Below are positions 1 through 64,000 of a stretch of DNA of 64,000 bases, piece by piece. The stretch is taken from assembly GCA_020630775.1 (NCBI GenBank), contig JAHDIN010000003.1:1-64000 (forward strand). Direction: 5' to 3'. The DNA comes from Saprospiraceae bacterium. GTDB lineage: Bacteria > Bacteroidota > Bacteroidia > Chitinophagales > Saprospiraceae. Within the stretch, counting starts at the first letter, position 1; each line of letters starts with the position of its first letter. The translations under genes and the position numbers were made by a program. Below the pieces are notes generated by a model. The model was not told the DNA's origin. It made no database searches and saw only the letters and a program-made list of their open reading frames with translations.

Positions 1-59
1 TCGAACCCCCAACCCCCAGAGCCGAAATCTGGTATTCTATCCAGTTGAACTACGGGGCC
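1..59 (-). tRNA. tRNA-Arg (anticodon UCG), 3' part cut by window edge
   Basis: Read on the minus strand, the sequence starts with a GGCCCCG acceptor arm (59-53), followed by a D arm and an anticodon stem CCAGA/UCUGG enclosing the 7-nt loop UUUCGGC. Loop positions 34-36 give anticodon UCG at 25-23, which reads the arginine codon CGA. The T-arm begins with GGGGG and UUCGA and is interrupted by position 1, so the 3' acceptor strand lies outside the window. The fold was made by eye. Confidence 0.9.
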
Positions 60-533
60 TTAGTAAGGCAAAATTACTATATTTTATTTATGTATTACTT
101 TGTTAGTCTATTTGATAATTGACCTATTTTAGAATAGTGAGCATTAAAGAATTCAGGGATAACAACCTACTTCTTCTTAAACGGTCAAAAACAAGATTTA
201 TTTGAAAGAAATTAAGTGATGGATTCATGTTTTAGCTAAGCCTTATAGCATTGAATTGGATCCTCTTGTTAAACTAATGATGGATCATTTGATTTTAGAT
301 ATAGATGTAATGGATGCGTATTTAGATGATATGCCTGAGCAAGATGATCTGGATCAACTCATAATTGAGATTTTAGAATTTCTATTAGATTAAAATAAGG
401 ATTTAGAGCTGAATCAGAAAAGTTGAATAATATTCGTAAAATTCATTTTATAATAACGGTTATATATGTGCTTTGTTATTTTATTTGTAATTTAAATAAA
501 TTGTTAATAGTGAACTTCTAACTTTTATTCAGT
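60..533. other. Intergenic region with no clear gene
   Basis: This AT-rich stretch lies between the tRNA and the propeller gene. The only coding-like signal is a short acidic frame at 277-393, listed separately. No consensus TAnnTTTG -7 box was found upstream of the propeller gene. Confidence 0.5.
277..393 (+). CDS. Possible very small acidic ORF (38 aa), uncertain
   Basis: An ATG-ATG start opens a frame of 38 residues ending in TAA at 391-393. It is rich in Asp, Glu and Leu, with DAYLDDMPEQDDLDQLI in the middle. The same frame is open upstream to a TGA at 217-219 and reads like ordinary protein (KPYSIELDPLV), so it could be the tail of a decayed gene or a small acidic peptide. I do not recognise it. 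Chance occurrence in AT-rich DNA is quite possible. Confidence 0.2.
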   Translation: MMDHLILDIDVMDAYLDDMPEQDDLDQLIIEILEFLLD

Positions 534-1793
534 ATGAAACGAATTTTTACCTTTTTATTTTTCATTTTTATTTGTAATCTAAATTCTGTAGCACAAAAAA
601 TCTATTTCTCGGATGCTATTAATGGTAAAATACATTTTTATGAACCATCAAGTAATACGATTGAATTTTTAATGGGAGGATTAGATCAACCTTTTAGCAT
701 CGCTTATGATGCCAATAATAGAACTATTTATTATTCTGATTCAGGCCTCAATCAAATAGGAAGAATTTCTTGTGATACGATTAATGAGATCATAGTCAAC
801 ACTGGATTGTCGGAACCAAGGGGAATAGTAATTGATTCGATAAATAATAAGGTATATTGGACTGATATAGGCAATAAAACAATTAAACGGTGTAACCTTG
901 ATGGAACTTTAATTGAAATTATTCACGACAATAGTGTTTTAAACTCTCCCCATGATTTAGCTATTGATTTAGTAAATGATAAAATCTATTGGACGGAAAG
1001 AGTTTTGGGAACAATAAATAGATCGGACTTAGATGGTAGTAATTTTGAGGTGCTTATTCCTGCAAGTGCTGGATTAGAATGGCCCAGTGGGATTACTTTG
1101 GATTTACTTAATAGTAAAATTTACTGGACGGATTCAGTGAGTAATGATATTTGGATGTCAGATCTTGACGGATCAAATTATACGTCTATTACACCTCCAA
1201 TTTTTCCAACGCCCTTTAGAATTAAAGTAAACCATAGTGAGAGTAAGATTTATTTTACAGAATGGGATACTGAAAAGCTTTATAAAGCTAACTTAAACGG
1301 CTCAAATATAGAGCTGGTATTAGATGTAAATTCAGGCTATCCAGGATTGAGTGGCCTAGATGTGGGATCATTTGTGGATATTACTATTGAAACATATTAT
1401 GCTGATTCAGATGGAGATGGTTTTGGTAATATAAATAGTCCTGTTGATGCTTGTTTGCAACCAGCTGGCTATGTAATTGATAATACAGATTGTAATGATT
1501 TTGATCCTGATGTTTATCCTGGGAATTCTGAGTTGTGTGATGGAAAAGATAATGATTGCGATGGTCTTGTAGATGAATTTTGTTTTCCTTGCCAAGGTGA
1601 TAACCTTGTAATCTCTCTAATCAGTCAGAGCAATTATCATGCATCAATAAGCATTATCTCTGATGCTACAGTAGTTAATGGTCAGGATATTTTATTTACT
1701 GCTGGAGATAATATAGAATTGCAAAATGGATTTGAAGTAGAATCGGGTGCAATCTTTGAAGCTATAATTGTTCCCTGCATTCCTGATCCTTAA
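534..1793 (+). CDS. Secreted YWTD-type beta-propeller protein with MopE-like motif and GCX/3-coathanger-type C-terminus
   Basis: This 419-aa protein has an N-terminal signal peptide (about 1-20, ending in AQ). Residues 21-280 form a six-bladed propeller of the LDL-receptor YWTD type: IYYSD, VYWTD, IYWTE, IYWTD and IYFTEW recur at blade spacing with NxDGSN-type loops. Residues about 288-350 match the Asp/Cys-rich putative metal-binding MopE motif (ADSDGDGFGN, DCNDFDPDVYPG, CDGKDNDCDG). The last ~65 residues contain the GFEVESGAIFEA signature of the 3-coathanger stack, which in Bacteroidota ends secreted proteins, and the chain stops shortly after a Cys (PCIPDP). It is a clear paralogue of the propeller at 5711-7036, but with a different sorting end. 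Ligand unknown; cell-surface or extracellular location inferred. Confidence 0.85.
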   Translation: MKRIFTFLFFIFICNLNSVAQKIYFSDAINGKIHFYEPSSNTIEFLMGGLDQPFSIAYDANNRTIYYSDSGLNQIGRISCDTINEIIVNTGLSEPRGIVIDSINNKVYWTDIGNKTIKRCNLDGTLIEIIHDNSVLNSPHDLAIDLVNDKIYWTERVLGTINRSDLDGSNFEVLIPASAGLEWPSGITLDLLNSKIYWTDSVSNDIWMSDLDGSNYTSITPPIFPTPFRIKVNHSESKIYFTEWDTEKLYKANLNGSNIELVLDVNSGYPGLSGLDVGSFVDITIETYYADSDGDGFGNINSPVDACLQPAGYVIDNTDCNDFDPDVYPGNSELCDGKDNDCDGLVDEFCFPCQGDNLVISLISQSNYHASISIISDATVVNGQDILFTAGDNIELQNGFEVESGAIFEAIIVPCIPDP

Positions 1794-1831
1794 CTATTAC
1801 ATTTGATGATTAATTTAAATCATTTAATGCC

Positions 1832-2725
1832 TTATGAGTTTATAAATTTTTGAAGTGCGATTCTTCGGAATCTAATAGTATACTTTCCCTTAATCCATTG
1901 TCCTTTTAATCCGTAATAGATAGCTATTAAGATACTTGCAAAGTATTTAAAAACAAATTCACCTATTTTAATGGGATAGGCCCATTTCTTCTTGCCTAGA
2001 ATTCTAAGTCGTTCTTCAGATCCTAGTAAGCCACTTAGTCTGTCAAAGTTTTTATCAGTAGTTCTGTCTGCATCTATTCGATGTTTAACTTCTAATTCTG
2101 GTGTATAATAGATATTGTCATTAATTTTTGAAACCTGATGAAAAATGTACTTATCGTCTGCTCGCCATTTAAGGTCATTGTTAAATCCGCCAGCTTCTTC
2201 TAATATATGCTTTCTATAAATCATACTGCAGCCAGCTGGATATTTCTTGCCGTAGCATTTAAATCTTTTATTCCCGAAGTCAATTGAAGTGACCATCATT
2301 CTTAAAAATGGGTTGTACCAGTCTGGTTCTTTGGTTTCATAAATTGGAATGACTTTTCCACCTATGCCTGACCAGTTAGGATTTTCGTCCATTATTTTTT
2401 TTATACTCGATAAATATCGAGACGAAGCATTGCCGTCGTCATCTATATAGCAAATAATTGAATTAGCAGCCTCTTTAATACCTCTATTTCGTGCATAACT
2501 CAATCCTTGTCTTTTTTCGAAAACCTGCCTTATTGCGAAGTCAGAATTTTTTGATATAAAATCATTGACAATAGCTTCTGTGTTATCAGAGCAGTTGTTA
2601 TTGATGATGATTATTTCAAATAGGGATGAGGATAAGTCTTGGTTGACTAAATGGGTTAAGGCATCTAATATGAATTTATCACGATTATAGGTGCAAATGA
2701 TGACTGATATTTTAGAACTGTTCAT
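1832..2725 (-). CDS. Family 2 glycosyltransferase
   Basis: This 297-aa protein begins directly with a GT-A fold: VIICTYNR at residues 8-15, then an acidic metal/nucleotide-sugar motif, YIDDDG. A C-terminal hydrophobic stretch (FASILIAIYYGLKG) may hold it at the inner membrane. It is the last gene of the leftward glycan operon, starting 4 nt after the preceding stop, so it probably adds a sugar to the same surface glycan. Donor and acceptor cannot be read from the sequence. It converges with the propeller gene at 534-1793, with 38 nt between them. Confidence 0.88.
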   Translation of the reverse strand: MNSSKISVIICTYNRDKFILDALTHLVNQDLSSSLFEIIIINNNCSDNTEAIVNDFISKNSDFAIRQVFEKRQGLSYARNRGIKEAANSIICYIDDDGNASSRYLSSIKKIMDENPNWSGIGGKVIPIYETKEPDWYNPFLRMMVTSIDFGNKRFKCYGKKYPAGCSMIYRKHILEEAGGFNNDLKWRADDKYIFHQVSKINDNIYYTPELEVKHRIDADRTTDKNFDRLSGLLGSEERLRILGKKKWAYPIKIGEFVFKYFASILIAIYYGLKGQWIKGKYTIRFRRIALQKFINS

Positions 2726-2729
2726 TTAA

Positions 2730-3596
2730 TTAATTGAATGTTTTACGTTCAAAAGCATCAACGAAAGAATCTGGGGTTAAGTTATAGATTCTTGCTTCTT
2801 TTGACTGTGCGTATGATTCAATTTCATGGTAGGCTCTGAAAGTGTAATAAAATTTTTCTAATACCTCATGTAGTGCTCGATCTGAGGCCCCTTCATTCTT
2901 GTGCATTCTCATTGGTTTAGAGGTCTTTTCATCATAGAAATGTTTTTGGTTTATGAGAACATGGTTGTCATTGTTAACCGATATTTGAGGTAGCCAAGAA
3001 TGTTCAGCACCGAGTAGATTGATTTCTTTGAATCCAGCATTGATACAATTAATGAGTGCAGGAATTAATACGTTATGCGGCCTTGGAATTCCCAAGCCAT
3101 TGCTATAAAATAAGTGATTTAATGACTTTAGACCTTCAACGGGTGTGGTGTTGAAATACTGAATTACAATGAATTTATTTTTCTTTAGATTTTTTATAAA
3201 TGAAGTATTTTTCTTTGCGGAATAGGGTATTAGGCATGTTAATGGCCAATGAGTTTTTTCTATGAGTTGGTTGATTATCTTCTTACGAACATCTACGTTG
3301 TAATCTGTTGCTTTAGGATTGTAGAAACCAGGTGATGTAATCAAAAAATATGGTGGTTGAATTTCTTCAAATAAATCAGTCATTGGAAAACCATTTACTA
3401 CCATAACTTGAGAAGATACTAGGATTTTTTTCTGTGAATTGTTAAGTGCTTTAATTGAAGGCCCATTTCCTAATAAGAAAATTTTTTCTTTATTTGTTTT
3501 CCAATTTTTAATAACAAATGATGATCTAAATATCATTTTAAGAAAGCTCAGGAGGCTAAGTATGAGTTTAGATAAGAAATTAAAGATACTTTCCAT
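2730..3596 (-). CDS. Putative GT42/DUF115-like glycosyltransferase, candidate nonulosonic acid transferase
   Basis: This 288-aa protein has an N-terminal hydrophobic segment (about 5-24, possible membrane anchor) followed by FLLGNGPS at 40-47. That nucleotide-binding signature is typical of Campylobacter Cst-type sialyltransferases (CAZy GT42) and of DUF115/Maf-like proteins. Later, INAGFKEINLLGAEHSWL (185-202) and ARIYNLTPDSFVDAFE (268-283) resemble the order of motifs in GT42. His232 in MHKNEGASD could match the GT42 catalytic histidine, but this alignment is by eye. The start codon overlaps the preceding stop (ATGA), indicating translational coupling to the GT2-cytidylyltransferase fusion. 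Together with two NeuB-type and two or three CMP-sugar synthetase-type genes nearby, a transferase for CMP-nonulosonate is the best guess. DUF115-like activity remains possible. Confidence 0.55.
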   Translation of the reverse strand: MESIFNFLSKLILSLLSFLKMIFRSSFVIKNWKTNKEKIFLLGNGPSIKALNNSQKKILVSSQVMVVNGFPMTDLFEEIQPPYFLITSPGFYNPKATDYNVDVRKKIINQLIEKTHWPLTCLIPYSAKKNTSFIKNLKKNKFIVIQYFNTTPVEGLKSLNHLFYSNGLGIPRPHNVLIPALINCINAGFKEINLLGAEHSWLPQISVNNDNHVLINQKHFYDEKTSKPMRMHKNEGASDRALHEVLEKFYYTFRAYHEIESYAQSKEARIYNLTPDSFVDAFERKTFN

Positions 3597-4972
3597 CAGA
3601 TGATATTGTGCAATAAATTTATCTGTTCAATTATTGCTAAATCCTGTTTGGTCTCTACAAGATAGGCGCTGTTTTTATCAAGTACCATATGTCCGACCTT
3701 TCCATTTATGATTTTTTTTGAATTTACAAATGAAGTATAGTTACAACCTGTTAACCCTCCAACATGTTTGTACACAACATTTCTTTCTAGTTTGCTTGTT
3801 CCGGCTTGAGTTAGGATCGGTTTCATGCCAGATCCATCGTGCTTATAAAACATTCCATTTTCTGTTCGTACACTTATTATTGAGTCTGCTTTAAATAGAA
3901 GCATGGTATTAACGGCGTCATCGATTTTTACACTAGAAATAAGCGGGAACCTTATGTCCATAATTATGACCGCACTTAAGTCTGACTTTAAAGTAGGTTT
4001 GATGGACTCAATTATCGAATTAACAGTCCCATCAAGTGATGTGTTAATTCTTGTCAATACTTCGGGTCTTTCGTGGAATTGAAATTTTGAATGTAACTGT
4101 AGATCTTTATTAATAGTTTCGCGAATACTGTTATCAGGACAGGTGACAATAACCTGCTTTAGGGAGTGGCTTTTTAAAGCCTGCTCAATTTTTATATCTA
4201 ATAAGGTCTTGTCATTAATTTTTAATTGATAGTATTTGTCTTTTTTATTTCTAATTGGAATAATGCCCAATGCTTGATTATTAATATTTAGTCTTTCAAC
4301 ATAATCTGCATTGATTTTTGCTCTAGTGCCCAGTATTCGATTTTCATTACTTGTTAAGTTGCTTCCATGTTGTCTGTAATAAAATAAGGGCTCGGGCACA
4401 TTCACAACTTTGTACTTATTTACGAATTTTATCCATAGTTCGTATCCGTCTTGGCATTTGTAGTTTTCATTATATCCACCAAGAGATTTTAAGAACTCCA
4501 CTCTAATCATGGTGCAAGCACCATGTGCCGCTTGATCATAAAGACTAACTTCTTTTTTAAAGTCATGTCTTTGATGGTGTTCAATTAAATCACCGTTGCT
4601 TTCAACAATATAGTAATCTGGAAAAACTAATCCTAAGTTATCGTTTTCTTCAAGTGGTTGTGATAATTTTTTCAGAGCATCTTTGGCTAAATAATCATCT
4701 GCATCTAACCTCATAATGTATTTTCCATTAGCGAGATGTAAGGCGATGTTGTTTGTGATATTTAATCCCTTGTTTTGTTGGTAAATAATTGTGATTCTTT
4801 CATCTGACCTATACTGTTCAATAATCTGTTTAGAGTTGTCTTTGGAGCCATCATCGATAATTAATAATTCAAATGAAACATCCTTTTGTGTTAATACGCT
4901 TTGAATAGCTTCTTTTATGAATTGACCATAATTGTAATTGGTAATATATACTGTGATTAGAGGTTGACGCAT
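3596..4972 (-). CDS. GT2 glycosyltransferase fused to a degenerate CMP-sialate synthetase-like domain
   Basis: This is a 458-aa two-domain protein. Residues 1-215 are a family 2 glycosyltransferase: VYITNYNYG near the N-terminus, IIDDGSKD (38-45), and the DADD metal motif at 90-93. Residues about 237-458 follow the layout of acylneuraminate cytidylyltransferases: IIPIRNKKDK (237-246) where the family has IPARxGSKxxxxKN, then IEQALKSHSLKQVIVTCPD, TSLDGTVNSIIESI, and IIMDIRFPLI where the family has QPTSPLR. The key GSK and QPTSP positions are changed, so CTP transfer is doubtful and the domain may instead bind the CMP-sugar or another nucleotide sugar. The gene sits in the nonulosonate operon, 46 nt after the SGNH hydrolase. 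Confidence 0.75.
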   Translation of the reverse strand: MRQPLITVYITNYNYGQFIKEAIQSVLTQKDVSFELLIIDDGSKDNSKQIIEQYRSDERITIIYQQNKGLNITNNIALHLANGKYIMRLDADDYLAKDALKKLSQPLEENDNLGLVFPDYYIVESNGDLIEHHQRHDFKKEVSLYDQAAHGACTMIRVEFLKSLGGYNENYKCQDGYELWIKFVNKYKVVNVPEPLFYYRQHGSNLTSNENRILGTRAKINADYVERLNINNQALGIIPIRNKKDKYYQLKINDKTLLDIKIEQALKSHSLKQVIVTCPDNSIRETINKDLQLHSKFQFHERPEVLTRINTSLDGTVNSIIESIKPTLKSDLSAVIIMDIRFPLISSVKIDDAVNTMLLFKADSIISVRTENGMFYKHDGSGMKPILTQAGTSKLERNVVYKHVGGLTGCNYTSFVNSKKIINGKVGHMVLDKNSAYLVETKQDLAIIEQINLLHNII

Positions 4973-5018
4973 TAAAAAATTAGTTGAATAAAATTATAGA
5001 TGGTAAACTAATAAATTG

Positions 5019-5693
5019 TCAGATAAATTTATTTTCTAATATCAGTGTTTTTAATAGTTGATATCCTTTATGATTTAGATGCAAGCCATCTGTTGTGAAT
5101 TCTTTCTCAAGATCGCCTTTTTTATCTGTTATTTTAGAATATAAGTCAATAAAGACAATAGAATCTAATCTAGAAAGTTGAGCATTTAATTCTGGAATTT
5201 GTTTATTGTTGATTAGCTCATAAGGCCAAATCAAATTGTTGGCAGGCAGAATGCTAATAATGTATATTTCTGTATTGCTGGCTTTTTTATTTATGGTTTC
5301 AATTAGTATTTTATATTTTTCTAAAATATACTTGCTTGTTTTTTTACCAATAATATCGTTGATTCCTATTTGGATGAATATCTTTTTAGGTGGTGAATCT
5401 ATCTCATTTTTGATTCTGCTAATGAGGCCATTGAGATTATCTCCGCCTATACCGCGGTTTTTAAGCTTGCAATTTTCAAATAGTTCATGCCATTGACATC
5501 TTTCAACTTGACTATCTCCGATAAAAATAATATCCTCTTGAGTTCTTTCTCCGATTTTATAGACATCAGTTTTGCTCGCTCTTCTTAGTTCTGCAGCATT
5601 AGGTTTGTTAAGGCTATTAAGTTTTTTCTTAACTAGATAACCAATAGTAATAAGGTTTATAATTAAGGAGAAATATAATACTCTTTTCTTCAT
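5019..5693 (-). CDS. Membrane-anchored SGNH/GDSL-type hydrolase
   Basis: This 224-aa protein starts with a Lys/Arg-flanked hydrophobic segment (5-21), likely a signal anchor exposing the rest to the periplasm. The SGNH blocks are all visible: IFIGDSQ with nucleophile Ser61, the Gly of GIGGD (81-85), GIND (N112) and DGLHLNHKG with the catalytic Asp/His pair near the C-terminus. Such enzymes remove or transfer O-acyl groups on glycans or lipids. Position inside the glycan operon suggests de-O-acetylation, or acetyl transfer, on the surface polysaccharide, for example of nonulosonic acid. Substrate not determinable. Confidence 0.82.
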   Translation of the reverse strand: MKKRVLYFSLIINLITIGYLVKKKLNSLNKPNAAELRRASKTDVYKIGERTQEDIIFIGDSQVERCQWHELFENCKLKNRGIGGDNLNGLISRIKNEIDSPPKKIFIQIGINDIIGKKTSKYILEKYKILIETINKKASNTEIYIISILPANNLIWPYELINNKQIPELNAQLSRLDSIVFIDLYSKITDKKGDLEKEFTTDGLHLNHKGYQLLKTLILENKFI

Positions 5694-5710
5694 GTTTTAA
5701 TAGGATAAAA

Positions 5711-7036
5711 TTAGTCAAGCACTGTTACCTCATTTATGAATTCATAACTCTCAGAGCTTGTAGTCAAATTTATTTTATATATGAATATTCCTGATTCGAG
5801 GTTATGTGGATTCCAAAATTCATCTTTGTCTGCTGATTTAAAAATAATTTCTCCCCATCTATTGAATATGCTTATTTCGAGTTGATTTAATCTGCATTCC
5901 TCATTAAAAAATATTTTGAATTTGTTATTAACAACTGATGATTTCGAAATAATATTTGGAACATAAAAACTACAATCTGATTCACATTCATGAAATTCTA
6001 GATTGATTAAAACTATTGAATCACATCCGTTTTGATTTGTTAATGTGATGGTTCCAAAAGGTGATGCTTCATTGAAAACTTGATTGTTAATTATAATTTC
6101 ATAGTTGTCACCGGTGCACCCAGTATAATACAGAGTTGTATCAATTTTGGTTTCATCATAAAAAAAGGCATTGCCAAGGTCTAGACCTATGATCCCTGGA
6201 AAGCCATCATTACGATTTTTTATTTCTGTGTATCCTGAGCCATCTAAATCTATGCTTGCTAATATTGGTCTATCCCAGTCTGTGAAATATAACCTATTGC
6301 TCTTAATTTTTATTCTAAAAGGTGTAATCAAGTTCTCGTCATAAATTCTTTCAATATTATTTCCGCTAAAGTCACATTTGTAAATAGCTTGATCTTGAGT
6401 GTCTGTCCAGTAAATATGATTATTCTCAATATCTAAATCTATTCCACTAGGCCACGTTAAATTTCGTGAAGCTGGTATTATGAAAACATGATTCTGACCG
6501 TCTAAGTCAGCTCGTGAGATTGTTTTTCCTTTTCTGTCAGTCCAATAAATATGATTATTAGTCTGATCTATAGTTATGTCATGTGGTTCAATTAAGCCAT
6601 CAAACTCTAAAGTTTCGATTCCTGTACCATCTAGATTAGCTTTCATGATCTTGGGGTAATCGTGATCTACCCAATACAATTTGTTATTGATAGAGTCAAT
6701 AATTAGACCTCTTGGTTCGCTAATGTTTTCTGTAATTATTGCATCATATGTTTGATTGCATAAAACTTTCCCTATAATATCCAATTCTCTATCGCTGAAG
6801 TAAATTGTTTCATTTCTTGCATCATAAGCAATACTATAAGGATTACTCAATCCGCTAACTATTTGTTTGCACGAATTATTGTCTAGGTTATATTGACTTA
6901 TTTTCCCACTTCTTCCATCACTAAAGTATAGGTTTTGTCCAATTGCAGCTTGTACGCAAATAACAAATAGAAAAATTAATTTGCTAAGATGAAAAAGAAA
7001 AAATAGTTTGTTTTCCTGAAGGATCAATGGTTTCAT
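5711..7036 (-). CDS. T9SS type B secreted YWTD-type beta-propeller protein
   Basis: This 441-aa protein has a long N-terminal region before the hydrophobic signal sequence (about 10-33, ending in AIGQ). Residues 35-285 are a YWTD-type propeller with LYWVD, IYWTD (twice), LYFTDW and DLDGxx loops. A short module follows (TLTNQNGCDSIVLINLEF, about 325-342) that recurs in Bacteroidota secreted proteins. The last ~90 residues are a CHU_C/gliding-motility-associated type B sorting domain (VPNIIS, ISIFNRWGEIIF, SGIFIYKINL). The start overlaps the methyltransferase gene by 53 nt. It is similar along the whole propeller to the protein at 534-1793. It is unusual in a polysaccharide operon: it may be glycosylated by, or bind, the encoded glycan. 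Confidence 0.88.
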   Translation of the reverse strand: MKPLILQENKLFFLFHLSKLIFLFVICVQAAIGQNLYFSDGRSGKISQYNLDNNSCKQIVSGLSNPYSIAYDARNETIYFSDRELDIIGKVLCNQTYDAIITENISEPRGLIIDSINNKLYWVDHDYPKIMKANLDGTGIETLEFDGLIEPHDITIDQTNNHIYWTDRKGKTISRADLDGQNHVFIIPASRNLTWPSGIDLDIENNHIYWTDTQDQAIYKCDFSGNNIERIYDENLITPFRIKIKSNRLYFTDWDRPILASIDLDGSGYTEIKNRNDGFPGIIGLDLGNAFFYDETKIDTTLYYTGCTGDNYEIIINNQVFNEASPFGTITLTNQNGCDSIVLINLEFHECESDCSFYVPNIISKSSVVNNKFKIFFNEECRLNQLEISIFNRWGEIIFKSADKDEFWNPHNLESGIFIYKINLTTSSESYEFINEVTVLD

Positions 7037-7811
7037 GAAGTTCTATTGATTTTAGTCCTGATTTCTCAATAAGAAATCGTAATGATTTATATGTGTAAAT
7101 AGTGTGATGTTCAATATTAAATTCTGCTCTTTGAAGAAAGTCTTTTTTAATCAATGAAGGTTCTGCATTTGGAAGTTCTATGTAAATACAACCATTATCA
7201 CTTAGTAGTCTTTTGGCTTTTAATAAATGTTCGACTGGATTATTTACGTGCTCTAAGACTTTGTTAAAAGTTATAATATCAAATTTTTTATTTATCTCTG
7301 TTTGTAAAAAATCTCCACAGTAAGTGTTTTTAATACCTATGCTTTTATTTATGTGGTCAATGGCTTTTTTGTCAGGATCGAGAGAATTGACTTCTAAGCC
7401 AAATTTTTTTATTTCATGCAAGAATACACCTGTTCCAGAACCTACATCTAGCAGTTTGTATTTGTTTCGCAGTTTATCTTGTTTGTACAAGAAGTTAATG
7501 ATTCTTAGGACTCTGTGTTTATTGTCTGATTTGTTAAAAGGAAAATTTATTATTCTTAAGAACCTTTCATTCATGTCCTTTTCAATAGAAGCATTATAAA
7601 AGCCATCGTAAAAATCTTGACTCAAAAGGTTATCGTGAATATTAAAGGTAACACCACAAGAATTACATTCTCTTATTTCTCGATAATACTCGTGCTCAGG
7701 GATATTGTAATTAATTTCACAATCTGGTCTTTTTTCAGCTTTTGCTAACAACTTGGAATTATCAATTCCACAGAGTTTACAATTTGTATTTTTTAATATA
7801 AATCCTCCCAT
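6984..7811 (-). CDS. Class I SAM-dependent methyltransferase with N-terminal zinc-ribbon-like cysteines
   Basis: This 275-aa protein opens with two Cys pairs, CKLC (11-14) and CNSC (49-52), a zinc-binding arrangement seen in sugar C-methyltransferases and related operon methyltransferases. The Rossmann methyltransferase core follows: LLDVGSGTGVFL binds SAM, the next acidic strand end is LDPD, and ITFNKVLEHVNNP and IYIELPNAEPS complete the family motifs. Its start lies within the last 19 nt of the NeuB gene, so the two are translationally coupled. Likely role: methylation of the nonulosonate, or of another sugar of the glycan. O- versus C-methylation cannot be told. Confidence 0.82.
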   Translation of the reverse strand: MGGFILKNTNCKLCGIDNSKLLAKAEKRPDCEINYNIPEHEYYREIRECNSCGVTFNIHDNLLSQDFYDGFYNASIEKDMNERFLRIINFPFNKSDNKHRVLRIINFLYKQDKLRNKYKLLDVGSGTGVFLHEIKKFGLEVNSLDPDKKAIDHINKSIGIKNTYCGDFLQTEINKKFDIITFNKVLEHVNNPVEHLLKAKRLLSDNGCIYIELPNAEPSLIKKDFLQRAEFNIEHHTIYTYKSLRFLIEKSGLKSIELHETIDPSGKQTIFSFSS

Positions 7812-8800
7812 TCTAATTTCTCAAATTTAGCAATATCTCTCTTTAATGTTTTACCTATCAATTTTTCAAAATCTCTGGCATCTATTCCATGATTTGGACG
7901 AAGATAACAAAGATTGTTTTCTTCAATTACTTGACCTGCTTTCATGTCTTGAGCCAAATAGCATGCTCTTCTAAACGATAAATGATGATGGGCTTCGACC
8001 TCTCGGCAAGTTTTAATTCCATCGCCTTGTAACGCCTTGATGTCTTGTATTTTATTGATTAATGTATGTACTTCGTCTCTAGTAAGCGATACTTTATGAT
8101 CTCTAAATGTTTTGTTTTCCCGACTATCTGTAAAATGAAATTCTAAAATTTCTGCTCCTGTGGCGACAGCGATCTCCAGTGCATAGGTCCCCTCAGTATG
8201 ATCAGAGTAACCTACAGGTATTTTAAAAGCTTCTCGAAAGCTTTTCATTGTGTTTAAATTGCTATCCGAAAATGGAATTGGATACATAGATGTGCACTGT
8301 AGCAATGCTAAATTCTCTTTCGATTCATAAAACGGATCTAGTCCTTTAATGAATGAAATTGTGTCTCCAACTTCTTCCATTGTGCTCAATCCGCTAGAAA
8401 TAAGCAAAGGTTTTTTAAATTTTGCAAAAGCCTTAATTATTGGATATGCAGTGAAGTCTCCAGATCCTATTTTATAAATGTCTGAATACTCATCGACCCA
8501 AGAAGCAAAATTGGGTTCCCAAATAGAGGCCATGTAGCCTATGTTGGCGGATTGACACATTTGAGCCAATTCGATATGCTGACTTTCTGATAATTCGAAC
8601 TTTTTAAAATGTTTATTTCGGATAGGGTTTTCAATTGGATTGACCAATGTGTCTCCTGTGTATATTTGAAACTTAATATAATCAACATCGGACTCAATAG
8701 CGAGTTGTGTGAGTCGTTTTGCATATTCAAAATCACCTTCATGGTTGCCTCCTATTTCTGCTATTAACAAAGGGCCATGTTTACCGTTCCAAGTTCTCAT
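7793..8800 (-). CDS. spsE: Nonulosonic acid synthase with SAF domain (NeuB/SpsE family)
   Basis: This 335-aa protein has the length and layout of N-acetylneuraminate/legionaminate/pseudaminate synthases: a TIM barrel (about 1-270) that condenses phosphoenolpyruvate with a 6-carbon aminosugar, then a C-terminal SAF/antifreeze-like domain (about 275-335) that closes the neighbouring active site of the dimer. Motifs seen: AEIGGNHEGD, YIKFQIYTGD, IYKIGSGDFTAYPII, GYSDHTEGT, EFHFTDSR. It overlaps spsF by ATGA, pairing the synthase with a CMP-activating enzyme. The exact sugar (Neu5Ac, legionaminic or pseudaminic type) is not decidable, because no dehydratase, aminotransferase or 2-epimerase for the precursor is in the window. 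Confidence 0.9.
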   Translation of the reverse strand: MRTWNGKHGPLLIAEIGGNHEGDFEYAKRLTQLAIESDVDYIKFQIYTGDTLVNPIENPIRNKHFKKFELSESQHIELAQMCQSANIGYMASIWEPNFASWVDEYSDIYKIGSGDFTAYPIIKAFAKFKKPLLISSGLSTMEEVGDTISFIKGLDPFYESKENLALLQCTSMYPIPFSDSNLNTMKSFREAFKIPVGYSDHTEGTYALEIAVATGAEILEFHFTDSRENKTFRDHKVSLTRDEVHTLINKIQDIKALQGDGIKTCREVEAHHHLSFRRACYLAQDMKAGQVIEENNLCYLRPNHGIDARDFEKLIGKTLKRDIAKFEKLEWEDLY

Positions 8801-9486
8801 GATTGATATTTTTTTATAAGTTTAGCAATGTCTTGTAAACTGTAGTGGTCAAGTCCATTTGGTAATTTCTCAACTATTTTTTTAGCTCGGATGAAATCTT
8901 CAGCTGTATCAATGGCAATTTTTAAACCTGAAGCTTCAGGGTACGCTGTATTTAAGTGGTATTTTATTTTGCAGCAACTTTCGTTTTCATAGATATAACT
9001 TGTAACATGCTCTAAATGTCTATCTTCTGAAAATTGAGTTTGCAGCTTTGCATAAGAACTAGTCTTAGCGATTTCTATACTCATTCCGTAGGGGAAAGTC
9101 CGACCTTTTACATTGCTGATGAAATCGAATTTGTTAGTCTTAGCTAAAGCAATCATTTTTTTCATCGCCTCAATATCAATAAATAAGTTATCGCCATTTA
9201 CTCTAATGGCATAATCAAAATTAAAAGCTTGGGCTGTTTCCGAAAATCGAGAGGCGACATTGTTTAAACTTCCCCTAAAATACGATTGGTAGTTTTTTAG
9301 ACAATATTTTTCAATAGGATTATCTGTCTTTTTTAAACTTGTAGCGACGACAACTTCTAATCCATCAATTTGCTTGAGTCTTTTGATGATATGGGTGATT
9401 ATGGGTTGTCCATCTATAGACTTGAGTATTTTTCCAGGAAGTCTTGAAGAGTTATATCTGCAGATAACTATGGCTCCAACTTTCAT
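8797..9486 (-). CDS. spsF: SpsF-type cytidylyltransferase
   Basis: This 229-aa nucleotidyltransferase carries the N-terminal CRYNSSRLPGKIL motif, the hallmark of the SpsF/KdsB-like branch of the acylneuraminate cytidylyltransferase superfamily, followed by RVNGDNLFID (metal and sugar site) and FPYGMSIEI. SpsF normally accompanies SpsE in spore-coat and capsule clusters, and the same pair is present here with 4-nt overlaps on both sides. Expected role: CTP-dependent activation of the nonulosonic acid made by the adjacent synthase. A genuine NeuA lies at 12816-13487, so the operon may have its own dedicated activating enzyme. Confidence 0.85.
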   Translation of the reverse strand: MKVGAIVICRYNSSRLPGKILKSIDGQPIITHIIKRLKQIDGLEVVVATSLKKTDNPIEKYCLKNYQSYFRGSLNNVASRFSETAQAFNFDYAIRVNGDNLFIDIEAMKKMIALAKTNKFDFISNVKGRTFPYGMSIEIAKTSSYAKLQTQFSEDRHLEHVTSYIYENESCCKIKYHLNTAYPEASGLKIAIDTAEDFIRAKKIVEKLPNGLDHYSLQDIAKLIKKYQS

Positions 9487-10034
9487 ACTCTTTCACTAAT
9501 CTTTTTGGCTGGAATACCTCCAACAATAGAATATGATTTAACATCATCCTTTACTAATGCTCCAGCGGCAATAACAGCCCCATCCTCAATAGTCACCCCT
9601 TTTAATATTTTGGCTCCAGTGCCAATCCAAACATCATTGCCGATAACTATAGGTGCTGTTTGATTTGGTTGCTTATTGATTGGTAATTTTTTATCAATGG
9701 TGTGATCACTATCGACTATATATACAAAAGGCGCAATAAGGCAGTCTTGACCTATTTCAATTTTTTCAGAAGCGAACATGTAAGTATGATAACCAACAGT
9801 AGTGTTTTTACCAATCTTAATTGTGGCGTTTTCATTACATGGACAAATTCTACATTCTGCTTTGAGAACCATGTTGTCCCCAAGGAAAATGTTTTTGGGG
9901 TATCGCATTAAGTGAACCTTATTTTCGAAATAAACGCCTTGACCTAATGCTCCTAGTTTCAAACTATGTTTGAAGTATCTCCATCTGGTCGCTAAAGTAG
10001 GTTTTAAATGTTTTCTTAGTTGTGCGTTTTTCAA
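9483..10034 (-). CDS. Hexapeptide-repeat (left-handed beta-helix) acyltransferase
   Basis: This 183-aa protein resembles the maltose/galactoside O-acetyltransferase and WbbJ group. Hexapeptide repeats run through most of the chain, with the catalytic His in DSDHTID and the C-terminal coil IVIGNDVWIGTGAKILKGV, then VIAAGALV and a typical end (IVGGIPAKKI). It transfers an acetyl group from acetyl-CoA to a sugar hydroxyl or amine. Four-base overlaps link it to the epimerase upstream and spsF downstream, so it likely acetylates an intermediate or the finished nonulosonate. It lacks the NAD-like N-terminal domain of NeuD/PglD. Confidence 0.87.
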   Translation of the reverse strand: MKNAQLRKHLKPTLATRWRYFKHSLKLGALGQGVYFENKVHLMRYPKNIFLGDNMVLKAECRICPCNENATIKIGKNTTVGYHTYMFASEKIEIGQDCLIAPFVYIVDSDHTIDKKLPINKQPNQTAPIVIGNDVWIGTGAKILKGVTIEDGAVIAAGALVKDDVKSYSIVGGIPAKKISERV

Positions 10035-10987
10035 ATCTTGAAATTATTAATGTGCCACTTTATGGTTCTTTTTAGTCCTTCTTCGATACTCACTAATGGC
10101 TTATAATCTAATTCGGTTTTTATTTTTGATATATCTGCAAGACTATTCTTTATGTCTCCTCTTCTATTAGGCCCATAATTGGGTTCTATAGAAGATTTTA
10201 ATATTTCTGCAATTTTATAATAAAGAGATTTTACAGTTATTTTATCTCCGAGGGCAATGTTGAAAATTCTAAATGTTGGCTTCGAGTATGTTTTTTTCAA
10301 AGCTAGATAGTTGGCATTCACTACATTTTCTATGTAAGTAAAATCTCTGCTTTGTAATCCATCTCCATGTATTGTTGGCGTGACTTCTTTTCTTAGTTTA
10401 TCAATAAAAATTGGAATGACAGCAGCGTATGCGCCAGATGGATCTTGCTTTGGACCAAAAACATTAAAATACCTTAACCCTATTATCGATAGGTCATAAA
10501 GTTCAGAAAATATCCTTCCGTATTCTTCTTTTGTCCTTTTTGTTAATGCATATGGTGATAAGGGTTGGCCTATTTTTTCTTCGATCTTCGGTAAATTTTG
10601 ATCATCTCCATAAACAGAAGATGAAGATGCAAAAACTATCTTATTGATTTGATTCTCTCTTGCTACTTGCAAAATATTCAACCAACCGTTTACATTATTT
10701 TCATTACTTAGAAGTGGATTTTCGATTGACCTTTGGACAGATCCTAACGCAGCTTGGTGACTGATATGTGTTATAGAATCAGCTGCTTTTTTACAATCTT
10801 CAATATTTCTAATATCTCCTTCAATAAGTTCAAATTTCGGATCATTATGAAATTCTTGAATATTGGATTTTTTTCCAGTCACATAATTGTCCAAAACACG
10901 TACAAGTTCTACCTCTTCTTTTTGAAGTAAATATTTGACCAAATTTGATCCTATAAATCCAGCACCTCCAGTAATTAATACGCGCAT
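10031..10987 (-). CDS. NAD-dependent UDP-GlcNAc 4-epimerase-like SDR (WbpP/TviC type)
   Basis: This 318-aa extended short-chain dehydrogenase has the N-terminal dinucleotide site GGAGFIGS, the ASSSSVYG segment containing the catalytic Ser, and YALTK (Tyr-x-x-x-Lys). QAALGSVQRSIENP and the GLRYFNVFGPKQDP segment are typical of the WbpP/TviC UDP-N-acetylglucosamine 4-epimerase group rather than of GalE proper. It would supply UDP-GalNAc or a related donor for the surface glycan. It is the first gene of the ten-gene leftward operon; the promoter should lie in 10988-11270. Confidence 0.85.
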   Translation of the reverse strand: MRVLITGGAGFIGSNLVKYLLQKEEVELVRVLDNYVTGKKSNIQEFHNDPKFELIEGDIRNIEDCKKAADSITHISHQAALGSVQRSIENPLLSNENNVNGWLNILQVARENQINKIVFASSSSVYGDDQNLPKIEEKIGQPLSPYALTKRTKEEYGRIFSELYDLSIIGLRYFNVFGPKQDPSGAYAAVIPIFIDKLRKEVTPTIHGDGLQSRDFTYIENVVNANYLALKKTYSKPTFRIFNIALGDKITVKSLYYKIAEILKSSIEPNYGPNRRGDIKNSLADISKIKTELDYKPLVSIEEGLKRTIKWHINNFKI

Positions 10988-11270
10988 TAATATATAATTT
11001 GAATTAATTTTAGAAAGTCTCTAAATCAGGGTAGTGTGCATTTTGCTAACCCCAAAAGGTCTGAAATTACAGTTCCTAACCTGGTGTATTTCTTACCTAG
11101 ATTCGATTAGACTATCTTAATGGCAAATATTAGAATTATATTGAATATATAGTCCTAATTAATGCTTTTTTTGGCCCATTTCTTGCCAAATTAAGTCTCA
11201 TCTATAGGATTAGTATAAGAATCTTTTACTGGATTATAATAATGGGTCAAATTGAATTTAATTTGCTACC
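10988..11270. promoter_or_regulatory. Divergent intergenic region of the glycan locus
   Basis: 283 nt separate the leftward glycan operon from the rightward synthase gene, so promoters in both directions are expected. I found no perfect TAnnTTTG box in either direction. TTAATTTG near 11258-11265 comes close for the rightward gene but would leave almost no leader. No gene seen. Confidence 0.45.
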
Positions 11271-12143
11271 GTGAATTCGACTAGTATATATAAGACACCA
11301 AAAGTAGTAGCTGAAATAGGTTGCAATCATAAGGGAGATCTCCTTATTGCCAAAGAGTTGATTCAATTGGCTAAATCAGCAAATGCTGATTATGCAAAAT
11401 TTCAGAAGCGATGTCCAAAAGAATGTCTCACTGAGGAACAATATAACGCTCCACATCCTGTAGCTTATCAGTCTTATGGTGAAACTTATGGTGCCCATAG
11501 GGAATTTCTTGAATTTTCGGTTGAGCAACATTCGGAATTAAAGGCGTTTTCAGAGTCGATAGGAATAAAATATGCTACATCGGTATGGGACATTACATCA
11601 GCAAAAGAAATAATAAGTCTTAGTCCTGATTTTATAAAAGTACCATCAGCTTGTAATAATCATGAGGACTTGCTCAATTATTTAATCAATCATTATGATG
11701 GTGATGTTCATGTCTCTTTGGGTATGACACGTGATGATGAATTAATAAAAATCCTCCAGCTTTTTGAAAATCATATGCAGCGCTTAGTATTGTACGCATG
11801 TACTTCAAATTATCCCGTTAAATTTGAAAACGTTTGTTTGCTTGAAATTCAGAAAATTAAAAATAGCTGGGGTGACAAATTAAGCGGAGTTGGTTTTTCA
11901 GGACATCATTTGGGAATCGCCATAGATATAGCTGCATACACCTTGGGTGCAGAATGGATTGAAAGACATTTTACAAAGGATAGGACTTGGAAAGGAACCG
12001 ACCATGCGGCATCACTAGAGCCAGGGGGTTTGCAGAAACTGATTCGAGATTTAGATGCAACGCATAAAGCACTTGCTTTTAAGGACCAAGAAATTTTAGA
12101 AGCTGAGAAGATACAGCGTGATAAATTGAAATTTAAGAAGTAA
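11271..12143 (+). CDS. neuB: Second nonulosonic acid synthase, NANS-like, without SAF domain
   Basis: This 290-aa NeuB-family TIM barrel has AEIGCNHKGDLLIAKEL at the N-terminus and YAKFQKRCPKE at the phosphate-binding region. GFSGHHLGIAIDIAA and WKGTDHAASLEPGGL near the C-terminus resemble animal sialic acid synthase (NANS) more than the SpsE-like paralogue at 7793-8800. The chain stops where the SAF/antifreeze-like domain would begin. It starts with GTG: no in-frame ATG lies nearby and the conserved barrel begins about 10 residues later. NANS-like enzymes often use 6-phosphorylated mannose or ManNAc, so a KDN- or Neu5Ac-9-phosphate product is possible. With neuA downstream it would form a second nonulosonate route. 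Confidence 0.85.
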   Translation: MNSTSIYKTPKVVAEIGCNHKGDLLIAKELIQLAKSANADYAKFQKRCPKECLTEEQYNAPHPVAYQSYGETYGAHREFLEFSVEQHSELKAFSESIGIKYATSVWDITSAKEIISLSPDFIKVPSACNNHEDLLNYLINHYDGDVHVSLGMTRDDELIKILQLFENHMQRLVLYACTSNYPVKFENVCLLEIQKIKNSWGDKLSGVGFSGHHLGIAIDIAAYTLGAEWIERHFTKDRTWKGTDHAASLEPGGLQKLIRDLDATHKALAFKDQEILEAEKIQRDKLKFKK

Positions 12144-12144
12144 T

Positions 12145-12750
12145 CTAATCGTGATTAGCCTTGAGCATTTCTAAAAACATGTAGTTTAATTCCGTCGCAA
12201 CTTCGTAAACCTTGTTTTTGTAAGCATTCATTTCTTCAGGAGTGTCATCTGCTATTTTAGGATCTTCATATTGTAAATGAAATCTTTTTACATCTGGTAT
12301 AAATGGACAATTTCGATCAGCATCTGAGCATACTGTTACTGCGATATAATCATTTTTCGGGTTAAATGGATCGTCGTATCTTTTTGAGTAGAAATAATGA
12401 TCTTTACCATGGAGTCTGTAAATGTATAGTGGGTTTTCTTTTAAACCATATTCTATAAAATCATAACCTAAATGACCTAATGCTGCGATCATTCGATGGT
12501 TAAAAGCAGTAGCTTCTGTGCCGCCCGAAAAACTTTGCATATTCTTTAAATTATACTTTGAGTAAAAAATGAAGAATAAGAACTCTGCTAATTGCGATCT
12601 TCTAGAATTGTGGGTGCAAATAAAGGATATTTCAAGTCGACCCGTTTTATTGATTTGATCTTTTAGAGTAACAGAGAGTTCTTTAAGCTGAGTTTTTCGA
12701 GACTCAGAAATTGTATGATTTGAATTTTGTAAAATTTGGTCGATGATCAT
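12145..12750 (-). CDS. ArsC-like (low-molecular-weight phosphatase fold) arsenate reductase/phosphatase
   Basis: This 201-aa protein of the LMW-PTP fold has P-loop C45-THNSR-R51 (CX5R). It also has C141-SDADRN-C148, which matches the spacing and sequence around the two redox cysteines of thioredoxin-coupled arsenate reductase ArsC (CSDADNNC in the staphylococcal enzyme). That gives the full three-cysteine relay. A ~40-residue N-terminal extension and an insertion around 105-130 (HGKDHYFYSKRYDD) distinguish it. It lies on the opposite strand between the NANS-like synthase and neuA, one nucleotide from the synthase stop. Function could be arsenate detoxification or protein/sugar dephosphorylation. 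No ars operon partner is visible. Confidence 0.75.
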   Translation of the reverse strand: MIIDQILQNSNHTISESRKTQLKELSVTLKDQINKTGRLEISFICTHNSRRSQLAEFLFFIFYSKYNLKNMQSFSGGTEATAFNHRMIAALGHLGYDFIEYGLKENPLYIYRLHGKDHYFYSKRYDDPFNPKNDYIAVTVCSDADRNCPFIPDVKRFHLQYEDPKIADDTPEEMNAYKNKVYEVATELNYMFLEMLKANHD

Positions 12751-12815
12751 TCACAAATTAAATCATTGCATTCTTAATCAACAAAGAATTAATTTAGCTT
12801 AACAAAGATTTATTT

Positions 12816-13487
12816 ATCAAGACTATAGCTTTTATACCGGCTAGATGTGGATCAAAATCTATCCCTTTAAAGAATATCAAGGATTTCTGTGGTAAACCCT
12901 TGATTTGGTGGACTTTAAATGCATTGAGTAGAGCAGTGTGTATCGATGAAATTGTATTAGCTACGGATTGTGATGAAATTGAAAATACAGCCAAGTCATT
13001 CGGTTTTGAGAAGCTTACTATTTATAAAAGAGTTTATGAGAATGCTCAAGATCATTCTTCTACAGAAAGTGTGATGCTTGAATATCTTGATTCTTCTAGA
13101 CATGATGAAAAATCAGTATTTATTTTAGTACAGGCCACTTCACCATTTACAACCGCTTCTAATTTTACAAATGCATTAAATCAATTTAAGGAAGAGGGAT
13201 GCAATAGTATGTTGAGTTGCGCATTAACACATCAATTTATTTGGAATAAGGAAGGTCGTCCTTTAAATTATGATTTTAGCAATCGTCCTCGAAGACAAGA
13301 TTTTGAAGGTACTCTAATTGAGAATGGTGCTTTTTATATCAGTAGGGTAAAAGATATTTTGGACTCCAAAAATAGGTTATCCGGTAAAATTGGTATTTAT
13401 AAAATGCCGGAGTATACAAGTATAGAGTTGGATGAGCCTATGGATTGGATTCGTGCAGAAGCGATTATGTGGTGGCTAATGAAATAG
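12816..13487 (+). CDS. neuA: CMP-sialic acid synthetase (acylneuraminate cytidylyltransferase), non-canonical start
   Basis: The protein is ~223 aa if counted from the ATC at 12816. The complete N-terminal active-site motif IPARCGSKSIPLKNI and GKPLIWWTL are present, then DEIVLATDCDEI, the LVQATSPFT motif and a DEPMDW end. The enzyme links CTP to a nonulosonic acid. In this frame a stop (TAG 12795-12797) precedes the motif, and no ATG, GTG or TTG occurs between it and residue KTIAFIPAR. The ATC at 12816 sits exactly where the family has Met (I-KTIAFIPAR). The first permissible codon (TTG at 12900) would remove the catalytic motif, so it is not a credible start. Possibilities are ATC initiation, a mutated start, or a sequencing error. 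Confidence 0.82.
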   Translation: MKTIAFIPARCGSKSIPLKNIKDFCGKPLIWWTLNALSRAVCIDEIVLATDCDEIENTAKSFGFEKLTIYKRVYENAQDHSSTESVMLEYLDSSRHDEKSVFILVQATSPFTTASNFTNALNQFKEEGCNSMLSCALTHQFIWNKEGRPLNYDFSNRPRRQDFEGTLIENGAFYISRVKDILDSKNRLSGKIGIYKMPEYTSIELDEPMDWIRAEAIMWWLMK

Positions 13488-13491
13488 TTTT

Positions 13492-14025
13492 TTATTTGTC
13501 AAATGTAGGAAGAGATAAATCTCTTTTTGAAATAATCATTTCATTTTTGTTAACCTTCCAATCGATATTTAATTTTTTATCCAAAGGATGGATGCCGCTT
13601 TCGTGTTCTTTGCTGTAGTAGTTGTCGCATTTGTAATTAAATATTGCAGATTTGCTTAATGTTGCAAAACCATGAGCAAAACCGCGTGGAATGAATAATT
13701 GTCTTTTGTTTTTTTGGCTTAGAATAATTCTATAAGTCTGGCCATAGGTCGGAGACATGTCTCGAAGATCTACGACGACATCTAATACTTTTCCCTTGGT
13801 TACTCTCACTAGTTTTGCTTGCGCAAAAGAGCCAGTTTGAAAATGTAAGCCTCTTACTGTCCCATACTTTGATTTAGATTCATTGTCTTGAATAAAATTT
13901 AAATCAAAGCCATTCTCTTCCCACGTCTTTGAATTAAATGACTCAAAAAAATATCCGCGAGTATCTTTGAATACCTTTGGTTCAAATACAACAAGACCTT
14001 CTATATTAGTTTTAATTATTCCCAC
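13492..14025 (-). CDS. rfbC: dTDP-4-dehydrorhamnose 3,5-epimerase
   Basis: This 177-aa cupin has the full family length. VRGLHFQ contains the catalytic His61; the RGFAHGF motif and NYKCDNYYSKEHESGI segment are also typical. It converts dTDP-4-keto-6-deoxyglucose to dTDP-4-keto-L-rhamnose for surface polysaccharide. The rmlA, rmlB and rmlD partners are not in the window. It converges with neuA (4 nt between stops) and its stop lies towards neuA, so it is probably transcribed with the der-era group or from its own promoter just after der. Confidence 0.92.
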   Translation of the reverse strand: MGIIKTNIEGLVVFEPKVFKDTRGYFFESFNSKTWEENGFDLNFIQDNESKSKYGTVRGLHFQTGSFAQAKLVRVTKGKVLDVVVDLRDMSPTYGQTYRIILSQKNKRQLFIPRGFAHGFATLSKSAIFNYKCDNYYSKEHESGIHPLDKKLNIDWKVNKNEMIISKRDLSLPTFDK

Positions 14026-14031
14026 GTCAAT

Positions 14032-15342
14032 TTACTTGGCTCTGAAAAATATACTAATCGGTACACCTTTGAAATTAAAATGTTTCCTGAGTTTATTTTT
14101 TAAGAACTGTTTATAATGCGGCTTTACATGATCTGGATGGTTGCAAAAGAAAGCAAATGCTGGGTAGGCTAAAGGCAATTGACTGATGTATTTGATTTTT
14201 ATAAATCGACCTCGTGATGAAGGAGGAGGTGTTCTTTCAATTTCCTTTAACATCAGATCGTTAAGTTCTGATGTTTTAATTTTTTGTGTTCTTCTGTTGT
14301 AAACATCTAAGGCGATGTCTATCGCTTTGCTTATTCTTTGTTTCTCAATGACACTTGTAAATATCACTGGCACATCATTAAAAGGCGCTAGTTTTTCTTT
14401 TATTCGTGTTTCAAATTCTTTTGCGGTGTTTGTTTCTTTGTTTTTAATTAAATCCCATTTATTTACAAGAATGACAACGCCTTTATTCCTTTTAACAGCC
14501 AAACTGAAAATTGAAAGATCTTGAGATTCAATACCATTTACTGCATCAATTAAGAGCATGATGACATCAGCTTCTTCTATGGACCTTATAGCTCTTAGTA
14601 CTGAATAGAATTCTAAGTTTTCGTGTACCTTACTTTTTTTTCTAATCCCAGCGGTATCAATCAAATAGAAGTTTTTACCAAACTTATTATAGTGACTGTG
14701 GACACTGTCTCTGGTCGTACCTGCGATATCAGTTACAATGTTTCTGTCTTCTCCTAAAAGGGCATTTGTTAATGAGGATTTTCCAACATTCGGTTGCCCA
14801 ACAATAGCTAACTTAGGGATGTCTTCTTCAAAATCTGAAGTCGTTTTTTCAGGTAACGATTCGGTAATTGTATCTAAAAGTTCTCCAGTTCCAGAACCAC
14901 TTATTGACGACACAAACAAGGTGTTTTCAAATCCTAAACTCCAAAATTCATTGGCTTGTAATTGCCGACTATTATTGTCAACTTTATTAACGACCACAAA
15001 AACCTTTTTTGTTTGCCGCCTCAAAATATTAGCCATCTGTTCATCTAAATCAGTAATGCCAGTCATGACATCCACCATGAAAATGATAACATCCGCTTCG
15101 TCAATAGCGATGCTTACTTGTTCACGAATAGCCGCTTCAAAAATATCATCACTGTTTTGAACAAAACCGCCTGTATCAATCACTGTAAATTGCCTACCGT
15201 TCCACTCAGTGCTACCGTATATCCTATCTCTAGTAACACCAGATACATTATCTATGATGGCTTTTTTAACACCAATCAACCTGTTAAATAAAGTTGATTT
15301 TCCAACGTTTGGTCTTCCAACTATAGCAATAACTTGAGCCAT
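14032..15342 (-). CDS. der: Ribosome biogenesis GTPase Der (EngA)
   Basis: This 436-aa protein has two tandem TrmE-Era-EngA GTPase domains: the first has GRPNVGKST (residues 8-16), DTGG and NKVD; the second has GQPNVGKSS (~182), DTAGI and NKWD. A C-terminal KH-like domain follows (about 350-436, ending GVPISIFFRAK). It acts in 50S subunit maturation and is essential in most bacteria. It lies 9 nt downstream of era, so the two GTPase genes form a unit, with rfbC 6 nt further on. Confidence 0.97.
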   Translation of the reverse strand: MAQVIAIVGRPNVGKSTLFNRLIGVKKAIIDNVSGVTRDRIYGSTEWNGRQFTVIDTGGFVQNSDDIFEAAIREQVSIAIDEADVIIFMVDVMTGITDLDEQMANILRRQTKKVFVVVNKVDNNSRQLQANEFWSLGFENTLFVSSISGSGTGELLDTITESLPEKTTSDFEEDIPKLAIVGQPNVGKSSLTNALLGEDRNIVTDIAGTTRDSVHSHYNKFGKNFYLIDTAGIRKKSKVHENLEFYSVLRAIRSIEEADVIMLLIDAVNGIESQDLSIFSLAVKRNKGVVILVNKWDLIKNKETNTAKEFETRIKEKLAPFNDVPVIFTSVIEKQRISKAIDIALDVYNRRTQKIKTSELNDLMLKEIERTPPPSSRGRFIKIKYISQLPLAYPAFAFFCNHPDHVKPHYKQFLKNKLRKHFNFKGVPISIFFRAK

Positions 15343-15351
15343 TAGTTTCTC

Positions 15352-16251
15352 TTAATTTAAATATCCAAAGCTTTTTAATAATCGATCATCATCTCTCCAT
15401 TTCTCTTTAATCTTTACATATAACTCTAAATGGATTTGGTGGCCTAAAAATTTCTCAATATCCTTTCTTGCTTCTATTCCTAGTTTCTTTATTGATGATC
15501 CGCCCTTCCCAATTAGAATATGCTTTTGAGATTGCCTCATAGCAATGATGTTTGCTCTAATTCTATTAAATGGTTTTCCATTTCTATTCTCCTCTTTATA
15601 TTCCTCAATGATTACTTCACAAGAGTAGGGAATTTCTTGTTTGTAAAGCAATAAGATTTTTTCTCTTATCATTTCAGTGATGAAAAAACGTTCAGGTTTA
15701 TCTGATAATTGATCTTTAGGAAAGTACACTGGTCCTTCTGGTAGTCTTTTTTTGATGCATTCAAGAACGTGATCGGTTCCTGCTTTATTTAATGCTGAAA
15801 TGAAATGGATTTCATCAAAGTCTAGAATAGATTCCCATTTAGTTTTAAGTTCAAGAAGGGCTTCAGGATTTGATAAGTCTACCTTATTAATAAGTAAAAA
15901 TTTAGGCACATCTGCCTTTTTAAGTTTATTCAAAACTTTTTCTTCTCCAGTATAATCCTCTCCGGGTTCCGTCACAAAGATGACTAGATCGGCATCCTCG
16001 AAAATTGAAAAAGCTGCTTTGTTCATGGCTTCTTGCATTTTGTAATTCGGATCGGTGATTAAACCCGGTGTGTCCGAAAATACAATTTGAAATTCTTCAG
16101 TATTGTATATGCCTAAAATGCGATGTCTAGTAGTTTGTGGCTTATGGGTAATGATAGACATTTTCTCACCTAGAAATGCATTCATTAATGTCGACTTTCC
16201 CACGTTGGGCCGACCAATTATATTAACGTATCCTGAGTAGTGTTTTTTCAA
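15352..16251 (-). CDS. era: GTPase Era
   Basis: This 299-aa protein has the Era GTPase domain (GRPNVGKST at 12-20, DTPGL, NKVDLS) and a C-terminal KH RNA-binding domain (KHILIGKGGSSIKKLG). It binds the 3' end of 16S rRNA in 30S maturation. The start is TTG at 16251-16249, 3 nt after the stop of the upstream gene; the first conserved residues (YVNIIGRPNVGKST) follow immediately, which supports that start. Confidence 0.97.
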   Translation of the reverse strand: MKKHYSGYVNIIGRPNVGKSTLMNAFLGEKMSIITHKPQTTRHRILGIYNTEEFQIVFSDTPGLITDPNYKMQEAMNKAAFSIFEDADLVIFVTEPGEDYTGEEKVLNKLKKADVPKFLLINKVDLSNPEALLELKTKWESILDFDEIHFISALNKAGTDHVLECIKKRLPEGPVYFPKDQLSDKPERFFITEMIREKILLLYKQEIPYSCEVIIEEYKEENRNGKPFNRIRANIIAMRQSQKHILIGKGGSSIKKLGIEARKDIEKFLGHQIHLELYVKIKEKWRDDDRLLKSFGYLN

Positions 16252-16254
16252 ATA

Positions 16255-16836
16255 TCAGCGGATTTGTTTGATGCTTCTTGCGAAGATGCCATTAATTTCT
16301 TGTAATAATTCTTTAGGATGTTTTTTGCGCCAATTGATATCACTGAGAGTTTCTCCTATCTGACAATAGTATTGTATATAAGTTTTCTCCATCTCATCTA
16401 ATACGTGATCTAATGTATTGATTAGACAAATCCAGCCGCCTTCATCTTTAACATCATCCCACCATTCCTCATAATAACTGTTGTCAGAGCCATGGAAGTT
16501 TAAAACATTATCGCAAGCGATAATAAATTTATTGATACTGTGATGTATCAAGCTATCCACAAAATGCCTTTTAAGGTACATGATATCATTGTTGAGACAG
16601 TCATTCCACTCACCTATTAATTCAATAACAGCATAACCATCATCATAATCAACGAATAGGCATTTGGCATAAAGTGTCTGTGATCCAATACTATCCCATT
16701 GGGGGTGAATAAAGTAATTGTAAACTTTATTTGTAAACGTAAATTCACTGTATTCACGCCCATAAAATGGCGATTTCTTGTCTTCTGCGGCATCATAATA
16801 TGCCTTCCACTTATAATATGGTTCAATATCGTGCAC
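16255..16836 (-). CDS. Conserved-looking protein of unknown function upstream of era
   Basis: This 193-aa soluble protein has no signal peptide or membrane segment. It is rich in aromatic and acidic residues (YYEEWWDDV, YKWKAYYDAAEDKKSPFYG). It starts with GTG (16836) and lies 3 nt ahead of era, so it is co-transcribed with era and der. I do not recognise a catalytic motif. The interleaved hydrophobic pattern (YAVIELIGEW, KFIIACDNVLNF, GWICLINTLDHVL) suggests a compact alpha/beta fold. Confidence 0.7.
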   Translation of the reverse strand: MHDIEPYYKWKAYYDAAEDKKSPFYGREYSEFTFTNKVYNYFIHPQWDSIGSQTLYAKCLFVDYDDGYAVIELIGEWNDCLNNDIMYLKRHFVDSLIHHSINKFIIACDNVLNFHGSDNSYYEEWWDDVKDEGGWICLINTLDHVLDEMEKTYIQYYCQIGETLSDINWRKKHPKELLQEINGIFARSIKQIR

Positions 16837-16899
16837 GAATCACAAAGGTAGGTATAATTGTATTGTTAAAAAGCCGCATTTCAGCAGGGAATTTTATAT

Positions 16900-17505
16900 A
16901 TGTTTGTAGTTATGGAACAGGGCGCTTATTTACTAACCCTCGAAATTGCAGCGGTTGTTTTAGGTCTAATCTTTATTGTACTATTGATTCAGGAGAATAT
17001 CTGGTGTTGGTTATTTGGGATACTTTCTTCTGTTTTAAATAGTGTTCTGATGTATCACCTACATCTTTATTCTGAGACATTCCTTTATATCTTTTATATA
17101 GGCATCGGTTTTTATGGTCTTTTTGTTTGGCGAAAGAAAGATGATAAACCTTTAATAGTTAAGCGTATACCCATTTTATATGATGTGTTTTTAGCCTTAC
17201 TTGGAGTTGTTTTGGGATTTGGAATATATAATTTGATTAAACATATCTTCTTAGATGCTGAAAGGCCTTTGGTAGATGCTTTTACTTCAGCATTTAGTTT
17301 TATTGCCAGTTTTATGGAGGCTCAAAAGTTATTGTCATCTTGGGTATTTTGGATATTTATCAATGCTGCAACCTTCATGCTTTACTTGGATAGAGGATTA
17401 AAGTATGAAGCGATGTTGATGGTTGTTTATTTTTTATTATCCATCTTTGGTTTAATTCAATGGTATAAAAAGTACAAATCTTACAATCAAACTGAAGTCG
17501 CTTGA
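16900..17505 (+). CDS. pnuC: PnuC-family vitamin-precursor transporter
   Basis: This 201-aa integral membrane protein has about six or seven helices, and WCWLFGILSSVLNS and GFYGLFVWRKKDD as in the PnuC family. PnuC proteins move unphosphorylated riboside or vitamin substrates by facilitated diffusion; uptake is driven by cytoplasmic phosphorylation. The stop overlaps the next gene's TTG start (TTGA), linking it to an NadR-type kinase, which points to nicotinamide riboside. The TPP riboswitch and TonB receptor just downstream make thiamine (PnuT) an alternative. A second ATG at 16912 could be the true start. Confidence 0.85.
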   Translation: MFVVMEQGAYLLTLEIAAVVLGLIFIVLLIQENIWCWLFGILSSVLNSVLMYHLHLYSETFLYIFYIGIGFYGLFVWRKKDDKPLIVKRIPILYDVFLALLGVVLGFGIYNLIKHIFLDAERPLVDAFTSAFSFIASFMEAQKLLSSWVFWIFINAATFMLYLDRGLKYEAMLMVVYFLLSIFGLIQWYKKYKSYNQTEVA

Positions 17506-18008
17506 AAATTTTAATTACGGGTCCAGAATCTTCCGGAAAAACCACAATAGCAAAATATTTGTCCAAAAGATTTAATGCCCACTTGATCGAAGAGTATGCG
17601 CGTACTTATCTTGAAAAACATGGTGCCAAATATGATCAATCAGATATATTGAAAATTGCGAAGGCTTATCCTCCAATTCTAGAATCAGTTCAACAAAACA
17701 AGTATGTAGTATTCGATACTTACTTCCTTAACTTAAAAATTTGGTCAGAAGAAAAGTTTAATGATTGTCATCCATTCATACTAGAACAACTTGATGCACT
17801 AAAGTTTGATGCGATCTTTTTAATGTATCCAAACACGCCATGGGTCAAGGATGACTTCAGAGAAAATCCAAATGATAGGATGCGGCTCTATGAAATATTT
17901 AAGAGCAACTTGGAAGAGCAGTCATTAAATTATGCTGTCATTGACCAATTGGGGACTGAAAGATTGGGGCAAGCAGAAAGCATAGTCGGAAGTTTAAATG
18001 ATATTTAA
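17502..18008 (+). CDS. NadR-type nucleoside (nicotinamide riboside) kinase-like ATPase
   Basis: This 168-aa P-loop protein has Walker A GPESSGKTT (7-15), IEEYARTYLEKHG, FDTYFLN at the Walker B-like strand, and TPWVKDDFRENPNDR, which matches the lid region of the ribosylnicotinamide kinase domain of NadR. It lacks the HTH and NMN adenylyltransferase domains, so it is a stand-alone kinase. It starts with TTG at 17502, overlapping the pnuC stop by 4 nt. Likely job: phosphorylate the substrate brought in by PnuC, trapping it in the cell. Confidence 0.82.
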   Translation: MKILITGPESSGKTTIAKYLSKRFNAHLIEEYARTYLEKHGAKYDQSDILKIAKAYPPILESVQQNKYVVFDTYFLNLKIWSEEKFNDCHPFILEQLDALKFDAIFLMYPNTPWVKDDFRENPNDRMRLYEIFKSNLEEQSLNYAVIDQLGTERLGQAESIVGSLNDI

Positions 18009-18092
18009 TCAAAGTCCTTTACCATAGCTTGCGGTACTAGAGAAAATTAGACCAAAATTTCAAAATGAAATCGAAGAAAATTAAATATTAAC

Positions 18093-18100
18093 TATCTTTG
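18093..18100 (+). promoter_or_regulatory. Bacteroidota-type -7 promoter box of the TonB receptor
   Basis: TATCTTTG fits the Bacteroidota -7 consensus TAnnTTTG exactly and ends about 7 nt before the predicted 5' side of the TPP riboswitch, where transcription should begin. No perfect -33 TTTG was found at the proper distance. Confidence 0.6.
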
Positions 18101-18104
18101 CAAT

Positions 18105-18197
18105 ACAAGTTAGAGGGGTGCCTTTTCTGCTTTATGGAATTGTGCTGAGATTATACCCATTGAACCTGCCCAGGTAATTCTGGGAAGGGAAATTGAT
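18105..18197 (+). promoter_or_regulatory. TPP riboswitch (THI element)
   Basis: The conserved core segments are in order: GAGGGGTGCC (18113-18122), then GCTGAGATTATACCC, TTGAACCTG, CAGGTAAT and GGGAAGGGA (ending near 18190). P1 can form between CAAGTT upstream and AATTG downstream. The element binds thiamine pyrophosphate and should switch off the TonB receptor that begins 63 nt further on. Within the leader, TAGAGG (near 18111) can also pair with CCTCTA (near 18226), a plausible alternative pairing of the expression platform. Confidence 0.95.
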
Positions 18198-18259
18198 CCG
18201 CATTCGGTCCGGCCTCAAGGTAAATCCTCTACGCAATAATTAATCAAAATTAAAACACG

Positions 18260-20725
18260 ATGAAGTGTATTCACACTATTTGTTTGCTTTTCGTTCTAAG
18301 TTGGTCTTATGAGCAGGTCACACTTTCTGGTACCGTTACAAATGAAAATAATGAGCCATTAATCGGTGCATCAGTTTTCTTGCACAGTACGCAGTATGCA
18401 ACCATTACTGACGAAAGAGGAATTTTTGAGATCAAGGATATACCACCGGATGCCTATAGATTGAAGTCTACATTTATTGGCTATAAAAGTTTTACAGAAT
18501 ACTTGGAATTAGATAGCAATACTGAGATTGATATTGTTTTAAAAGGGACGCCTTTTGAATTGGGCGAAATTGAAGTCTTAGCGAATAGGTTAGATGAAAA
18601 CATGCCATTTTCATATGTTGAATATGGTAGGGAAGAAGTTGAAGTTAAAAATCTAGCTCAAGACCTTCCATTCCTTGTTGAGCATACGCCATCAATGGTG
18701 GTTACTTCAGATGCCGGTGCGGGCGTCGGTTACACAGGGATGCGTATTAGAGGTTCTGATGCGACCAGAATTAATGTGACCATCAATGGTGTGCCATTAA
18801 ATGATTCTGAAAGTCATGGCGTCTTTTGGGTAAATATGCCAGACTTTGCTAGTTCGGTTTCGAATATTCAAATTCAAAGAGGTGTGGGGCCGTCAACAAA
18901 TGGAGCAGCAGCTTTTGGGGGCACTATAAATTTAAATACCAATGAAATAAATCAAAATCCATACGTCAGATTTAACGGCAGCTATGGATCATTTAATACT
19001 CAAAAGTTAGGGGTAAGTTTTGGTACTGGATTAATGAATAACGCTTTTACCATCGATGGGCGTTACTCAATTATCAAATCTGATGGGTTTATAGATCGTG
19101 CCTCTTCAGACTTGAATTCTTTTTATATCAGTTTGGCAAAAGTAGGGGAGAATCACTCCCTGAGATTTAATGTATTTAGTGGGAATGAGGTGACCTATCA
19201 GGCATGGAATGGTGTGCCAGAGGCAAAGCTATTTGGCACAGACGAGGAGTTGCTTGCCCATTACTTTAATAATTCAAATGGAGATTACGAAACTGTTGCG
19301 GATAGTGTTAATCTATTTGATTCTGGCAGATCTTACAATGCATATACGTACGAAAACCAAGTTGATGATTATCAACAAGATCATTATCAACTTATTTATT
19401 CTCTACAACCTAAAGAAAACCTTAGTGTCAATACGACTTTACATTACACCCAAGGTAAAGGTTTCTTCGAGACGTTGCGCCGAGATGATGAATTAGCGGA
19501 TTATGGATTGTCTGACATTATAAATATGGATGGTTCGCCTATTGAATCTGGTAATCTTATTCGACGAAAATGGTTGGATAATGACTTCTATGGCGCTATT
19601 GTGAATATGAGTTATGATATCAATGATAAAACCAACTTGTTAATTGGCGGTGCTTATAATGTTTATAAAGGAGATCATTTTGGAAAAGTGGATTCAATTG
19701 AAAACGTAACATTTACAGTAGAGGATAGACAAAGAGACTACTATAGAAGTTTTTCGGAGAAAACAGACTTTAATGTATATGGTAAATTGTCTTTAGATGT
19801 AACCGATAGGATAGGCCTTTTTGCTGATGCACAATATCGAACTATAGGATATGATGCAGAAGGTACTGATGATGACCTTTCTAATTTTTTGATCAATGAA
19901 ACCTATAATTTCTTCAATCCTAAATTTGGATTGAATTATCAGATAGACAATAATTCACTGCTTTATCTTTCTTATGCCAAAGCAAACAGAGAACCTGTGC
20001 GGTCAGATTTTATCGACGCTAAAGGGATAGAAATTCCAAAGCCTGAGTCTTTGCATGATTTTGAATTAGGATTTAGAAAAGGTGGTAATGCTTTCTCTCT
20101 AGAAGCCAATCTGTATTACATGCTCTATAGAGATCAATTAGTGTTAACTGGCGCAGTTAATAATGTAGGGGCGCCTGTGCGAACAAATGTAGATAACAGT
20201 TATAGAGCAGGAGTTGAAATAAATGTGATGAAGAAATTCACACCTCAATTGACATGGTATCCTAATCTAACATTAAGCAGAAATAAGGTAGAAGCATTCA
20301 CCGAAATAATTTTTGATTTTACTGACTTTAATAACATAGTAGAAATCAATAATGAATTTAACGATACAGATATCGCCTTCTCGCCTTCAATAATATCAGG
20401 TAGTAGATTAGAATATCAATTGTCAGACGGATTTAATATCAATTGGTTGAGTAAATATGTAGGCAAGCAATTTTTGGATAATACATCTAATGACGCGCGT
20501 TCATTAAGTGCTTATTGGGTTAATGATTTATTGTTGACTTATCGCCCTCAACTTGAGTCGATTGAAAATATTGAATTTAAGTTTCTCCTAAATAATTTTC
20601 TCAACCATGAATTTGAATCAAATGGTTACACTTACAGTTATGGATTTGAAGGTATTATTACAGAAAATTATTTATATCCCCAAGCAGGGACTAATTTCTT
20701 GCTTGGCGTGGAAGTGCAGTTTTAA
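18260..20725 (+). CDS. TonB-dependent outer-membrane receptor, probably for thiamine
   Basis: This 821-aa protein has a short signal sequence followed by a carboxypeptidase-regulatory-like domain (about 22-105; LSGTVTNENNEPLIGASV). The plug follows (about 115-225; GYTGMRIRGSDATRINVTINGVP, then IQIQRGVGPSTNGAAAFGGTINL), then a 22-strand barrel ending in the aromatic residue Phe. TonB energises substrate uptake across the outer membrane. The TPP riboswitch in its leader indicates thiamine or a thiamine precursor/phosphate as substrate. PnuC may supply the inner-membrane step. Confidence 0.93.
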   Translation: MKCIHTICLLFVLSWSYEQVTLSGTVTNENNEPLIGASVFLHSTQYATITDERGIFEIKDIPPDAYRLKSTFIGYKSFTEYLELDSNTEIDIVLKGTPFELGEIEVLANRLDENMPFSYVEYGREEVEVKNLAQDLPFLVEHTPSMVVTSDAGAGVGYTGMRIRGSDATRINVTINGVPLNDSESHGVFWVNMPDFASSVSNIQIQRGVGPSTNGAAAFGGTINLNTNEINQNPYVRFNGSYGSFNTQKLGVSFGTGLMNNAFTIDGRYSIIKSDGFIDRASSDLNSFYISLAKVGENHSLRFNVFSGNEVTYQAWNGVPEAKLFGTDEELLAHYFNNSNGDYETVADSVNLFDSGRSYNAYTYENQVDDYQQDHYQLIYSLQPKENLSVNTTLHYTQGKGFFETLRRDDELADYGLSDIINMDGSPIESGNLIRRKWLDNDFYGAIVNMSYDINDKTNLLIGGAYNVYKGDHFGKVDSIENVTFTVEDRQRDYYRSFSEKTDFNVYGKLSLDVTDRIGLFADAQYRTIGYDAEGTDDDLSNFLINETYNFFNPKFGLNYQIDNNSLLYLSYAKANREPVRSDFIDAKGIEIPKPESLHDFELGFRKGGNAFSLEANLYYMLYRDQLVLTGAVNNVGAPVRTNVDNSYRAGVEINVMKKFTPQLTWYPNLTLSRNKVEAFTEIIFDFTDFNNIVEINNEFNDTDIAFSPSIISGSRLEYQLSDGFNINWLSKYVGKQFLDNTSNDARSLSAYWVNDLLLTYRPQLESIENIEFKFLLNNFLNHEFESNGYTYSYGFEGIITENYLYPQAGTNFLLGVEVQF

Positions 20726-20736
20726 TATGAAAAGGT

Positions 20737-20781
20737 AATTTGAAATTGGAACCTAGTCTAACTATTTTCCAATTTCAAATT
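20737..20781. terminator. Bidirectional terminator between convergent genes
   Basis: A perfect 15-bp inverted repeat pairs AATTTGAAATTGGAA (20737-20751) with TTCCAATTTCAAATT (20767-20781), with a 15-nt spacer. It lies between the TonB receptor and the leftward outer-membrane protein gene. The stem is AT-rich and has no strong T-tract, so efficiency is uncertain. Confidence 0.6.
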
Positions 20782-20789
20782 TCCAATAA

Positions 20790-21383
20790 CTAGAAGTTAT
20801 ACAGCGCAGAGAACATATATTCAAATAAGTCTCCGCCATAATATCTGTCTCTATCAGAATCACTAGCAATAAGCAAAAGCTCAATACCAAATTTCCATGG
20901 TCCAAAGCCAGATGCATATCCGGCGCCAACCATTGGTATCCAATCTTGGACATTATCACCAAAGCCGCCGTCAATATTTAACCATACATATTCGCCTTTA
21001 AGGTATATCTGATCACTTAATGCTACCCTTGCATATGGATAGAAGCCATAACTAAACTGCGTGAAGTTATTAGGGCCATCTAAATTTTCATACAAGTAAT
21101 ATATCTTGGTTCCAAGACCTGTCGTTATTCTATCTATAGGCTTGTAACCTACACCTCCTTTAGCTGTTATACTAAATCCTCTACCTAAACCAATATTGCC
21201 AAGGTAGATGTCATAGGCTAATTTATCTTTTAAACTAATTCTTTCGGTGTCATCTGTACTTCTTCTACTACGTTCTGTTCTGTCAGATGATCTTTTTCTT
21301 GAAGTTCTTTGTGCATCCAGTTCACCAACCATAAATAGACTGAAAATGGCGACAAGAGCTAAGGAGATGTGCTTTTTATACAT
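20790..21383 (-). CDS. Small outer-membrane beta-barrel protein with Arg/Ser-rich linker
   Basis: This 197-aa protein has a signal peptide (about 1-25, ending in LDAQ). Residues 26-50 are an unusual Arg/Ser/Asp/Thr-rich stretch (SRKRSSDRTERSRRSTDD). The remainder alternates polar and hydrophobic residues as in 8-stranded porin-like barrels, with Gly/Tyr-rich strands (GAGYASGFGPWKFGIEL) and a terminal aromatic residue (LYNF). It may be structural or a small pore; it is not of the PorP/SprF type (about 300 aa) that accompanies type B T9SS proteins. Confidence 0.75.
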   Translation of the reverse strand: MYKKHISLALVAIFSLFMVGELDAQRTSRKRSSDRTERSRRSTDDTERISLKDKLAYDIYLGNIGLGRGFSITAKGGVGYKPIDRITTGLGTKIYYLYENLDGPNNFTQFSYGFYPYARVALSDQIYLKGEYVWLNIDGGFGDNVQDWIPMVGAGYASGFGPWKFGIELLLIASDSDRDRYYGGDLFEYMFSALYNF

Positions 21384-21433
21384 ACTATAGATTTTCTTTC
21401 AAACGTAAAATTGACATAAATTAGGGTAATCTG

Positions 21434-21619
21434 TCAAATACTTGGCATTTTTTTAACAACGTTTAAGGCTTTAAAAGGATTATCTTTATGTGGAATTGAC
21501 GGTCTCATGTCATTTTTAAGACTTATTCCTTGTGTTTGGAATAGAATTTGAATGCCATAAGACGGAAAACCCTCACTAAACCATACCTCAACACACCCTT
21601 CGGGCTTTACACCCAACAA
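21434..21619 (-). CDS. Possible small protein (61 aa) of unknown function
   Basis: An open frame with protein-like composition (KPEGCVEVWFSEGFPSYGIQ near its start) lies in the 299-nt gap before the first giant gene. The only starts available near the N-terminus are TTG codons (21619, 21616). I do not recognise the family and see no motif. It may be a genuine small gene or a spurious frame. Confidence 0.3.
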   Translation of the reverse strand: MLGVKPEGCVEVWFSEGFPSYGIQILFQTQGISLKNDMRPSIPHKDNPFKALNVVKKMPSI

Positions 21620-21682
21620 AATAATTAATTAAACCTCCAGTAAACGCTAGTTTCTGGAAAATGAGAATGAAATATTTTAACC

Positions 21683-24600
21683 ATGAGATACTGGATTAAT
21701 TCAGGTATCTATGTACTTACACTTGTATTGTTATCTACGCAAATGACTTTTGCTCAGATAGATAGATATAACTGTAATACATACATACCACCTACCAATG
21801 ACATCTGTAATGATGCCATACCATTCACCGGAATATTGGATGGAGTGACATGTTGCGGAGAAATAGAACAAATCGACCTCTGTGGAGATATGGAAACAGG
21901 AGTTTGGTATGTCTATAATCAATCACTAGAGGGCACCCAATTTAACTTCAGAAATGTTGATATCGAGGGACCAATTGGTGTCGAGATTTACTCTGGAAAC
22001 TGCGATAATTTGAAATTAGAAACCAGATCCGACTGTTCGGGGTTTTCTGATAGAGTCTTTCAGGTGGCCAATTGTAATTCACAAGTATTTATTCATATTT
22101 CTACAAAGGATGAAGGCTGTGGTGCTTTTCAAATAACTGCAACCGATATCCCTGGTTGTGGTGCTGCTGAAAATTGTACAGATATTGGTCCAGAGCATAC
22201 TATTCTGCCAGATACTGATCAGGGAGAAACTTGTATACCTTCATGTTTGAATTTTTCTTGTAATAGTTCTTGTGGAGATCAAAGTGTATGGTTTTTGGTC
22301 AATACAGATGCCTTAGCAACGGAGCTTCAATTTACAATAGATAATGCAGAATTTGATCCACTAATATCTGTAACAAGATTTGGTTCTAGTTGTGCGGATG
22401 GTGATCAAATATTTGTTTGTCAACCCATTGAAAACGGTATCCCTTTACCAATGGATGCCGCTCAAGACGTCAGATATTTAGTTGAAATTTCAAGTGCAGG
22501 AGGAGAGGCTTCAGTATTTGATCTTTGTGTGTCTGCGATAAATGAACCTATTGATTGTGCGGAAGCCTTTTTAACAGCTTCAAGGCCAGAATATCCTTTC
22601 GCTAATCCGAATGGACCTTATTGTCCTGGAGAAACTGTAGAGTTTTGCTATGATTTAGTTTTTAATGTTGATTTTGAAGGAGAAGGAAATAACTGTCAGT
22701 GGCTTCAAGGTATTGTGCCTGTTCTTGGTGGAGGATGGGATTTGAATATGAGAGATTTATCTAGTGACGTTCCAAGTGGTTGGATATACTATCCTGAAGG
22801 CACTGTAGATTATAATGTCAATCACCCAACTATAGCGGCTACAACTGATCCTTTAGGGAGAATTGCATTAGAGCATGGACCAGGAGGTTTATCTCCAGGA
22901 GATTTATTGCCAGGTGGTTGGTGGTTTGTGACAAGTGGTGCAGATCCTGGATGTATTCCTGATGGTGATCCAGATAACATGTGGGGTTTAGATGCCCCGT
23001 GCGGTGGTAGCTCAATAATCCAACACTGTTTTTCTTTGACAGCAAAAGCACCTACAGCAATTGCTGACTGCAATGACAGTTTTTCAAAAGATTTAAGTAT
23101 TTCCATATTTGTTTTTGCAGATGGTGAGACAGGATGTTATGCGAATTCCGCTTGTACTGGTGATACGCCAGCTACATTTAATGGAGAGATTGATTGCAGT
23201 ACTTTATATGATGTTGATGTTGCAGACGCAGAAATTTGTTCTAAAGGATTTGCAAATATACCAGTTGGTGTTGTAGGTGGGTATGAAATTCCAATTCAAG
23301 TTAGAGTTGTAAGTGAAGGCAATACGACAGGTGCTCAAGATTGGGTGTTTGAATCAGGGTCAGGAATTGTTCCAGATCAAATTGTAAATAATGGAAACGA
23401 TATAGAATTGGTTACATATGCGGCAAGCTTATATAATCCAGATTCTGATTGTCCGGTGAATGAAGTATTGTTTGATGTTAGAGTACATCCACATATTGAA
23501 GTCGATGTGCCTACTCGATTGATTTGCGAAGGCACTGCTCAAACTTTTACGGCTTCAGGAAATTATGCGAGTTATAGATGGTATGATCTTGATAACAATG
23601 AAATATCAAATACAACTTCTGCAGATATAGCGAATGCAGGTGTTTATATCCTTCAAGTTGAAGACGGTATTTGTTTCGAAGAATTTGAAGTAGTTATTGA
23701 GTCTGTTTCAAATCTTCCATATGCACTAATTCAGGATGAAGTTAATGTATGTAATAATGATATTGGTACATTGCCAGTTAATATAGATTTAAACGATTTT
23801 CTAGTTGCTTCAGCAAGTGGAAATTGGACAGATAACTTTGGATTCAGAGTAAATGAAGTAGATTTTACAGGTATGTCCGCTGGACCACAAGTCTTTACAT
23901 TTATGACTGATAATGCTGAAGTACCTTGTTTAGATACTACTTACACATTTACTGTAAATGTGGAAGCATGTTCTTGTCCAGAAATTGACTTAGTGCCTTT
24001 GCAAAATATTTGTGTTCCTGATGATGGTTCTGTAATAATCAGTGAATTATTATATGAACCTAATACAGATCCGAATGGTGAATGGTCGCAAACAGCTGGA
24101 CCTTCAACTTTAGGTATTGATCTGGCGTCAAATACATTTTCATCAAGTAATGCTACAATTCCGGGGGTATATGAATTTACTTATACTCTGAATGATCCAA
24201 ATGTTGGCCCTATATGTACAACCTCAGCTTCTATTGAAGTTGAAATTGGCATCCAAGCCTTTGCTGAAATTGTTCCAAACGGAACAGCTTGTAATGCTAT
24301 GGGAGGTGCAGAACCATTTAGTCTGGATTTGGATGACTTTTTTGTATCTGGGTCTACTGGTGATTGGAATGGCAACGGAATCAGTATAGATGCTGATAAT
24401 CGAGTTAGTTTCGATGGTGAAGCGCCAGGTGATTACGAATTTGTTTACTCAACAAATACAGGTTCTGGACTTTGTGGAAATAGTGATTATATTCTGACTA
24501 TTACAGTTCAGGATTGTGCATGTGAGCCTTTAGAATTCTTGCCATTACAAAATGTCTGTCAAGAAGATCAAGAGATTTTATTAACAGATCTTATTGTTGA

Positions 24601-27600
24601 TGCAGGTCCAGGTACATGGACAGTTTCTTCGACGTCTACAACTGTTCCTGAAATAAAAGATAATAGTCGTTTGGTTATTCTTCCTGATACAGAGTCAGGT
24701 GTTTATACCTTAACTTATACTTTAAGTAATACGAGTCTTCCGGCTAATTGTGATACAGAATTTTCAATGGACTTTTCAGTTGTCCAAGCACCAGCTGTTG
24801 AATTGATAGCTCAAAGTTCTGTGTGTAATCAAGATATAGGCACTGATCCTGATTTCATTAATTTGAATGACTTGTTTGTTTCTGGTTCAAGTGGACTTTG
24901 GTCTACTGATGAGGGTTTGACGATAGGAGGAGATAATGTTGTTTCTTTCACAGGTGCAGAAGTTAGAGATTATGTATTTACTTATACTACAAACGATGCT
25001 CAAGCACCTTGTCAAGATATATCTGTTGATGTAATTGTTACCGTTAAAGATTGTTCTTGTCCTAGCTTAGTCGTTTCTCAAATGACCAACTTGTGTCAAG
25101 ATGATTTACAATTCAACTTAGATGATTTAATTGTTGATGCAGGTCCGGGGTCTTGGTCTATTGTAGCTGGCTTGGGCAATGCGCCTACTATTGATAACAA
25201 TATGCTAAATGTAGGTTCTAACTCTGATGCAGGTATTTATGAGCTTACATATACCTTGGATGATCCTAACGTTCCTTCTTCATGTGATAATTCTATATCA
25301 TTATCTTTTGAAATTATAGAACCACCTTTTGCTGATGTGTTGACCGAGGTTAATGTATGTAATGAATCAACAGGAGGGTTGGCAACAGCTGTAGATCTAG
25401 ATACACTAGTAAGATCGGGTTCTACAGGAGATTGGTCATTTGATGGGAATGTTTTAAGTGTGGATGCAGAGAATGTAATGAGTTTTGAGACATTAAATCC
25501 AGGTGATTATCAATTGACTTATACTACTAATGATGCTGTGAGTCCATGTGCAGATGTAGAATATAGCGTTACGGTTTCTGTAAATGATTGTTCATGTCCA
25601 TCTGCTAATATTGATATTCCTGACTTATGTCAAGAAGATAATAGTTATGATTTAAATAACTACTTTATAGATGGTGCTACAGGGCAATGGATTGCTGTCA
25701 ACTTCGACCCTTCGTTTGTGAGTCCAGTATTTTTTGATCAATTGACTCAAACAATAGAGTTGAACTCTAATACGACAGCTGGTTTATATACTGCAGTTTA
25801 TCAATTTACAGATAGTAATATTCCGCCAACATGTGCGCAAGAAATAGAAGTGGATTTCAATATAATTGGATCTCCTTCAGCTGATGTTGTTTCAAGTGTA
25901 GTGGTATGTAATGCTTTGAATAGCAGTCTTTCTGCAATGTTAGATTTAGATACTTTAGTACGTTCTGGGTCTTCAGGGGATTGGGCTATTGATGCCGCGT
26001 TAAATGCAGATGCGGATAATGTTATCAATTTTGAAAACTTACCGGTTGATACATATGTCTTAACTTATACGACAAATGATGCGGTTGCTCCTTGCCAAAA
26101 TGTTGAATATCAAGTCAGCGTATCTGTTGTAGATTGCTCATGTCCAATTATTGCTTTAGAACTAGCATCTCCTCTTTGTAATGAGCAGGACTTACTAGAT
26201 TTAAATTCATTGAAAGTAAATGGAGTAGGCGATGGTGTATGGTCATTTGTAGATGGCCCAGAAGCTGTTACGCTTAATCTATCAGAATTTGATGCCTCTG
26301 GATTATCTGGTGGAGTTTATACGTTTGAATTTATGCTAAATGGTAATATTCCAGCAGGTTGTGACGATTCAGCTCAGGTGACTGTCGAGGTCAATGAGAC
26401 ACCACAACTTACAGTTGAGCCAAGCTTTGAAGTTTGTAATCAGACGAGTTCATTAGCACCCCTATGTGTAGATCTTTCAAGCTTTTCATCTACACAAGAA
26501 GGGGCATGGGAAAGACCTGCAAATTTTGTTAATGACTTTTCAGATATCACTAATATATGTTTTGAAGGCGCTCAAGTAGGAGAAACATTTGAATTCATAT
26601 TTACAACGAATAATGCAGTAAATCCATGTGGTGATGTGTCAGGCAGTATTGTGATTACTGTGATAGATTGTAACTGTCCTAATTTATCATTAATTAATCC
26701 AGATCCTATCTGTAATCAAGATGGTATTTTAGATTTGTCAGATTTAGAAACACCTGAAACTGTATCGGGTTCTTGGAGTTTCGTAGATGGACCTGAGCAA
26801 GTGACTTTGATAGCTAATAGAGAGTTTGATGCGACTATGGTGGGTGTAGGTATTTACACTTTCCAATTTACACCTAACGTTACTCCTGATGCAGGTTGTG
26901 ATCAATTTACAACGATAGATGTACAAGTGTTCGAGCCTTTATCCGCAGGTGTAGGTAATGTTATAGATTATTGTGAAGGCGAAGATCAAATCATTGACTT
27001 ATTTGCATTGTTAGATAATGCAGAACCTGGTGGTATGTGGACAGAAGTGTCTGCCAATCGATCTGAATTTGGTTTTGATGAAGACAATGGTGTATTCTCG
27101 ATGATACAAGAAGCAGCAGGAATTTATGAATTTGAATATTCACACTTTGCTAGTGTTTCTTGTCCGACGACCGTAGCCACTGTTTTAGTTGTGATCAATG
27201 GCAATCCAATTGCTGATGCTGGAGAAGATTTTGAATTAAATTGTATTGAAAACACATATGCTTTAGGTGGTCCTAATATGTCATCAGGAGCGCGAATAGA
27301 GTATCTATGGGAAGAAGAAAGTGGTATTGTTATTCCAAATAATACAACAGCGAATCCTATTATTACTCAACCAGGTATATACAATGTGACAGTCTCTGAC
27401 AATTTATTTGGTTGTCAAAGTATAGATCAAGTCATTATTTCCGAAGAAACAAGTATTCCAACATTCGATGCAGAGGTATTGCCAATTGCATGTGATGGTT
27501 CTGCCTTAGGAGGGATTGTTATTTCTAACTCTACTGGCGGAAATGGTGACTACAGGTATTCTCTAGATGGCGGTGCAACTTGGACCGATAATACATTGTT

Positions 27601-28255
27601 TGATAATTTAGACGCAGGTATTTATGACGTCTTAATTCAAGATGGCAACGGTTGTGAATCTTCTGTAAATGGTTTAGAAATTTTTGAACCAATATTCATA
27701 GGTCTAGATCTTGGCGAAGATAAAGAAGTTCAATTTGGAGATTTTACAATTACATTAAACCTAACGACTATAGCTTCTCCTGAAGATATTCAGATTGTAG
27801 TCTGGGAAGAAAATGGTGAAGTTATTTGTGATGGTACGCATGAAGATTGTGTAGAAGTAGAAGTGGATCCTCAAGGCTCATCAACTTATTGTGTGACTGT
27901 AACAGATCAAAATGGTTGTGAAGAGTCAGAATGTATAGTCATTACAGAAGTTGTAGATCCTAATATTTATATGGCCAATATATTTACGCCTGATAAAATA
28001 TCTTTCAACAATAGATATTTTGTTCAATCAGATGAATATATCGTTGCCGTAAAAGAATTCATGATTCTAGATAGATGGGGTAATGTGGTTTTTGTCGCTG
28101 AAGAAAACCATCTGCCTAATAATCCAGCATTTGGATGGGATGGCACATTTAATGGTGAACCAGCTCCTTCTGGTGTGTATACATACTTCGCGAAAGCCGA
28201 AGATATAGTAGGTGACATCAGGATAGTGAAAGGTGATGTCACTTTGATGAGATAA
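21683..28255 (+). CDS. Giant T9SS type B secreted protein A (2190 aa)
   Basis: A signal peptide (about 1-25, ending TFAQ) is followed by two cysteine-rich beta-sandwich domains resembling pre-peptidase C-terminal/CBM-like modules (about 30-300). Next comes a ~310-residue Cys/Trp/Gly-rich module (about 300-610; YCPGE, NCQWLQG, LPGGWWF, FADGETGC) of unknown function, an Ig-like module (about 610-685), and then six copies of a ~177-residue double repeat (about 689-1762). After a seventh half-repeat come a PKD-like domain (ADAGEDFELNC), a SprB-type repeat (GGNGDYRYSLDGG) and the CHU_C/type B sorting domain in the last ~95 residues (FMILDRWGNVVF, SGVYTYF). The chain is highly acidic with few Lys/Arg. 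Role: extracellular adhesin, matrix or motility-associated filament (inferred). Shares layout with the next gene. Confidence 0.9.
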   Translation: MRYWINSGIYVLTLVLLSTQMTFAQIDRYNCNTYIPPTNDICNDAIPFTGILDGVTCCGEIEQIDLCGDMETGVWYVYNQSLEGTQFNFRNVDIEGPIGVEIYSGNCDNLKLETRSDCSGFSDRVFQVANCNSQVFIHISTKDEGCGAFQITATDIPGCGAAENCTDIGPEHTILPDTDQGETCIPSCLNFSCNSSCGDQSVWFLVNTDALATELQFTIDNAEFDPLISVTRFGSSCADGDQIFVCQPIENGIPLPMDAAQDVRYLVEISSAGGEASVFDLCVSAINEPIDCAEAFLTASRPEYPFANPNGPYCPGETVEFCYDLVFNVDFEGEGNNCQWLQGIVPVLGGGWDLNMRDLSSDVPSGWIYYPEGTVDYNVNHPTIAATTDPLGRIALEHGPGGLSPGDLLPGGWWFVTSGADPGCIPDGDPDNMWGLDAPCGGSSIIQHCFSLTAKAPTAIADCNDSFSKDLSISIFVFADGETGCYANSACTGDTPATFNGEIDCSTLYDVDVADAEICSKGFANIPVGVVGGYEIPIQVRVVSEGNTTGAQDWVFESGSGIVPDQIVNNGNDIELVTYAASLYNPDSDCPVNEVLFDVRVHPHIEVDVPTRLICEGTAQTFTASGNYASYRWYDLDNNEISNTTSADIANAGVYILQVEDGICFEEFEVVIESVSNLPYALIQDEVNVCNNDIGTLPVNIDLNDFLVASASGNWTDNFGFRVNEVDFTGMSAGPQVFTFMTDNAEVPCLDTTYTFTVNVEACSCPEIDLVPLQNICVPDDGSVIISELLYEPNTDPNGEWSQTAGPSTLGIDLASNTFSSSNATIPGVYEFTYTLNDPNVGPICTTSASIEVEIGIQAFAEIVPNGTACNAMGGAEPFSLDLDDFFVSGSTGDWNGNGISIDADNRVSFDGEAPGDYEFVYSTNTGSGLCGNSDYILTITVQDCACEPLEFLPLQNVCQEDQEILLTDLIVDAGPGTWTVSSTSTTVPEIKDNSRLVILPDTESGVYTLTYTLSNTSLPANCDTEFSMDFSVVQAPAVELIAQSSVCNQDIGTDPDFINLNDLFVSGSSGLWSTDEGLTIGGDNVVSFTGAEVRDYVFTYTTNDAQAPCQDISVDVIVTVKDCSCPSLVVSQMTNLCQDDLQFNLDDLIVDAGPGSWSIVAGLGNAPTIDNNMLNVGSNSDAGIYELTYTLDDPNVPSSCDNSISLSFEIIEPPFADVLTEVNVCNESTGGLATAVDLDTLVRSGSTGDWSFDGNVLSVDAENVMSFETLNPGDYQLTYTTNDAVSPCADVEYSVTVSVNDCSCPSANIDIPDLCQEDNSYDLNNYFIDGATGQWIAVNFDPSFVSPVFFDQLTQTIELNSNTTAGLYTAVYQFTDSNIPPTCAQEIEVDFNIIGSPSADVVSSVVVCNALNSSLSAMLDLDTLVRSGSSGDWAIDAALNADADNVINFENLPVDTYVLTYTTNDAVAPCQNVEYQVSVSVVDCSCPIIALELASPLCNEQDLLDLNSLKVNGVGDGVWSFVDGPEAVTLNLSEFDASGLSGGVYTFEFMLNGNIPAGCDDSAQVTVEVNETPQLTVEPSFEVCNQTSSLAPLCVDLSSFSSTQEGAWERPANFVNDFSDITNICFEGAQVGETFEFIFTTNNAVNPCGDVSGSIVITVIDCNCPNLSLINPDPICNQDGILDLSDLETPETVSGSWSFVDGPEQVTLIANREFDATMVGVGIYTFQFTPNVTPDAGCDQFTTIDVQVFEPLSAGVGNVIDYCEGEDQIIDLFALLDNAEPGGMWTEVSANRSEFGFDEDNGVFSMIQEAAGIYEFEYSHFASVSCPTTVATVLVVINGNPIADAGEDFELNCIENTYALGGPNMSSGARIEYLWEEESGIVIPNNTTANPIITQPGIYNVTVSDNLFGCQSIDQVIISEETSIPTFDAEVLPIACDGSALGGIVISNSTGGNGDYRYSLDGGATWTDNTLFDNLDAGIYDVLIQDGNGCESSVNGLEIFEPIFIGLDLGEDKEVQFGDFTITLNLTTIASPEDIQIVVWEENGEVICDGTHEDCVEVEVDPQGSSTYCVTVTDQNGCEESECIVITEVVDPNIYMANIFTPDKISFNNRYFVQSDEYIVAVKEFMILDRWGNVVFVAEENHLPNNPAFGWDGTFNGEPAPSGVYTYFAKAEDIVGDIRIVKGDVTLMR
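23750..26968 (+). repeat. Six ~177-residue coding repeats in giant protein A
   Basis: Each unit begins with a CN dipeptide and continues with an Asp/Leu segment such as INLNDLFVSGS, xGxW, and a (D/N)C(S/A/N)C(P/E) bridge into a second half with LCQxD, xxLxDLIVDAGPGxW and a YTL strand. Starting Cys codons are at 23750, 24290, 24824, 25358, 25907 and 26435, so the period is 528-549 nt. A half-unit follows at about 26969. The halves are likely two consecutive Ig-like domains. Confidence 0.85.
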
Positions 28256-28278
28256 AATATTTCATTTTATAATATTCC

Positions 28279-28313
28279 AGGCGCTGTTTTGACATAAAAC
28301 AGCGCCTTTTTTA
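28279..28313 (+). terminator. Rho-independent terminator after giant gene A
   Basis: A perfect 12-bp stem, AGGCGCTGTTTT (28279-28290) with AAAACAGCGCCT (28296-28307), closes on a 5-nt loop and is followed by a T-run. It is much more GC-rich than its surroundings. Confidence 0.92.
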
Positions 28314-28457
28314 TTTGATTTTATTTCCTGAACAGCAAATAGTTAATTTTTAGGCTCTTAATTATAAAGAATTAGCCTAATTAATTAAATTTAGCACAAG
28401 TCATAGATAATCAACCTTTTACGTAAGAGTTTCTAGCCAGACTCAAAATACCTGATA

Positions 28458-31400
28458 ATGAAAAAGTACATAACACTTTTTACAATACTTACTTCTTCCA
28501 TTAACTTAATTTATTCTAATGCGGGCACGCCTCCACCTAATGATGATTGTGCTAATGCAATAGATGGTACTGGTGGTGTCTCTGGCGGTACCAATGCTTG
28601 TGCAACCGCTGATGATGCCTTATGTGGCACCCAAGGAGAAGCCACCGTATGGTATTTTTATGATGTATCTGCTGAGCTGGCATCCCTTGAAATAGTAGTC
28701 GCACCAGGTTCGATGAATAATCCTGCCGTAGCATTTTATTCAGCTTGTGGCACTTTTGAAGATGAAGATTGTTCTGGTAGTTTGACAATGACTTGCCTTA
28801 TGCCAGGTACTTATTATATTCAAGTCGGTTCTGAAACAGCTGATGAAGGCGATTTTGATATAAATTTTACTGAAGTAACCAGTATTTCTGAAAGTGATTG
28901 TAACAATGCAATTCAAATAGCTGTAACTCAAACTTGTGTTTTTGAAAATTTTTCAGGATCGACTCAAGATGCATGTCCTGAGGCATCAAACTTTGGCTCA
29001 GGTTGCGACTTTACCGGAAATGAAACAGTTTGGTTTGAGTATACTGTAGGTAGCAATACCTCTTCCATAGATTTAGATAACTTATCTTCTAATCTTGAAT
29101 TAGCTTTCTTAGACGGACCTTGTGGTTCTGATCAATTTGGATGTATATCTGGCACAACGAATATCGCTGTAACTCCTGGCCAAACGTATTGGATCGCAGC
29201 CACCTTAACCACTGGAGGAGGAGGTTTTGATTTTGATTTAAGAGAAAATGAAACCCCACCAAATAATGATTGTACCAGTGCTACTGATATTCAGTCTGGT
29301 GAAAATCAAACAACTTGTTGTGCAACTGGCGGTGGCGGATGCGGTAATGCTGGTGTTTGGTTCGTTTATGCGTTTCCTGATGGCGATGGATCCATTTTTA
29401 CATTAAATAATGTAAGTGTTTCAGGTGATATTGGAATAGAAATATATTCTGGTAGTTGTGGCGGAAATCTAGAATTCAGTGATTGTGGAGGTGGTCCATT
29501 TACAGCTGAGTTAGCGCATTGCGATGGAGATTTTTATATTCATGTTACTTCTGAAGATGATATGTGCGGCGATTTTGACTTAAGTGTCACACCTTTGGTA
29601 GGCTGTACTTTCGGAGAGGATTGTGGGTCGGGTCCAGTTCTAGCCCCTACCACTAATGGACCTGCAGATTGCGCAGATGGTTGTACGCAATACTCTTGCG
29701 ACGGCGAATGTGCGTCTAATGGCGTATGGTTTGAGGTGCAAACCGATGATTTAGCGACAGCCATGAATATTCAAGTAAATGCATCAAATGGATTCGATCC
29801 TGTAGTTAATGTTTATCAGGTAACTTGTGGCGATTCTGATCAAAATATTATTGCTTGCCAAAGTGCAGATAGTGATATTGATCTTGCCGTCTCTGGTAAT
29901 ATTTCTTATTTCATTGAAGTTGCAAGCACTGGTACGCCCGGTGATTTTGAATTGTGCATCTTGACAACCGAATCTCAAGATCTTTGCGCCGAAACGACGC
30001 TCAGTAGTATCGACAGATTAGATTATCCCGATGAGGATCCTGAAGGTCCATATTGTCCAGGCGAAACGGTTAACTTTTGTTTTGATGTAGAATTTACAAT
30101 TGATGCAATAGGTACTGGAAATAACTGCCAATGGCTACAAGGATTGGTGCCTACAGTAGGAGGGGGTTGGGACTTAGCGGTCAATCCAATAAACGGCCCT
30201 GATGATGGACCTGGAGGCAGTTGGTTTTGGTTAGCTGAAGGTTCTGTTGTATATGGGCCCAATGCTTCTTTTTCACATCCGAGATATGAATTAATTACAA
30301 CTGCTAATGGAGACGCAGGTCTCAATTTTGGCCCAGGAGGTCTAGCGGCAGGAGATGCCTTACCAGGTGGATGGTGGTTTGTCTCAGGTGGAAATGGACC
30401 TAATTGTACCAATGATGGAAATCCAAATACAATGTGGGGATTGCCAGGAGGTTGCGGCTCAGGATATACAGTCGAAGTATGTTTCGACCTTACAGTTAAA
30501 GAATTGGATGATATAGCTCAATGCTCTGATCCTGATTTTACAGATTTGTCCGTGAGTCTGTTCACATTTGCAGATGGTCAGACTGGATGCTGGTCCAATA
30601 ATACATGTGGTTTAGATATCGCAGGTGTACAACTAGGTGAAATGGATTGTAGTTCTTTGGTCGAATTGATGGCTGAAGACGAGGAAATATGTAATGAAGA
30701 ATGCTTAGCTATTTTAGTAGAAACCATAGATGGAAGCCCTGCTGATATTTTTGTAACTGTAGTCGATGAAGGCAACACCTCAGGGGCTGAAGATCACGAG
30801 TTTAGTAATGGCGCAGGAACGATTAATGATTGTATAGAAAATTTAGGTACCAGTATTGAAGTGGTTACCTATGAGGCTTATGGTTTACTACCACCTTCTG
30901 TATGCGCTGGACCGATAATTGAAATCCAAGTGATTGTTTATCCAGAGATTGAAATTGAAGTAGAAGAGCCTTATTATATCTGCTACAATATGCCAACGGA
31001 AATCACACCTGAAGTTTCTGGAGGTGATGGTGGACCTTACACTTATAATTGGGAAGATGGAAGTTCTGAATCTTCGATTACATTACCAGAGCCTGCTGAT
31101 CTGGCTCCAGGTGAATATGAAATAATTTTGGAGGTTACAGATGGCAGCCCTATAGGTTGTTCAAAACAACAAATTATTGAGTATGTTATTCTAGAACCAA
31201 TAATTCCCGAGATTGTAAAATCTGCTGATGCGGCTTGTAAAAATGGCATCGATGATATGGTAGAAATGGAATTAATTTTCAATGATACCGGCAATGGTCC
31301 TTATGAGTTTGAATGGAGTTCACAACCTAATGGTCTAGATTTCTTAAATGGAGATGATGAAAATCCAGTAATCATAGATGATGAATCATCTACTGCAAGA

Positions 31401-34400
31401 ACCTACACTGTCTTAGGTACAGTAATAGATGCTTTTGGATGTGAATACACAGCAGAAACAACATTTACAGTTGATAATGGTCCTGATATAGTTTTCGAAA
31501 TTGTAGACTGCATGGGTGGTGAATATGCTTTGTCTGGTTATGAAATAGATGGTCTACAAGTTACATTTGAAATGTATTATGATGCCGACGGAGATTGGGT
31601 TTTTGATGGTACAACTATAGATAATGCAGAATTGGTAAATTCTACTTTTGGAAATGTAATCGGTTATAATACTTCAGATCCTGGAACATATATTTTATTG
31701 GGAATTTCAGCTAATGGTTGTGTTGATTTTACAACCTTAGATGTTTTACCGATACCGACACCTGAATTTGCTGCATTGCCTGATTCTACAGTATGTAATG
31801 GGACAACAGTGAATATTTCGATTACGAATGCGGCACTTTTTGAAGAAATAGAGTGGTCAACCGGGATAGAGGATGATAACATAACTGTGACACCATCTGA
31901 TACAACTACTTATTATGTCGAATTAGTAACTCCAGATGATTGTGAGCTAATCGATAGCATTAGAATAAATGTAAATCCTGAACCTGAAATTGTATTGTCT
32001 GGATCTACGTCTTTTTGCCCTGGTACAAGCACTACATTGAGTTTAGATGGCCCTCCAACTTTTACATATACATGGACCAGCCCGTCAAATCAAATTGTAA
32101 CTGGTCAATCTATACAAGTTTCAGAAGCTGGTATTTGGAATTTTGAAATCACAAGCGATTTAGGTTGTGTGTCAATGGATCAAGTAACCGTTGAAGAATC
32201 AAGTAACTTAGAATTTGAAATCGTAGGCGATAATCTATGTACAGGTGATGTTGTTACTCTGGATGGTGGTGTTTTCAATAGTTATTTGTGGTCGACTGGT
32301 GAAACGACAAGAACCATTGAAGTAACTGTGGGAGGAACGTATTCGCTAGAAGTTTCAGATGGCAATTGTAATGGTACTGATGAAATAACAGTTATTGAGG
32401 TAGCGCCTTTAGACGTGGCTTTAAATGCTTTCTCTACAACTGTTTGCAACGCTGATACAGGAGGAGATCCAACAATGTTGGATTTGACATCTTTCGAAAC
32501 AGGAATAAATGGTCAATGGTTCGATCAAAATGGCTTCCCAATAAATAATCCTAATGAAGTAGATTTTGAAGGACAAGCACCAGCGACTATTTCATATTTG
32601 TTTTCAACTAATGCGGCTACACCTCCTTGTAATGATGAAGATTATCCTTTTGAGATTACAATACAAGACTGTTCATGTCCAAGTGTAGAAATAAATGCAC
32701 CCCAAAACTTTTGTATAGGACCTGATACTTTCGATTTAAATCTAATTAAAGTTACTCCTGAAGCGGGCACTTGGAGTGTGATGCCAGCATCTATGAATAT
32801 CGTAAATAATGAGTTGTTGATTAGTGATGACAATACAGTTGCTGGGCAATACACTTTGGTGTTTACACTTGATACTCCAGGTCCGCAAAGTTGTCCAGAA
32901 GCTAATTCAGTAGAATTTACAGTGTTCTCACCGCCAGAAGCAGAATTGGACTTAAATGTATCTGTATGCAATGCTGATACAGGAAATGGTCCTGACTTTA
33001 TAGATTTAGATGACCTTTATATATCTGGATTACAAGGTGTATGGTCTACAAATGAACCTGGCATCTCTATTGATGCCAATAATGTTGTTTCATTTACTGG
33101 TCAAAATGTAGGTGATTATACGTTCTTTTATTTTATCGAAGAACCTGGTTCTGCATGCGACCCTAAAACAATTCAAGTCCCAGTAAGAGTAAGAGACTGT
33201 AATTGTCCAGACGTGGATATCATCAATATCCCAAATCTTTGTTCAAGTGATGGAGAGCATAATCTTAATGACTTTTTGACAAATCCAGATTCAGAACCAG
33301 GGGTATGGTCTATAACAAATGGCCCAGCAAATGATCTTTTAATTGGGAATTCTTTATTCGTAGGTACAGATGCACCTGCAGGGGAATATGAGGTTACCTA
33401 TACGCTGACCAATTCATTTGGTGCTTCTTGTCAAACTTCATTTACACAAACTTTTAATGTGTTTGGTCCACCTATGTTGCAGTATACTGAATTGGTTACA
33501 GTTTGCAACGGGACAAACATCACCGTATTTCCTTCAGAATTAAATCTTAATACTTTGGTTGATGATCCAACAGGTACTTGGTTTGATCCAGATGGCAATC
33601 CAATTGCAGATCCTACTCTAATAAATTTTATAGGACAAGACCCTGAAGTTTTGGTTTATAGATTTATAACAGATACAGCGCAAAGACCATGTCAAGAACA
33701 AGAAATTGAAGTTGAAATAGAAATCGTTAATTGTAATTGCCCGCCAATTATAATATTGCCTCCGATGCCTTTCTGTAGCGATGAAGGTCCAGTAAATTTA
33801 GATGATCTTTTAGACCCAATAGTTGAGTCTGGAACTTGGACTTATATTGACAATGAACCTAATGTCAACTTAGTTGGTTCCTCGTTAGAAATTGAAAATT
33901 TAGATGGCATCTACACATTCCAATATACGCTGGATAATGTACCGAATGGCTGTACCGATTTTAATAGGGTAGCACTTACTATAGATGCATTTGTAGATGT
34001 GGACTTTCAAAATTCCGCAGAAGTATGTAATGTGCCAAGTCAAAATGGACCTTCTTGCCTAGATTTTAATTCATTTGTCAGAGATGGCACTCAAGGTGAT
34101 TGGACAGTAGCGCCTAACTTTAATGGCGACTTTTCGGATTTAAGTAATGTCTGTTTTGAGGGCTATGATATTGGAGAAACATTTGAGTTTATTTTCACAG
34201 CAAATCCTCCTGGGTCTGTTTGCCCAGATCAGGATTTAAGTTTCACAGTAACAGTCATTGATTGCGATTGTCCTAATTTAACAACAATAGCGCCAATGCC
34301 AATTTGTAATGAAGCTACAGACTTAGATTTAAGTAATCTTCAATCTTCAGGCATAGTTGCCGGCGCATGGTCCGTTGTTGATGGTCCTCAATCATTAGAT

Positions 34401-35846
34401 ATTGTTTCCAATAGTATCAATCTGGACGGTATTGCTGAGGGGGTATACACACTAAGATATACGCCTCAAGATCAGCAACCAGCAGGTTGTCCAGAATTTA
34501 GCGAACAATTACTAGAGGTCTTTAATGCTCCTTTTGCAGGTGATGCGTCCACTATAGAATTTTGCGAGAATGAAGATAACGTTATCAATCTTGAAGGATT
34601 ATTGGATAATGAAGACCAAGGAGGTTCATGGATAGAATTATCTTCTTCTACGGGTAGTGCATTTGATGCCACTTCTGGTGAATTTTCAATTGTTGGACAA
34701 AGAGCAGGCACTTATATTTTCGAGTATTTGGTGCCAGCAAATGGTCCTTGTGATGAAGCAAGTCAAAGGGTAGAGGTAATTATCAATCAAGTTCCAGTTG
34801 CTGATGCTGGAGAGGATATTACATTAGATTGTGATAATCCAGATTTAGTTATTGGTACTAATGGGTCTGGTGGTACTTCCACTGGAAATGATATTGTATA
34901 TGAATGGTACTTGAATGGCGTCTTATTACAAAATGAAACAGAGAGGACGCTAATGGCGACAACAGTAGGTGTTTATGAGCTAGTAGTGACAAATGTGGTA
35001 ACAGCCTGTTCGGATTCTGATGAAGTAGAGGTTTTTGCAAATACAGAAGTTCCTGTCTATCAAGCTGATGTGACTCCCGCAGATTGTGAAAATCTAGGGG
35101 CTATTGTTGTTTCAAGTATCTCTGGAGGCTCAGGCAATTATATGTATTCCATAGACGGAGGCATTACTTTCTTCGAAAGTGGAGAATTTGAAAATTTGCA
35201 ACCGGGTACGTACACATTAATTATTCAAGATGATAATGGTTGCGAAACAGCACCTGATGAAATCATTATTATTAGACCAGATGATATTGAAGTTTATGCA
35301 GGCGAAGATAGAGACGTAGATTTTGGAAATGAGCAATATACTTTAGAGGCGGCAACATCAACAGACCTTGGGGAAATTGTGCGCATAGTTTGGACGGAAA
35401 ATGGAAATGTCATTTGTGAAGATCCACCAGAAGATTGTTCTGTTATTTCAGTTGATCCCGATTTGGTTTCTGAATATTGCGTAGAAATTGAAGATGTGAA
35501 TGGTTGCGTAGCAACGGATTGCGTTGTACTCAGAGAAAGAATCGTTAGGGATGTTTACATCGCTAATACTTTTGATCCTTCATCAACAAATAATAATATC
35601 TTCTTTGTTCAGACAGATGAGTTTATTGAAAGCATCGATGAATTCAGAATCTTTGATAGGTGGGGAGAAAAAGTTTTTGAAGCAGAAAGTCCTCATCCGC
35701 CGAATGATCCTTCTTTTGGCTGGGATGGTACATTTAAAGATAAACCTGTAGAACAAGGCGTATATGTCTATTATATTAAATTGACATATAGAAATGCAGA
35801 TGGTTTACAAGAAGAGTTCGCAGGAGATGTAACAATCTTTAGGTAA
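28458..35846 (+). CDS. Giant T9SS type B secreted protein B (2462 aa), paralogue of A
   Basis: A signal peptide (about 1-20) leads into four cysteine-rich PPC/CBM-like beta-sandwiches (about 25-510; the first with PNDDCANAI). The YCPGE/NCQWLQG/GGWWF/FADGQTGC module shared with protein A follows (about 520-835). A stretch of PKD/Ig-like domains (about 835-1325) has no counterpart in A. Then come four copies of the ~175-residue double repeat (about 1330-2030), a half repeat, a PKD-like domain (ADAGEDITLDC), a SprB-type repeat (GGSGNYMYSIDGG) and the type B sorting domain (FRIFDRWGEKVF, QGVYVYYI). Strongly acidic. Secretion through T9SS and surface anchoring or release are inferred from the C-terminal domain. 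It is separated from A by a terminator, so it is likely transcribed on its own. Confidence 0.9.
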   Translation: MKKYITLFTILTSSINLIYSNAGTPPPNDDCANAIDGTGGVSGGTNACATADDALCGTQGEATVWYFYDVSAELASLEIVVAPGSMNNPAVAFYSACGTFEDEDCSGSLTMTCLMPGTYYIQVGSETADEGDFDINFTEVTSISESDCNNAIQIAVTQTCVFENFSGSTQDACPEASNFGSGCDFTGNETVWFEYTVGSNTSSIDLDNLSSNLELAFLDGPCGSDQFGCISGTTNIAVTPGQTYWIAATLTTGGGGFDFDLRENETPPNNDCTSATDIQSGENQTTCCATGGGGCGNAGVWFVYAFPDGDGSIFTLNNVSVSGDIGIEIYSGSCGGNLEFSDCGGGPFTAELAHCDGDFYIHVTSEDDMCGDFDLSVTPLVGCTFGEDCGSGPVLAPTTNGPADCADGCTQYSCDGECASNGVWFEVQTDDLATAMNIQVNASNGFDPVVNVYQVTCGDSDQNIIACQSADSDIDLAVSGNISYFIEVASTGTPGDFELCILTTESQDLCAETTLSSIDRLDYPDEDPEGPYCPGETVNFCFDVEFTIDAIGTGNNCQWLQGLVPTVGGGWDLAVNPINGPDDGPGGSWFWLAEGSVVYGPNASFSHPRYELITTANGDAGLNFGPGGLAAGDALPGGWWFVSGGNGPNCTNDGNPNTMWGLPGGCGSGYTVEVCFDLTVKELDDIAQCSDPDFTDLSVSLFTFADGQTGCWSNNTCGLDIAGVQLGEMDCSSLVELMAEDEEICNEECLAILVETIDGSPADIFVTVVDEGNTSGAEDHEFSNGAGTINDCIENLGTSIEVVTYEAYGLLPPSVCAGPIIEIQVIVYPEIEIEVEEPYYICYNMPTEITPEVSGGDGGPYTYNWEDGSSESSITLPEPADLAPGEYEIILEVTDGSPIGCSKQQIIEYVILEPIIPEIVKSADAACKNGIDDMVEMELIFNDTGNGPYEFEWSSQPNGLDFLNGDDENPVIIDDESSTARTYTVLGTVIDAFGCEYTAETTFTVDNGPDIVFEIVDCMGGEYALSGYEIDGLQVTFEMYYDADGDWVFDGTTIDNAELVNSTFGNVIGYNTSDPGTYILLGISANGCVDFTTLDVLPIPTPEFAALPDSTVCNGTTVNISITNAALFEEIEWSTGIEDDNITVTPSDTTTYYVELVTPDDCELIDSIRINVNPEPEIVLSGSTSFCPGTSTTLSLDGPPTFTYTWTSPSNQIVTGQSIQVSEAGIWNFEITSDLGCVSMDQVTVEESSNLEFEIVGDNLCTGDVVTLDGGVFNSYLWSTGETTRTIEVTVGGTYSLEVSDGNCNGTDEITVIEVAPLDVALNAFSTTVCNADTGGDPTMLDLTSFETGINGQWFDQNGFPINNPNEVDFEGQAPATISYLFSTNAATPPCNDEDYPFEITIQDCSCPSVEINAPQNFCIGPDTFDLNLIKVTPEAGTWSVMPASMNIVNNELLISDDNTVAGQYTLVFTLDTPGPQSCPEANSVEFTVFSPPEAELDLNVSVCNADTGNGPDFIDLDDLYISGLQGVWSTNEPGISIDANNVVSFTGQNVGDYTFFYFIEEPGSACDPKTIQVPVRVRDCNCPDVDIINIPNLCSSDGEHNLNDFLTNPDSEPGVWSITNGPANDLLIGNSLFVGTDAPAGEYEVTYTLTNSFGASCQTSFTQTFNVFGPPMLQYTELVTVCNGTNITVFPSELNLNTLVDDPTGTWFDPDGNPIADPTLINFIGQDPEVLVYRFITDTAQRPCQEQEIEVEIEIVNCNCPPIIILPPMPFCSDEGPVNLDDLLDPIVESGTWTYIDNEPNVNLVGSSLEIENLDGIYTFQYTLDNVPNGCTDFNRVALTIDAFVDVDFQNSAEVCNVPSQNGPSCLDFNSFVRDGTQGDWTVAPNFNGDFSDLSNVCFEGYDIGETFEFIFTANPPGSVCPDQDLSFTVTVIDCDCPNLTTIAPMPICNEATDLDLSNLQSSGIVAGAWSVVDGPQSLDIVSNSINLDGIAEGVYTLRYTPQDQQPAGCPEFSEQLLEVFNAPFAGDASTIEFCENEDNVINLEGLLDNEDQGGSWIELSSSTGSAFDATSGEFSIVGQRAGTYIFEYLVPANGPCDEASQRVEVIINQVPVADAGEDITLDCDNPDLVIGTNGSGGTSTGNDIVYEWYLNGVLLQNETERTLMATTVGVYELVVTNVVTACSDSDEVEVFANTEVPVYQADVTPADCENLGAIVVSSISGGSGNYMYSIDGGITFFESGEFENLQPGTYTLIIQDDNGCETAPDEIIIIRPDDIEVYAGEDRDVDFGNEQYTLEAATSTDLGEIVRIVWTENGNVICEDPPEDCSVISVDPDLVSEYCVEIEDVNGCVATDCVVLRERIVRDVYIANTFDPSSTNNNIFFVQTDEFIESIDEFRIFDRWGEKVFEAESPHPPNDPSFGWDGTFKDKPVEQGVYVYYIKLTYRNADGLQEEFAGDVTIFR
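32445..34562 (+). repeat. Four ~175-residue coding repeats in giant protein B
   Basis: This is the same repeat family as in protein A. Cys codons opening each unit are at 32445, 32967, 33504 and 34026, a period of 522-537 nt, with a half-unit starting near 34563. The bridging motif varies as DCSCP, DCNCP, NCNCP and DCDCP. Copy number (4 versus 6) is the main difference from A. Confidence 0.85.
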
Positions 35847-35851
35847 ATGTT

Positions 35852-35916
35852 AAATTAGGGAAAGACAACAGATAATTCTTAATTATTAATTGAGAAAGTC
35901 TTTCCCTAATTTTTTC
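35852..35916 (+). terminator. Terminator after giant gene B
   Basis: A perfect 15-bp inverted repeat pairs AAATTAGGGAAAGAC (35852-35866) with GTCTTTCCCTAATTT (35898-35912), enclosing 31 nt and followed by a T-tract. It starts 6 nt after the stop codon. Confidence 0.85.
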
Positions 35917-35917
35917 C

Positions 35918-35973
35918 TAAAAGCTAAAAGCTAAAAGCTAAAAGCTAAAAGCTAAAAGCTAAAAGCTAAAAGC
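35918..35973. repeat. Heptanucleotide tandem repeat, 8 x TAAAAGC
   Basis: Eight perfect copies of TAAAAGC run from 35918 to 35973, immediately after the terminator and 84 nt before the start of the giant gene C. It is the only simple-sequence array noticed in the window. Being outside coding sequence, a change in copy number would alter promoter or leader spacing rather than reading frame. Confidence 0.95.
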
Positions 35974-36057
35974 TCATTTAAAATAAAAACAAATCAACAA
36001 CCAACATTTTGGATTGAAATGTGATATACATTTATATGTACATTCGTTTATTCATAA

Positions 36058-39000
36058 ATGAATTGGATTATTAGATACGTATTTATAATTATCCTCTGTT
36101 GCTGCTTGCAAGTTGCAAAAACGCAAAGTTGTCTTATCAGTCAAGACATCGTTTTGCCTGCTAACGATAGTACTTTGGTGTCTTTAGATATCGAAGGCTT
36201 AGTTAATGATCAATTAGATCAAGGCAATATCATATGTGGTATCAGACTTTTCTTCGAACATCCTCAAGTAGAAAATTTAAGAATCACCCTCGTTTCCCCT
36301 AGTGGGCAAACGATAACTCTAGTTGGCCCAGGTACTATTAGTTCTGGATTAACTCAAGCAGTAGAATGGAATGTGGCTTTTTTACCTTGTGGAGGACCAG
36401 CAGCACCGGATCCAGGGTTTAGTGCTCAATGGAATAATGCACAACCCTGGGCTTCATTTAGTATGTATACAGGAGCATATTATCCTAATAATGGTTGTTT
36501 TGAAGATTTTAATTTGGGTTCTGCAAATGGTACATGGTCTTTGATGATAGAAAATCTCGGACCTCTAGATGGCCAATTATCCTTTTTTGAAATTATATTT
36601 TGTGATCCAACTGGTATTTCTTGTGAGCCTTGCTATTTGAGTGCGGGCAAACTTCAAGAAGAATTTTATACAACTTGTCAGCAGGATATAAATCTCAGAG
36701 ACTTGTCCTCCTTCTTGTCAGCAGACCCAATCATAGATGTGTCTCAAAGTTTTGAATATATACTGACAAGAAATGATTCAATATTAGCATACGATGCAGA
36801 GATTACAGAATCAGATACGTTACCTCCTGGCAGATATACTATATGCGGGATAGCGTACAGTAATGAAGATGAATCGATTATAAAAGATCAAGTATTGCTA
36901 TCCGATCTTCAGCAAATAATCGACTTTAGAGAAGCCTGTGCTGATTTAACTAATCCATGTTTTATCCTAGACGTTAGTCCCGTTCAAAATATCATAAATA
37001 TTGATACGACGGTTTGCAGTGGTGATACATTATTAATACAAGAACTTAGAATATTTGATGATTTAGATACGAATATTCTTCGTGCTAATCAGATAAGCTG
37101 TGATTCTTTGATCAGAATTAATGTGAAAAGAATTGAACTAGACGCTGCGATAGTGCCTAGTGCTAATGAAATAAATTGTGGAGAAAGTATTTTTTTAAAT
37201 GGCAATTCTAGCAGCTCAAACTGTCCAATAGATCAATTTAATTGGACTTCAACTGATGGCAATTTTTTAAATAATTTAGGTCCAATTGCTCAGGTTGATG
37301 ACGGTGGTACTTACTCCTTGAGTATTGAAAGTGGTGCTTGTGTCGATTCGACAAACGTATCTATTGCTACAAATGATAATCTTGAATTGCAATTAGACTC
37401 TGTATTGCTTGATTGTAGTTTAAATCTCTTTCAAGTCAATTTTAATGCTAATCAAGAATTAGAAAATGTTGCTATAGATGGTCCAGGGACATTAGAAATA
37501 GATATTAATCTCGAATTCTTTACTGCCATTTTAGGCGGTAGGTATTATATAGAAGCCACTAGAGGTAATTGTACAGTATTTGACAGCATTGATTTGAGGA
37601 CCACGGCAGCGGATTTCGATATAGAAGTATCTTCTACATTGATAGATTGTGACAACCCAACTTCTATGGTACAAATCATTACAGATGCGCTTAATCCTGA
37701 ACTTGTTTTCAGCGGCCCTGAAAACATAAGTGATAATGTTGTAGATTTTATTTTAAATACTGCAGGCGATTATCAAGTGACAGTAACTGATCAAGATGGT
37801 TGTAGTAACTCTGCAGCGTTTGAAATTCTAGGTGGTTCCGATTTGCCACAGTATGTGATCAGTGATTTAGAAAGAAGTTGCAATGAAGCTTCAGTAGGTT
37901 TAAATCTTCAAATTGATACACCTTTTGATTCAGTATTATGGTCAGGGCCAAATAGTTTTATGTCGAATGAATTAAATCCAATACCTATTGATACAGGAGT
38001 TTATCAGGTAGAAATTTTCGGGGAAAATGGATGTAATACCAATGCATCTCTTGTGTATTCGATTGAAAATGTTGTTCCCCTTACAAGTCTATTATTGGAC
38101 ACATTAGACTGTAGAACAGACACTGTGGACATTTGTCTTGAACAAACCGATTTGGTGGTCGATTGGATTTTAAATGATACTGTAATAGGTCAAGGGATTT
38201 GTGTTGAACTAAATAAGGCAGGATTATACGATTACACTTTCTTAGATAATAATGGTTGTTTCGGTGAAGGACAGTTCGAATTAATTGATATTTCTTCATC
38301 AATTCCGCAAGTTAATGGTATTCCTACGCAACTTACCTTGGGTTGTTTAGATACTATTTTTGAGATATCACCTCAAATTTCGAGTGCAAACGAAGTGTCT
38401 GTAAGTTGGTTTTTTCAAGATTCATTGATACAAAATCGAGAAATCATTCAAATAAATGAATCAGGCCTTTATACTTTTGAAACAATTGACCTTGAAAGTG
38501 CTTGTTCGACAATCAATACGCTTGAAGTATTAGAAGATGTCCCTGAATGGCTTGCAGACGATATCGTTTTTGAAATAATACCAGCACCATGTGCAGGGGA
38601 CAGTGCCACCTTGATTGCAAGTGGAACAGATTTTGGAGTATTAGAAGCTTTGATCAACAATAATCCAATTTCTCTTGAATCCTCGTATCTATTACCAAGT
38701 GGAACTTATGAAGTTGTTTTATCAGATGATCAAGGTTGCTCAAGAACATTTGATATTCTTATAGAAGATATTTTGCCATTGGAGATTGATTTAGGAGAAG
38801 ATGTTTTTGGAGCGCCAGGAGATATCATTACACTCTCACTAGAAGTAAATAGAGAGTTGACTCAAATAGCTAATATAAATTGGTCAAGTTCCGATAACCT
38901 AAGTTGTGATTTTTGCTTAGATCCGGAACTCACAATCACAGAAAATGGACTGTTATTGGTTGAAATTACAGACGAAAATGGCTGCATTTCAACGGACAGT

Positions 39001-39315
39001 TTGAATATATTTATTGACGAAGAAACCAATATTTATATCCCTAATATATTTTCCCCTGAAAGTCAGTCGGGTAACGAAAAAATGTGGATATATCTCTCAT
39101 CTGTCAATGTTAAAGTTTTTGACTTAAGTATTTTCGATAGATGGGGAAATTTGGTAATTTTTCATGCTGAAATCTCAGGTAAGCAAAATATTATTTGGGA
39201 TGGACAATATAGAGGAGAAGATGCAGAGCAGGGCGTTTACTTTTTTACAGCGAAAGTTGTAGATGCTACCAACCAGGAGAAACTGATATCAGGTCATATC
39301 ACCCTTCTACGATAA
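36058..39315 (+). CDS. T9SS type B secreted protein C with P-domain-like N-terminus (1085 aa)
   Basis: The signal peptide is about 1-23 (VFIIILCCCLQVAKTQ). Residues about 25-190 resemble the proprotein convertase P-domain: RLFFEHPQVENLRITLVSPSG, then FEDFNLGSANGTWSLMIENL and GQLSFFEIIF. The middle (about 200-990) is a series of PKD/Ig-like domains with conserved Cys and DxxGC ends (VTDQDGCSN, LDNNGCFG). The last ~95 residues form the type B sorting domain (YIPNIFSP, LSIFDRWGNLVIF, QGVYFFTAKV). It has neither the repeats of A/B nor those of D/E. The P-domain often accompanies secreted subtilases, but no protease domain is present here. The next gene begins 61 nt later without a visible terminator, so the two may be co-transcribed. 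Confidence 0.88.
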   Translation: MNWIIRYVFIIILCCCLQVAKTQSCLISQDIVLPANDSTLVSLDIEGLVNDQLDQGNIICGIRLFFEHPQVENLRITLVSPSGQTITLVGPGTISSGLTQAVEWNVAFLPCGGPAAPDPGFSAQWNNAQPWASFSMYTGAYYPNNGCFEDFNLGSANGTWSLMIENLGPLDGQLSFFEIIFCDPTGISCEPCYLSAGKLQEEFYTTCQQDINLRDLSSFLSADPIIDVSQSFEYILTRNDSILAYDAEITESDTLPPGRYTICGIAYSNEDESIIKDQVLLSDLQQIIDFREACADLTNPCFILDVSPVQNIINIDTTVCSGDTLLIQELRIFDDLDTNILRANQISCDSLIRINVKRIELDAAIVPSANEINCGESIFLNGNSSSSNCPIDQFNWTSTDGNFLNNLGPIAQVDDGGTYSLSIESGACVDSTNVSIATNDNLELQLDSVLLDCSLNLFQVNFNANQELENVAIDGPGTLEIDINLEFFTAILGGRYYIEATRGNCTVFDSIDLRTTAADFDIEVSSTLIDCDNPTSMVQIITDALNPELVFSGPENISDNVVDFILNTAGDYQVTVTDQDGCSNSAAFEILGGSDLPQYVISDLERSCNEASVGLNLQIDTPFDSVLWSGPNSFMSNELNPIPIDTGVYQVEIFGENGCNTNASLVYSIENVVPLTSLLLDTLDCRTDTVDICLEQTDLVVDWILNDTVIGQGICVELNKAGLYDYTFLDNNGCFGEGQFELIDISSSIPQVNGIPTQLTLGCLDTIFEISPQISSANEVSVSWFFQDSLIQNREIIQINESGLYTFETIDLESACSTINTLEVLEDVPEWLADDIVFEIIPAPCAGDSATLIASGTDFGVLEALINNNPISLESSYLLPSGTYEVVLSDDQGCSRTFDILIEDILPLEIDLGEDVFGAPGDIITLSLEVNRELTQIANINWSSSDNLSCDFCLDPELTITENGLLLVEITDENGCISTDSLNIFIDEETNIYIPNIFSPESQSGNEKMWIYLSSVNVKVFDLSIFDRWGNLVIFHAEISGKQNIIWDGQYRGEDAEQGVYFFTAKVVDATNQEKLISGHITLLR

Positions 39316-39376
39316 GTAGGTCTATCTTCCGCTCGGACTAGAAATTTTTATAATACCAGAAACATAACACACGACA

Positions 39377-42300
39377 ATGAAAAAGTTTATTTTCATTCTT
39401 AGCCTTTCTTTATTTTTTATGAGTCAGGTTCATTCTCAAATACAATTACCGGAGAATTGTGGAGAGGGAACACCATCCTGCGATTTCGATGCGATTGATG
39501 GAGAAATGTTTACAAATCCAATTTATACAGGAAACACTGGAGGAGATGTATGCAATGGTGGAGCTATACACAATGCTGGATGGTATGGATTTGTGGCCGG
39601 TAATACTGATATGACTATTGATATTACAGTTGCACCTAATTCTTGTGTTTTACCTCCAAATCCTCCTTGTAATAATCTTGGTGTACAAATAGCGGTTTGG
39701 GAAGGATGTCCTGATTCTGGAGGGTCATGTATTGCTGGCGATGCAGATTGTGTGCCAGATGGTGGTTCTGTTTCATTTGACGCCACAGGTCTTCAGATAG
39801 GAGGTGTGTATTATATTTTGGTAGATGGTTGTTGTGGAACCACATGTACTTCAGTTGTTGATATCAGTGTAACAAATTGGGAATTTGAAATTCCTGATGC
39901 AAATGAAATTGAAATAACATCAGCTGATCAGAGATCATGTGATGATCTTTTTGGTGATCATATTTATTGCCCAGGCCAAGAAGTTTTTATTGCTGCAGAG
40001 GGGAATAATGGAGTAAACGATTTAAATGACGTAGGTGCAGAGTGGGAATGGACAATAACTGCTCTCTCTGGACCAGGCACTGCAGGTGATGTAGAGTGGG
40101 ACACTCCTGCTGGAGGAGGCACTGGTAGTCCTGTTGAGTATGGAGATTTGGTCGCGGGAGTACCTGGTGGTAATACAGTCACAATGATTTTTAATGAAGC
40201 AGGTGTTTATGAAGTATGCGTAACTTCTATTAACACTATTTGCGATCCTTGGGATGGAGGACAAGCTTGTCAAGAGATAACAATCATCAATCCAGAAGAG
40301 CAGTTTTTTGGAGAATTCACCGTATGTATATATGAACATCAAATTAACGGAGAAGAATTCGTGCCACCTATTTTTGAGGATCCATCAGGGATGCAATGGG
40401 AATGGGCTGATGGAAGTCAGGGTATTTCTTTTGGTGACGTAAATAATGGAATAGCTGAAGCTTTTGTTGGAGATCCAGATTGTTGTACATTCAGACAATG
40501 GGCTATCATAAATCATGTAGGTACAATTGAACCCGAGGACATTGAAATCCCTCTTTTCGCATGTCAGCTACCATATGAATGGGAAGATTTAATAATTGAT
40601 GAATTTGATGCATTTGATGGATTTTTTCATATTCTGGAAAATGGGTCTTTAGAAGAAGGTTTTAATATTGAAGATGAAGAGAATTGTGATAGCTTGGTTA
40701 ATATATTCGCCATAGAAATTGAAGTTGGAGACAGCTTAATCATAGGAGATTGCGGTCCTACTGGGATTGAAGTTGAACCAGATATTTTTTCTTTAAATAA
40801 CAATTTCGATTTTGACTTAAGCAGTCCTCAAGGTATTTGGAGAGATACATTTCCTCCATTCAATATAGTAGCTACTACTTGGGAAGCGACTTTACCTCCT
40901 GGAGGATGCTATACATTTGAATATTCTGGTTTCGTAGAAGATGTTTTAACTGGTGATGATGTTCTATGTTCAGGTAGTATCAACTATAAAATTCCTGATG
41001 GCGGTACAGGAGCAAATCCAACCGTCATTCCATACGATAACCCTATTTGCGAAGATGAAATGTCAGGTATAGACTTAGGTGTTAATCCTGACCCTAATGC
41101 AACGTCTTACCAATGGATCATTCCAGGTAGTTATACCGCTAATTCTGGAACCAGCGCACCTACTGTTAATGTAACCATGAATAATTATGTAGCAACAGAT
41201 ACAATCGTACTTAGAGTAGGAAGTGAATGTGGATCATTAGATATTCCATTCCCATTAGAATTATCAGAATTACCGCAAATATCTGTTGATGTACCTTCAA
41301 CAGGTTGCGAAAATGAAGAAATAACATTTACATATACAGGCATGACAGCTGGTGTTACACTGAATTGGGATGTTTCTCCTGGAACGATTGTAACAGGTAC
41401 GGCTAGTGATGCAACTATTGGTGTTTCTTATCCTTCTGGAGGTGTCCAAACTTATAATCTAGACATTGTTAACGCTAACAATTGTATGGACTCTTATGCA
41501 GACGATATTGACATTGGAGCAGGGCTGCCTGATCCAGTTGTGATGTGTGATCCTAATCAAACTTCTTCTAATCAAGTTGGATTCATGTGGGCAGATGTGC
41601 CTGGTGCCACTGGGTATACAGTTAATGTCTTAAGTCCAGCAGGACTAATGGGAACATTAAATGGTACGTCTTATGTTGTTGATGGTTTATCAGCCGGTGA
41701 TGTTATTGAGATTGAAGTAATAGTAGATGGAAGTGCTTGCGGATCTCCAAGTGATACGGAAACTTGCTCTGCAAGTTCATGTGCTTTGCCAAGTCCAGAT
41801 CTTGGAAACTTTGAGGACTTTTCATTATGTAATGGAGATATGAACATGCCAGTTCAATTTACAGCTCAAGCACCTGCTGGATTTACAGGAACTTATTCAG
41901 GTTCAGGGGTATCTGCTTCTGGATTGTTTGATCCTGATGATCCATCATTAGTAATTGGTGCAAATACATTGACATTTAGTTATGTAGATGACAATGATCC
42001 AAATTGTGCAGATGCAAGATCGATTACAGTAACTATTGGAGAAACACCAGATCCGACATTCACAATAGATCAAACAACAATCTGTCAAAATGAACCTGTT
42101 ACCGTTACTGGACCTTCTTCTGGTAACCCGCTTTATACAACTTCTGGAACTCAAAATGGTAACGAATTTACATTTGATACACCAGGCTCAAATACGATTT
42201 CAGTTTTTGTAGAAGATCCTGCTTCAAGTTGTTCTGATGAATTAACACTTACTTTTGATGTATTGCCTGCTTTAGAGCCATTGACGGTAAATTGTAATGA

Positions 42301-45151
42301 GCAAACTGAGTCAATTACATTCACTTGGAATGAAATTGCAGGCGCTCAAGAATACAAAGTGAATTTTGTTGACAGAGATGGTAATTCAAGTGACTTCACA
42401 TTAACCCCAACAGAAACAACATATGAAGCAACAGGATTAAGTCCAGGCGATGTGGTTTCAATCACTGTAGTGGCTATTCATCCTGATGGTTGCAACTCAG
42501 TTATGGATGCACAAACTTGTGAAGCTAAAAATTGTGAAGTTGTAGATATAACGATGACTTCAGCAACAGGTGATACAGATTTTTGTACTAATGAAACGCC
42601 AAGTGCTGTTAATATTGATATTGTTGTCAATGGTACAGCACCTGCTGCAGGAGCTGGAACATTTAGTGGACAAGGAGTTACTCAATCAGGAGATGATGCA
42701 GTTTTTGATCCTGCTGGTTTGCCTGCTGGGGTCTATACAGTTGATTACTTGTATGTGAATCCAGTCGATAATTGTTCATTTGACGCAAGCTTAGATTTTA
42801 CGATTATTGAAGTGCCGACTCCAAGTATTACGCCAGATGCAACAGTAATTTGTGTAGGTGATGTACTCACATTTGATCACTCAGGTGTAGAAAATGGTCA
42901 AACGTGGAGTATTGATCCAAATAATCCAGATGTTGAGGATAACTTAACCATGAACCAATATGAAATGGCTTGGAGTAACCCAGGCATATATACTATTTCA
43001 TTGGCATATACTGAGGCTGGTTGTAACCCTAATGAAACAATGCCTGTAACAATAGAAGTAAGAGATTCTTTGACTACACCTCAAATTTCATGTGCCAATG
43101 TTGGGCCAGATTTTATCGAATGGAGTTGGAGCCAAGTAGGTACAAATGTTGAATATGAAATTTTAATCGACAATGTACCAATCGAAACAACAATGGATAA
43201 CACCTATAGAGTTGATGGCTTAAACCAAGGAGACGAACGTACTATCACTGTCATGGTAAGAGATGATATCTGTGGAGATAAAATGGCTAGTTTAATGTGT
43301 ACAGCAAACTTCTGTGTGCCACCAGCTTGGGATGTACAGGTCGACAGTGAATACTGTTATGCTGATGGCGATCCTGCTATTGAATTATTAGTCAATGCTA
43401 CAAGTAATGTAGATCCTACAATTAGTGGGCAAGCAGAATGGCAATCTTCTGAAGTCGTCAATAATATGTTTACGCCAGAACCAGGGACAAACACATATAC
43501 TTTTGTGGCTAGATTCGTTGAAGGTTCTTGTACTTTGGATACGCCTATTACTTTTACTGTTTATGATGTGCCACAGTTTACAATGACACAGCCAGATCCT
43601 ATTTGTATTGGCGGTTCAGTAACCTTAGATTATGATTATGTAGGTCCAGGAAATGAAATTACAATATGGGATTTTGATGGTGGTAATGGCGCTGGTTCAG
43701 GACTAGGCCCTCAAGAAGTGTCTTATGATCAAGACGGACAATTTAATGTGACTTTACAAATCAACAATAATGGCTGTCTCTCTGATCCTCAAAATGTATT
43801 GGTAGTTGTAGAACCAGAATTGGAGGCACCGGTGATTAGTTGTGATGGCGCTACAATAACAACTATTGATATATCATGGAATATGGTAGATTGTGCTTCA
43901 GAATATATCGTTTATGTAGACGGGACTGAGTTTGCAAGAACAATGTCTACTAGCCAAACAATCGATGGCTTAACATCTGAGCAAAGCGTTGAGTTAACAG
44001 TAGAGGCGATTTCTGAATGTGCATGTGGCAACTCAGTTTCTGCGCCGGAATCTTGTGAAACCATGCCTTGTCCTATGGAGACTTTTACTTTCAGTTTTGA
44101 TAACTCTCAATCAATATGCTTAGATAATACTGTAGCACCTTTCCAAATTACAGCGACGCCTGATATGGTAGGGGGTAATGGAGTTGGTGTTTGGGATGTA
44201 ACACCTTTCATGGATACTGATGGAAACATAGATCCTTCTTTGGCTTCTGCAGGAACCTTTGACTTAAATTATACTTACACATTGGATGTTTGTAACTTCT
44301 CAACAAGCACTTCAATTACTTTTGTGGAAGCACCATCTATTAATGTCATTGATGTTGTTGATCCTGCGTGTCCTGAAGATTCTGAAGGTGTTATCGCAGT
44401 AGAAGGTGTTGGTGGTACTCCGGATTATATGTATAGCTTAGATGGCGGTGCTTTCCAAGCTGATGGAACATTTACAGGAATAAGTGTTGGATTGCACTCA
44501 GTAACAGTTATGGACGCAAATGGATGCTTGTCAGAACCAGCAGAAAGAACAATAAATGCACCAAGTCAACCAAGTGCTTCGGTTTCGGGTCCAGGGGTTA
44601 TTATACTTGAAAACGACGGTACCTATACACTAAATTTAGATGGCATCGATGTATCACAAATTGATAATATCGAGTGGTTTAATAATGGAGCAAGTGTTTG
44701 TGGTCCAAGTCCAACATGTCTTGAGTACACTTATGCTGGAGCCTTAACGGATGCTGTTATTTACGCTGAGATTACTTACAATGGTGGGTGTTCTTTCTTG
44801 ACTCCTGATTTTGCTGTAGATGTGAAGCAGATTCAAGCGGTATATGTACCAAATACATTTTCGACTCAGCTTAATGATATCAATAATAGATGGACCATGT
44901 TTATAAAGGGTGATGAAGTATTCCCTCAAGACATGCAAGTATTTAATCGTTGGGGAAATTTAGTATTCGAAATTGATTGGAATTTTGCTGAAGGGAATTT
45001 GCCTCCTAGAGAATTGGACTTATGGGATGGTTTTTATGGCTTAGCTCCAGAATCTTCTCCAATAGTTTCAGAAGTCTATGTTTATACTATAAATGTAGAA
45101 ATTGAAGGCATACCAAGAAATATATCTGGAAGTATTACCGTCATTAGGTAA
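39377..45151 (+). CDS. Giant T9SS type B secreted protein D (1924 aa)
   Basis: The signal peptide is about 1-20. Residues 20-180 form a cysteine-rich beta-sandwich (GWYGFVAGNTDMTID, YYILVDGCCGTTC). Residues about 190-480 contain further acidic modules (HIYCPGQEVF, CDSLVNIFAIE) and about 560-715 two PKD/Ig-like domains. A ~250-265-residue superunit of FN3-like, Ig-like and PKD-like domains follows, starting at residues 724, 973, 1239 and 1489; the last copy lacks the PKD part. Then come a SprB-type repeat (GGTPDYMYSLDGG), a linker with FNNGASVCG and the type B sorting domain (MQVFNRWGNLVFEI). Same architecture as protein E. Function inferred as an extracellular adhesive or structural protein. 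Confidence 0.9.
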   Translation: MKKFIFILSLSLFFMSQVHSQIQLPENCGEGTPSCDFDAIDGEMFTNPIYTGNTGGDVCNGGAIHNAGWYGFVAGNTDMTIDITVAPNSCVLPPNPPCNNLGVQIAVWEGCPDSGGSCIAGDADCVPDGGSVSFDATGLQIGGVYYILVDGCCGTTCTSVVDISVTNWEFEIPDANEIEITSADQRSCDDLFGDHIYCPGQEVFIAAEGNNGVNDLNDVGAEWEWTITALSGPGTAGDVEWDTPAGGGTGSPVEYGDLVAGVPGGNTVTMIFNEAGVYEVCVTSINTICDPWDGGQACQEITIINPEEQFFGEFTVCIYEHQINGEEFVPPIFEDPSGMQWEWADGSQGISFGDVNNGIAEAFVGDPDCCTFRQWAIINHVGTIEPEDIEIPLFACQLPYEWEDLIIDEFDAFDGFFHILENGSLEEGFNIEDEENCDSLVNIFAIEIEVGDSLIIGDCGPTGIEVEPDIFSLNNNFDFDLSSPQGIWRDTFPPFNIVATTWEATLPPGGCYTFEYSGFVEDVLTGDDVLCSGSINYKIPDGGTGANPTVIPYDNPICEDEMSGIDLGVNPDPNATSYQWIIPGSYTANSGTSAPTVNVTMNNYVATDTIVLRVGSECGSLDIPFPLELSELPQISVDVPSTGCENEEITFTYTGMTAGVTLNWDVSPGTIVTGTASDATIGVSYPSGGVQTYNLDIVNANNCMDSYADDIDIGAGLPDPVVMCDPNQTSSNQVGFMWADVPGATGYTVNVLSPAGLMGTLNGTSYVVDGLSAGDVIEIEVIVDGSACGSPSDTETCSASSCALPSPDLGNFEDFSLCNGDMNMPVQFTAQAPAGFTGTYSGSGVSASGLFDPDDPSLVIGANTLTFSYVDDNDPNCADARSITVTIGETPDPTFTIDQTTICQNEPVTVTGPSSGNPLYTTSGTQNGNEFTFDTPGSNTISVFVEDPASSCSDELTLTFDVLPALEPLTVNCNEQTESITFTWNEIAGAQEYKVNFVDRDGNSSDFTLTPTETTYEATGLSPGDVVSITVVAIHPDGCNSVMDAQTCEAKNCEVVDITMTSATGDTDFCTNETPSAVNIDIVVNGTAPAAGAGTFSGQGVTQSGDDAVFDPAGLPAGVYTVDYLYVNPVDNCSFDASLDFTIIEVPTPSITPDATVICVGDVLTFDHSGVENGQTWSIDPNNPDVEDNLTMNQYEMAWSNPGIYTISLAYTEAGCNPNETMPVTIEVRDSLTTPQISCANVGPDFIEWSWSQVGTNVEYEILIDNVPIETTMDNTYRVDGLNQGDERTITVMVRDDICGDKMASLMCTANFCVPPAWDVQVDSEYCYADGDPAIELLVNATSNVDPTISGQAEWQSSEVVNNMFTPEPGTNTYTFVARFVEGSCTLDTPITFTVYDVPQFTMTQPDPICIGGSVTLDYDYVGPGNEITIWDFDGGNGAGSGLGPQEVSYDQDGQFNVTLQINNNGCLSDPQNVLVVVEPELEAPVISCDGATITTIDISWNMVDCASEYIVYVDGTEFARTMSTSQTIDGLTSEQSVELTVEAISECACGNSVSAPESCETMPCPMETFTFSFDNSQSICLDNTVAPFQITATPDMVGGNGVGVWDVTPFMDTDGNIDPSLASAGTFDLNYTYTLDVCNFSTSTSITFVEAPSINVIDVVDPACPEDSEGVIAVEGVGGTPDYMYSLDGGAFQADGTFTGISVGLHSVTVMDANGCLSEPAERTINAPSQPSASVSGPGVIILENDGTYTLNLDGIDVSQIDNIEWFNNGASVCGPSPTCLEYTYAGALTDAVIYAEITYNGGCSFLTPDFAVDVKQIQAVYVPNTFSTQLNDINNRWTMFIKGDEVFPQDMQVFNRWGNLVFEIDWNFAEGNLPPRELDLWDGFYGLAPESSPIVSEVYVYTINVEIEGIPRNISGSITVIR
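41546..44330 (+). repeat. FN3/Ig/PKD superunit repeats in protein D
   Basis: Four units open with a conserved Cys at 41546, 42293, 43091 and 43841 (period 747-798 nt). Each starts with an FN3-like domain (FxWxxVxGAxxYxVNV, then a Y/T...xGLxxGD strand and a C-rich end), followed by an Ig-like domain with an early Cys and a PKD-like domain. The fourth unit passes directly into the SprB-type repeat. Confidence 0.8.
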
Positions 45152-45181
45152 CAGAACTTAAATCTAAAATGAAATATATCG

Positions 45182-45216
45182 AAAGTGAGATGCTTATTAA
45201 GTATCTCACTTTTTTA
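45182..45216 (+). terminator. Terminator after protein D
   Basis: Stem AAAGTGAGATGCTT (45182-45195) pairs with AAGTATCTCACTTT (45199-45212) with a single G-T wobble, closing on 3 nt and followed by a T-run. It starts 30 nt after the stop codon. Confidence 0.9.
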
Positions 45217-45498
45217 TTAAAATGTCTGCTAAAACATTAGATTGAGCATTGCAGGCATCATATCGAAAGTTAAAAGTATCTTATTATGTGAGGGTAATAT
45301 TCATATTTTGTTTATACAAATAGAATAAAGTATTAATGTGTACCCAATTGATTTTCTGACACTTAATTAGTGGTTGACAGCTTAAATAATATCAAGCTTT
45401 TTGAGGGTTTATTAATTGCTAGTGTAGTGTTAAATATTCATTATATTACAGCATCTATATCTATTTATTCGATCAATAAATTTGACTTAATCTAGGCT
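45217..45498. other. Intergenic leader region of protein E
   Basis: About 280 nt of AT-rich sequence lie between the terminator of D and the start of E. The region must hold the promoter of E but shows no perfect TTTG/TAnnTTTG pair and no gene. Confidence 0.4.
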
Positions 45499-48400
45499 AT
45501 GAAAAAATACTTTACACTCTTAATAGGCCTGTTATTTTATTCATTTTCTTTCGCTGACCCGGTTATTGATACCCAGCCATCAAATCCAAGTCCTTGGGAT
45601 TGTCAAAGTGATGACCCTGATGCGAATACAGACTTCCAAGATTGGTTAACTGAAAATTTAGATCCATCTGATGGAAACCAATTAGAGGCTACTTCAGATT
45701 GCGGTGGTACATTAACTGTCGAAGCAATAGTTGTGAGTACAGGAAGTAGTTATTCTGGATCTTCAGATTGGGAACAGAATGGTTGCGACTGGGAAATAGA
45801 AATTGAATTTCATGTTAGCGATGATTGCAGTTCTGTAGTAGAAGTTTCAGATGCAATTGTTATAACCCTTACAGGCTTACCTCCAAGCATTGATTCTGAC
45901 CCTACTGATGAATTAGTAGATTGTCAAGATATGGACCCTGATGCCAATACAGACTTTCAAACGTGGTTAGCAGAAAACTTAAACCCAGCAGATGGTTCTC
46001 AGATGGAGGCAACTGGCTTATGTTCTGCTATTTCAACTGTAGAAGCTATCGTTTTAAGTTCTGGTAATCCATATGATGGTACTGATGATTGGAACGAAAT
46101 TTCTGAATGTCATTGGGATATTGAAATTGAGTTTGTCGTGACAGATGAATGTGGTAATGTATCTACCTCTAATTCGGCGATTTTTGAGATCATGGATATG
46201 ACCCCACCAACAATTGACGCCATTGAAACAGACCCTGCACCATTTGAATGTAATCTCGGTCCTGAGGAAAATAATATGGAAGATGCTACAGATGTTTTAG
46301 AAGCAATCTTAAATGCTGCTTCAGTATCTGATAACTGTAAAACTTCTTTTGTTATCGGAAACTGGACATTGAATCCAGATCCTTTAGCAATGGATCCAGA
46401 TGATTGGGCAACTTGGGATTGTAATTACGAATATGTAGTCGATGTATTTGTACAAGATGATTGTATGAATCAGTCCGCAACTGAAACGATTACGATTTCA
46501 ATAGTGGATACTGAGCCACCAGTTTGGCCAGATATTATGTCACCCGTAATCATTGATTGTGTAGAAGATCTTGGAGATCCTAATGACTTACAACCTTTGT
46601 CATTAGATCTGTTTGATGAATGTGAAGGTCAGTTTTCGGTATTGAGTCAAGATCCCGTATTAACTGGTTCTAATCCTTGCGAGGGTGAAGTTCAATACTT
46701 TTTTGATGTAGAGGATCAATGTGGGAATGTACACCCTGATAGTCCACTAGAAATAATATTTGAGGTAGATCATGATAATCCGATTGTGTGGTTGGGTAAT
46801 ACAGATGATTATTTACCTGAGGATTTAAGCTTTACAGTATCTCAGGGTGAATGCGATATGGGTTGTTATTTTTTCATGGATTGTAATTGGTATGAAACGC
46901 CAGGTGATCCGAATAGTGAAAGTTGGGGCCCATTTCCTTTGCAGCCTAATGTCCATTTTGGCTGGGATGATCCAAATAATCCTTGTGGAGGAGACCCTAA
47001 TTTTATCTCTTCACATACACCTTGTGATGGCCCTGATGGGCAATGCTTGATGGAAGGTGTAAATACGGTTTCGTACACTGTCTTCCATCCTTGTGATGGT
47101 TCAGTTGCTTTAGAATATGAATTTGAAGTAGAAATAATTTGTGGTAACTGTGCTAATGGATTAGGACTTTACTGTGATGAATGTAATGAAGGCATCAATT
47201 GCTTTACTTGTAATATACAGCAGTTACTTGATGGTTTTGATTCTTGTACACCGCCATTTGATGGTAATCCTTCTGGTCCGACACCTCTCTGTCCTGCAGG
47301 GGGTGGTGGTTCTGGAGAGGCTGTTTCATGGTTTAGATTTATAGCTGGTAGTCCAAATATAACAGTGACTGTTACTGCTGATGAATGTATTGGTCAAGGA
47401 TTAGGAATACAAACTGGTGTATATGATGCTTGTGGAGGGGAGTGCTTAGCTGGTCAAACAATTCCTTGTAATAATGTTCTCGAGGCAGATTTCACATTTA
47501 GTGGTTTGACATTCGGTGCCGACTATTATGTATTTGTAGACGGTTGCGGGGGCTCAGAATGTACTTATTCAGTTACGGTGGAAGGACAAGATGGTTTCGT
47601 TCTAGATGTGCCTGAGTTTGTTGTTGTTAATGAAAATGAACGTCCTTGTCCTGAAGATGAGCAACCAGTAGAAGATGCTTTTTGCCCAGGTCAAGTGATC
47701 AGATTTGATGTGTGGCATGATGGTTCATCTCCGCCAGATAACGGTGCTTATGACCCACCGGGTCCATTTGATCCAGAGGCGAGTTTATGTTTTACTTGGG
47801 ATATAGATCCACCAATCGATGGATATAGTTTGTTTACTTGGGATCAAATTAATGATGGCGGAGGATATACCATTCCTGAGTTGACGATGCCAGATGTAAA
47901 TGAACCGACTGAATTTGAAATTTGCATTCTTTCTGTCGAAGGCCCTTGTGAAGATCCTTGTGATGTGCAAGAATGTGATGATTGTTGTTTGACAATCACG
48001 GTGACGCCTACACCTCCAGAGGTCTGTATAATGGATGTATGTATAGAAGATTTATTGGACCCTAATGGTTTTGATCCGTCTGAAGCTTGGGATGCATTAT
48101 GCAGTCCTTCAATCCAAGGATGGCAAGGTGGAAATATAAGCTTTAGTGATGTCGAAGATGGCGATACTATAGTCGTCGAAGACTTAGTAGATCCTTCTTG
48201 TAATTGTTTTTATGATCAAAAGTTATTTGTCAATATAATAGGCAGTAACCCAGATGACAATTATGAAAAGGTACCTCATACATTCTTTATGTTCGAATGT
48301 CAATTTAAAGAATGTGAATTAGGAGGTCCTTTTGAGCAATATGAGTGGGAATATAATCCGCAAACGGGAGACTCTCACGAGCTTAATATTTTTGATGAGG

Positions 48401-51400
48401 AAAGATGTTTAACCTTATTGCAATTGGCCCATGCGACAGATTGGGATGGAGAACGATGTGACTCAATTATAGAACTAACGATAGAGCCATTTGCAGTTCA
48501 AGCACAACTGAACCCTGGTCCTTGTGGCGCAGGGGGTACACCATATACCTGGGAGTTATTGCTTGATGATGTGCCAGTTGAATGGCCAGAAATCCTGCAA
48601 AATTATAATATAGAATGGGTAGATTGTGATGACCCAGATGGACAGAATTTTCACGCAACAAGTAGTTCGGCTAATGAACCTTTTGTAGTGACTACGGCTA
48701 CTGCAGGAGAATATTGTATTAGAGTAGATTACGCTTTTACTAACTTGAATTTCCCTGAAGGGTCGCCTGCATTGACTGCTGAGTGTTGTGAAATATTTGG
48801 TCCGTACAATTTAACCTCAGATCAAGCAACTATCCCGAATATTCTTGGAGAAACTGAATTTTGTGCTAATGATTTGACAAGTAAAGTATTTATGGTAGAT
48901 GTGCCTGCTGGCAACTCAGATACTTATGTTTGGAATGTTGCAGCAACTGGCGCAGTCATAGAAAGCCAATCTCCAAATGGAGATATGGTTACATTAGATT
49001 TAACGAATCATGATTTTTCTCAGTGTATAGTCATTGACGCCAATACTGCTTGCGGTATTGCTCAAGGCGAGTTATGCTTATCAACAAGAGAAGTACCTGT
49101 ACCAAGCTTTACGATATCAGATACCATTTGCGTAGGTGAAAATGCAATCGCCAACGGATCTTCCATGGGAGGAGGCGCCATTGATCAATGGATATGGACA
49201 CCGCAACCCGTTTCAGGTGGAGGACAAGGTCCTGTAGAGTTTACGTCTGCAACACCGGGAACACAAACAGTCATGTTGTCTGTAATAGATGTAAACGGCT
49301 GTGTTTCTGATCCTGTTGAAATGACTTATGAAGTCATAGCACCTCTAGAAGTACCATTGGTTTCTTGTGGTACAATTACAGATTCTTCGGTAGAATTTGT
49401 TTGGGCAACAGACCCAAATGCTACAGGCTATACAGTTAATGGGACTTTGCCAGGAGGAGGAGTTATAAATGAGAACTTGCCTGCCACTCAAGGAAATTAT
49501 GAGGTAACAGGTTTAGGAGTTGGCGAGTCTGTCTCAATCACTGTGACAGTCATTGGTAATGCGCCTTGTCCTGCTGTAACTTCATCAGAACAAATGTGTA
49601 CTACTGATGATTGCCCGCCAACAGATTTCTCCTTATCTGAAAGTGGTGAAGCATGCTTGGGTGATATGCAAGCAGCATTAAACTGGGTACCAACTGAAAA
49701 CTTAGCCAGTGGAACATTCAGTTTTACAACTGAACCAATGGGTGCATACTACGATTCTAATACTGGTGATATAAATATTGATGGATTAGATGTAGGTGTG
49801 TATACTGTAAGAAGTGATTATGCTTTTGGAAATGGTTGCTCTAGAGAAGGTCCAACCTTTACCTTAACAATAAATCCATTACCAAATCCATCTTTCTTGG
49901 TCGATGATGCATGTTTGGGTGATCCAATAGTTCCAGATTTAAGCAGCAGTACGGGTGTGCCATCTTGGACTTTCAGTCCTGATGATCCGACGATTGACGC
50001 TAATGGCGCCTTTGTATGGGCAACAGCGGGTGATAAAGAAGTAACATTGACAGTTGAATCCACAGATGGATGTACAGACATGTTGACTCAAAGCTTGACA
50101 GTAATTGATACCTTAATTAATGGAGATATTACTTGTACAGCTGGTATAGTTGGTGGAGAAGGTTTTGTTGATTGGGATTGGGATGATGTAGATGGTGCCA
50201 TAGAATATATTGTTACATATGATGTTGATGGTACTATTGAAACTGTTACAGTCACAGATTCTGAATTAAGTATTCCAAATGTACCCGAAGGTGCTGTTGT
50301 ACAAATTTCCATAGAATCAGTTCCTGACGCCAATCATTGTGGTACTGTTCCTTTAAGAAGCGTGTGTCAAGCTGATGCATGTCCAGATATAGAATTCCAA
50401 AGAGACTGGGGCCCATTCTGTTGGTCTCCAGCTGATGGAGCAATTAATATTCCATTGGAAATTCTTGACCCTATGACAGGTATGATGCAGCCAGGAACTA
50501 TTACTTGGACTGACAATAATATGGACGATGATGGTAATTATACGCCAACTATTGGTTCTAATGGTGTTAATAATGTGACATTCACATTTACTAATCAAGA
50601 TGGCTGTCCAAGTTCTGAAAGTATACGTATTGATATATTAGAACAGCCTGATAATAGTATTGTAGATGTACCTACTTTCTGTATAAATTCTTCAGGTCAG
50701 TTAGAGTTAGCTAGTCCGCTGGTTAATGATGAGTCTGTAGAGTGGACGTGGACAGGAGGTGGTTCTGCTTCAGGTGAAGGCCCTCATGATATCTCATTTA
50801 CAGATGCTGGACAGTATGAAGTCACTGCAGTGATCACAAATACCCATCAAGATGGAACTGTTTGTGAAAATACATTTACTACAACATTCTTAGTTGATCC
50901 TCAATTAGATGCACCAATAATTGATTGTTCTTCTAATAATACGGGTGTGACTTTTACTTGGAATTCTGTAGAGAATGCCTCTGAGTATGAGATTTTGGTA
51001 GATGGAGATCCTAGACCTAATCAAGCGGAGACAAATTTCTTTATTTCTGCTATGCCTGGAGAATCATTTACCATTACGGTAACGGCTATTAGTGATAATA
51101 CTTGTGATAATTCTTCAGAAACTGCGGATTGTACAGCAACAAACTGCGAGCCTAGTTTCTTTAATCTAGAGCCTTATGTGGAGTCTCAATGTTTAGACGG
51201 AACTGAGGTGTCACAGCAATTAAATATCGAATTGATCAATGCACCATCCGGAGCACCAGTTGTACCTGGCGCTTGGTCTGGAGAAGGCGTAACTGCTGAT
51301 GGATTATTTAATCCTACAGGCTTAAGTGCAGCTAATTCTATTCCGCTTAATTATTCAGTGGAGTATGATCAGATGTGTATCTATGATACGACGATATTTA

Positions 51401-52245
51401 TGACCTTATATGAAGCGCCAAGTATTGATAATATCGTTCCAATAAACCCAGATTGCTATCAAGATAATCAATCAACTGTTGGTGGTTTGGATATTCAAGC
51501 GAGTGGTGGAACACCACCATATTCTTATCAAGTGCCAAATCAAAATATTCAAAATTCTCCAGCATTTATTGAAGTGCTCAATCCTGGTAGTTATACTGCG
51601 ACGGTTACAGATGCAAATGGTTGTACAGGGGAATTAGATTTTGAAATTTTAGCTGCTATAGAACCGCCTCTTGGCATCGATGGTCCTTTGAGTATTCTTA
51701 ATAGTGAAACTGGTGAGTATACTATTTCGAATTTCCCTTCAGGTCCGGATTTTATGATTGGGGATATTATTTGGTTAGCTAATGATACATTGATTTTATG
51801 TCAGGGGCCAGACTGCGAGACTATCGTTGTTGATGACGAGATTATAGCGCAATTCCCAGACGGTTTTGACTTAAGTGTACAAGTCATCTTTAATGATGAC
51901 TGTTTTCAAGATGCTGAAGTTAGAATTGATATTCAAGGCATCAATAAGTGGTATATACCAAATGTCATCTCTCAATCTGCAGGTAGTGGTAATGATAGAT
52001 GGGTTATGTTTACTAATGGAGGAGACATCCTGGTAGAAGACTTAAAGATTTATGACAGATGGGGAGAATTAGTATTAGTTAAAGACATTAATAGTACAGA
52101 AAGAGAAATCGATTTGACATGGGAAGGCTATTGGGGAGAAGATAATGGTAAGCCAGTTGAGCAAGGTGTATACGTCTATGTTATAAATATGAAAGTAGCC
52201 GGTAGAAATGTTATCGAAGCCGGTGACTTAACGATTCTGCGGTAA
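45499..52245 (+). CDS. Giant T9SS type B secreted protein E (2248 aa), paralogue of D
   Basis: The signal peptide is about 1-19 (LLFYSFSFA). Two ~107-residue acidic repeats follow (about 20-240; DPDANTDFQ(D/T)WL), then HYR-like domains (EPPVWPDIMSP) and a Gly-Pro-Trp-rich region to about 550. A cysteine-rich beta-sandwich like that of D spans about 555-700 (AVSWFRFIAGSPNITV, YYVFVDGCGGSEC). Acidic modules and two PKD/Ig-like domains lead to three FN3/Ig/PKD superunits starting at residues 1290, 1546 and 1810, then a SprB-type repeat (GGTPPYSYQV) and the type B sorting domain (LKIYDRWGELVLV, QGVYVYVI). Extremely acidic, with many Asp-rich DPDD/DPND loops that could bind calcium (inference). 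Ends in its own terminator. Confidence 0.9.
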   Translation: MKKYFTLLIGLLFYSFSFADPVIDTQPSNPSPWDCQSDDPDANTDFQDWLTENLDPSDGNQLEATSDCGGTLTVEAIVVSTGSSYSGSSDWEQNGCDWEIEIEFHVSDDCSSVVEVSDAIVITLTGLPPSIDSDPTDELVDCQDMDPDANTDFQTWLAENLNPADGSQMEATGLCSAISTVEAIVLSSGNPYDGTDDWNEISECHWDIEIEFVVTDECGNVSTSNSAIFEIMDMTPPTIDAIETDPAPFECNLGPEENNMEDATDVLEAILNAASVSDNCKTSFVIGNWTLNPDPLAMDPDDWATWDCNYEYVVDVFVQDDCMNQSATETITISIVDTEPPVWPDIMSPVIIDCVEDLGDPNDLQPLSLDLFDECEGQFSVLSQDPVLTGSNPCEGEVQYFFDVEDQCGNVHPDSPLEIIFEVDHDNPIVWLGNTDDYLPEDLSFTVSQGECDMGCYFFMDCNWYETPGDPNSESWGPFPLQPNVHFGWDDPNNPCGGDPNFISSHTPCDGPDGQCLMEGVNTVSYTVFHPCDGSVALEYEFEVEIICGNCANGLGLYCDECNEGINCFTCNIQQLLDGFDSCTPPFDGNPSGPTPLCPAGGGGSGEAVSWFRFIAGSPNITVTVTADECIGQGLGIQTGVYDACGGECLAGQTIPCNNVLEADFTFSGLTFGADYYVFVDGCGGSECTYSVTVEGQDGFVLDVPEFVVVNENERPCPEDEQPVEDAFCPGQVIRFDVWHDGSSPPDNGAYDPPGPFDPEASLCFTWDIDPPIDGYSLFTWDQINDGGGYTIPELTMPDVNEPTEFEICILSVEGPCEDPCDVQECDDCCLTITVTPTPPEVCIMDVCIEDLLDPNGFDPSEAWDALCSPSIQGWQGGNISFSDVEDGDTIVVEDLVDPSCNCFYDQKLFVNIIGSNPDDNYEKVPHTFFMFECQFKECELGGPFEQYEWEYNPQTGDSHELNIFDEERCLTLLQLAHATDWDGERCDSIIELTIEPFAVQAQLNPGPCGAGGTPYTWELLLDDVPVEWPEILQNYNIEWVDCDDPDGQNFHATSSSANEPFVVTTATAGEYCIRVDYAFTNLNFPEGSPALTAECCEIFGPYNLTSDQATIPNILGETEFCANDLTSKVFMVDVPAGNSDTYVWNVAATGAVIESQSPNGDMVTLDLTNHDFSQCIVIDANTACGIAQGELCLSTREVPVPSFTISDTICVGENAIANGSSMGGGAIDQWIWTPQPVSGGGQGPVEFTSATPGTQTVMLSVIDVNGCVSDPVEMTYEVIAPLEVPLVSCGTITDSSVEFVWATDPNATGYTVNGTLPGGGVINENLPATQGNYEVTGLGVGESVSITVTVIGNAPCPAVTSSEQMCTTDDCPPTDFSLSESGEACLGDMQAALNWVPTENLASGTFSFTTEPMGAYYDSNTGDINIDGLDVGVYTVRSDYAFGNGCSREGPTFTLTINPLPNPSFLVDDACLGDPIVPDLSSSTGVPSWTFSPDDPTIDANGAFVWATAGDKEVTLTVESTDGCTDMLTQSLTVIDTLINGDITCTAGIVGGEGFVDWDWDDVDGAIEYIVTYDVDGTIETVTVTDSELSIPNVPEGAVVQISIESVPDANHCGTVPLRSVCQADACPDIEFQRDWGPFCWSPADGAINIPLEILDPMTGMMQPGTITWTDNNMDDDGNYTPTIGSNGVNNVTFTFTNQDGCPSSESIRIDILEQPDNSIVDVPTFCINSSGQLELASPLVNDESVEWTWTGGGSASGEGPHDISFTDAGQYEVTAVITNTHQDGTVCENTFTTTFLVDPQLDAPIIDCSSNNTGVTFTWNSVENASEYEILVDGDPRPNQAETNFFISAMPGESFTITVTAISDNTCDNSSETADCTATNCEPSFFNLEPYVESQCLDGTEVSQQLNIELINAPSGAPVVPGAWSGEGVTADGLFNPTGLSAANSIPLNYSVEYDQMCIYDTTIFMTLYEAPSIDNIVPINPDCYQDNQSTVGGLDIQASGGTPPYSYQVPNQNIQNSPAFIEVLNPGSYTATVTDANGCTGELDFEILAAIEPPLGIDGPLSILNSETGEYTISNFPSGPDFMIGDIIWLANDTLILCQGPDCETIVVDDEIIAQFPDGFDLSVQVIFNDDCFQDAEVRIDIQGINKWYIPNVISQSAGSGNDRWVMFTNGGDILVEDLKIYDRWGELVLVKDINSTEREIDLTWEGYWGEDNGKPVEQGVYVYVINMKVAGRNVIEAGDLTILR
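45601..46242 (+). repeat. Two ~107-residue N-terminal repeats in protein E
   Basis: Two adjacent units start at Cys codons 45601 and 45922 (period 321 nt). Both read DPDANTDFQ, WL(T/A)ENL, DG(N/S)Q(L/M)EAT, TVEAIV(V/L)S and W(E/D)IEIEF in the same order. They are diverged at the DNA level, so the duplication is not recent. Confidence 0.85.
49366..51420 (+). repeat. FN3/Ig/PKD superunit repeats in protein E
   Basis: Three units of the type seen in protein D open at Cys codons 49366, 50134 and 50926 (period 768-792 nt). FN3-like parts read NATGYTVNG, AIEYIVTY and ASEYEILV at equivalent positions. The third unit lacks the PKD-like part before the SprB-type repeat, just as the last unit of D does. 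Confidence 0.8.
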
Positions 52246-52270
52246 TTTATTTTTTCGAATATAGATTTGT

Positions 52271-52311
52271 AAGAGGTCGATTTAATTTATTTAAATAGGC
52301 CTCTTTTTTAT
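52271..52311. terminator. Terminator between protein E and cmk
   Basis: AAGAGGTC pairs with GGCCTCTT (one G-T wobble) across an AT-rich loop and is followed by a T-run. Since cmk converges and stops at 52312, the element may end transcripts from both sides. Confidence 0.75.
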
Positions 52312-53004
52312 TTACACTATTTGGTGAATTCTCTCTTTAGCTAGTTTAAGTGCAAGAAATAATTGCTCTTCCATTGACATAAAACTATTGTCAATCAAGA
52401 TGGCGTCTTCGGGTTGAATTAAAGGGCTGTCCTCTCTGGTTGAATCGATATGATCTCTATGCTGTAGATTCTTTTTCACAGTTTCATAGTCGGAGGCCAT
52501 ATTTTTACTTTGCAATTCTAAAAACCTACGTTTTGTACGCACATCAACATCAGCAGTGACGAATAACTTAAGTTCTGCATCAGGAAAAACAACAGAGCCA
52601 ATATCTCTACCATCCATTACAAGACCTTTGTCAGCAGCAAATGATTTCTGAATTTCTACCATCTTTTGTCTAACCTCCGATATTGCAGCAACCTCAGAAA
52701 CATTTTTAGACACATCCAAGGCTATGATTCGTTGAGTAACATCTTTGCCAGAAAGCAATATTTTAAAATTCTGTTGGTCTATTTCAATGCTGATGTGGAC
52801 ATGATCTAAGGCTTTCAATACTGTTTCTTTTTTAGAAATATCAATTTCATTTTCTAAAAAAGAAAGCGTACAAGCTCGGTACATAGCCCCTGAATCGATG
52901 TATTTATAATTTAAAGACTTAGCTAAATCTTTAGCTAAAGTCGATTTGCCACATGAGGAGTGGCCATCAATGGCAATAATTATTTTGTTTTTCTTAGATT
53001 CCAT
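52312..53004 (-). CDS. cmk: Cytidylate kinase
   Basis: This protein is 230 aa from the ATG at 53004 (a GTG at 53013 would add three residues). It has the P-loop GHSSCGKST near the N-terminus, SGAMYRACT in the CMP-binding segment, the MDGRDIGSVVFPDA motif and KRRFLEL in the lid. It phosphorylates CMP and dCMP. This also recycles the CMP released when CMP-nonulosonates are used, though the gene is far from that locus and is a general housekeeping gene. Confidence 0.96.
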   Translation of the reverse strand: MESKKNKIIIAIDGHSSCGKSTLAKDLAKSLNYKYIDSGAMYRACTLSFLENEIDISKKETVLKALDHVHISIEIDQQNFKILLSGKDVTQRIIALDVSKNVSEVAAISEVRQKMVEIQKSFAADKGLVMDGRDIGSVVFPDAELKLFVTADVDVRTKRRFLELQSKNMASDYETVKKNLQHRDHIDSTREDSPLIQPEDAILIDNSFMSMEEQLFLALKLAKERIHQIV

Positions 53005-53095
53005 AAAATACACTTCAAATATAGAGCTTGATCAAGAAACCATTAAAAGAAGCCAAGAATTTGTTAGAACCTCTCATATTAGTTAAATTAGTAAT

Positions 53096-56000
53096 ATGAA
53101 GGGAATCGTCGACCTCCGTTTATCTGCTGCTTTATTAAAGTTGCATGAGTCTTATGACCACTCTATGGAGTGGACAGTGGGCATAAATAAATTCTTGAAA
53201 TCATTTAAGGAATTCGTAGATTTTGAGCAGGCCTATCTAATAAAGGAAAGTAACTTGAATTTATCTTGTTTCTTTGACTTTAAGCAAGGCATTAAATATG
53301 CCTCTCCAGGAAATGAAATAGGTAATGTTCCAAGTGAATCATGGATTTCAGAAGATGTCAATTTTTTGAAGCAGAATGATGAAGTCGTCAGGCTACTAAT
53401 TTCCAAAGGACTTGATATAAATGGTCCATCTACTATATTAAGATTAAATGAAAATTTCAATTTACTCATTACCGAAATCAAAGAATCTGATAAAAGTGCA
53501 ATGAAGCATGCAAGTCATGCTTTAAACCGATTTGGATTTTATTTATCGAGTGTAAAAGAACTTGAAGATTGTGTTGGAGGTCCAGATATTGAATTAGAAG
53601 AAGCGCTGAATGAAGTTTTTATCAATCAATCAAATAGGAATATTATTTGTTTGGATAAAAATAAATGCATCATTCGTTTTAATAAAACGGCAGAGAAAGA
53701 CGTTTTGGCTGTTTACCAAAAGCAAATTGAGTTGCATAAAAGTATATTCGACTACATAGGGGAAGAGGAAGTTGAAACGAATAAATATTTAAATCACGCT
53801 TTTGAAGGGAAACGAGGATCTTATTCTATAACGAAAAAATTAAATGATAATACTGAGAGACATTTCATCATTGATGCTCGACCTGTTTTTGATCATAATA
53901 AAGAAGTGATTGCCATCATTATGGTCACAAAGGATAAGACGGAAAGGATAAAGAAAGATTTCCTATTAGAGGAGAAACAAGAAGACCTCAATCTTAAACA
54001 ATTAGTTTTAGATACCTTATTAGAAAAAACCGAGATTGGTTTTAAAGCTTACGATAGGGATTTTAATTTGTTGTTTATTAATGGAGTGGCTAAAAAGGTA
54101 AATGAAGATAAGTTTGGAATTGATCTCGAATTAGGAGATAATTTATCTAATGTAGAGCCTCAGAAATATAAAAGCTCATTTTTTGAAGGCTTAAAGAAAG
54201 AATCAAATCAAAATATACATCAACTTAAAGTGAATGACCAGCTTAAATATTTTGAGTCAGATACTTATCCAATCATTGATGACCAAGGCGTCGTAAAAGG
54301 GGGCTTAGAAATTGTAAAGGATATTACAAACAAAGAGCTAGAAAGGAAGGCTGTTGAAAATCAAAAGGCAACGCTTGATGCGGTTTTGAATAGTACTAAA
54401 AATGGCATTTATGCAGTTGATAGAGATTTAAATGTTATTGTAATCAATGAACAAGCTGTGGACGATTTTAAAGAGAATGGATATGATGTAAAGTTAGGGT
54501 CGAATTTAAATGATGTCATTGAAACAAAGGCACTAAATCAATGGAAAGATTCCTACTTCGATAGAGTATTTAGTGGCGTTAATCATACATATGTTGGTGA
54601 AAGTAAAGGGAAGTATGTCGAGAATTTATATAGTCCTGTTACCAATAACAAAGGTGAAATCATCGCTTGTTTAGAGCTATCTCGAGACATAACTAAATTA
54701 AGACGTCAACAAAAAAGTCTTCAAGAAAGTGAAAAACAATTAAGAACTTTAGTTGAGCATGTACCAACTTCATTGGTTAAGGTCAGTTTATCTGGGAAAA
54801 TAAGATTTGTTAATGCTCGGGTTTCAGATATGTTTGGTTATCCTGATGAAGAAATGCTTGACAATATTGTATTTAAATATATAGATCAAAGTTATCATGG
54901 TATTTTGACTAATCGAATTGGTCAATTAATATCCGGAAAAAAAGAAGTATTTGATCAGTTTAAAGCGATTAGAAAAGATGGATCTAAGTTTTATATCGAA
55001 GGACTAGCTTCTCTGATAAGAGATGAAAAAGGCAAGCCATTCGAGTTTTTATTGGCTTTCTATGATATTACAGAAAGGGTAGAAGCTAAAAAGACCTTAG
55101 AATCCACTAGAGCTAATTATGATCTTCTTTTCAAAAATATGAATGATGCCATCGTCTATTATGATATAGATAATCAACTTATTTTAGACCATAATCAGTC
55201 AGCTTTGGATTTATTCAAATTGTCTACTGAGAAATTAAAAACTAAGAATATAGACGATTTGATAAAGGCAAATTCTAATCTATATCCGAAGGAAAATTTT
55301 ATTCAAAACAATCGACAAAAATTAGTAAAAGTAAGTGAGGGGATCACTACAAGGAGTAATTATGTTTTTAAGGATTCTGAGGACAACGAAATCTTGGCTG
55401 AAGTCACCATTACCCCTTCTTATGATGAAAAGAATAGAGCTTATTATGTGATAAAAGACATCACTAAGTCTTATCTGAATCAAATTGACGCTCAAGAAAA
55501 GGCTACTGTTTACGGCACGATGATCGATAATTCATCAGAAGGAATCGATATCATTAAATATGATGTTGAGAACAAAGAATTGGTTAATGGAACCTTAATG
55601 GTTCGAAATGATAACATGGTTAAGTTTTTGGGTGATAGAGAGAAGTTATATGATAATTTAGATGATGTAAGCGGGCTTGATATTACGGAATATATGGGTC
55701 AAAATAAAACCCAAGTACTCAATCAGATTAAAGATGAATTAAGCGCAAATGCTCATTCTCAACTTGGTTTTAGGATTAATTTTGGAGAAATCCATTTTGA
55801 TATTCAAGCTATTCATACGCTTAGTAAATTGGAAGGTAAAATTTATTTGGTGAGAAACTTTGTTGATGTAACTGAACAAAGGAAATCAGAAAATATTATC
55901 CGTCAACAAATCAATGATCTCAATAAGAAGAATGAAGAATTACAAAAATATATAGACTCTAATTTGCAGCTCGAAAATTTTGCTTACATAGCTTCTCATG

Positions 56001-56644
56001 ACTTAAAAGCACCAATAAGGAGTGTGATCAGTTTTATGCAATTATTGAGAAAAAATCTTTTGTCGACGATTGATGAAAAGAACTTAAGGTTTATTGATAT
56101 CATATTAGAAGCGTCTACTAATATGCAGGTTCTCATAGACGACTTATTATCCTACTCAAGGATTAATACCCAAGCTCTAGAGTTTGAAGAAGTTGATGTC
56201 AATATTTTGATCGAAAGATTATTGATTGACCTTAATGCAGTTGTAACGGAAAAGGAAGCAGAAATAGTGGTAGCCAAGATGCCTTCCAATATTTACGCTG
56301 ATGAATCTAGATTGAGACAAGTGTTCCAAAATTTAATCACTAATGGAATTAAGTTTATCGATAAGGATAACAAACCAAAATTAAATATCGAGTATAAAGA
56401 TTTAGGTGATTATCACCAATTCTCTGTAAGAGATAATGGTATCGGAATAGAAAAAACTTACCTCGATAAGATATTCTTGATGTTTAAAAAACTACATAGT
56501 GAAAATAAATATCAAGGCACAGGGATAGGGCTTTCAATTTGCAAGAAAGTAATTGATCAACATCTTGGAGAAATCTGGGTTGATTCTGAATTAGGGAAGG
56601 GGAGTACCTTCCATTTTACAGTTAACAAGAATATTAAATTGTAA
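53096..56644 (+). CDS. Soluble multi-PAS hybrid-less sensor histidine kinase (1182 aa)
   Basis: There is no signal peptide or membrane helix, so it acts in the cytoplasm. Residues 1-160 form an unrecognised, GAF-like N-terminal region. About six PAS domains follow, starting near 171, 304, 425, 544, 671 and 805; the fourth (LVKVSLSGKIRFVNARVSDMFGYP) is the clearest. A coiled coil leads to the HisKA domain with phospho-acceptor His968 in the H-box (IASHDLKAPIRSV). The HATPase domain (about 1065-1182) has NGIKFI, DNGIGI and GTGIGLSICKKV. No receiver domain. Its 3' end overlaps that of the convergent response regulator gene by 11 nt, so the two may be partners. Sensed signals cannot be predicted; PAS multiplicity suggests several small ligands or redox inputs. 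Confidence 0.93.
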   Translation: MKGIVDLRLSAALLKLHESYDHSMEWTVGINKFLKSFKEFVDFEQAYLIKESNLNLSCFFDFKQGIKYASPGNEIGNVPSESWISEDVNFLKQNDEVVRLLISKGLDINGPSTILRLNENFNLLITEIKESDKSAMKHASHALNRFGFYLSSVKELEDCVGGPDIELEEALNEVFINQSNRNIICLDKNKCIIRFNKTAEKDVLAVYQKQIELHKSIFDYIGEEEVETNKYLNHAFEGKRGSYSITKKLNDNTERHFIIDARPVFDHNKEVIAIIMVTKDKTERIKKDFLLEEKQEDLNLKQLVLDTLLEKTEIGFKAYDRDFNLLFINGVAKKVNEDKFGIDLELGDNLSNVEPQKYKSSFFEGLKKESNQNIHQLKVNDQLKYFESDTYPIIDDQGVVKGGLEIVKDITNKELERKAVENQKATLDAVLNSTKNGIYAVDRDLNVIVINEQAVDDFKENGYDVKLGSNLNDVIETKALNQWKDSYFDRVFSGVNHTYVGESKGKYVENLYSPVTNNKGEIIACLELSRDITKLRRQQKSLQESEKQLRTLVEHVPTSLVKVSLSGKIRFVNARVSDMFGYPDEEMLDNIVFKYIDQSYHGILTNRIGQLISGKKEVFDQFKAIRKDGSKFYIEGLASLIRDEKGKPFEFLLAFYDITERVEAKKTLESTRANYDLLFKNMNDAIVYYDIDNQLILDHNQSALDLFKLSTEKLKTKNIDDLIKANSNLYPKENFIQNNRQKLVKVSEGITTRSNYVFKDSEDNEILAEVTITPSYDEKNRAYYVIKDITKSYLNQIDAQEKATVYGTMIDNSSEGIDIIKYDVENKELVNGTLMVRNDNMVKFLGDREKLYDNLDDVSGLDITEYMGQNKTQVLNQIKDELSANAHSQLGFRINFGEIHFDIQAIHTLSKLEGKIYLVRNFVDVTEQRKSENIIRQQINDLNKKNEELQKYIDSNLQLENFAYIASHDLKAPIRSVISFMQLLRKNLLSTIDEKNLRFIDIILEASTNMQVLIDDLLSYSRINTQALEFEEVDVNILIERLLIDLNAVVTEKEAEIVVAKMPSNIYADESRLRQVFQNLITNGIKFIDKDNKPKLNIEYKDLGDYHQFSVRDNGIGIEKTYLDKIFLMFKKLHSENKYQGTGIGLSICKKVIDQHLGEIWVDSELGKGSTFHFTVNKNIKL

Positions 56645-57596
56645 GAATAAACTCTCTAAGATTTTCTTCTTGTCCTAAATTCAACTTCTTTTTTAACCTG
56701 TATCGAGTCATTTGAAGTGATTTTAATTCAACATTAAAAATGTTGGCCACTTCGTAGTTGTCAAGATTCATTTTTATATAAGCACAGTGCTTCAAGTCAA
56801 GAGAAGTCAGCTTAGGATTGCGCGTAGTCAATTTGTTGAAGAAATCATTATCAATGCTTTGAAATACTTCCTTAAACTCATTCCATGATTGATCATCAAC
56901 TGATATACTATCAATTGTCCTTTCAACTTGACGTAATTTTCTTAGAGCCATACTTTCTGCATTTTCACTTCTCAGTATGGTGTAGCTATCTTCAACTAAA
57001 GCTTTTAATGCCTTTAAGTGGTTAGATACTTTTGTATTATCCAATTCTAAAGTCATCAACTTTCGCTTCACCTCTTTGATATTCTTTTGATGCTCAACTT
57101 CATTAGAATCCAAAAGCTGGCTTTTTAAAGCTAAAGACTTTTCAAGCTCTGCTTTTTGGTTTTGTATGATTTGGTTCAGCTCTAAAAGCTCTTTCTTTTG
57201 ATTGACAAGTGTTCGCGTTGCTTCACTCAATTTAATGGCACTATGCACTCTTGCTGTTAACTCAATCTTACTTACAGGCTTATTTAAAAAGTCAACACTT
57301 CCATAATCAAATGCTTCTTCCAAAACATTTTCATCCTGAAGTCCAGTAATTATAATTATAGGAATGTTGCTGTAAGCCTTATTCTTTTTGAGAATCTTTA
57401 ATGTGTCCAAACCTCCCACGCGTGGCATTTGCCAGTCAAGTAAAATTAGGTCTGGTTTAGAGGAGGCGATTTGATCTAAGATCTTTTCTCCATCCTCCAA
57501 TTCGGCAAAATGATAATTCTGATCTCCTAAATACTCTCTATAAAGTATACGATCAAATTCCCTATCATCTACGATAAGTATATTAGGTAATTCCAT
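56634..57596 (-). CDS. Response regulator with coiled coil and LuxR-like HTH
   Basis: This 320-aa protein has a receiver domain (1-120) with acidic residues D10/D11, phospho-acceptor Asp54 (LLDWQMP), Thr84 and Lys106 (NKP). Residues about 125-215 are a long coiled coil (NQIIQNQKAELEKSLALKSQ) that would dimerise it. The C-terminal ~75 residues are a GerE/LuxR-like HTH of the kind common in Bacteroidota: LTSLDLKHCAYIKMNLDNYE, VANIFNVELKSLQMTRYRLKKKL. It should bind DNA on phosphorylation. Convergent with, and slightly overlapping, the multi-PAS kinase gene. Confidence 0.93.
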   Translation of the reverse strand: MELPNILIVDDREFDRILYREYLGDQNYHFAELEDGEKILDQIASSKPDLILLDWQMPRVGGLDTLKILKKNKAYSNIPIIIITGLQDENVLEEAFDYGSVDFLNKPVSKIELTARVHSAIKLSEATRTLVNQKKELLELNQIIQNQKAELEKSLALKSQLLDSNEVEHQKNIKEVKRKLMTLELDNTKVSNHLKALKALVEDSYTILRSENAESMALRKLRQVERTIDSISVDDQSWNEFKEVFQSIDNDFFNKLTTRNPKLTSLDLKHCAYIKMNLDNYEVANIFNVELKSLQMTRYRLKKKLNLGQEENLREFILTI

Positions 57597-57863
57597 GGTC
57601 TCAAAAATTTCTCATTTAGAATACATCAATTTTGATTCCGATATTAAAAATACACAAGAATTTTTTAACATTCAATTATTGCATATATATAACCTTCTGA
57701 AATATAGTTACTTAATTATAAGAGTCAAAATAATGATTCTAATTTTTTTAAAAATTAGCTGAAAAGCGTCTACTAAAGGCGAGGCTTTAAAATTTCAATA
57801 CTTAAATGAGAATTGCAAATAACTATTTAGATTATACTTAGTTTTGACAAATATTAATCAAAT
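57597..57863. promoter_or_regulatory. Divergent promoter region between the response regulator and desaturase genes
   Basis: 267 AT-rich nt hold promoters for both directions. An inverted repeat (CTAATTTTT / AAAAATTAG, 57739-57758) and the GC-rich patch GCGTCTACTAAAGGCGAGGC (57765-57784) stand out and could be regulatory sites. No perfect -7 box found. Confidence 0.4.
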
Positions 57864-58898
57864 ATGAGCCAAGTAGTGAACGATTTTTTGCATTCTGAAT
57901 CCGCAGAACCCCATATTTTAAGGACTAAAAACATTATCAAAAAGTATCCTCAAATCAGAAAACTAATGGGTAGAAATGTAAATACATTTCCCATTTCTTT
58001 AGTGTTGGTTGGAGCACAGATTGGTATGGCATTCTTGGTGGCTAATCAAGAATGGTGGATGGTTTTAGTTGCAGCCTATGTTTTTGGCGCTTTCGTAAAT
58101 CATGGTTTATTTGTACTTATTCATGAGTTTACTCATAACATGGTATTCAAAAGCAGAATCGCTAATTTATGGGGAGGCATTATTTGTGATTTACCCAATG
58201 CGTTTCCAAGTTCCGTTTCATTTAGAAAATATCATTTGAAACACCATGCCTTTCAAGGACACCATGATATTGATGCAGATATAGCGAGCTATTGGGAAGC
58301 GAAACTTATTGGATCTAACTTTATTGGCAAATCTATTTGGTTGCTTTTCTTTCCATTATTTCAAGCGCTTAGACCTCCAAGACTAAAAGAAATTCAGTTT
58401 CAAAGTAAGTGGGTATGGATTAATGTATTAACTGTTGCTGCTTTTGACATTGTGATTTTTATGTTGGCAGGTCCTATGGCTCTAGTTTATTTTGTAGCCT
58501 CTTTCTTCTTTTCAGTAGGCTTACATCCTTTAGGTGCTAGATGGATTCAAGAGCATTATTTGATAGCACCTCCTCAAGAAACATATAGCTATTACGGTCC
58601 GCTGAATAAATTATCTTTCAATGTGGGCTACCACAATGAACACCATGATTTTTCATTCGTGCCTTGGAATAATTTGCCTAAGATCAGAGAAATAGCACCA
58701 GAATTTTACAACAATCAGGTGTATCATGAATCTTGGACTAAGCTTCTTCTAAAATGGATTTTCGATAAAGAATTATCGCTATTCTCTAGAGTTGTAAGAA
58801 ATGACAAAGGTGGTATTAAGGTTTCGAAGTCCTCGGAAAACGATTTTTTCAAAGGTATGGAGACTAAGGAAGGCTTAACAACTTCTGCAGCTAGTTAA
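57864..58898 (+). CDS. Sphingolipid delta-4 desaturase-like fatty acid desaturase
   Basis: This 344-aa integral membrane desaturase has three histidine boxes that bind the di-iron centre: HEFTH (87-91), HLKHH (124-128, with a further HH at 133-134) and HNEHH (257-261). The stretch ETYSYYGPLNKLSFNVGYHN is strikingly like animal dihydroceramide delta-4 desaturase (DEGS), as are SVSFRKYHLKHH, LGLHP-type and REIAPEFY segments; resemblance runs along most of the chain. Bacteroidota make dihydroceramides, so introduction of a double bond in the sphingoid base is a plausible reaction. Oxygen and an electron donor are needed; no partner gene is adjacent. Possible alternative: a general acyl-lipid desaturase. 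Confidence 0.88.
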   Translation: MSQVVNDFLHSESAEPHILRTKNIIKKYPQIRKLMGRNVNTFPISLVLVGAQIGMAFLVANQEWWMVLVAAYVFGAFVNHGLFVLIHEFTHNMVFKSRIANLWGGIICDLPNAFPSSVSFRKYHLKHHAFQGHHDIDADIASYWEAKLIGSNFIGKSIWLLFFPLFQALRPPRLKEIQFQSKWVWINVLTVAAFDIVIFMLAGPMALVYFVASFFFSVGLHPLGARWIQEHYLIAPPQETYSYYGPLNKLSFNVGYHNEHHDFSFVPWNNLPKIREIAPEFYNNQVYHESWTKLLLKWIFDKELSLFSRVVRNDKGGIKVSKSSENDFFKGMETKEGLTTSAAS

Positions 58899-58907
58899 TA
58901 ATTAATG

Positions 58908-59492
58908 CTAATGCATTCTATCTCCTCGAGGAGATAATGATTCCATAATGTTTTTTTCAAAATCTAGATACTCTTGCCATCTAGCTTTGACGCTTTCTTC
59001 GCTAGCGCCATATTCTTTAGCAAGATCGATAAAGAGTCTGTAATGGCCAGCTTCAGAAACCATAAATCCATGGTAAAACTCTTTTAGTTTATCATCACTA
59101 ATGTGGAGCGATAGCAATCGAAACCTTTCGCAGGACCTTGCTTCTATAAGGGCAAAAGTCAATAACTTTTCGATTAAGCTATTTTGTCGACCTCCTCCTT
59201 TACTTTGAAAGCTAAGCAGTTGATTAACATATTCGTCTTTTCGTTGAAAGCCTAATTTGAGATTTCTCTTATCTAACTCCTTAAGCACAAGGGTAAAATG
59301 TGACCATTCTTCAGCAACAATAGGTGTCAGTTCTTTTACTAGCCTTTCTTTGTCTGGAAATCCTTGAATGAGAGAAATGCAAGATGTCGCTGCCTTCTGT
59401 TCACAATAAGCATGATCAGTTAATATCTCTTCTAAACTTTTTTCTGCTAAGTTGACCCATCTCGGATCGGTTGGTAATTTAAGTCCTAACAT
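58908..59492 (-). CDS. miaE: tRNA-(ms2io6A)-hydroxylase-like di-iron protein
   Basis: The protein is 194 aa from the ATG at 59492, which overlaps the upstream stop as TGATG; a GTG at 59510 would add six residues. It is a ferritin-like four-helix protein with MLGLKLPTDPRWV at the start, ILTDHAYCEQKAA, EEWSHF, EARSCERF and SEAGHYRLF. These supply the Glu/His ligands of the di-iron site. MiaE hydroxylates the isopentenyl group of modified A37 in tRNAs. In many bacteria it links tRNA modification to oxygen. It is coupled to the secreted protein gene upstream. Confidence 0.93.
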   Translation of the reverse strand: MLGLKLPTDPRWVNLAEKSLEEILTDHAYCEQKAATSCISLIQGFPDKERLVKELTPIVAEEWSHFTLVLKELDKRNLKLGFQRKDEYVNQLLSFQSKGGGRQNSLIEKLLTFALIEARSCERFRLLSLHISDDKLKEFYHGFMVSEAGHYRLFIDLAKEYGASEESVKARWQEYLDFEKNIMESLSPRGDRMH

Positions 59493-60115
59493 CACATGTT
59501 TTTTACGCACTGAATTTGATTCATTATAAGGTCGGAATTCTGAATATTATATTCTTGATAACCTTCTTCCCAAACTATACCTATCTTTTTTATATAGTGT
59601 TTTCCTAACTCTTTTACGTCTAAACCTTCCAATGGATATACACCTTTGTAAATTGTAAATTGTTCCGATTTCTTTGCTTTGCCTCGATCTCTTTCAATGT
59701 TTTCCATATAAATATGCTCATTGTTAAAGAAGCTAATTTTTAAAGGTGACCCCTTTTCTAGATTCCCGTAGGCGTGTTTAGCGTTTTCCGAATTTATCTT
59801 GATTTCAAGTATCAAAAAAGTAGCTTTATCTGCTTTATAAATATGTGCAGACCCTTCCATCAAAAACTTATCTTTTTTCCATTTTTTAAATTGCGATTGT
59901 GTATGAATAAAAAATGGTTGAGATACGAATTCATAAACATATACACCCAAGTCTTCATCTAGCCCTTCCTTTTGTAAATTGCAATCTACCTGCCTCAGAT
60001 TTACTTCGTCATTTAGAGCGGTAGTGCTGTAGGGATTATACCAGGGAACTGCATCTTGAGCATCAGAATTAACTGAGCAACAGAGGATTATGATTAAAAG
60101 TGATCCAAATTTCAT
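59492..60115 (-). CDS. Secreted protein of unknown function
   Basis: This 207-aa protein has a signal peptide (about 1-19, LLIIILCCSVNSDAQ). No known domain recognised. The mature chain is Lys/Glu/Tyr-rich with beta-strand-like patterns (ATFLILEIKINSENA, LKISFFNNEHIYME). It is probably periplasmic or secreted. Its stop overlaps the miaE start (TGATG), which points to co-transcription, without an obvious functional link. Confidence 0.75.
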   Translation of the reverse strand: MKFGSLLIIILCCSVNSDAQDAVPWYNPYSTTALNDEVNLRQVDCNLQKEGLDEDLGVYVYEFVSQPFFIHTQSQFKKWKKDKFLMEGSAHIYKADKATFLILEIKINSENAKHAYGNLEKGSPLKISFFNNEHIYMENIERDRGKAKKSEQFTIYKGVYPLEGLDVKELGKHYIKKIGIVWEEGYQEYNIQNSDLIMNQIQCVKNM

Positions 60116-60202
60116 AGTTAGTCAAAATTATTAAAAAATTTGTCGGTTTTATTCTTGCCTAGATGGATTATTGGCTAATTTGATCAAACAATTGATAACC
60201 TT

Positions 60203-62347
60203 ATGTTCAGATCATTTTTTTATTTAGTAAGTATAGTTTGTGTGTTTTCTTGTAAAACAGAACAAGCAGCAATTCAAAATACAGTGCCAAATTTAGATTA
60301 CCCACAAACATTTAAGGATACTTCAGTTACTGATAACTATCATGGAACGATAGTAGCAGACCCTTTTAGATGGTTAGAAGTAGACACTGCAAAGGAGGTG
60401 AAAGGATGGGTGAAGGAGCAAAATGAAGTTACTTTCGATTATCTCAGCAATATCCCTTATCGAGATAAAATAAAGGATCGTTATGAGGAGCTTTTCAATT
60501 ATGTGAAGTTGAGCTCGCCGTACAAAGTTGGAGACTATTACTTTTTTAGTAAAAACGATGGACTCCAAAATCAATATGTAATTTACTATCAAAAAGGATT
60601 GGATGGCGAACCAGAAGTCTTTTTGGATCCCAATAAAATGTCCGAAGACGGTACGGTCTCAATATCCCTATTGGGTTTTTCAGAAGATGATAAATATGTA
60701 GCTTATTCTAAGCAAGAAGGTGGTAGTGATTGGAGAGAGATACATGTAATGGAAATCGCCAATAAGAGAAAATTACCTGACGTACTTAAATGGGTTAAGT
60801 TTTCTGGTGCGAATTGGAATAAAGATGGCTTCTTTTATAGTAAGTATCCTGCACCAGAAGATGGTCTAGAATTATCCGCTAAAAATGAATATCATTCTGT
60901 GTATTATCACAAACTAGGAGAAGATCAATCCAAAGACGTAAAGGTATTCGGCAATGATAAAGAGCCTTTAATTTATCATTTTACCTCAATTACAGAAGAT
61001 CGAGATTACTTGGTTTTATATGCCTCCACAGGCACGGATGGCTACGAAACTTATTACAAGAATTTGAAGAGCGATGGTCCAATTACTAATCTTTTTTCTG
61101 GATATAAGAACAAAAGTTCAGTCATTGAAAATGTAGGTGATAAGCTGTTGGTGATGACAGATATTGATGCGCCTAAGTATAGACTTATTGAAGTTGATTT
61201 AAATAACCCAAGTAAAGAAAATTGGAAGGATGTTATTCCTGAGAATGAGCATTTGCTACAAAGTGTATCTACAGGAGCAGGTAAACTATGGGCTAATTAT
61301 TTGCAAGATGTGACAACACGTATTTACAGTTACAATCTTGATGGTTCCAATAAAACTGAAATTAAATTACCTGGCTTGGGGAGTGCTTATGGATTTGGTG
61401 GCAGAAAAGATGACGATATGTTTTTCTATTCATTCAGTTCATTCACTATACCTAATTCCATATATAAATTTGATGTGAAGACAGGAAAGTCAGAGCAGTT
61501 CTTTGAATCCACACTTAAATTTAATCCTTCTGATTATGTTGAAAAACAAGTCTTCTATACGAGTAAGGATGGTACCAAGGTGCCTATGTTTATTGTGCAT
61601 AAGAAAGGGTTGGAATTGAATGGACAAAATCCAACATATCTATATGCTTATGGTGGATTTAATGTCAACTTAACACCCTCGTTTAGCACGTCTAGAATTA
61701 TACTACTAGAAAACGGGGGAGTATTCGCCATGCCAAACCTTCGAGGTGGCGGTGAATATGGTGAGGAATGGCACAAGGCAGGGATGCTGCATAACAAACA
61801 AAATGTTTTTGACGATTATATTGCTGCTGCTGAATACCTTATAGACAATAATTATACTTCAAAAGAAAAATTAGGTATTGCAGGCGGGTCAAATGGTGGA
61901 TTGTTGGTTGGAGCAGCAATGACTCAAAGACCAGATTTATTTGCTGTTACATTTCCTGCAGTCGGGGTTATGGATATGTTACGCTATCATAAGTTTACTG
62001 TAGGTTGGGGTTGGGTCCCGGAATACGGATCAAGTGATGATCCTGAACATTTTGAAAATTTATTGTCCTACTCACCATTACATAATTTGAAAGAAAACGT
62101 AGAATACCCTGCGACAATGATTACGACTGCAGATCATGATGATAGGGTAGTTCCTGCCCATTCATTTAAATTCGGTGCAAGACTTCAAGAATGTCATTCT
62201 GGAGATCAACCAGTCTTGTTAAGGATTGCCGTGGATGCAGGTCATGGGGCTGGAAAACCAACGTCGAAAATAATTGAGGAGGAAGCGGATCGCTGGTCGT
62301 TTTTATTCTACAATACGAATAGTCCAGTAAAATATATAGAAGGGTAG
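60203..62347 (+). CDS. Prolyl oligopeptidase (S9A) lipoprotein
   Basis: This 714-aa protein has a lipoprotein signal (IVCVFSC, Cys17), so it is likely anchored to a membrane facing the periplasm or surface. An N-terminal part and seven-bladed propeller (about 70-430) gate an alpha/beta-hydrolase domain. The catalytic triad is Ser563 (GGSNGGL), Asp646 (HDDRVVP) and His681 (AGHGAGKP), with spacing nearly identical to porcine prolyl oligopeptidase. It cuts short proline-containing peptides after Pro. It is transcribed alone and ends at a strong terminator. Confidence 0.95.
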   Translation: MFRSFFYLVSIVCVFSCKTEQAAIQNTVPNLDYPQTFKDTSVTDNYHGTIVADPFRWLEVDTAKEVKGWVKEQNEVTFDYLSNIPYRDKIKDRYEELFNYVKLSSPYKVGDYYFFSKNDGLQNQYVIYYQKGLDGEPEVFLDPNKMSEDGTVSISLLGFSEDDKYVAYSKQEGGSDWREIHVMEIANKRKLPDVLKWVKFSGANWNKDGFFYSKYPAPEDGLELSAKNEYHSVYYHKLGEDQSKDVKVFGNDKEPLIYHFTSITEDRDYLVLYASTGTDGYETYYKNLKSDGPITNLFSGYKNKSSVIENVGDKLLVMTDIDAPKYRLIEVDLNNPSKENWKDVIPENEHLLQSVSTGAGKLWANYLQDVTTRIYSYNLDGSNKTEIKLPGLGSAYGFGGRKDDDMFFYSFSSFTIPNSIYKFDVKTGKSEQFFESTLKFNPSDYVEKQVFYTSKDGTKVPMFIVHKKGLELNGQNPTYLYAYGGFNVNLTPSFSTSRIILLENGGVFAMPNLRGGGEYGEEWHKAGMLHNKQNVFDDYIAAAEYLIDNNYTSKEKLGIAGGSNGGLLVGAAMTQRPDLFAVTFPAVGVMDMLRYHKFTVGWGWVPEYGSSDDPEHFENLLSYSPLHNLKENVEYPATMITTADHDDRVVPAHSFKFGARLQECHSGDQPVLLRIAVDAGHGAGKPTSKIIEEEADRWSFLFYNTNSPVKYIEG

Positions 62348-62423
62348 TTCATGGTTTTGAATATGATCGAAATCTGAAATTTATAAAACAAAACTAATTT
62401 CCGATCTGCCGATTTCTAATAAC

Positions 62424-62456
62424 AAAAAAAGGTGCTGAATTTCAGCACCTTTTTTT
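62424..62456. terminator. Bidirectional terminator
   Basis: GGTGCTGA (62431-62438) and TCAGCACC (62442-62449) form a hairpin with a 3-nt loop, flanked by an A-run on the left and a T-run on the right. It therefore works for both the peptidase gene and the convergent DUF937-type gene. Confidence 0.93.
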
Positions 62457-62460
62457 ATTT

Positions 62461-63078
62461 CTATTTTTTAAGGATTTGCATCCCGATATTCAATAAGTCG
62501 TCCATCATATTTCCATCTCCATCTCTATCTAGTAATTTTCCGAAGATGCCTCCTAATTGGCCACCTCCTTGAGAAGCAGTACCTCTTGATTGACCTCCGC
62601 CACCTAGAAGAATTTGTGCTAAGCCCCCTAGATCTAATCCAGATGATTTTTGTTTTTGACCGATTACACCCATAACAATAGGAGCCAATAGTTGCATTAA
62701 CACACCTGACTTAAATATATCTAATCCACTGTGTTGTCCGATTACCTGAGCTGCTTCAAGTTGTTTAGCACCTAATAAGTGTCTAACAATGCCTTCTCCA
62801 TTCATCGTCTTAGGATTATTCACTTGAGCTTTTCCCGTAAGAACACCCATTAAGTCACCTAATATTCCTCCATCATGATCTCTTTTTAAGGCACCAAATA
62901 ATCCTTCACCGCCTCCAGGTGTTGAAGTACTTCTTGACATGGCATTTAATAAAAGCTCAGCTATTCCAAATCCTGCTTTCTTTACTGCATTTGGGTCACT
63001 TGCCCCAATTTGTCTAGTTAATTGCACGATTAAATCGTCTGATAAATGTCTAGTTACTTCGTTGATCAAATTTGTCAT
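62461..63078 (-). CDS. DUF937-type protein
   Basis: This 205-aa protein has no signal peptide. Helical segments (LINEVTRHLSDDLIVQLTRQ; GIAELLLNAMSRS) and Gly-rich connectors (GGGGQSRGTASQGGGQLGG) match the DUF937 family, and the EGIVRHLLGAKQ segment is typical of it. A final LLDRDGDGNMMDDL contains an EF-hand-like DxDxDG loop that may bind calcium. Function unknown in general. Transcribed alone, ending at the shared terminator. Confidence 0.8.
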   Translation of the reverse strand: MTNLINEVTRHLSDDLIVQLTRQIGASDPNAVKKAGFGIAELLLNAMSRSTSTPGGGEGLFGALKRDHDGGILGDLMGVLTGKAQVNNPKTMNGEGIVRHLLGAKQLEAAQVIGQHSGLDIFKSGVLMQLLAPIVMGVIGQKQKSSGLDLGGLAQILLGGGGQSRGTASQGGGQLGGIFGKLLDRDGDGNMMDDLLNIGMQILKK

Positions 63079-63220
63079 TAATTAGTTTTTAAAATGTGAA
63101 ATTGCTCGAAAGAGCGATTATAAAATAGAAGTCGAATCATTTTAGGAATAGAATGCGCTCGAAATTAAGTATAATTTCAGCAAGATGAAAGGGGGTAGAG
63201 CGGCTTGAGTAAGAGGGGTG

Positions 63221-64000
63221 TTAAAGGTTCTTTAAGTATTGCGAAGGCGTTTGGTTAGTGATCTTTTTAAATACCCTGTTAAATGATGCTTTAGAATTAA
63301 AACCGGACTCTTGGGCTATTCCTAGAATACTAAGGTTTTTTGAATCACCATTTTTTAGTCGTCTCTTCACTTCTTCAACTCTATAGTTGTTTACAAAGTC
63401 ATAGAAACTTTGACTTAGATCCGCATTTAAAATTTTCGAAATTCTATACGTAGGAATGCCGCTTTCTGTCGATAGTTTGTTAATGGATAGCAATGGATCT
63501 AAATACAATTTCTTTTCAGCCATAGTTTTCTTTAACTGCTCTATATCAACATGATTGGTAGTGATGCTTTGTTCATTTGTTTGCTTAGGAAAGCTTATCT
63601 TTTTTGGCGTATTGTCTTCGGTCGCTACTCTGAAAATATCTGTTCTAGTAGCGGCAATGTAGGTCAATATGAATAAAAAGACGCCTAGAAAGGAAAGAAC
63701 ATAGTAATCGTATAGCCAAGTCTTATGTGTTGTATTAAACTCGTTGTAGATGAATCCAGAAAGAGCTAGTATCCAAAGTAGAATCGCTACAATAGTAATC
63801 CAGCTTAACCAAAGCAAATTGACTTTTTGCTCATAGGAATAAGCATTTAATAATTCCTCTCGATACTTTTTAAGCAACTGCAATGTCGCAAATAGATAAA
63901 AAGGTGTAATGAAAAGTTTAATAAAAGGATAGCCTACATGTTTTGAATCTAAAAGAACCCAACCAAATAAAATAGGTGAGACGAGTATTAAAAAGAAAAA
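63221..64000 (-). CDS. Membrane-bound AraC-family transcriptional regulator, N-terminus outside window
   Basis: The C-terminal ~110 residues form an AraC double HTH: LDPLLSINKLSTESGIPTYR and SILGIAQESGFNSKASFNRVFKKI, with TPSQYLKNL at the end. In front lie at least three hydrophobic segments (WITIVAILLWILALSGFIY, YYVLSFLGVFLFILTYI and upstream ones). A TTG at 63883 could be taken as a start, but the frame stays open upstream to the window edge and encodes more membrane sequence (LVSPILFGWVLL, IKLFITPFYLFATL). The gene therefore begins beyond 64000. Such proteins sense a signal in the membrane and control genes directly. Confidence 0.88.
   Translation of the reverse strand, partial: FFFLILVSPILFGWVLLDSKHVGYPFIKLFITPFYLFATLQLLKKYREELLNAYSYEQKVNLLWLSWITIVAILLWILALSGFIYNEFNTTHKTWLYDYYVLSFLGVFLFILTYIAATRTDIFRVATEDNTPKKISFPKQTNEQSITTNHVDIEQLKKTMAEKKLYLDPLLSINKLSTESGIPTYRISKILNADLSQSFYDFVNNYRVEEVKRRLKNGDSKNLSILGIAQESGFNSKASFNRVFKKITNQTPSQYLKNL

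What the first reader, a model, noticed from the sequence alone, without database searches (positions are those of the whole stretch)
21683..52245. 30-kb tandem array of five giant T9SS type B proteins
Five consecutive same-strand genes encode 9909 residues of secreted, acidic, multi-domain protein. All end in CHU_C domains. They fall in two paralogous pairs (A/B and D/E) around a single protein with a P-domain. Most are separated by their own terminators, so relative amounts could be controlled singly. This resembles a module-shuffled toolkit for surface adhesion, gliding or matrix. I cannot assign it to a described system.
Basis: partly seen in the sequence, partly recalled or inferred. Interest (0 to 1): 0.75.

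Follow-up and report, generated by a model that had tools for sequence, protein, structure and literature searches.

The report
Conserved array of giant surface proteins
Five very large proteins that these bacteria probably display on their surface are encoded side by side, in an order kept in related bacteria; two of them differ between relatives in the number of repeats, so they look like a set of sticky arms of different reach, which remains to be tested.

Summary
Five adjacent same-strand genes (A-E, 9,909 aa) have signal-peptide-like starts and type-B T9SS tails (D's is below curated cut-offs). A/B are paralogs (37-39% identity), D/E likewise (28%); C alone has a P-domain. A/B-C pairs also occur in other genera. 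Limits: A and B are both present in only 4 of 7, and in one of those (G006) they are not adjacent.

New: A is a genus-level duplicate of B (clade support 100/100). Its ~175-aa stalk unit numbers 2-9, with neighbours up to 92% identical; B-type genes of the genus keep 4 old copies in 6 of 6. A/B carry an unnamed ~208-aa head domain (AlphaFold pLDDT 90) without credible Pfam or PDB fold match. No PorP/SprF shuttle gene is linked.

Best reading: a set of T9SS-anchored head-stalk adhesins served by unlinked shuttles; static or gliding is open. New variant of a known kind; no function was tested.

The parts
21683..28255 (+). Gene A, 2190 aa: two PPC-like domains, CPG head, PKD_5-type Ig, six ~175-aa VCN stalk units, SprB-like pre-tail region, type-B tail; length-variable duplicate of B
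22604..23227 (+). CPG head domain of A (residues 308-515)
23747..26947 (+). six VCN stalk units of A (residues 689-1755)
28279..28313 (+). terminator hairpin after A
28458..35846 (+). Gene B, 2462 aa: four PPC-like domains, CPG head, Ig-like domains, four VCN units, SprB-like pre-tail region, type-B tail
35852..35911 (+). terminator hairpin after B
35917..35974 (+). 8.3 perfect copies of a 7-bp unit upstream of C
36058..39315 (+). Gene C, 1085 aa: P-domain head, Ig-like stalk, type-B tail; 1020-1111 aa in nine genus genomes
39377..45151 (+). Gene D, 1924 aa: head shared with E, four Ig/PKD/fn3 stalk units, SprB-like region, weak type-B tail; probably co-transcribed with C
45181..45213 (+). terminator hairpin after D
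   Evidence: 0 of 200 shuffles; in the permissive scan of the whole gap 1 of 12 shuffles reached it
45499..52245 (+). Gene E, 2248 aa: HYR-like repeats, D-type head, three strong Ig/PKD/fn3 units, type-B tail
52271..52305 (+). terminator hairpin after E
20790..21383 (-). x197: small protein with a signal-peptide-like start, barrel-like by eye only, divergent from A, kept at the left edge of the locus; possible partner, role untested
18260..20725 (+). TonB-dependent receptor, left flank (after a PnuC-type transporter and an AAA_28 protein); probably unrelated uptake genes
52312..53013 (-). cytidylate kinase cmk, right boundary

Best explanation
A-E are a co-inherited set of T9SS type-B cell-surface adhesins built as head, stalk and anchor. 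Each is made with a Sec signal, leaves through the T9SS translocon by its C-terminal tail, and is held at the outer membrane by PorP/SprF-like shuttles encoded elsewhere. Distinct N-terminal heads (PPC/CPG in A and B, P-domain in C, the D/E head, plus HYR-like repeats in E) are displayed on Ig/PKD/fn3 stalks of different length. Separate transcription of A, B, C-D and E lets amounts differ, and change of copy number in the stalks of A and D tunes reach during evolution. Shown: gene order, domains, paralogy, terminator pattern, difference in repeat number. Inferred: surface anchoring, shuttle use, binding by the heads. Not decided: static adhesion or movement on the gliding track.
For: Type-B tails and signal-like N-termini by eye. 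SprA over cut-off in 13 of 14 genus genomes and GldG in 12 of 14; the own genome has GldG but only a sub-threshold SprA match, and is 53.9% complete. Order A/B-type, C, D in 7 of 7 readable genus genomes, pieces of it in five more. A/B-C pairs in other genera: G025 and G017, L059, L061, L086. VCN units 6, 2, 7 and 9 in four complete A proteins against 4 in 6 of 6 B-type proteins of the genus. D units range 4-6 in seven genomes, one adjacent pair 96% identical. Heads conserved. Hairpin before C beyond 12 shuffles in 6 of 7 genomes, none in the short C-D gap in 5 of 5. [quoted passage not shown] johnsoniae share one unlinked shuttle (PMC12618676: passages and section 11); PorP-like proteins hold the cargo (PMC9143113: passages).
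Against: No function, ligand or expression data. The CPG head has no solved relative, so binding is not shown. D's tail is below both curated cut-offs. Tail identities among A-E are only 30-48%, so one common shuttle is not assured. In G006 A and B are not neighbours; in G007 cmk is not beside E and in G008 x197 lies beside a C-like fragment. G001 and G012 show only a match to C's tail part, and G001 and G004 no convincing A-E at all; the contigs of G001 and G004 end at the locus edges. Outside the genus VCN counts of B-type genes vary (1-5) and C-like proteins are mostly longer (1077-2557 aa). Repeat counts come from MAG assemblies, where near-identical repeats can collapse or break (A is split over two contigs in G006).
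Confidence: 0.62

Rival explanations
1. A-E co-assemble into one composite extracellular structure (fibre, sheath or surface layer), C being a fixed-length hub or cap and A and D variable spacers; the conserved order reflects one assembly.
For: Several giants kept together at one place in the genus and partly beyond; C nearly constant in the genus (1020-1111 aa) while A and D vary; 36-93 Cys per protein, allowing disulfide cross-links.
Against: Separate terminators rather than one operon, C-D excepted; three of seven genomes do with one A/B gene, and A lies apart from B in G006; no shared assembly domain identified; no structural data.
Confidence: 0.2
2. A-E are mobile gliding adhesins of the SprB kind, carried on the Gld/Spr track, each suited to another surface.
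For: GldG in 12 of 14 and SprA in 13 of 14 genus genomes over cut-off; weak SprB-repeat matches before the tail in B, D and E; SprB and another type-B protein move helically in F. johnsoniae (PMC12618676, section 11).
Against: No linked PorP/SprF gene, SprB matches are below cut-off, a separate 5,487-aa ORF of the same genome repeatedly matches D's SprB-like region, and some type-B tails place cargo at static sites. Gliding of this genus is not known.
Confidence: 0.25
3. The array is a neutral by-product of tandem duplication of T9SS genes with no joint function.
For: A/B and D/E are paralogs side by side; three of seven genomes have a single A/B gene.
Against: C is not a paralog of the others over its head, yet keeps its place between A/B and D in 7 of 7 genus genomes, and A/B-C pairs recur in other genera.
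Confidence: 0.1

Closest known systems
SprB-SprF gliding adhesin of Flavobacterium johnsoniae (type-B T9SS substrate with its shuttle)
   Same: giant repetitive T9SS substrate with a type-B tail; weak SprB-repeat matches in B, D and E
   Different: no linked PorP/SprF gene; several giants at one locus; CPG/PPC, P-domain and D/E heads on Ig/PKD/fn3 stalks; a separate 5,487-aa ORF of the same genome matches D's SprB-like region several times
Orphan type-B substrates of F. johnsoniae (Fjoh_1123, Fjoh_1720, Fjoh_4934) sharing shuttle Fjoh_1677
   Same: type-B tails without a linked shuttle gene
   Different: their tails share over 44% identity (PMC12618676, passage), while A-E share 30-48%; no array reported in the passages read
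Grappling-hook proteins GhpA (Aureispira) and GhlA (Litorilinea)
   Same: giant extended surface proteins; GhpA is from a Saprospirales member, and an Aureispira-titled contig (L068) also encodes a CPG giant of 3,109 aa
   Different: GhpA is 5,898 aa and GhlA is 49 DUF11 domains (PMC13319060, passages); A-E are at most 2,462 aa and show no DUF11 match

Membership tests
T9SS type-B substrates | C-terminal domain over the curated cut-off of CHU_C (PF13585) or TIGR04131 | tested here: met
   A, B, C, E pass PF13585; C (and A in one of two scans) pass TIGR04131; D passes neither (23.0 and 12.8 bits)
T9SS type-B substrates | T9SS translocon in the organism | tested here: met
   SprA over cut-off in 13 of 14 genus genomes; the window's own incomplete genome is the one without
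T9SS type-B substrates | PorP/SprF-like gene next to the substrate gene (common, not universal) | tested here: not met
   none on the window's contig, 9 elsewhere; none of the listed genus matches is on an array contig, the list being cut
SprB gliding adhesin | SprB repeats over cut-off (PF13573, 28 bits) | tested here: not met
   B 17.7, D 15.3, E 15.5 bits; none listed for A and C
SprB gliding adhesin | movement along the cell surface | not testable with these tools
   needs live cells
GhpA/GhlA grappling hook | DUF11 beads over ~5,900-6,600 aa | tested here: not met
   no DUF11 in Pfam scans at E<=0.1; longest protein 2,462 aa (sizes and DUF11 of GhlA from passages of PMC13319060)
BapA/Bap/LapF large adhesins | NF045619 over cut-off (180 bits) | tested here: not met
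   A: 20.1 bits
P-domain proteins | PF01483 over cut-off | tested here: met
   C: 23.3 bits, cut-off 21, partial (profile positions 8-35 of 86)

The most novel reading that the evidence does not exclude
The locus encodes one composite extracellular appendage of Saprospirales-like bacteria: giants kept in order, with a head domain of so far unmatched fold, a P-domain hub of nearly fixed length in the genus, and a lineage-specific extra arm (A) whose length evolves fast by tandem duplication, all exported through unlinked shuttles.
Probability: 0.18. Interest if true: 0.75.

Novelty: new variant of a known kind. Interest (0 to 1): 0.5.

Why it matters
Some Saprospiraceae live attached to other bacteria or inside flocs (PMC9304909, passages), and I know of no adhesin identified for them (recall, not searched exhaustively). 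A conserved multi-giant locus with a length-stable and a length-variable paralog in one genus gives a natural experiment on what stalk length does. It also offers orphan type-B substrates for finding shared shuttles, and an unnamed, well-predicted head domain to solve.

Tried and rejected
Comparing the A/B head with the D/E heads: no similarity (hhalign E 0.63 and 0.64), so there are at least two head types. Fold match for the CPG head: the 313-aa model gave 16 PDB rows at E<=0.001, all generic Ig-like or similar chains with TM-scores of at most 0.33 in the 50 rows shown; the 209-aa model gave 0 PDB and 0 viral rows at E<=0.001. PDB sequence searches: none for B, C or E at 0.01 and none for the CPG profile at 1; one weak row for A (E 0.096) and three fn3 rows for D (best tenascin-R, 0.0035). 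Pfam on the CPG alignment: PKD_5 in 11 of 13 members, lying in the Ig domain behind the head where shown, and three other families with one member each at E 0.14-0.32, taken as chance. GhpA-type hook and SprB identity rejected as above. Literature: searches listed nothing that I recognised as this array (open-access library; listings, with passages of four papers and one section read).

Full report
WHAT IS THERE. Genes A-E are open, adjacent and on one strand, total 9,909 aa. They are very acidic and poor in lysine. Four of five tails pass the CHU_C cut-off; D's does not. With 28 tail genes placed at random, runs of five or more came in 0 of 20,000 trials and runs of four or more in 3 (2,000 genes) or 0 (2,700 genes); D is not among the 28.

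ARCHITECTURE. A has two PPC-like domains, B four. Both then carry a ~208-aa domain, here called CPG after its CPGETV start, followed by a PKD_5-type Ig domain. Stalks follow: a ~175-aa unit (VCN) in A and B, and an Ig/PKD/fn3 unit in D and E. The D and E heads are homologous (hhalign E 5e-70) but not similar to CPG. C has the only P-domain. The head and repeat models were built from these same proteins, so their scores describe rather than test homology.

TRANSCRIPTION. Hairpins with U-runs follow A, B, D and E; none lies between C and D. Across relatives, the gap before C holds a hairpin better than all of 12 shuffles in 6 of 7 genomes (in G002 2 of 12 shuffles reached it). The short C-D gap shows nothing stronger than -3.2 kcal/mol in 5 of 5 genomes; in G005 and G003 that gap is longer, and G005 has a hairpin there beyond its 12 shuffles. 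D-E is mixed: beyond all shuffles in 3 of 6, reached by 1 or 2 of 12 in two, absent in G005. A-B: beyond all in 2 of 3, reached by 1 of 12 in the third (first pass).

CONSERVATION WITHIN THE GENUS. In the 7 genomes where a long stretch was read (G000, G002, G003, G005, G006, G009, G013) an A/B-type gene, C and D follow each other in 7 of 7. E follows D in 6 of 7; in G009 the contig ends 325 bases into a next ORF that did not match E, and E pieces lie on other contigs. Both A and B are present in 4 of 7 and adjacent in 3 of those 4: in G006 unrelated ORFs follow A and precede B. A single A/B gene is present in 3 of 7. x197 lies beside the first A/B gene in 7 of 7 (for G006 and G013 on the separate contig that carries A), the TonB receptor behind it in 6 of 7 (G002 has four other ORFs in between). 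Of the other 7 genus genomes, G007 and G010 show A/B-C; G011 C-D, x197-A/B and E-cmk; G012 x197-A/B and E-cmk; G008 a D/E-type gene beside cmk; the contigs of G001 and G004 end at the locus edge. Against: G008 has x197 beside a C-like fragment, G007 has cmk away from E, and G012 and G001 show only a match to C's last ~240 residues.

BEYOND THE GENUS. I read 15 stretches from 12 other-genus genomes, chosen because they had hits. A/B-C adjacency is in 2 (G025; G017, which also has cmk downstream). C- and D-like genes are neighbours in G025, G015, G014 and G026, in reversed order in the last two. Of 35 CPG loci, 15 have a CPG giant with a tail and a following gene: 8 are followed by a C-type gene, 2 by B, 5 by something else. 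Three of the 8 (L059, L061, L086) are not contigs. cmk lies beside a tailed D/E-type gene in 9 of 11 genus loci held, beside a tailed giant in 3 of the 19 other loci held (G029, G032, G035), and also in G030 and G017.

EVOLUTION. In a 26-row tree of the CPG region the five A sequences form one clade (100/100) and B does not. The genes found outside the genus are not in the A clade, so I take A as the derived copy. VCN units over 100 bits: A has 6 (G000), 2 (G002), 7 (G013), 9 (G009) and 4 and 6 on two contig ends (G006). B-type proteins have 4 in 7 of 7 examined that way (six in the genus, and G015). With another threshold (70 bits) more distant B-type genes show 4 (L059, L062), 3 (L061, L068), 5 (L072), at least 4 (L075) and 1 (L085, L086), so the fixed number is a genus-level statement. 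Highest identity between units is 46-92% in A proteins with more than two units (29% in G002, with two) and 31-37% in the B-type ones. D units number 4, 5, 4, 4, 6, 6, 5, with one adjacent pair at 96% in G009. C is 1,020-1,111 aa in nine genus genomes, but 1,077-2,557 aa in the C-like genes elsewhere.

HEAD DOMAIN. The CPG head is predicted well (pLDDT 90.1, pTM 0.87, 36 sequences) but has no PDB or viral fold match at E<=0.001, and no credible Pfam match of its own. The one genome-contig scan gave 35 loci: 30 titled Saprospiraceae or Aureispira, 5 titled Bacteroidetes. It used exact peptide patterns, so distant relatives would be missed. The domain also occurs in shorter proteins in which no stalk was found (719 aa in L073 and L077).

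EXPORT. No PorP/SprF gene is on the window's contig; 9 are elsewhere in the genome. Genus-wide, none of the listed matches falls on an array contig; the list was cut at its weak end. In F. johnsoniae 9 of 12 type-B substrate genes are next to an SprF-like gene, the three orphans share one shuttle, and tails direct cargo to moving or static sites (PMC12618676, passages and section 11). PorP-like proteins hold the cargo (PMC9143113, passages). A-E are therefore expected to use unlinked shuttles; their tails share 30-48% identity, so one or several are possible.

VERDICT. The most likely role is a set of surface adhesins with fixed heads and evolving reach. It differs from the described systems compared here in the number of giants at one conserved site, the missing linked shuttle, the unnamed head domain and the pairing of a stable with a variable paralog. 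Function is inferred, not shown.

Noticed in passing
window 35917-35974: 8.3 perfect copies of a 7-bp unit between the B terminator and gene C; such repeats can cause on/off switching, so C-D expression could vary between cells.
   Followed up: no
window 20790-21383 (-): x197 is found in 11 of 14 genus genomes, one place per genome; it stands beside an A/B gene in nine, beside a C-like fragment in G008, and at a contig end in G004. Clear matches elsewhere among 60 genomes only in G015 and G030, with five weak ones. Possible partner of the giants.
   Followed up: partly
window 16900-20725: PnuC-type transporter, AAA_28 protein and TonB receptor in a row, kept in relatives: looks like a nicotinamide riboside uptake set (role recalled, not tested).
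   Followed up: no
G000:C7 around 41367-46133; G001:C57 around 29208-33338: ORFs of 5,487 and 5,968 aa with repeated matches to the SprB-like region of D: perhaps the SprB-type giant of this genus, separate from the array.
   Followed up: no
L073, L077, L079: A second CPG family of 717-719 aa (one PPC plus CPG, no stalk found) sits in a similar gene neighbourhood in all three loci.
   Followed up: no
window 57864-58898 (+): Fatty acid desaturase with a sphingolipid Delta4-desaturase N-terminal domain (PF08557, 46.4 bits), kept near cmk in several relatives.
   Followed up: no
G013:C23:22715-23398; G008:C225:2760-3440: In these two genomes cmk runs in the same direction as the neighbouring giant instead of against it, though its position is kept.
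   Followed up: no
G006:C2 and G006:C6: Genes without a match in the window follow A and precede B, so A and B have been parted or an insertion lies between them.
   Followed up: no
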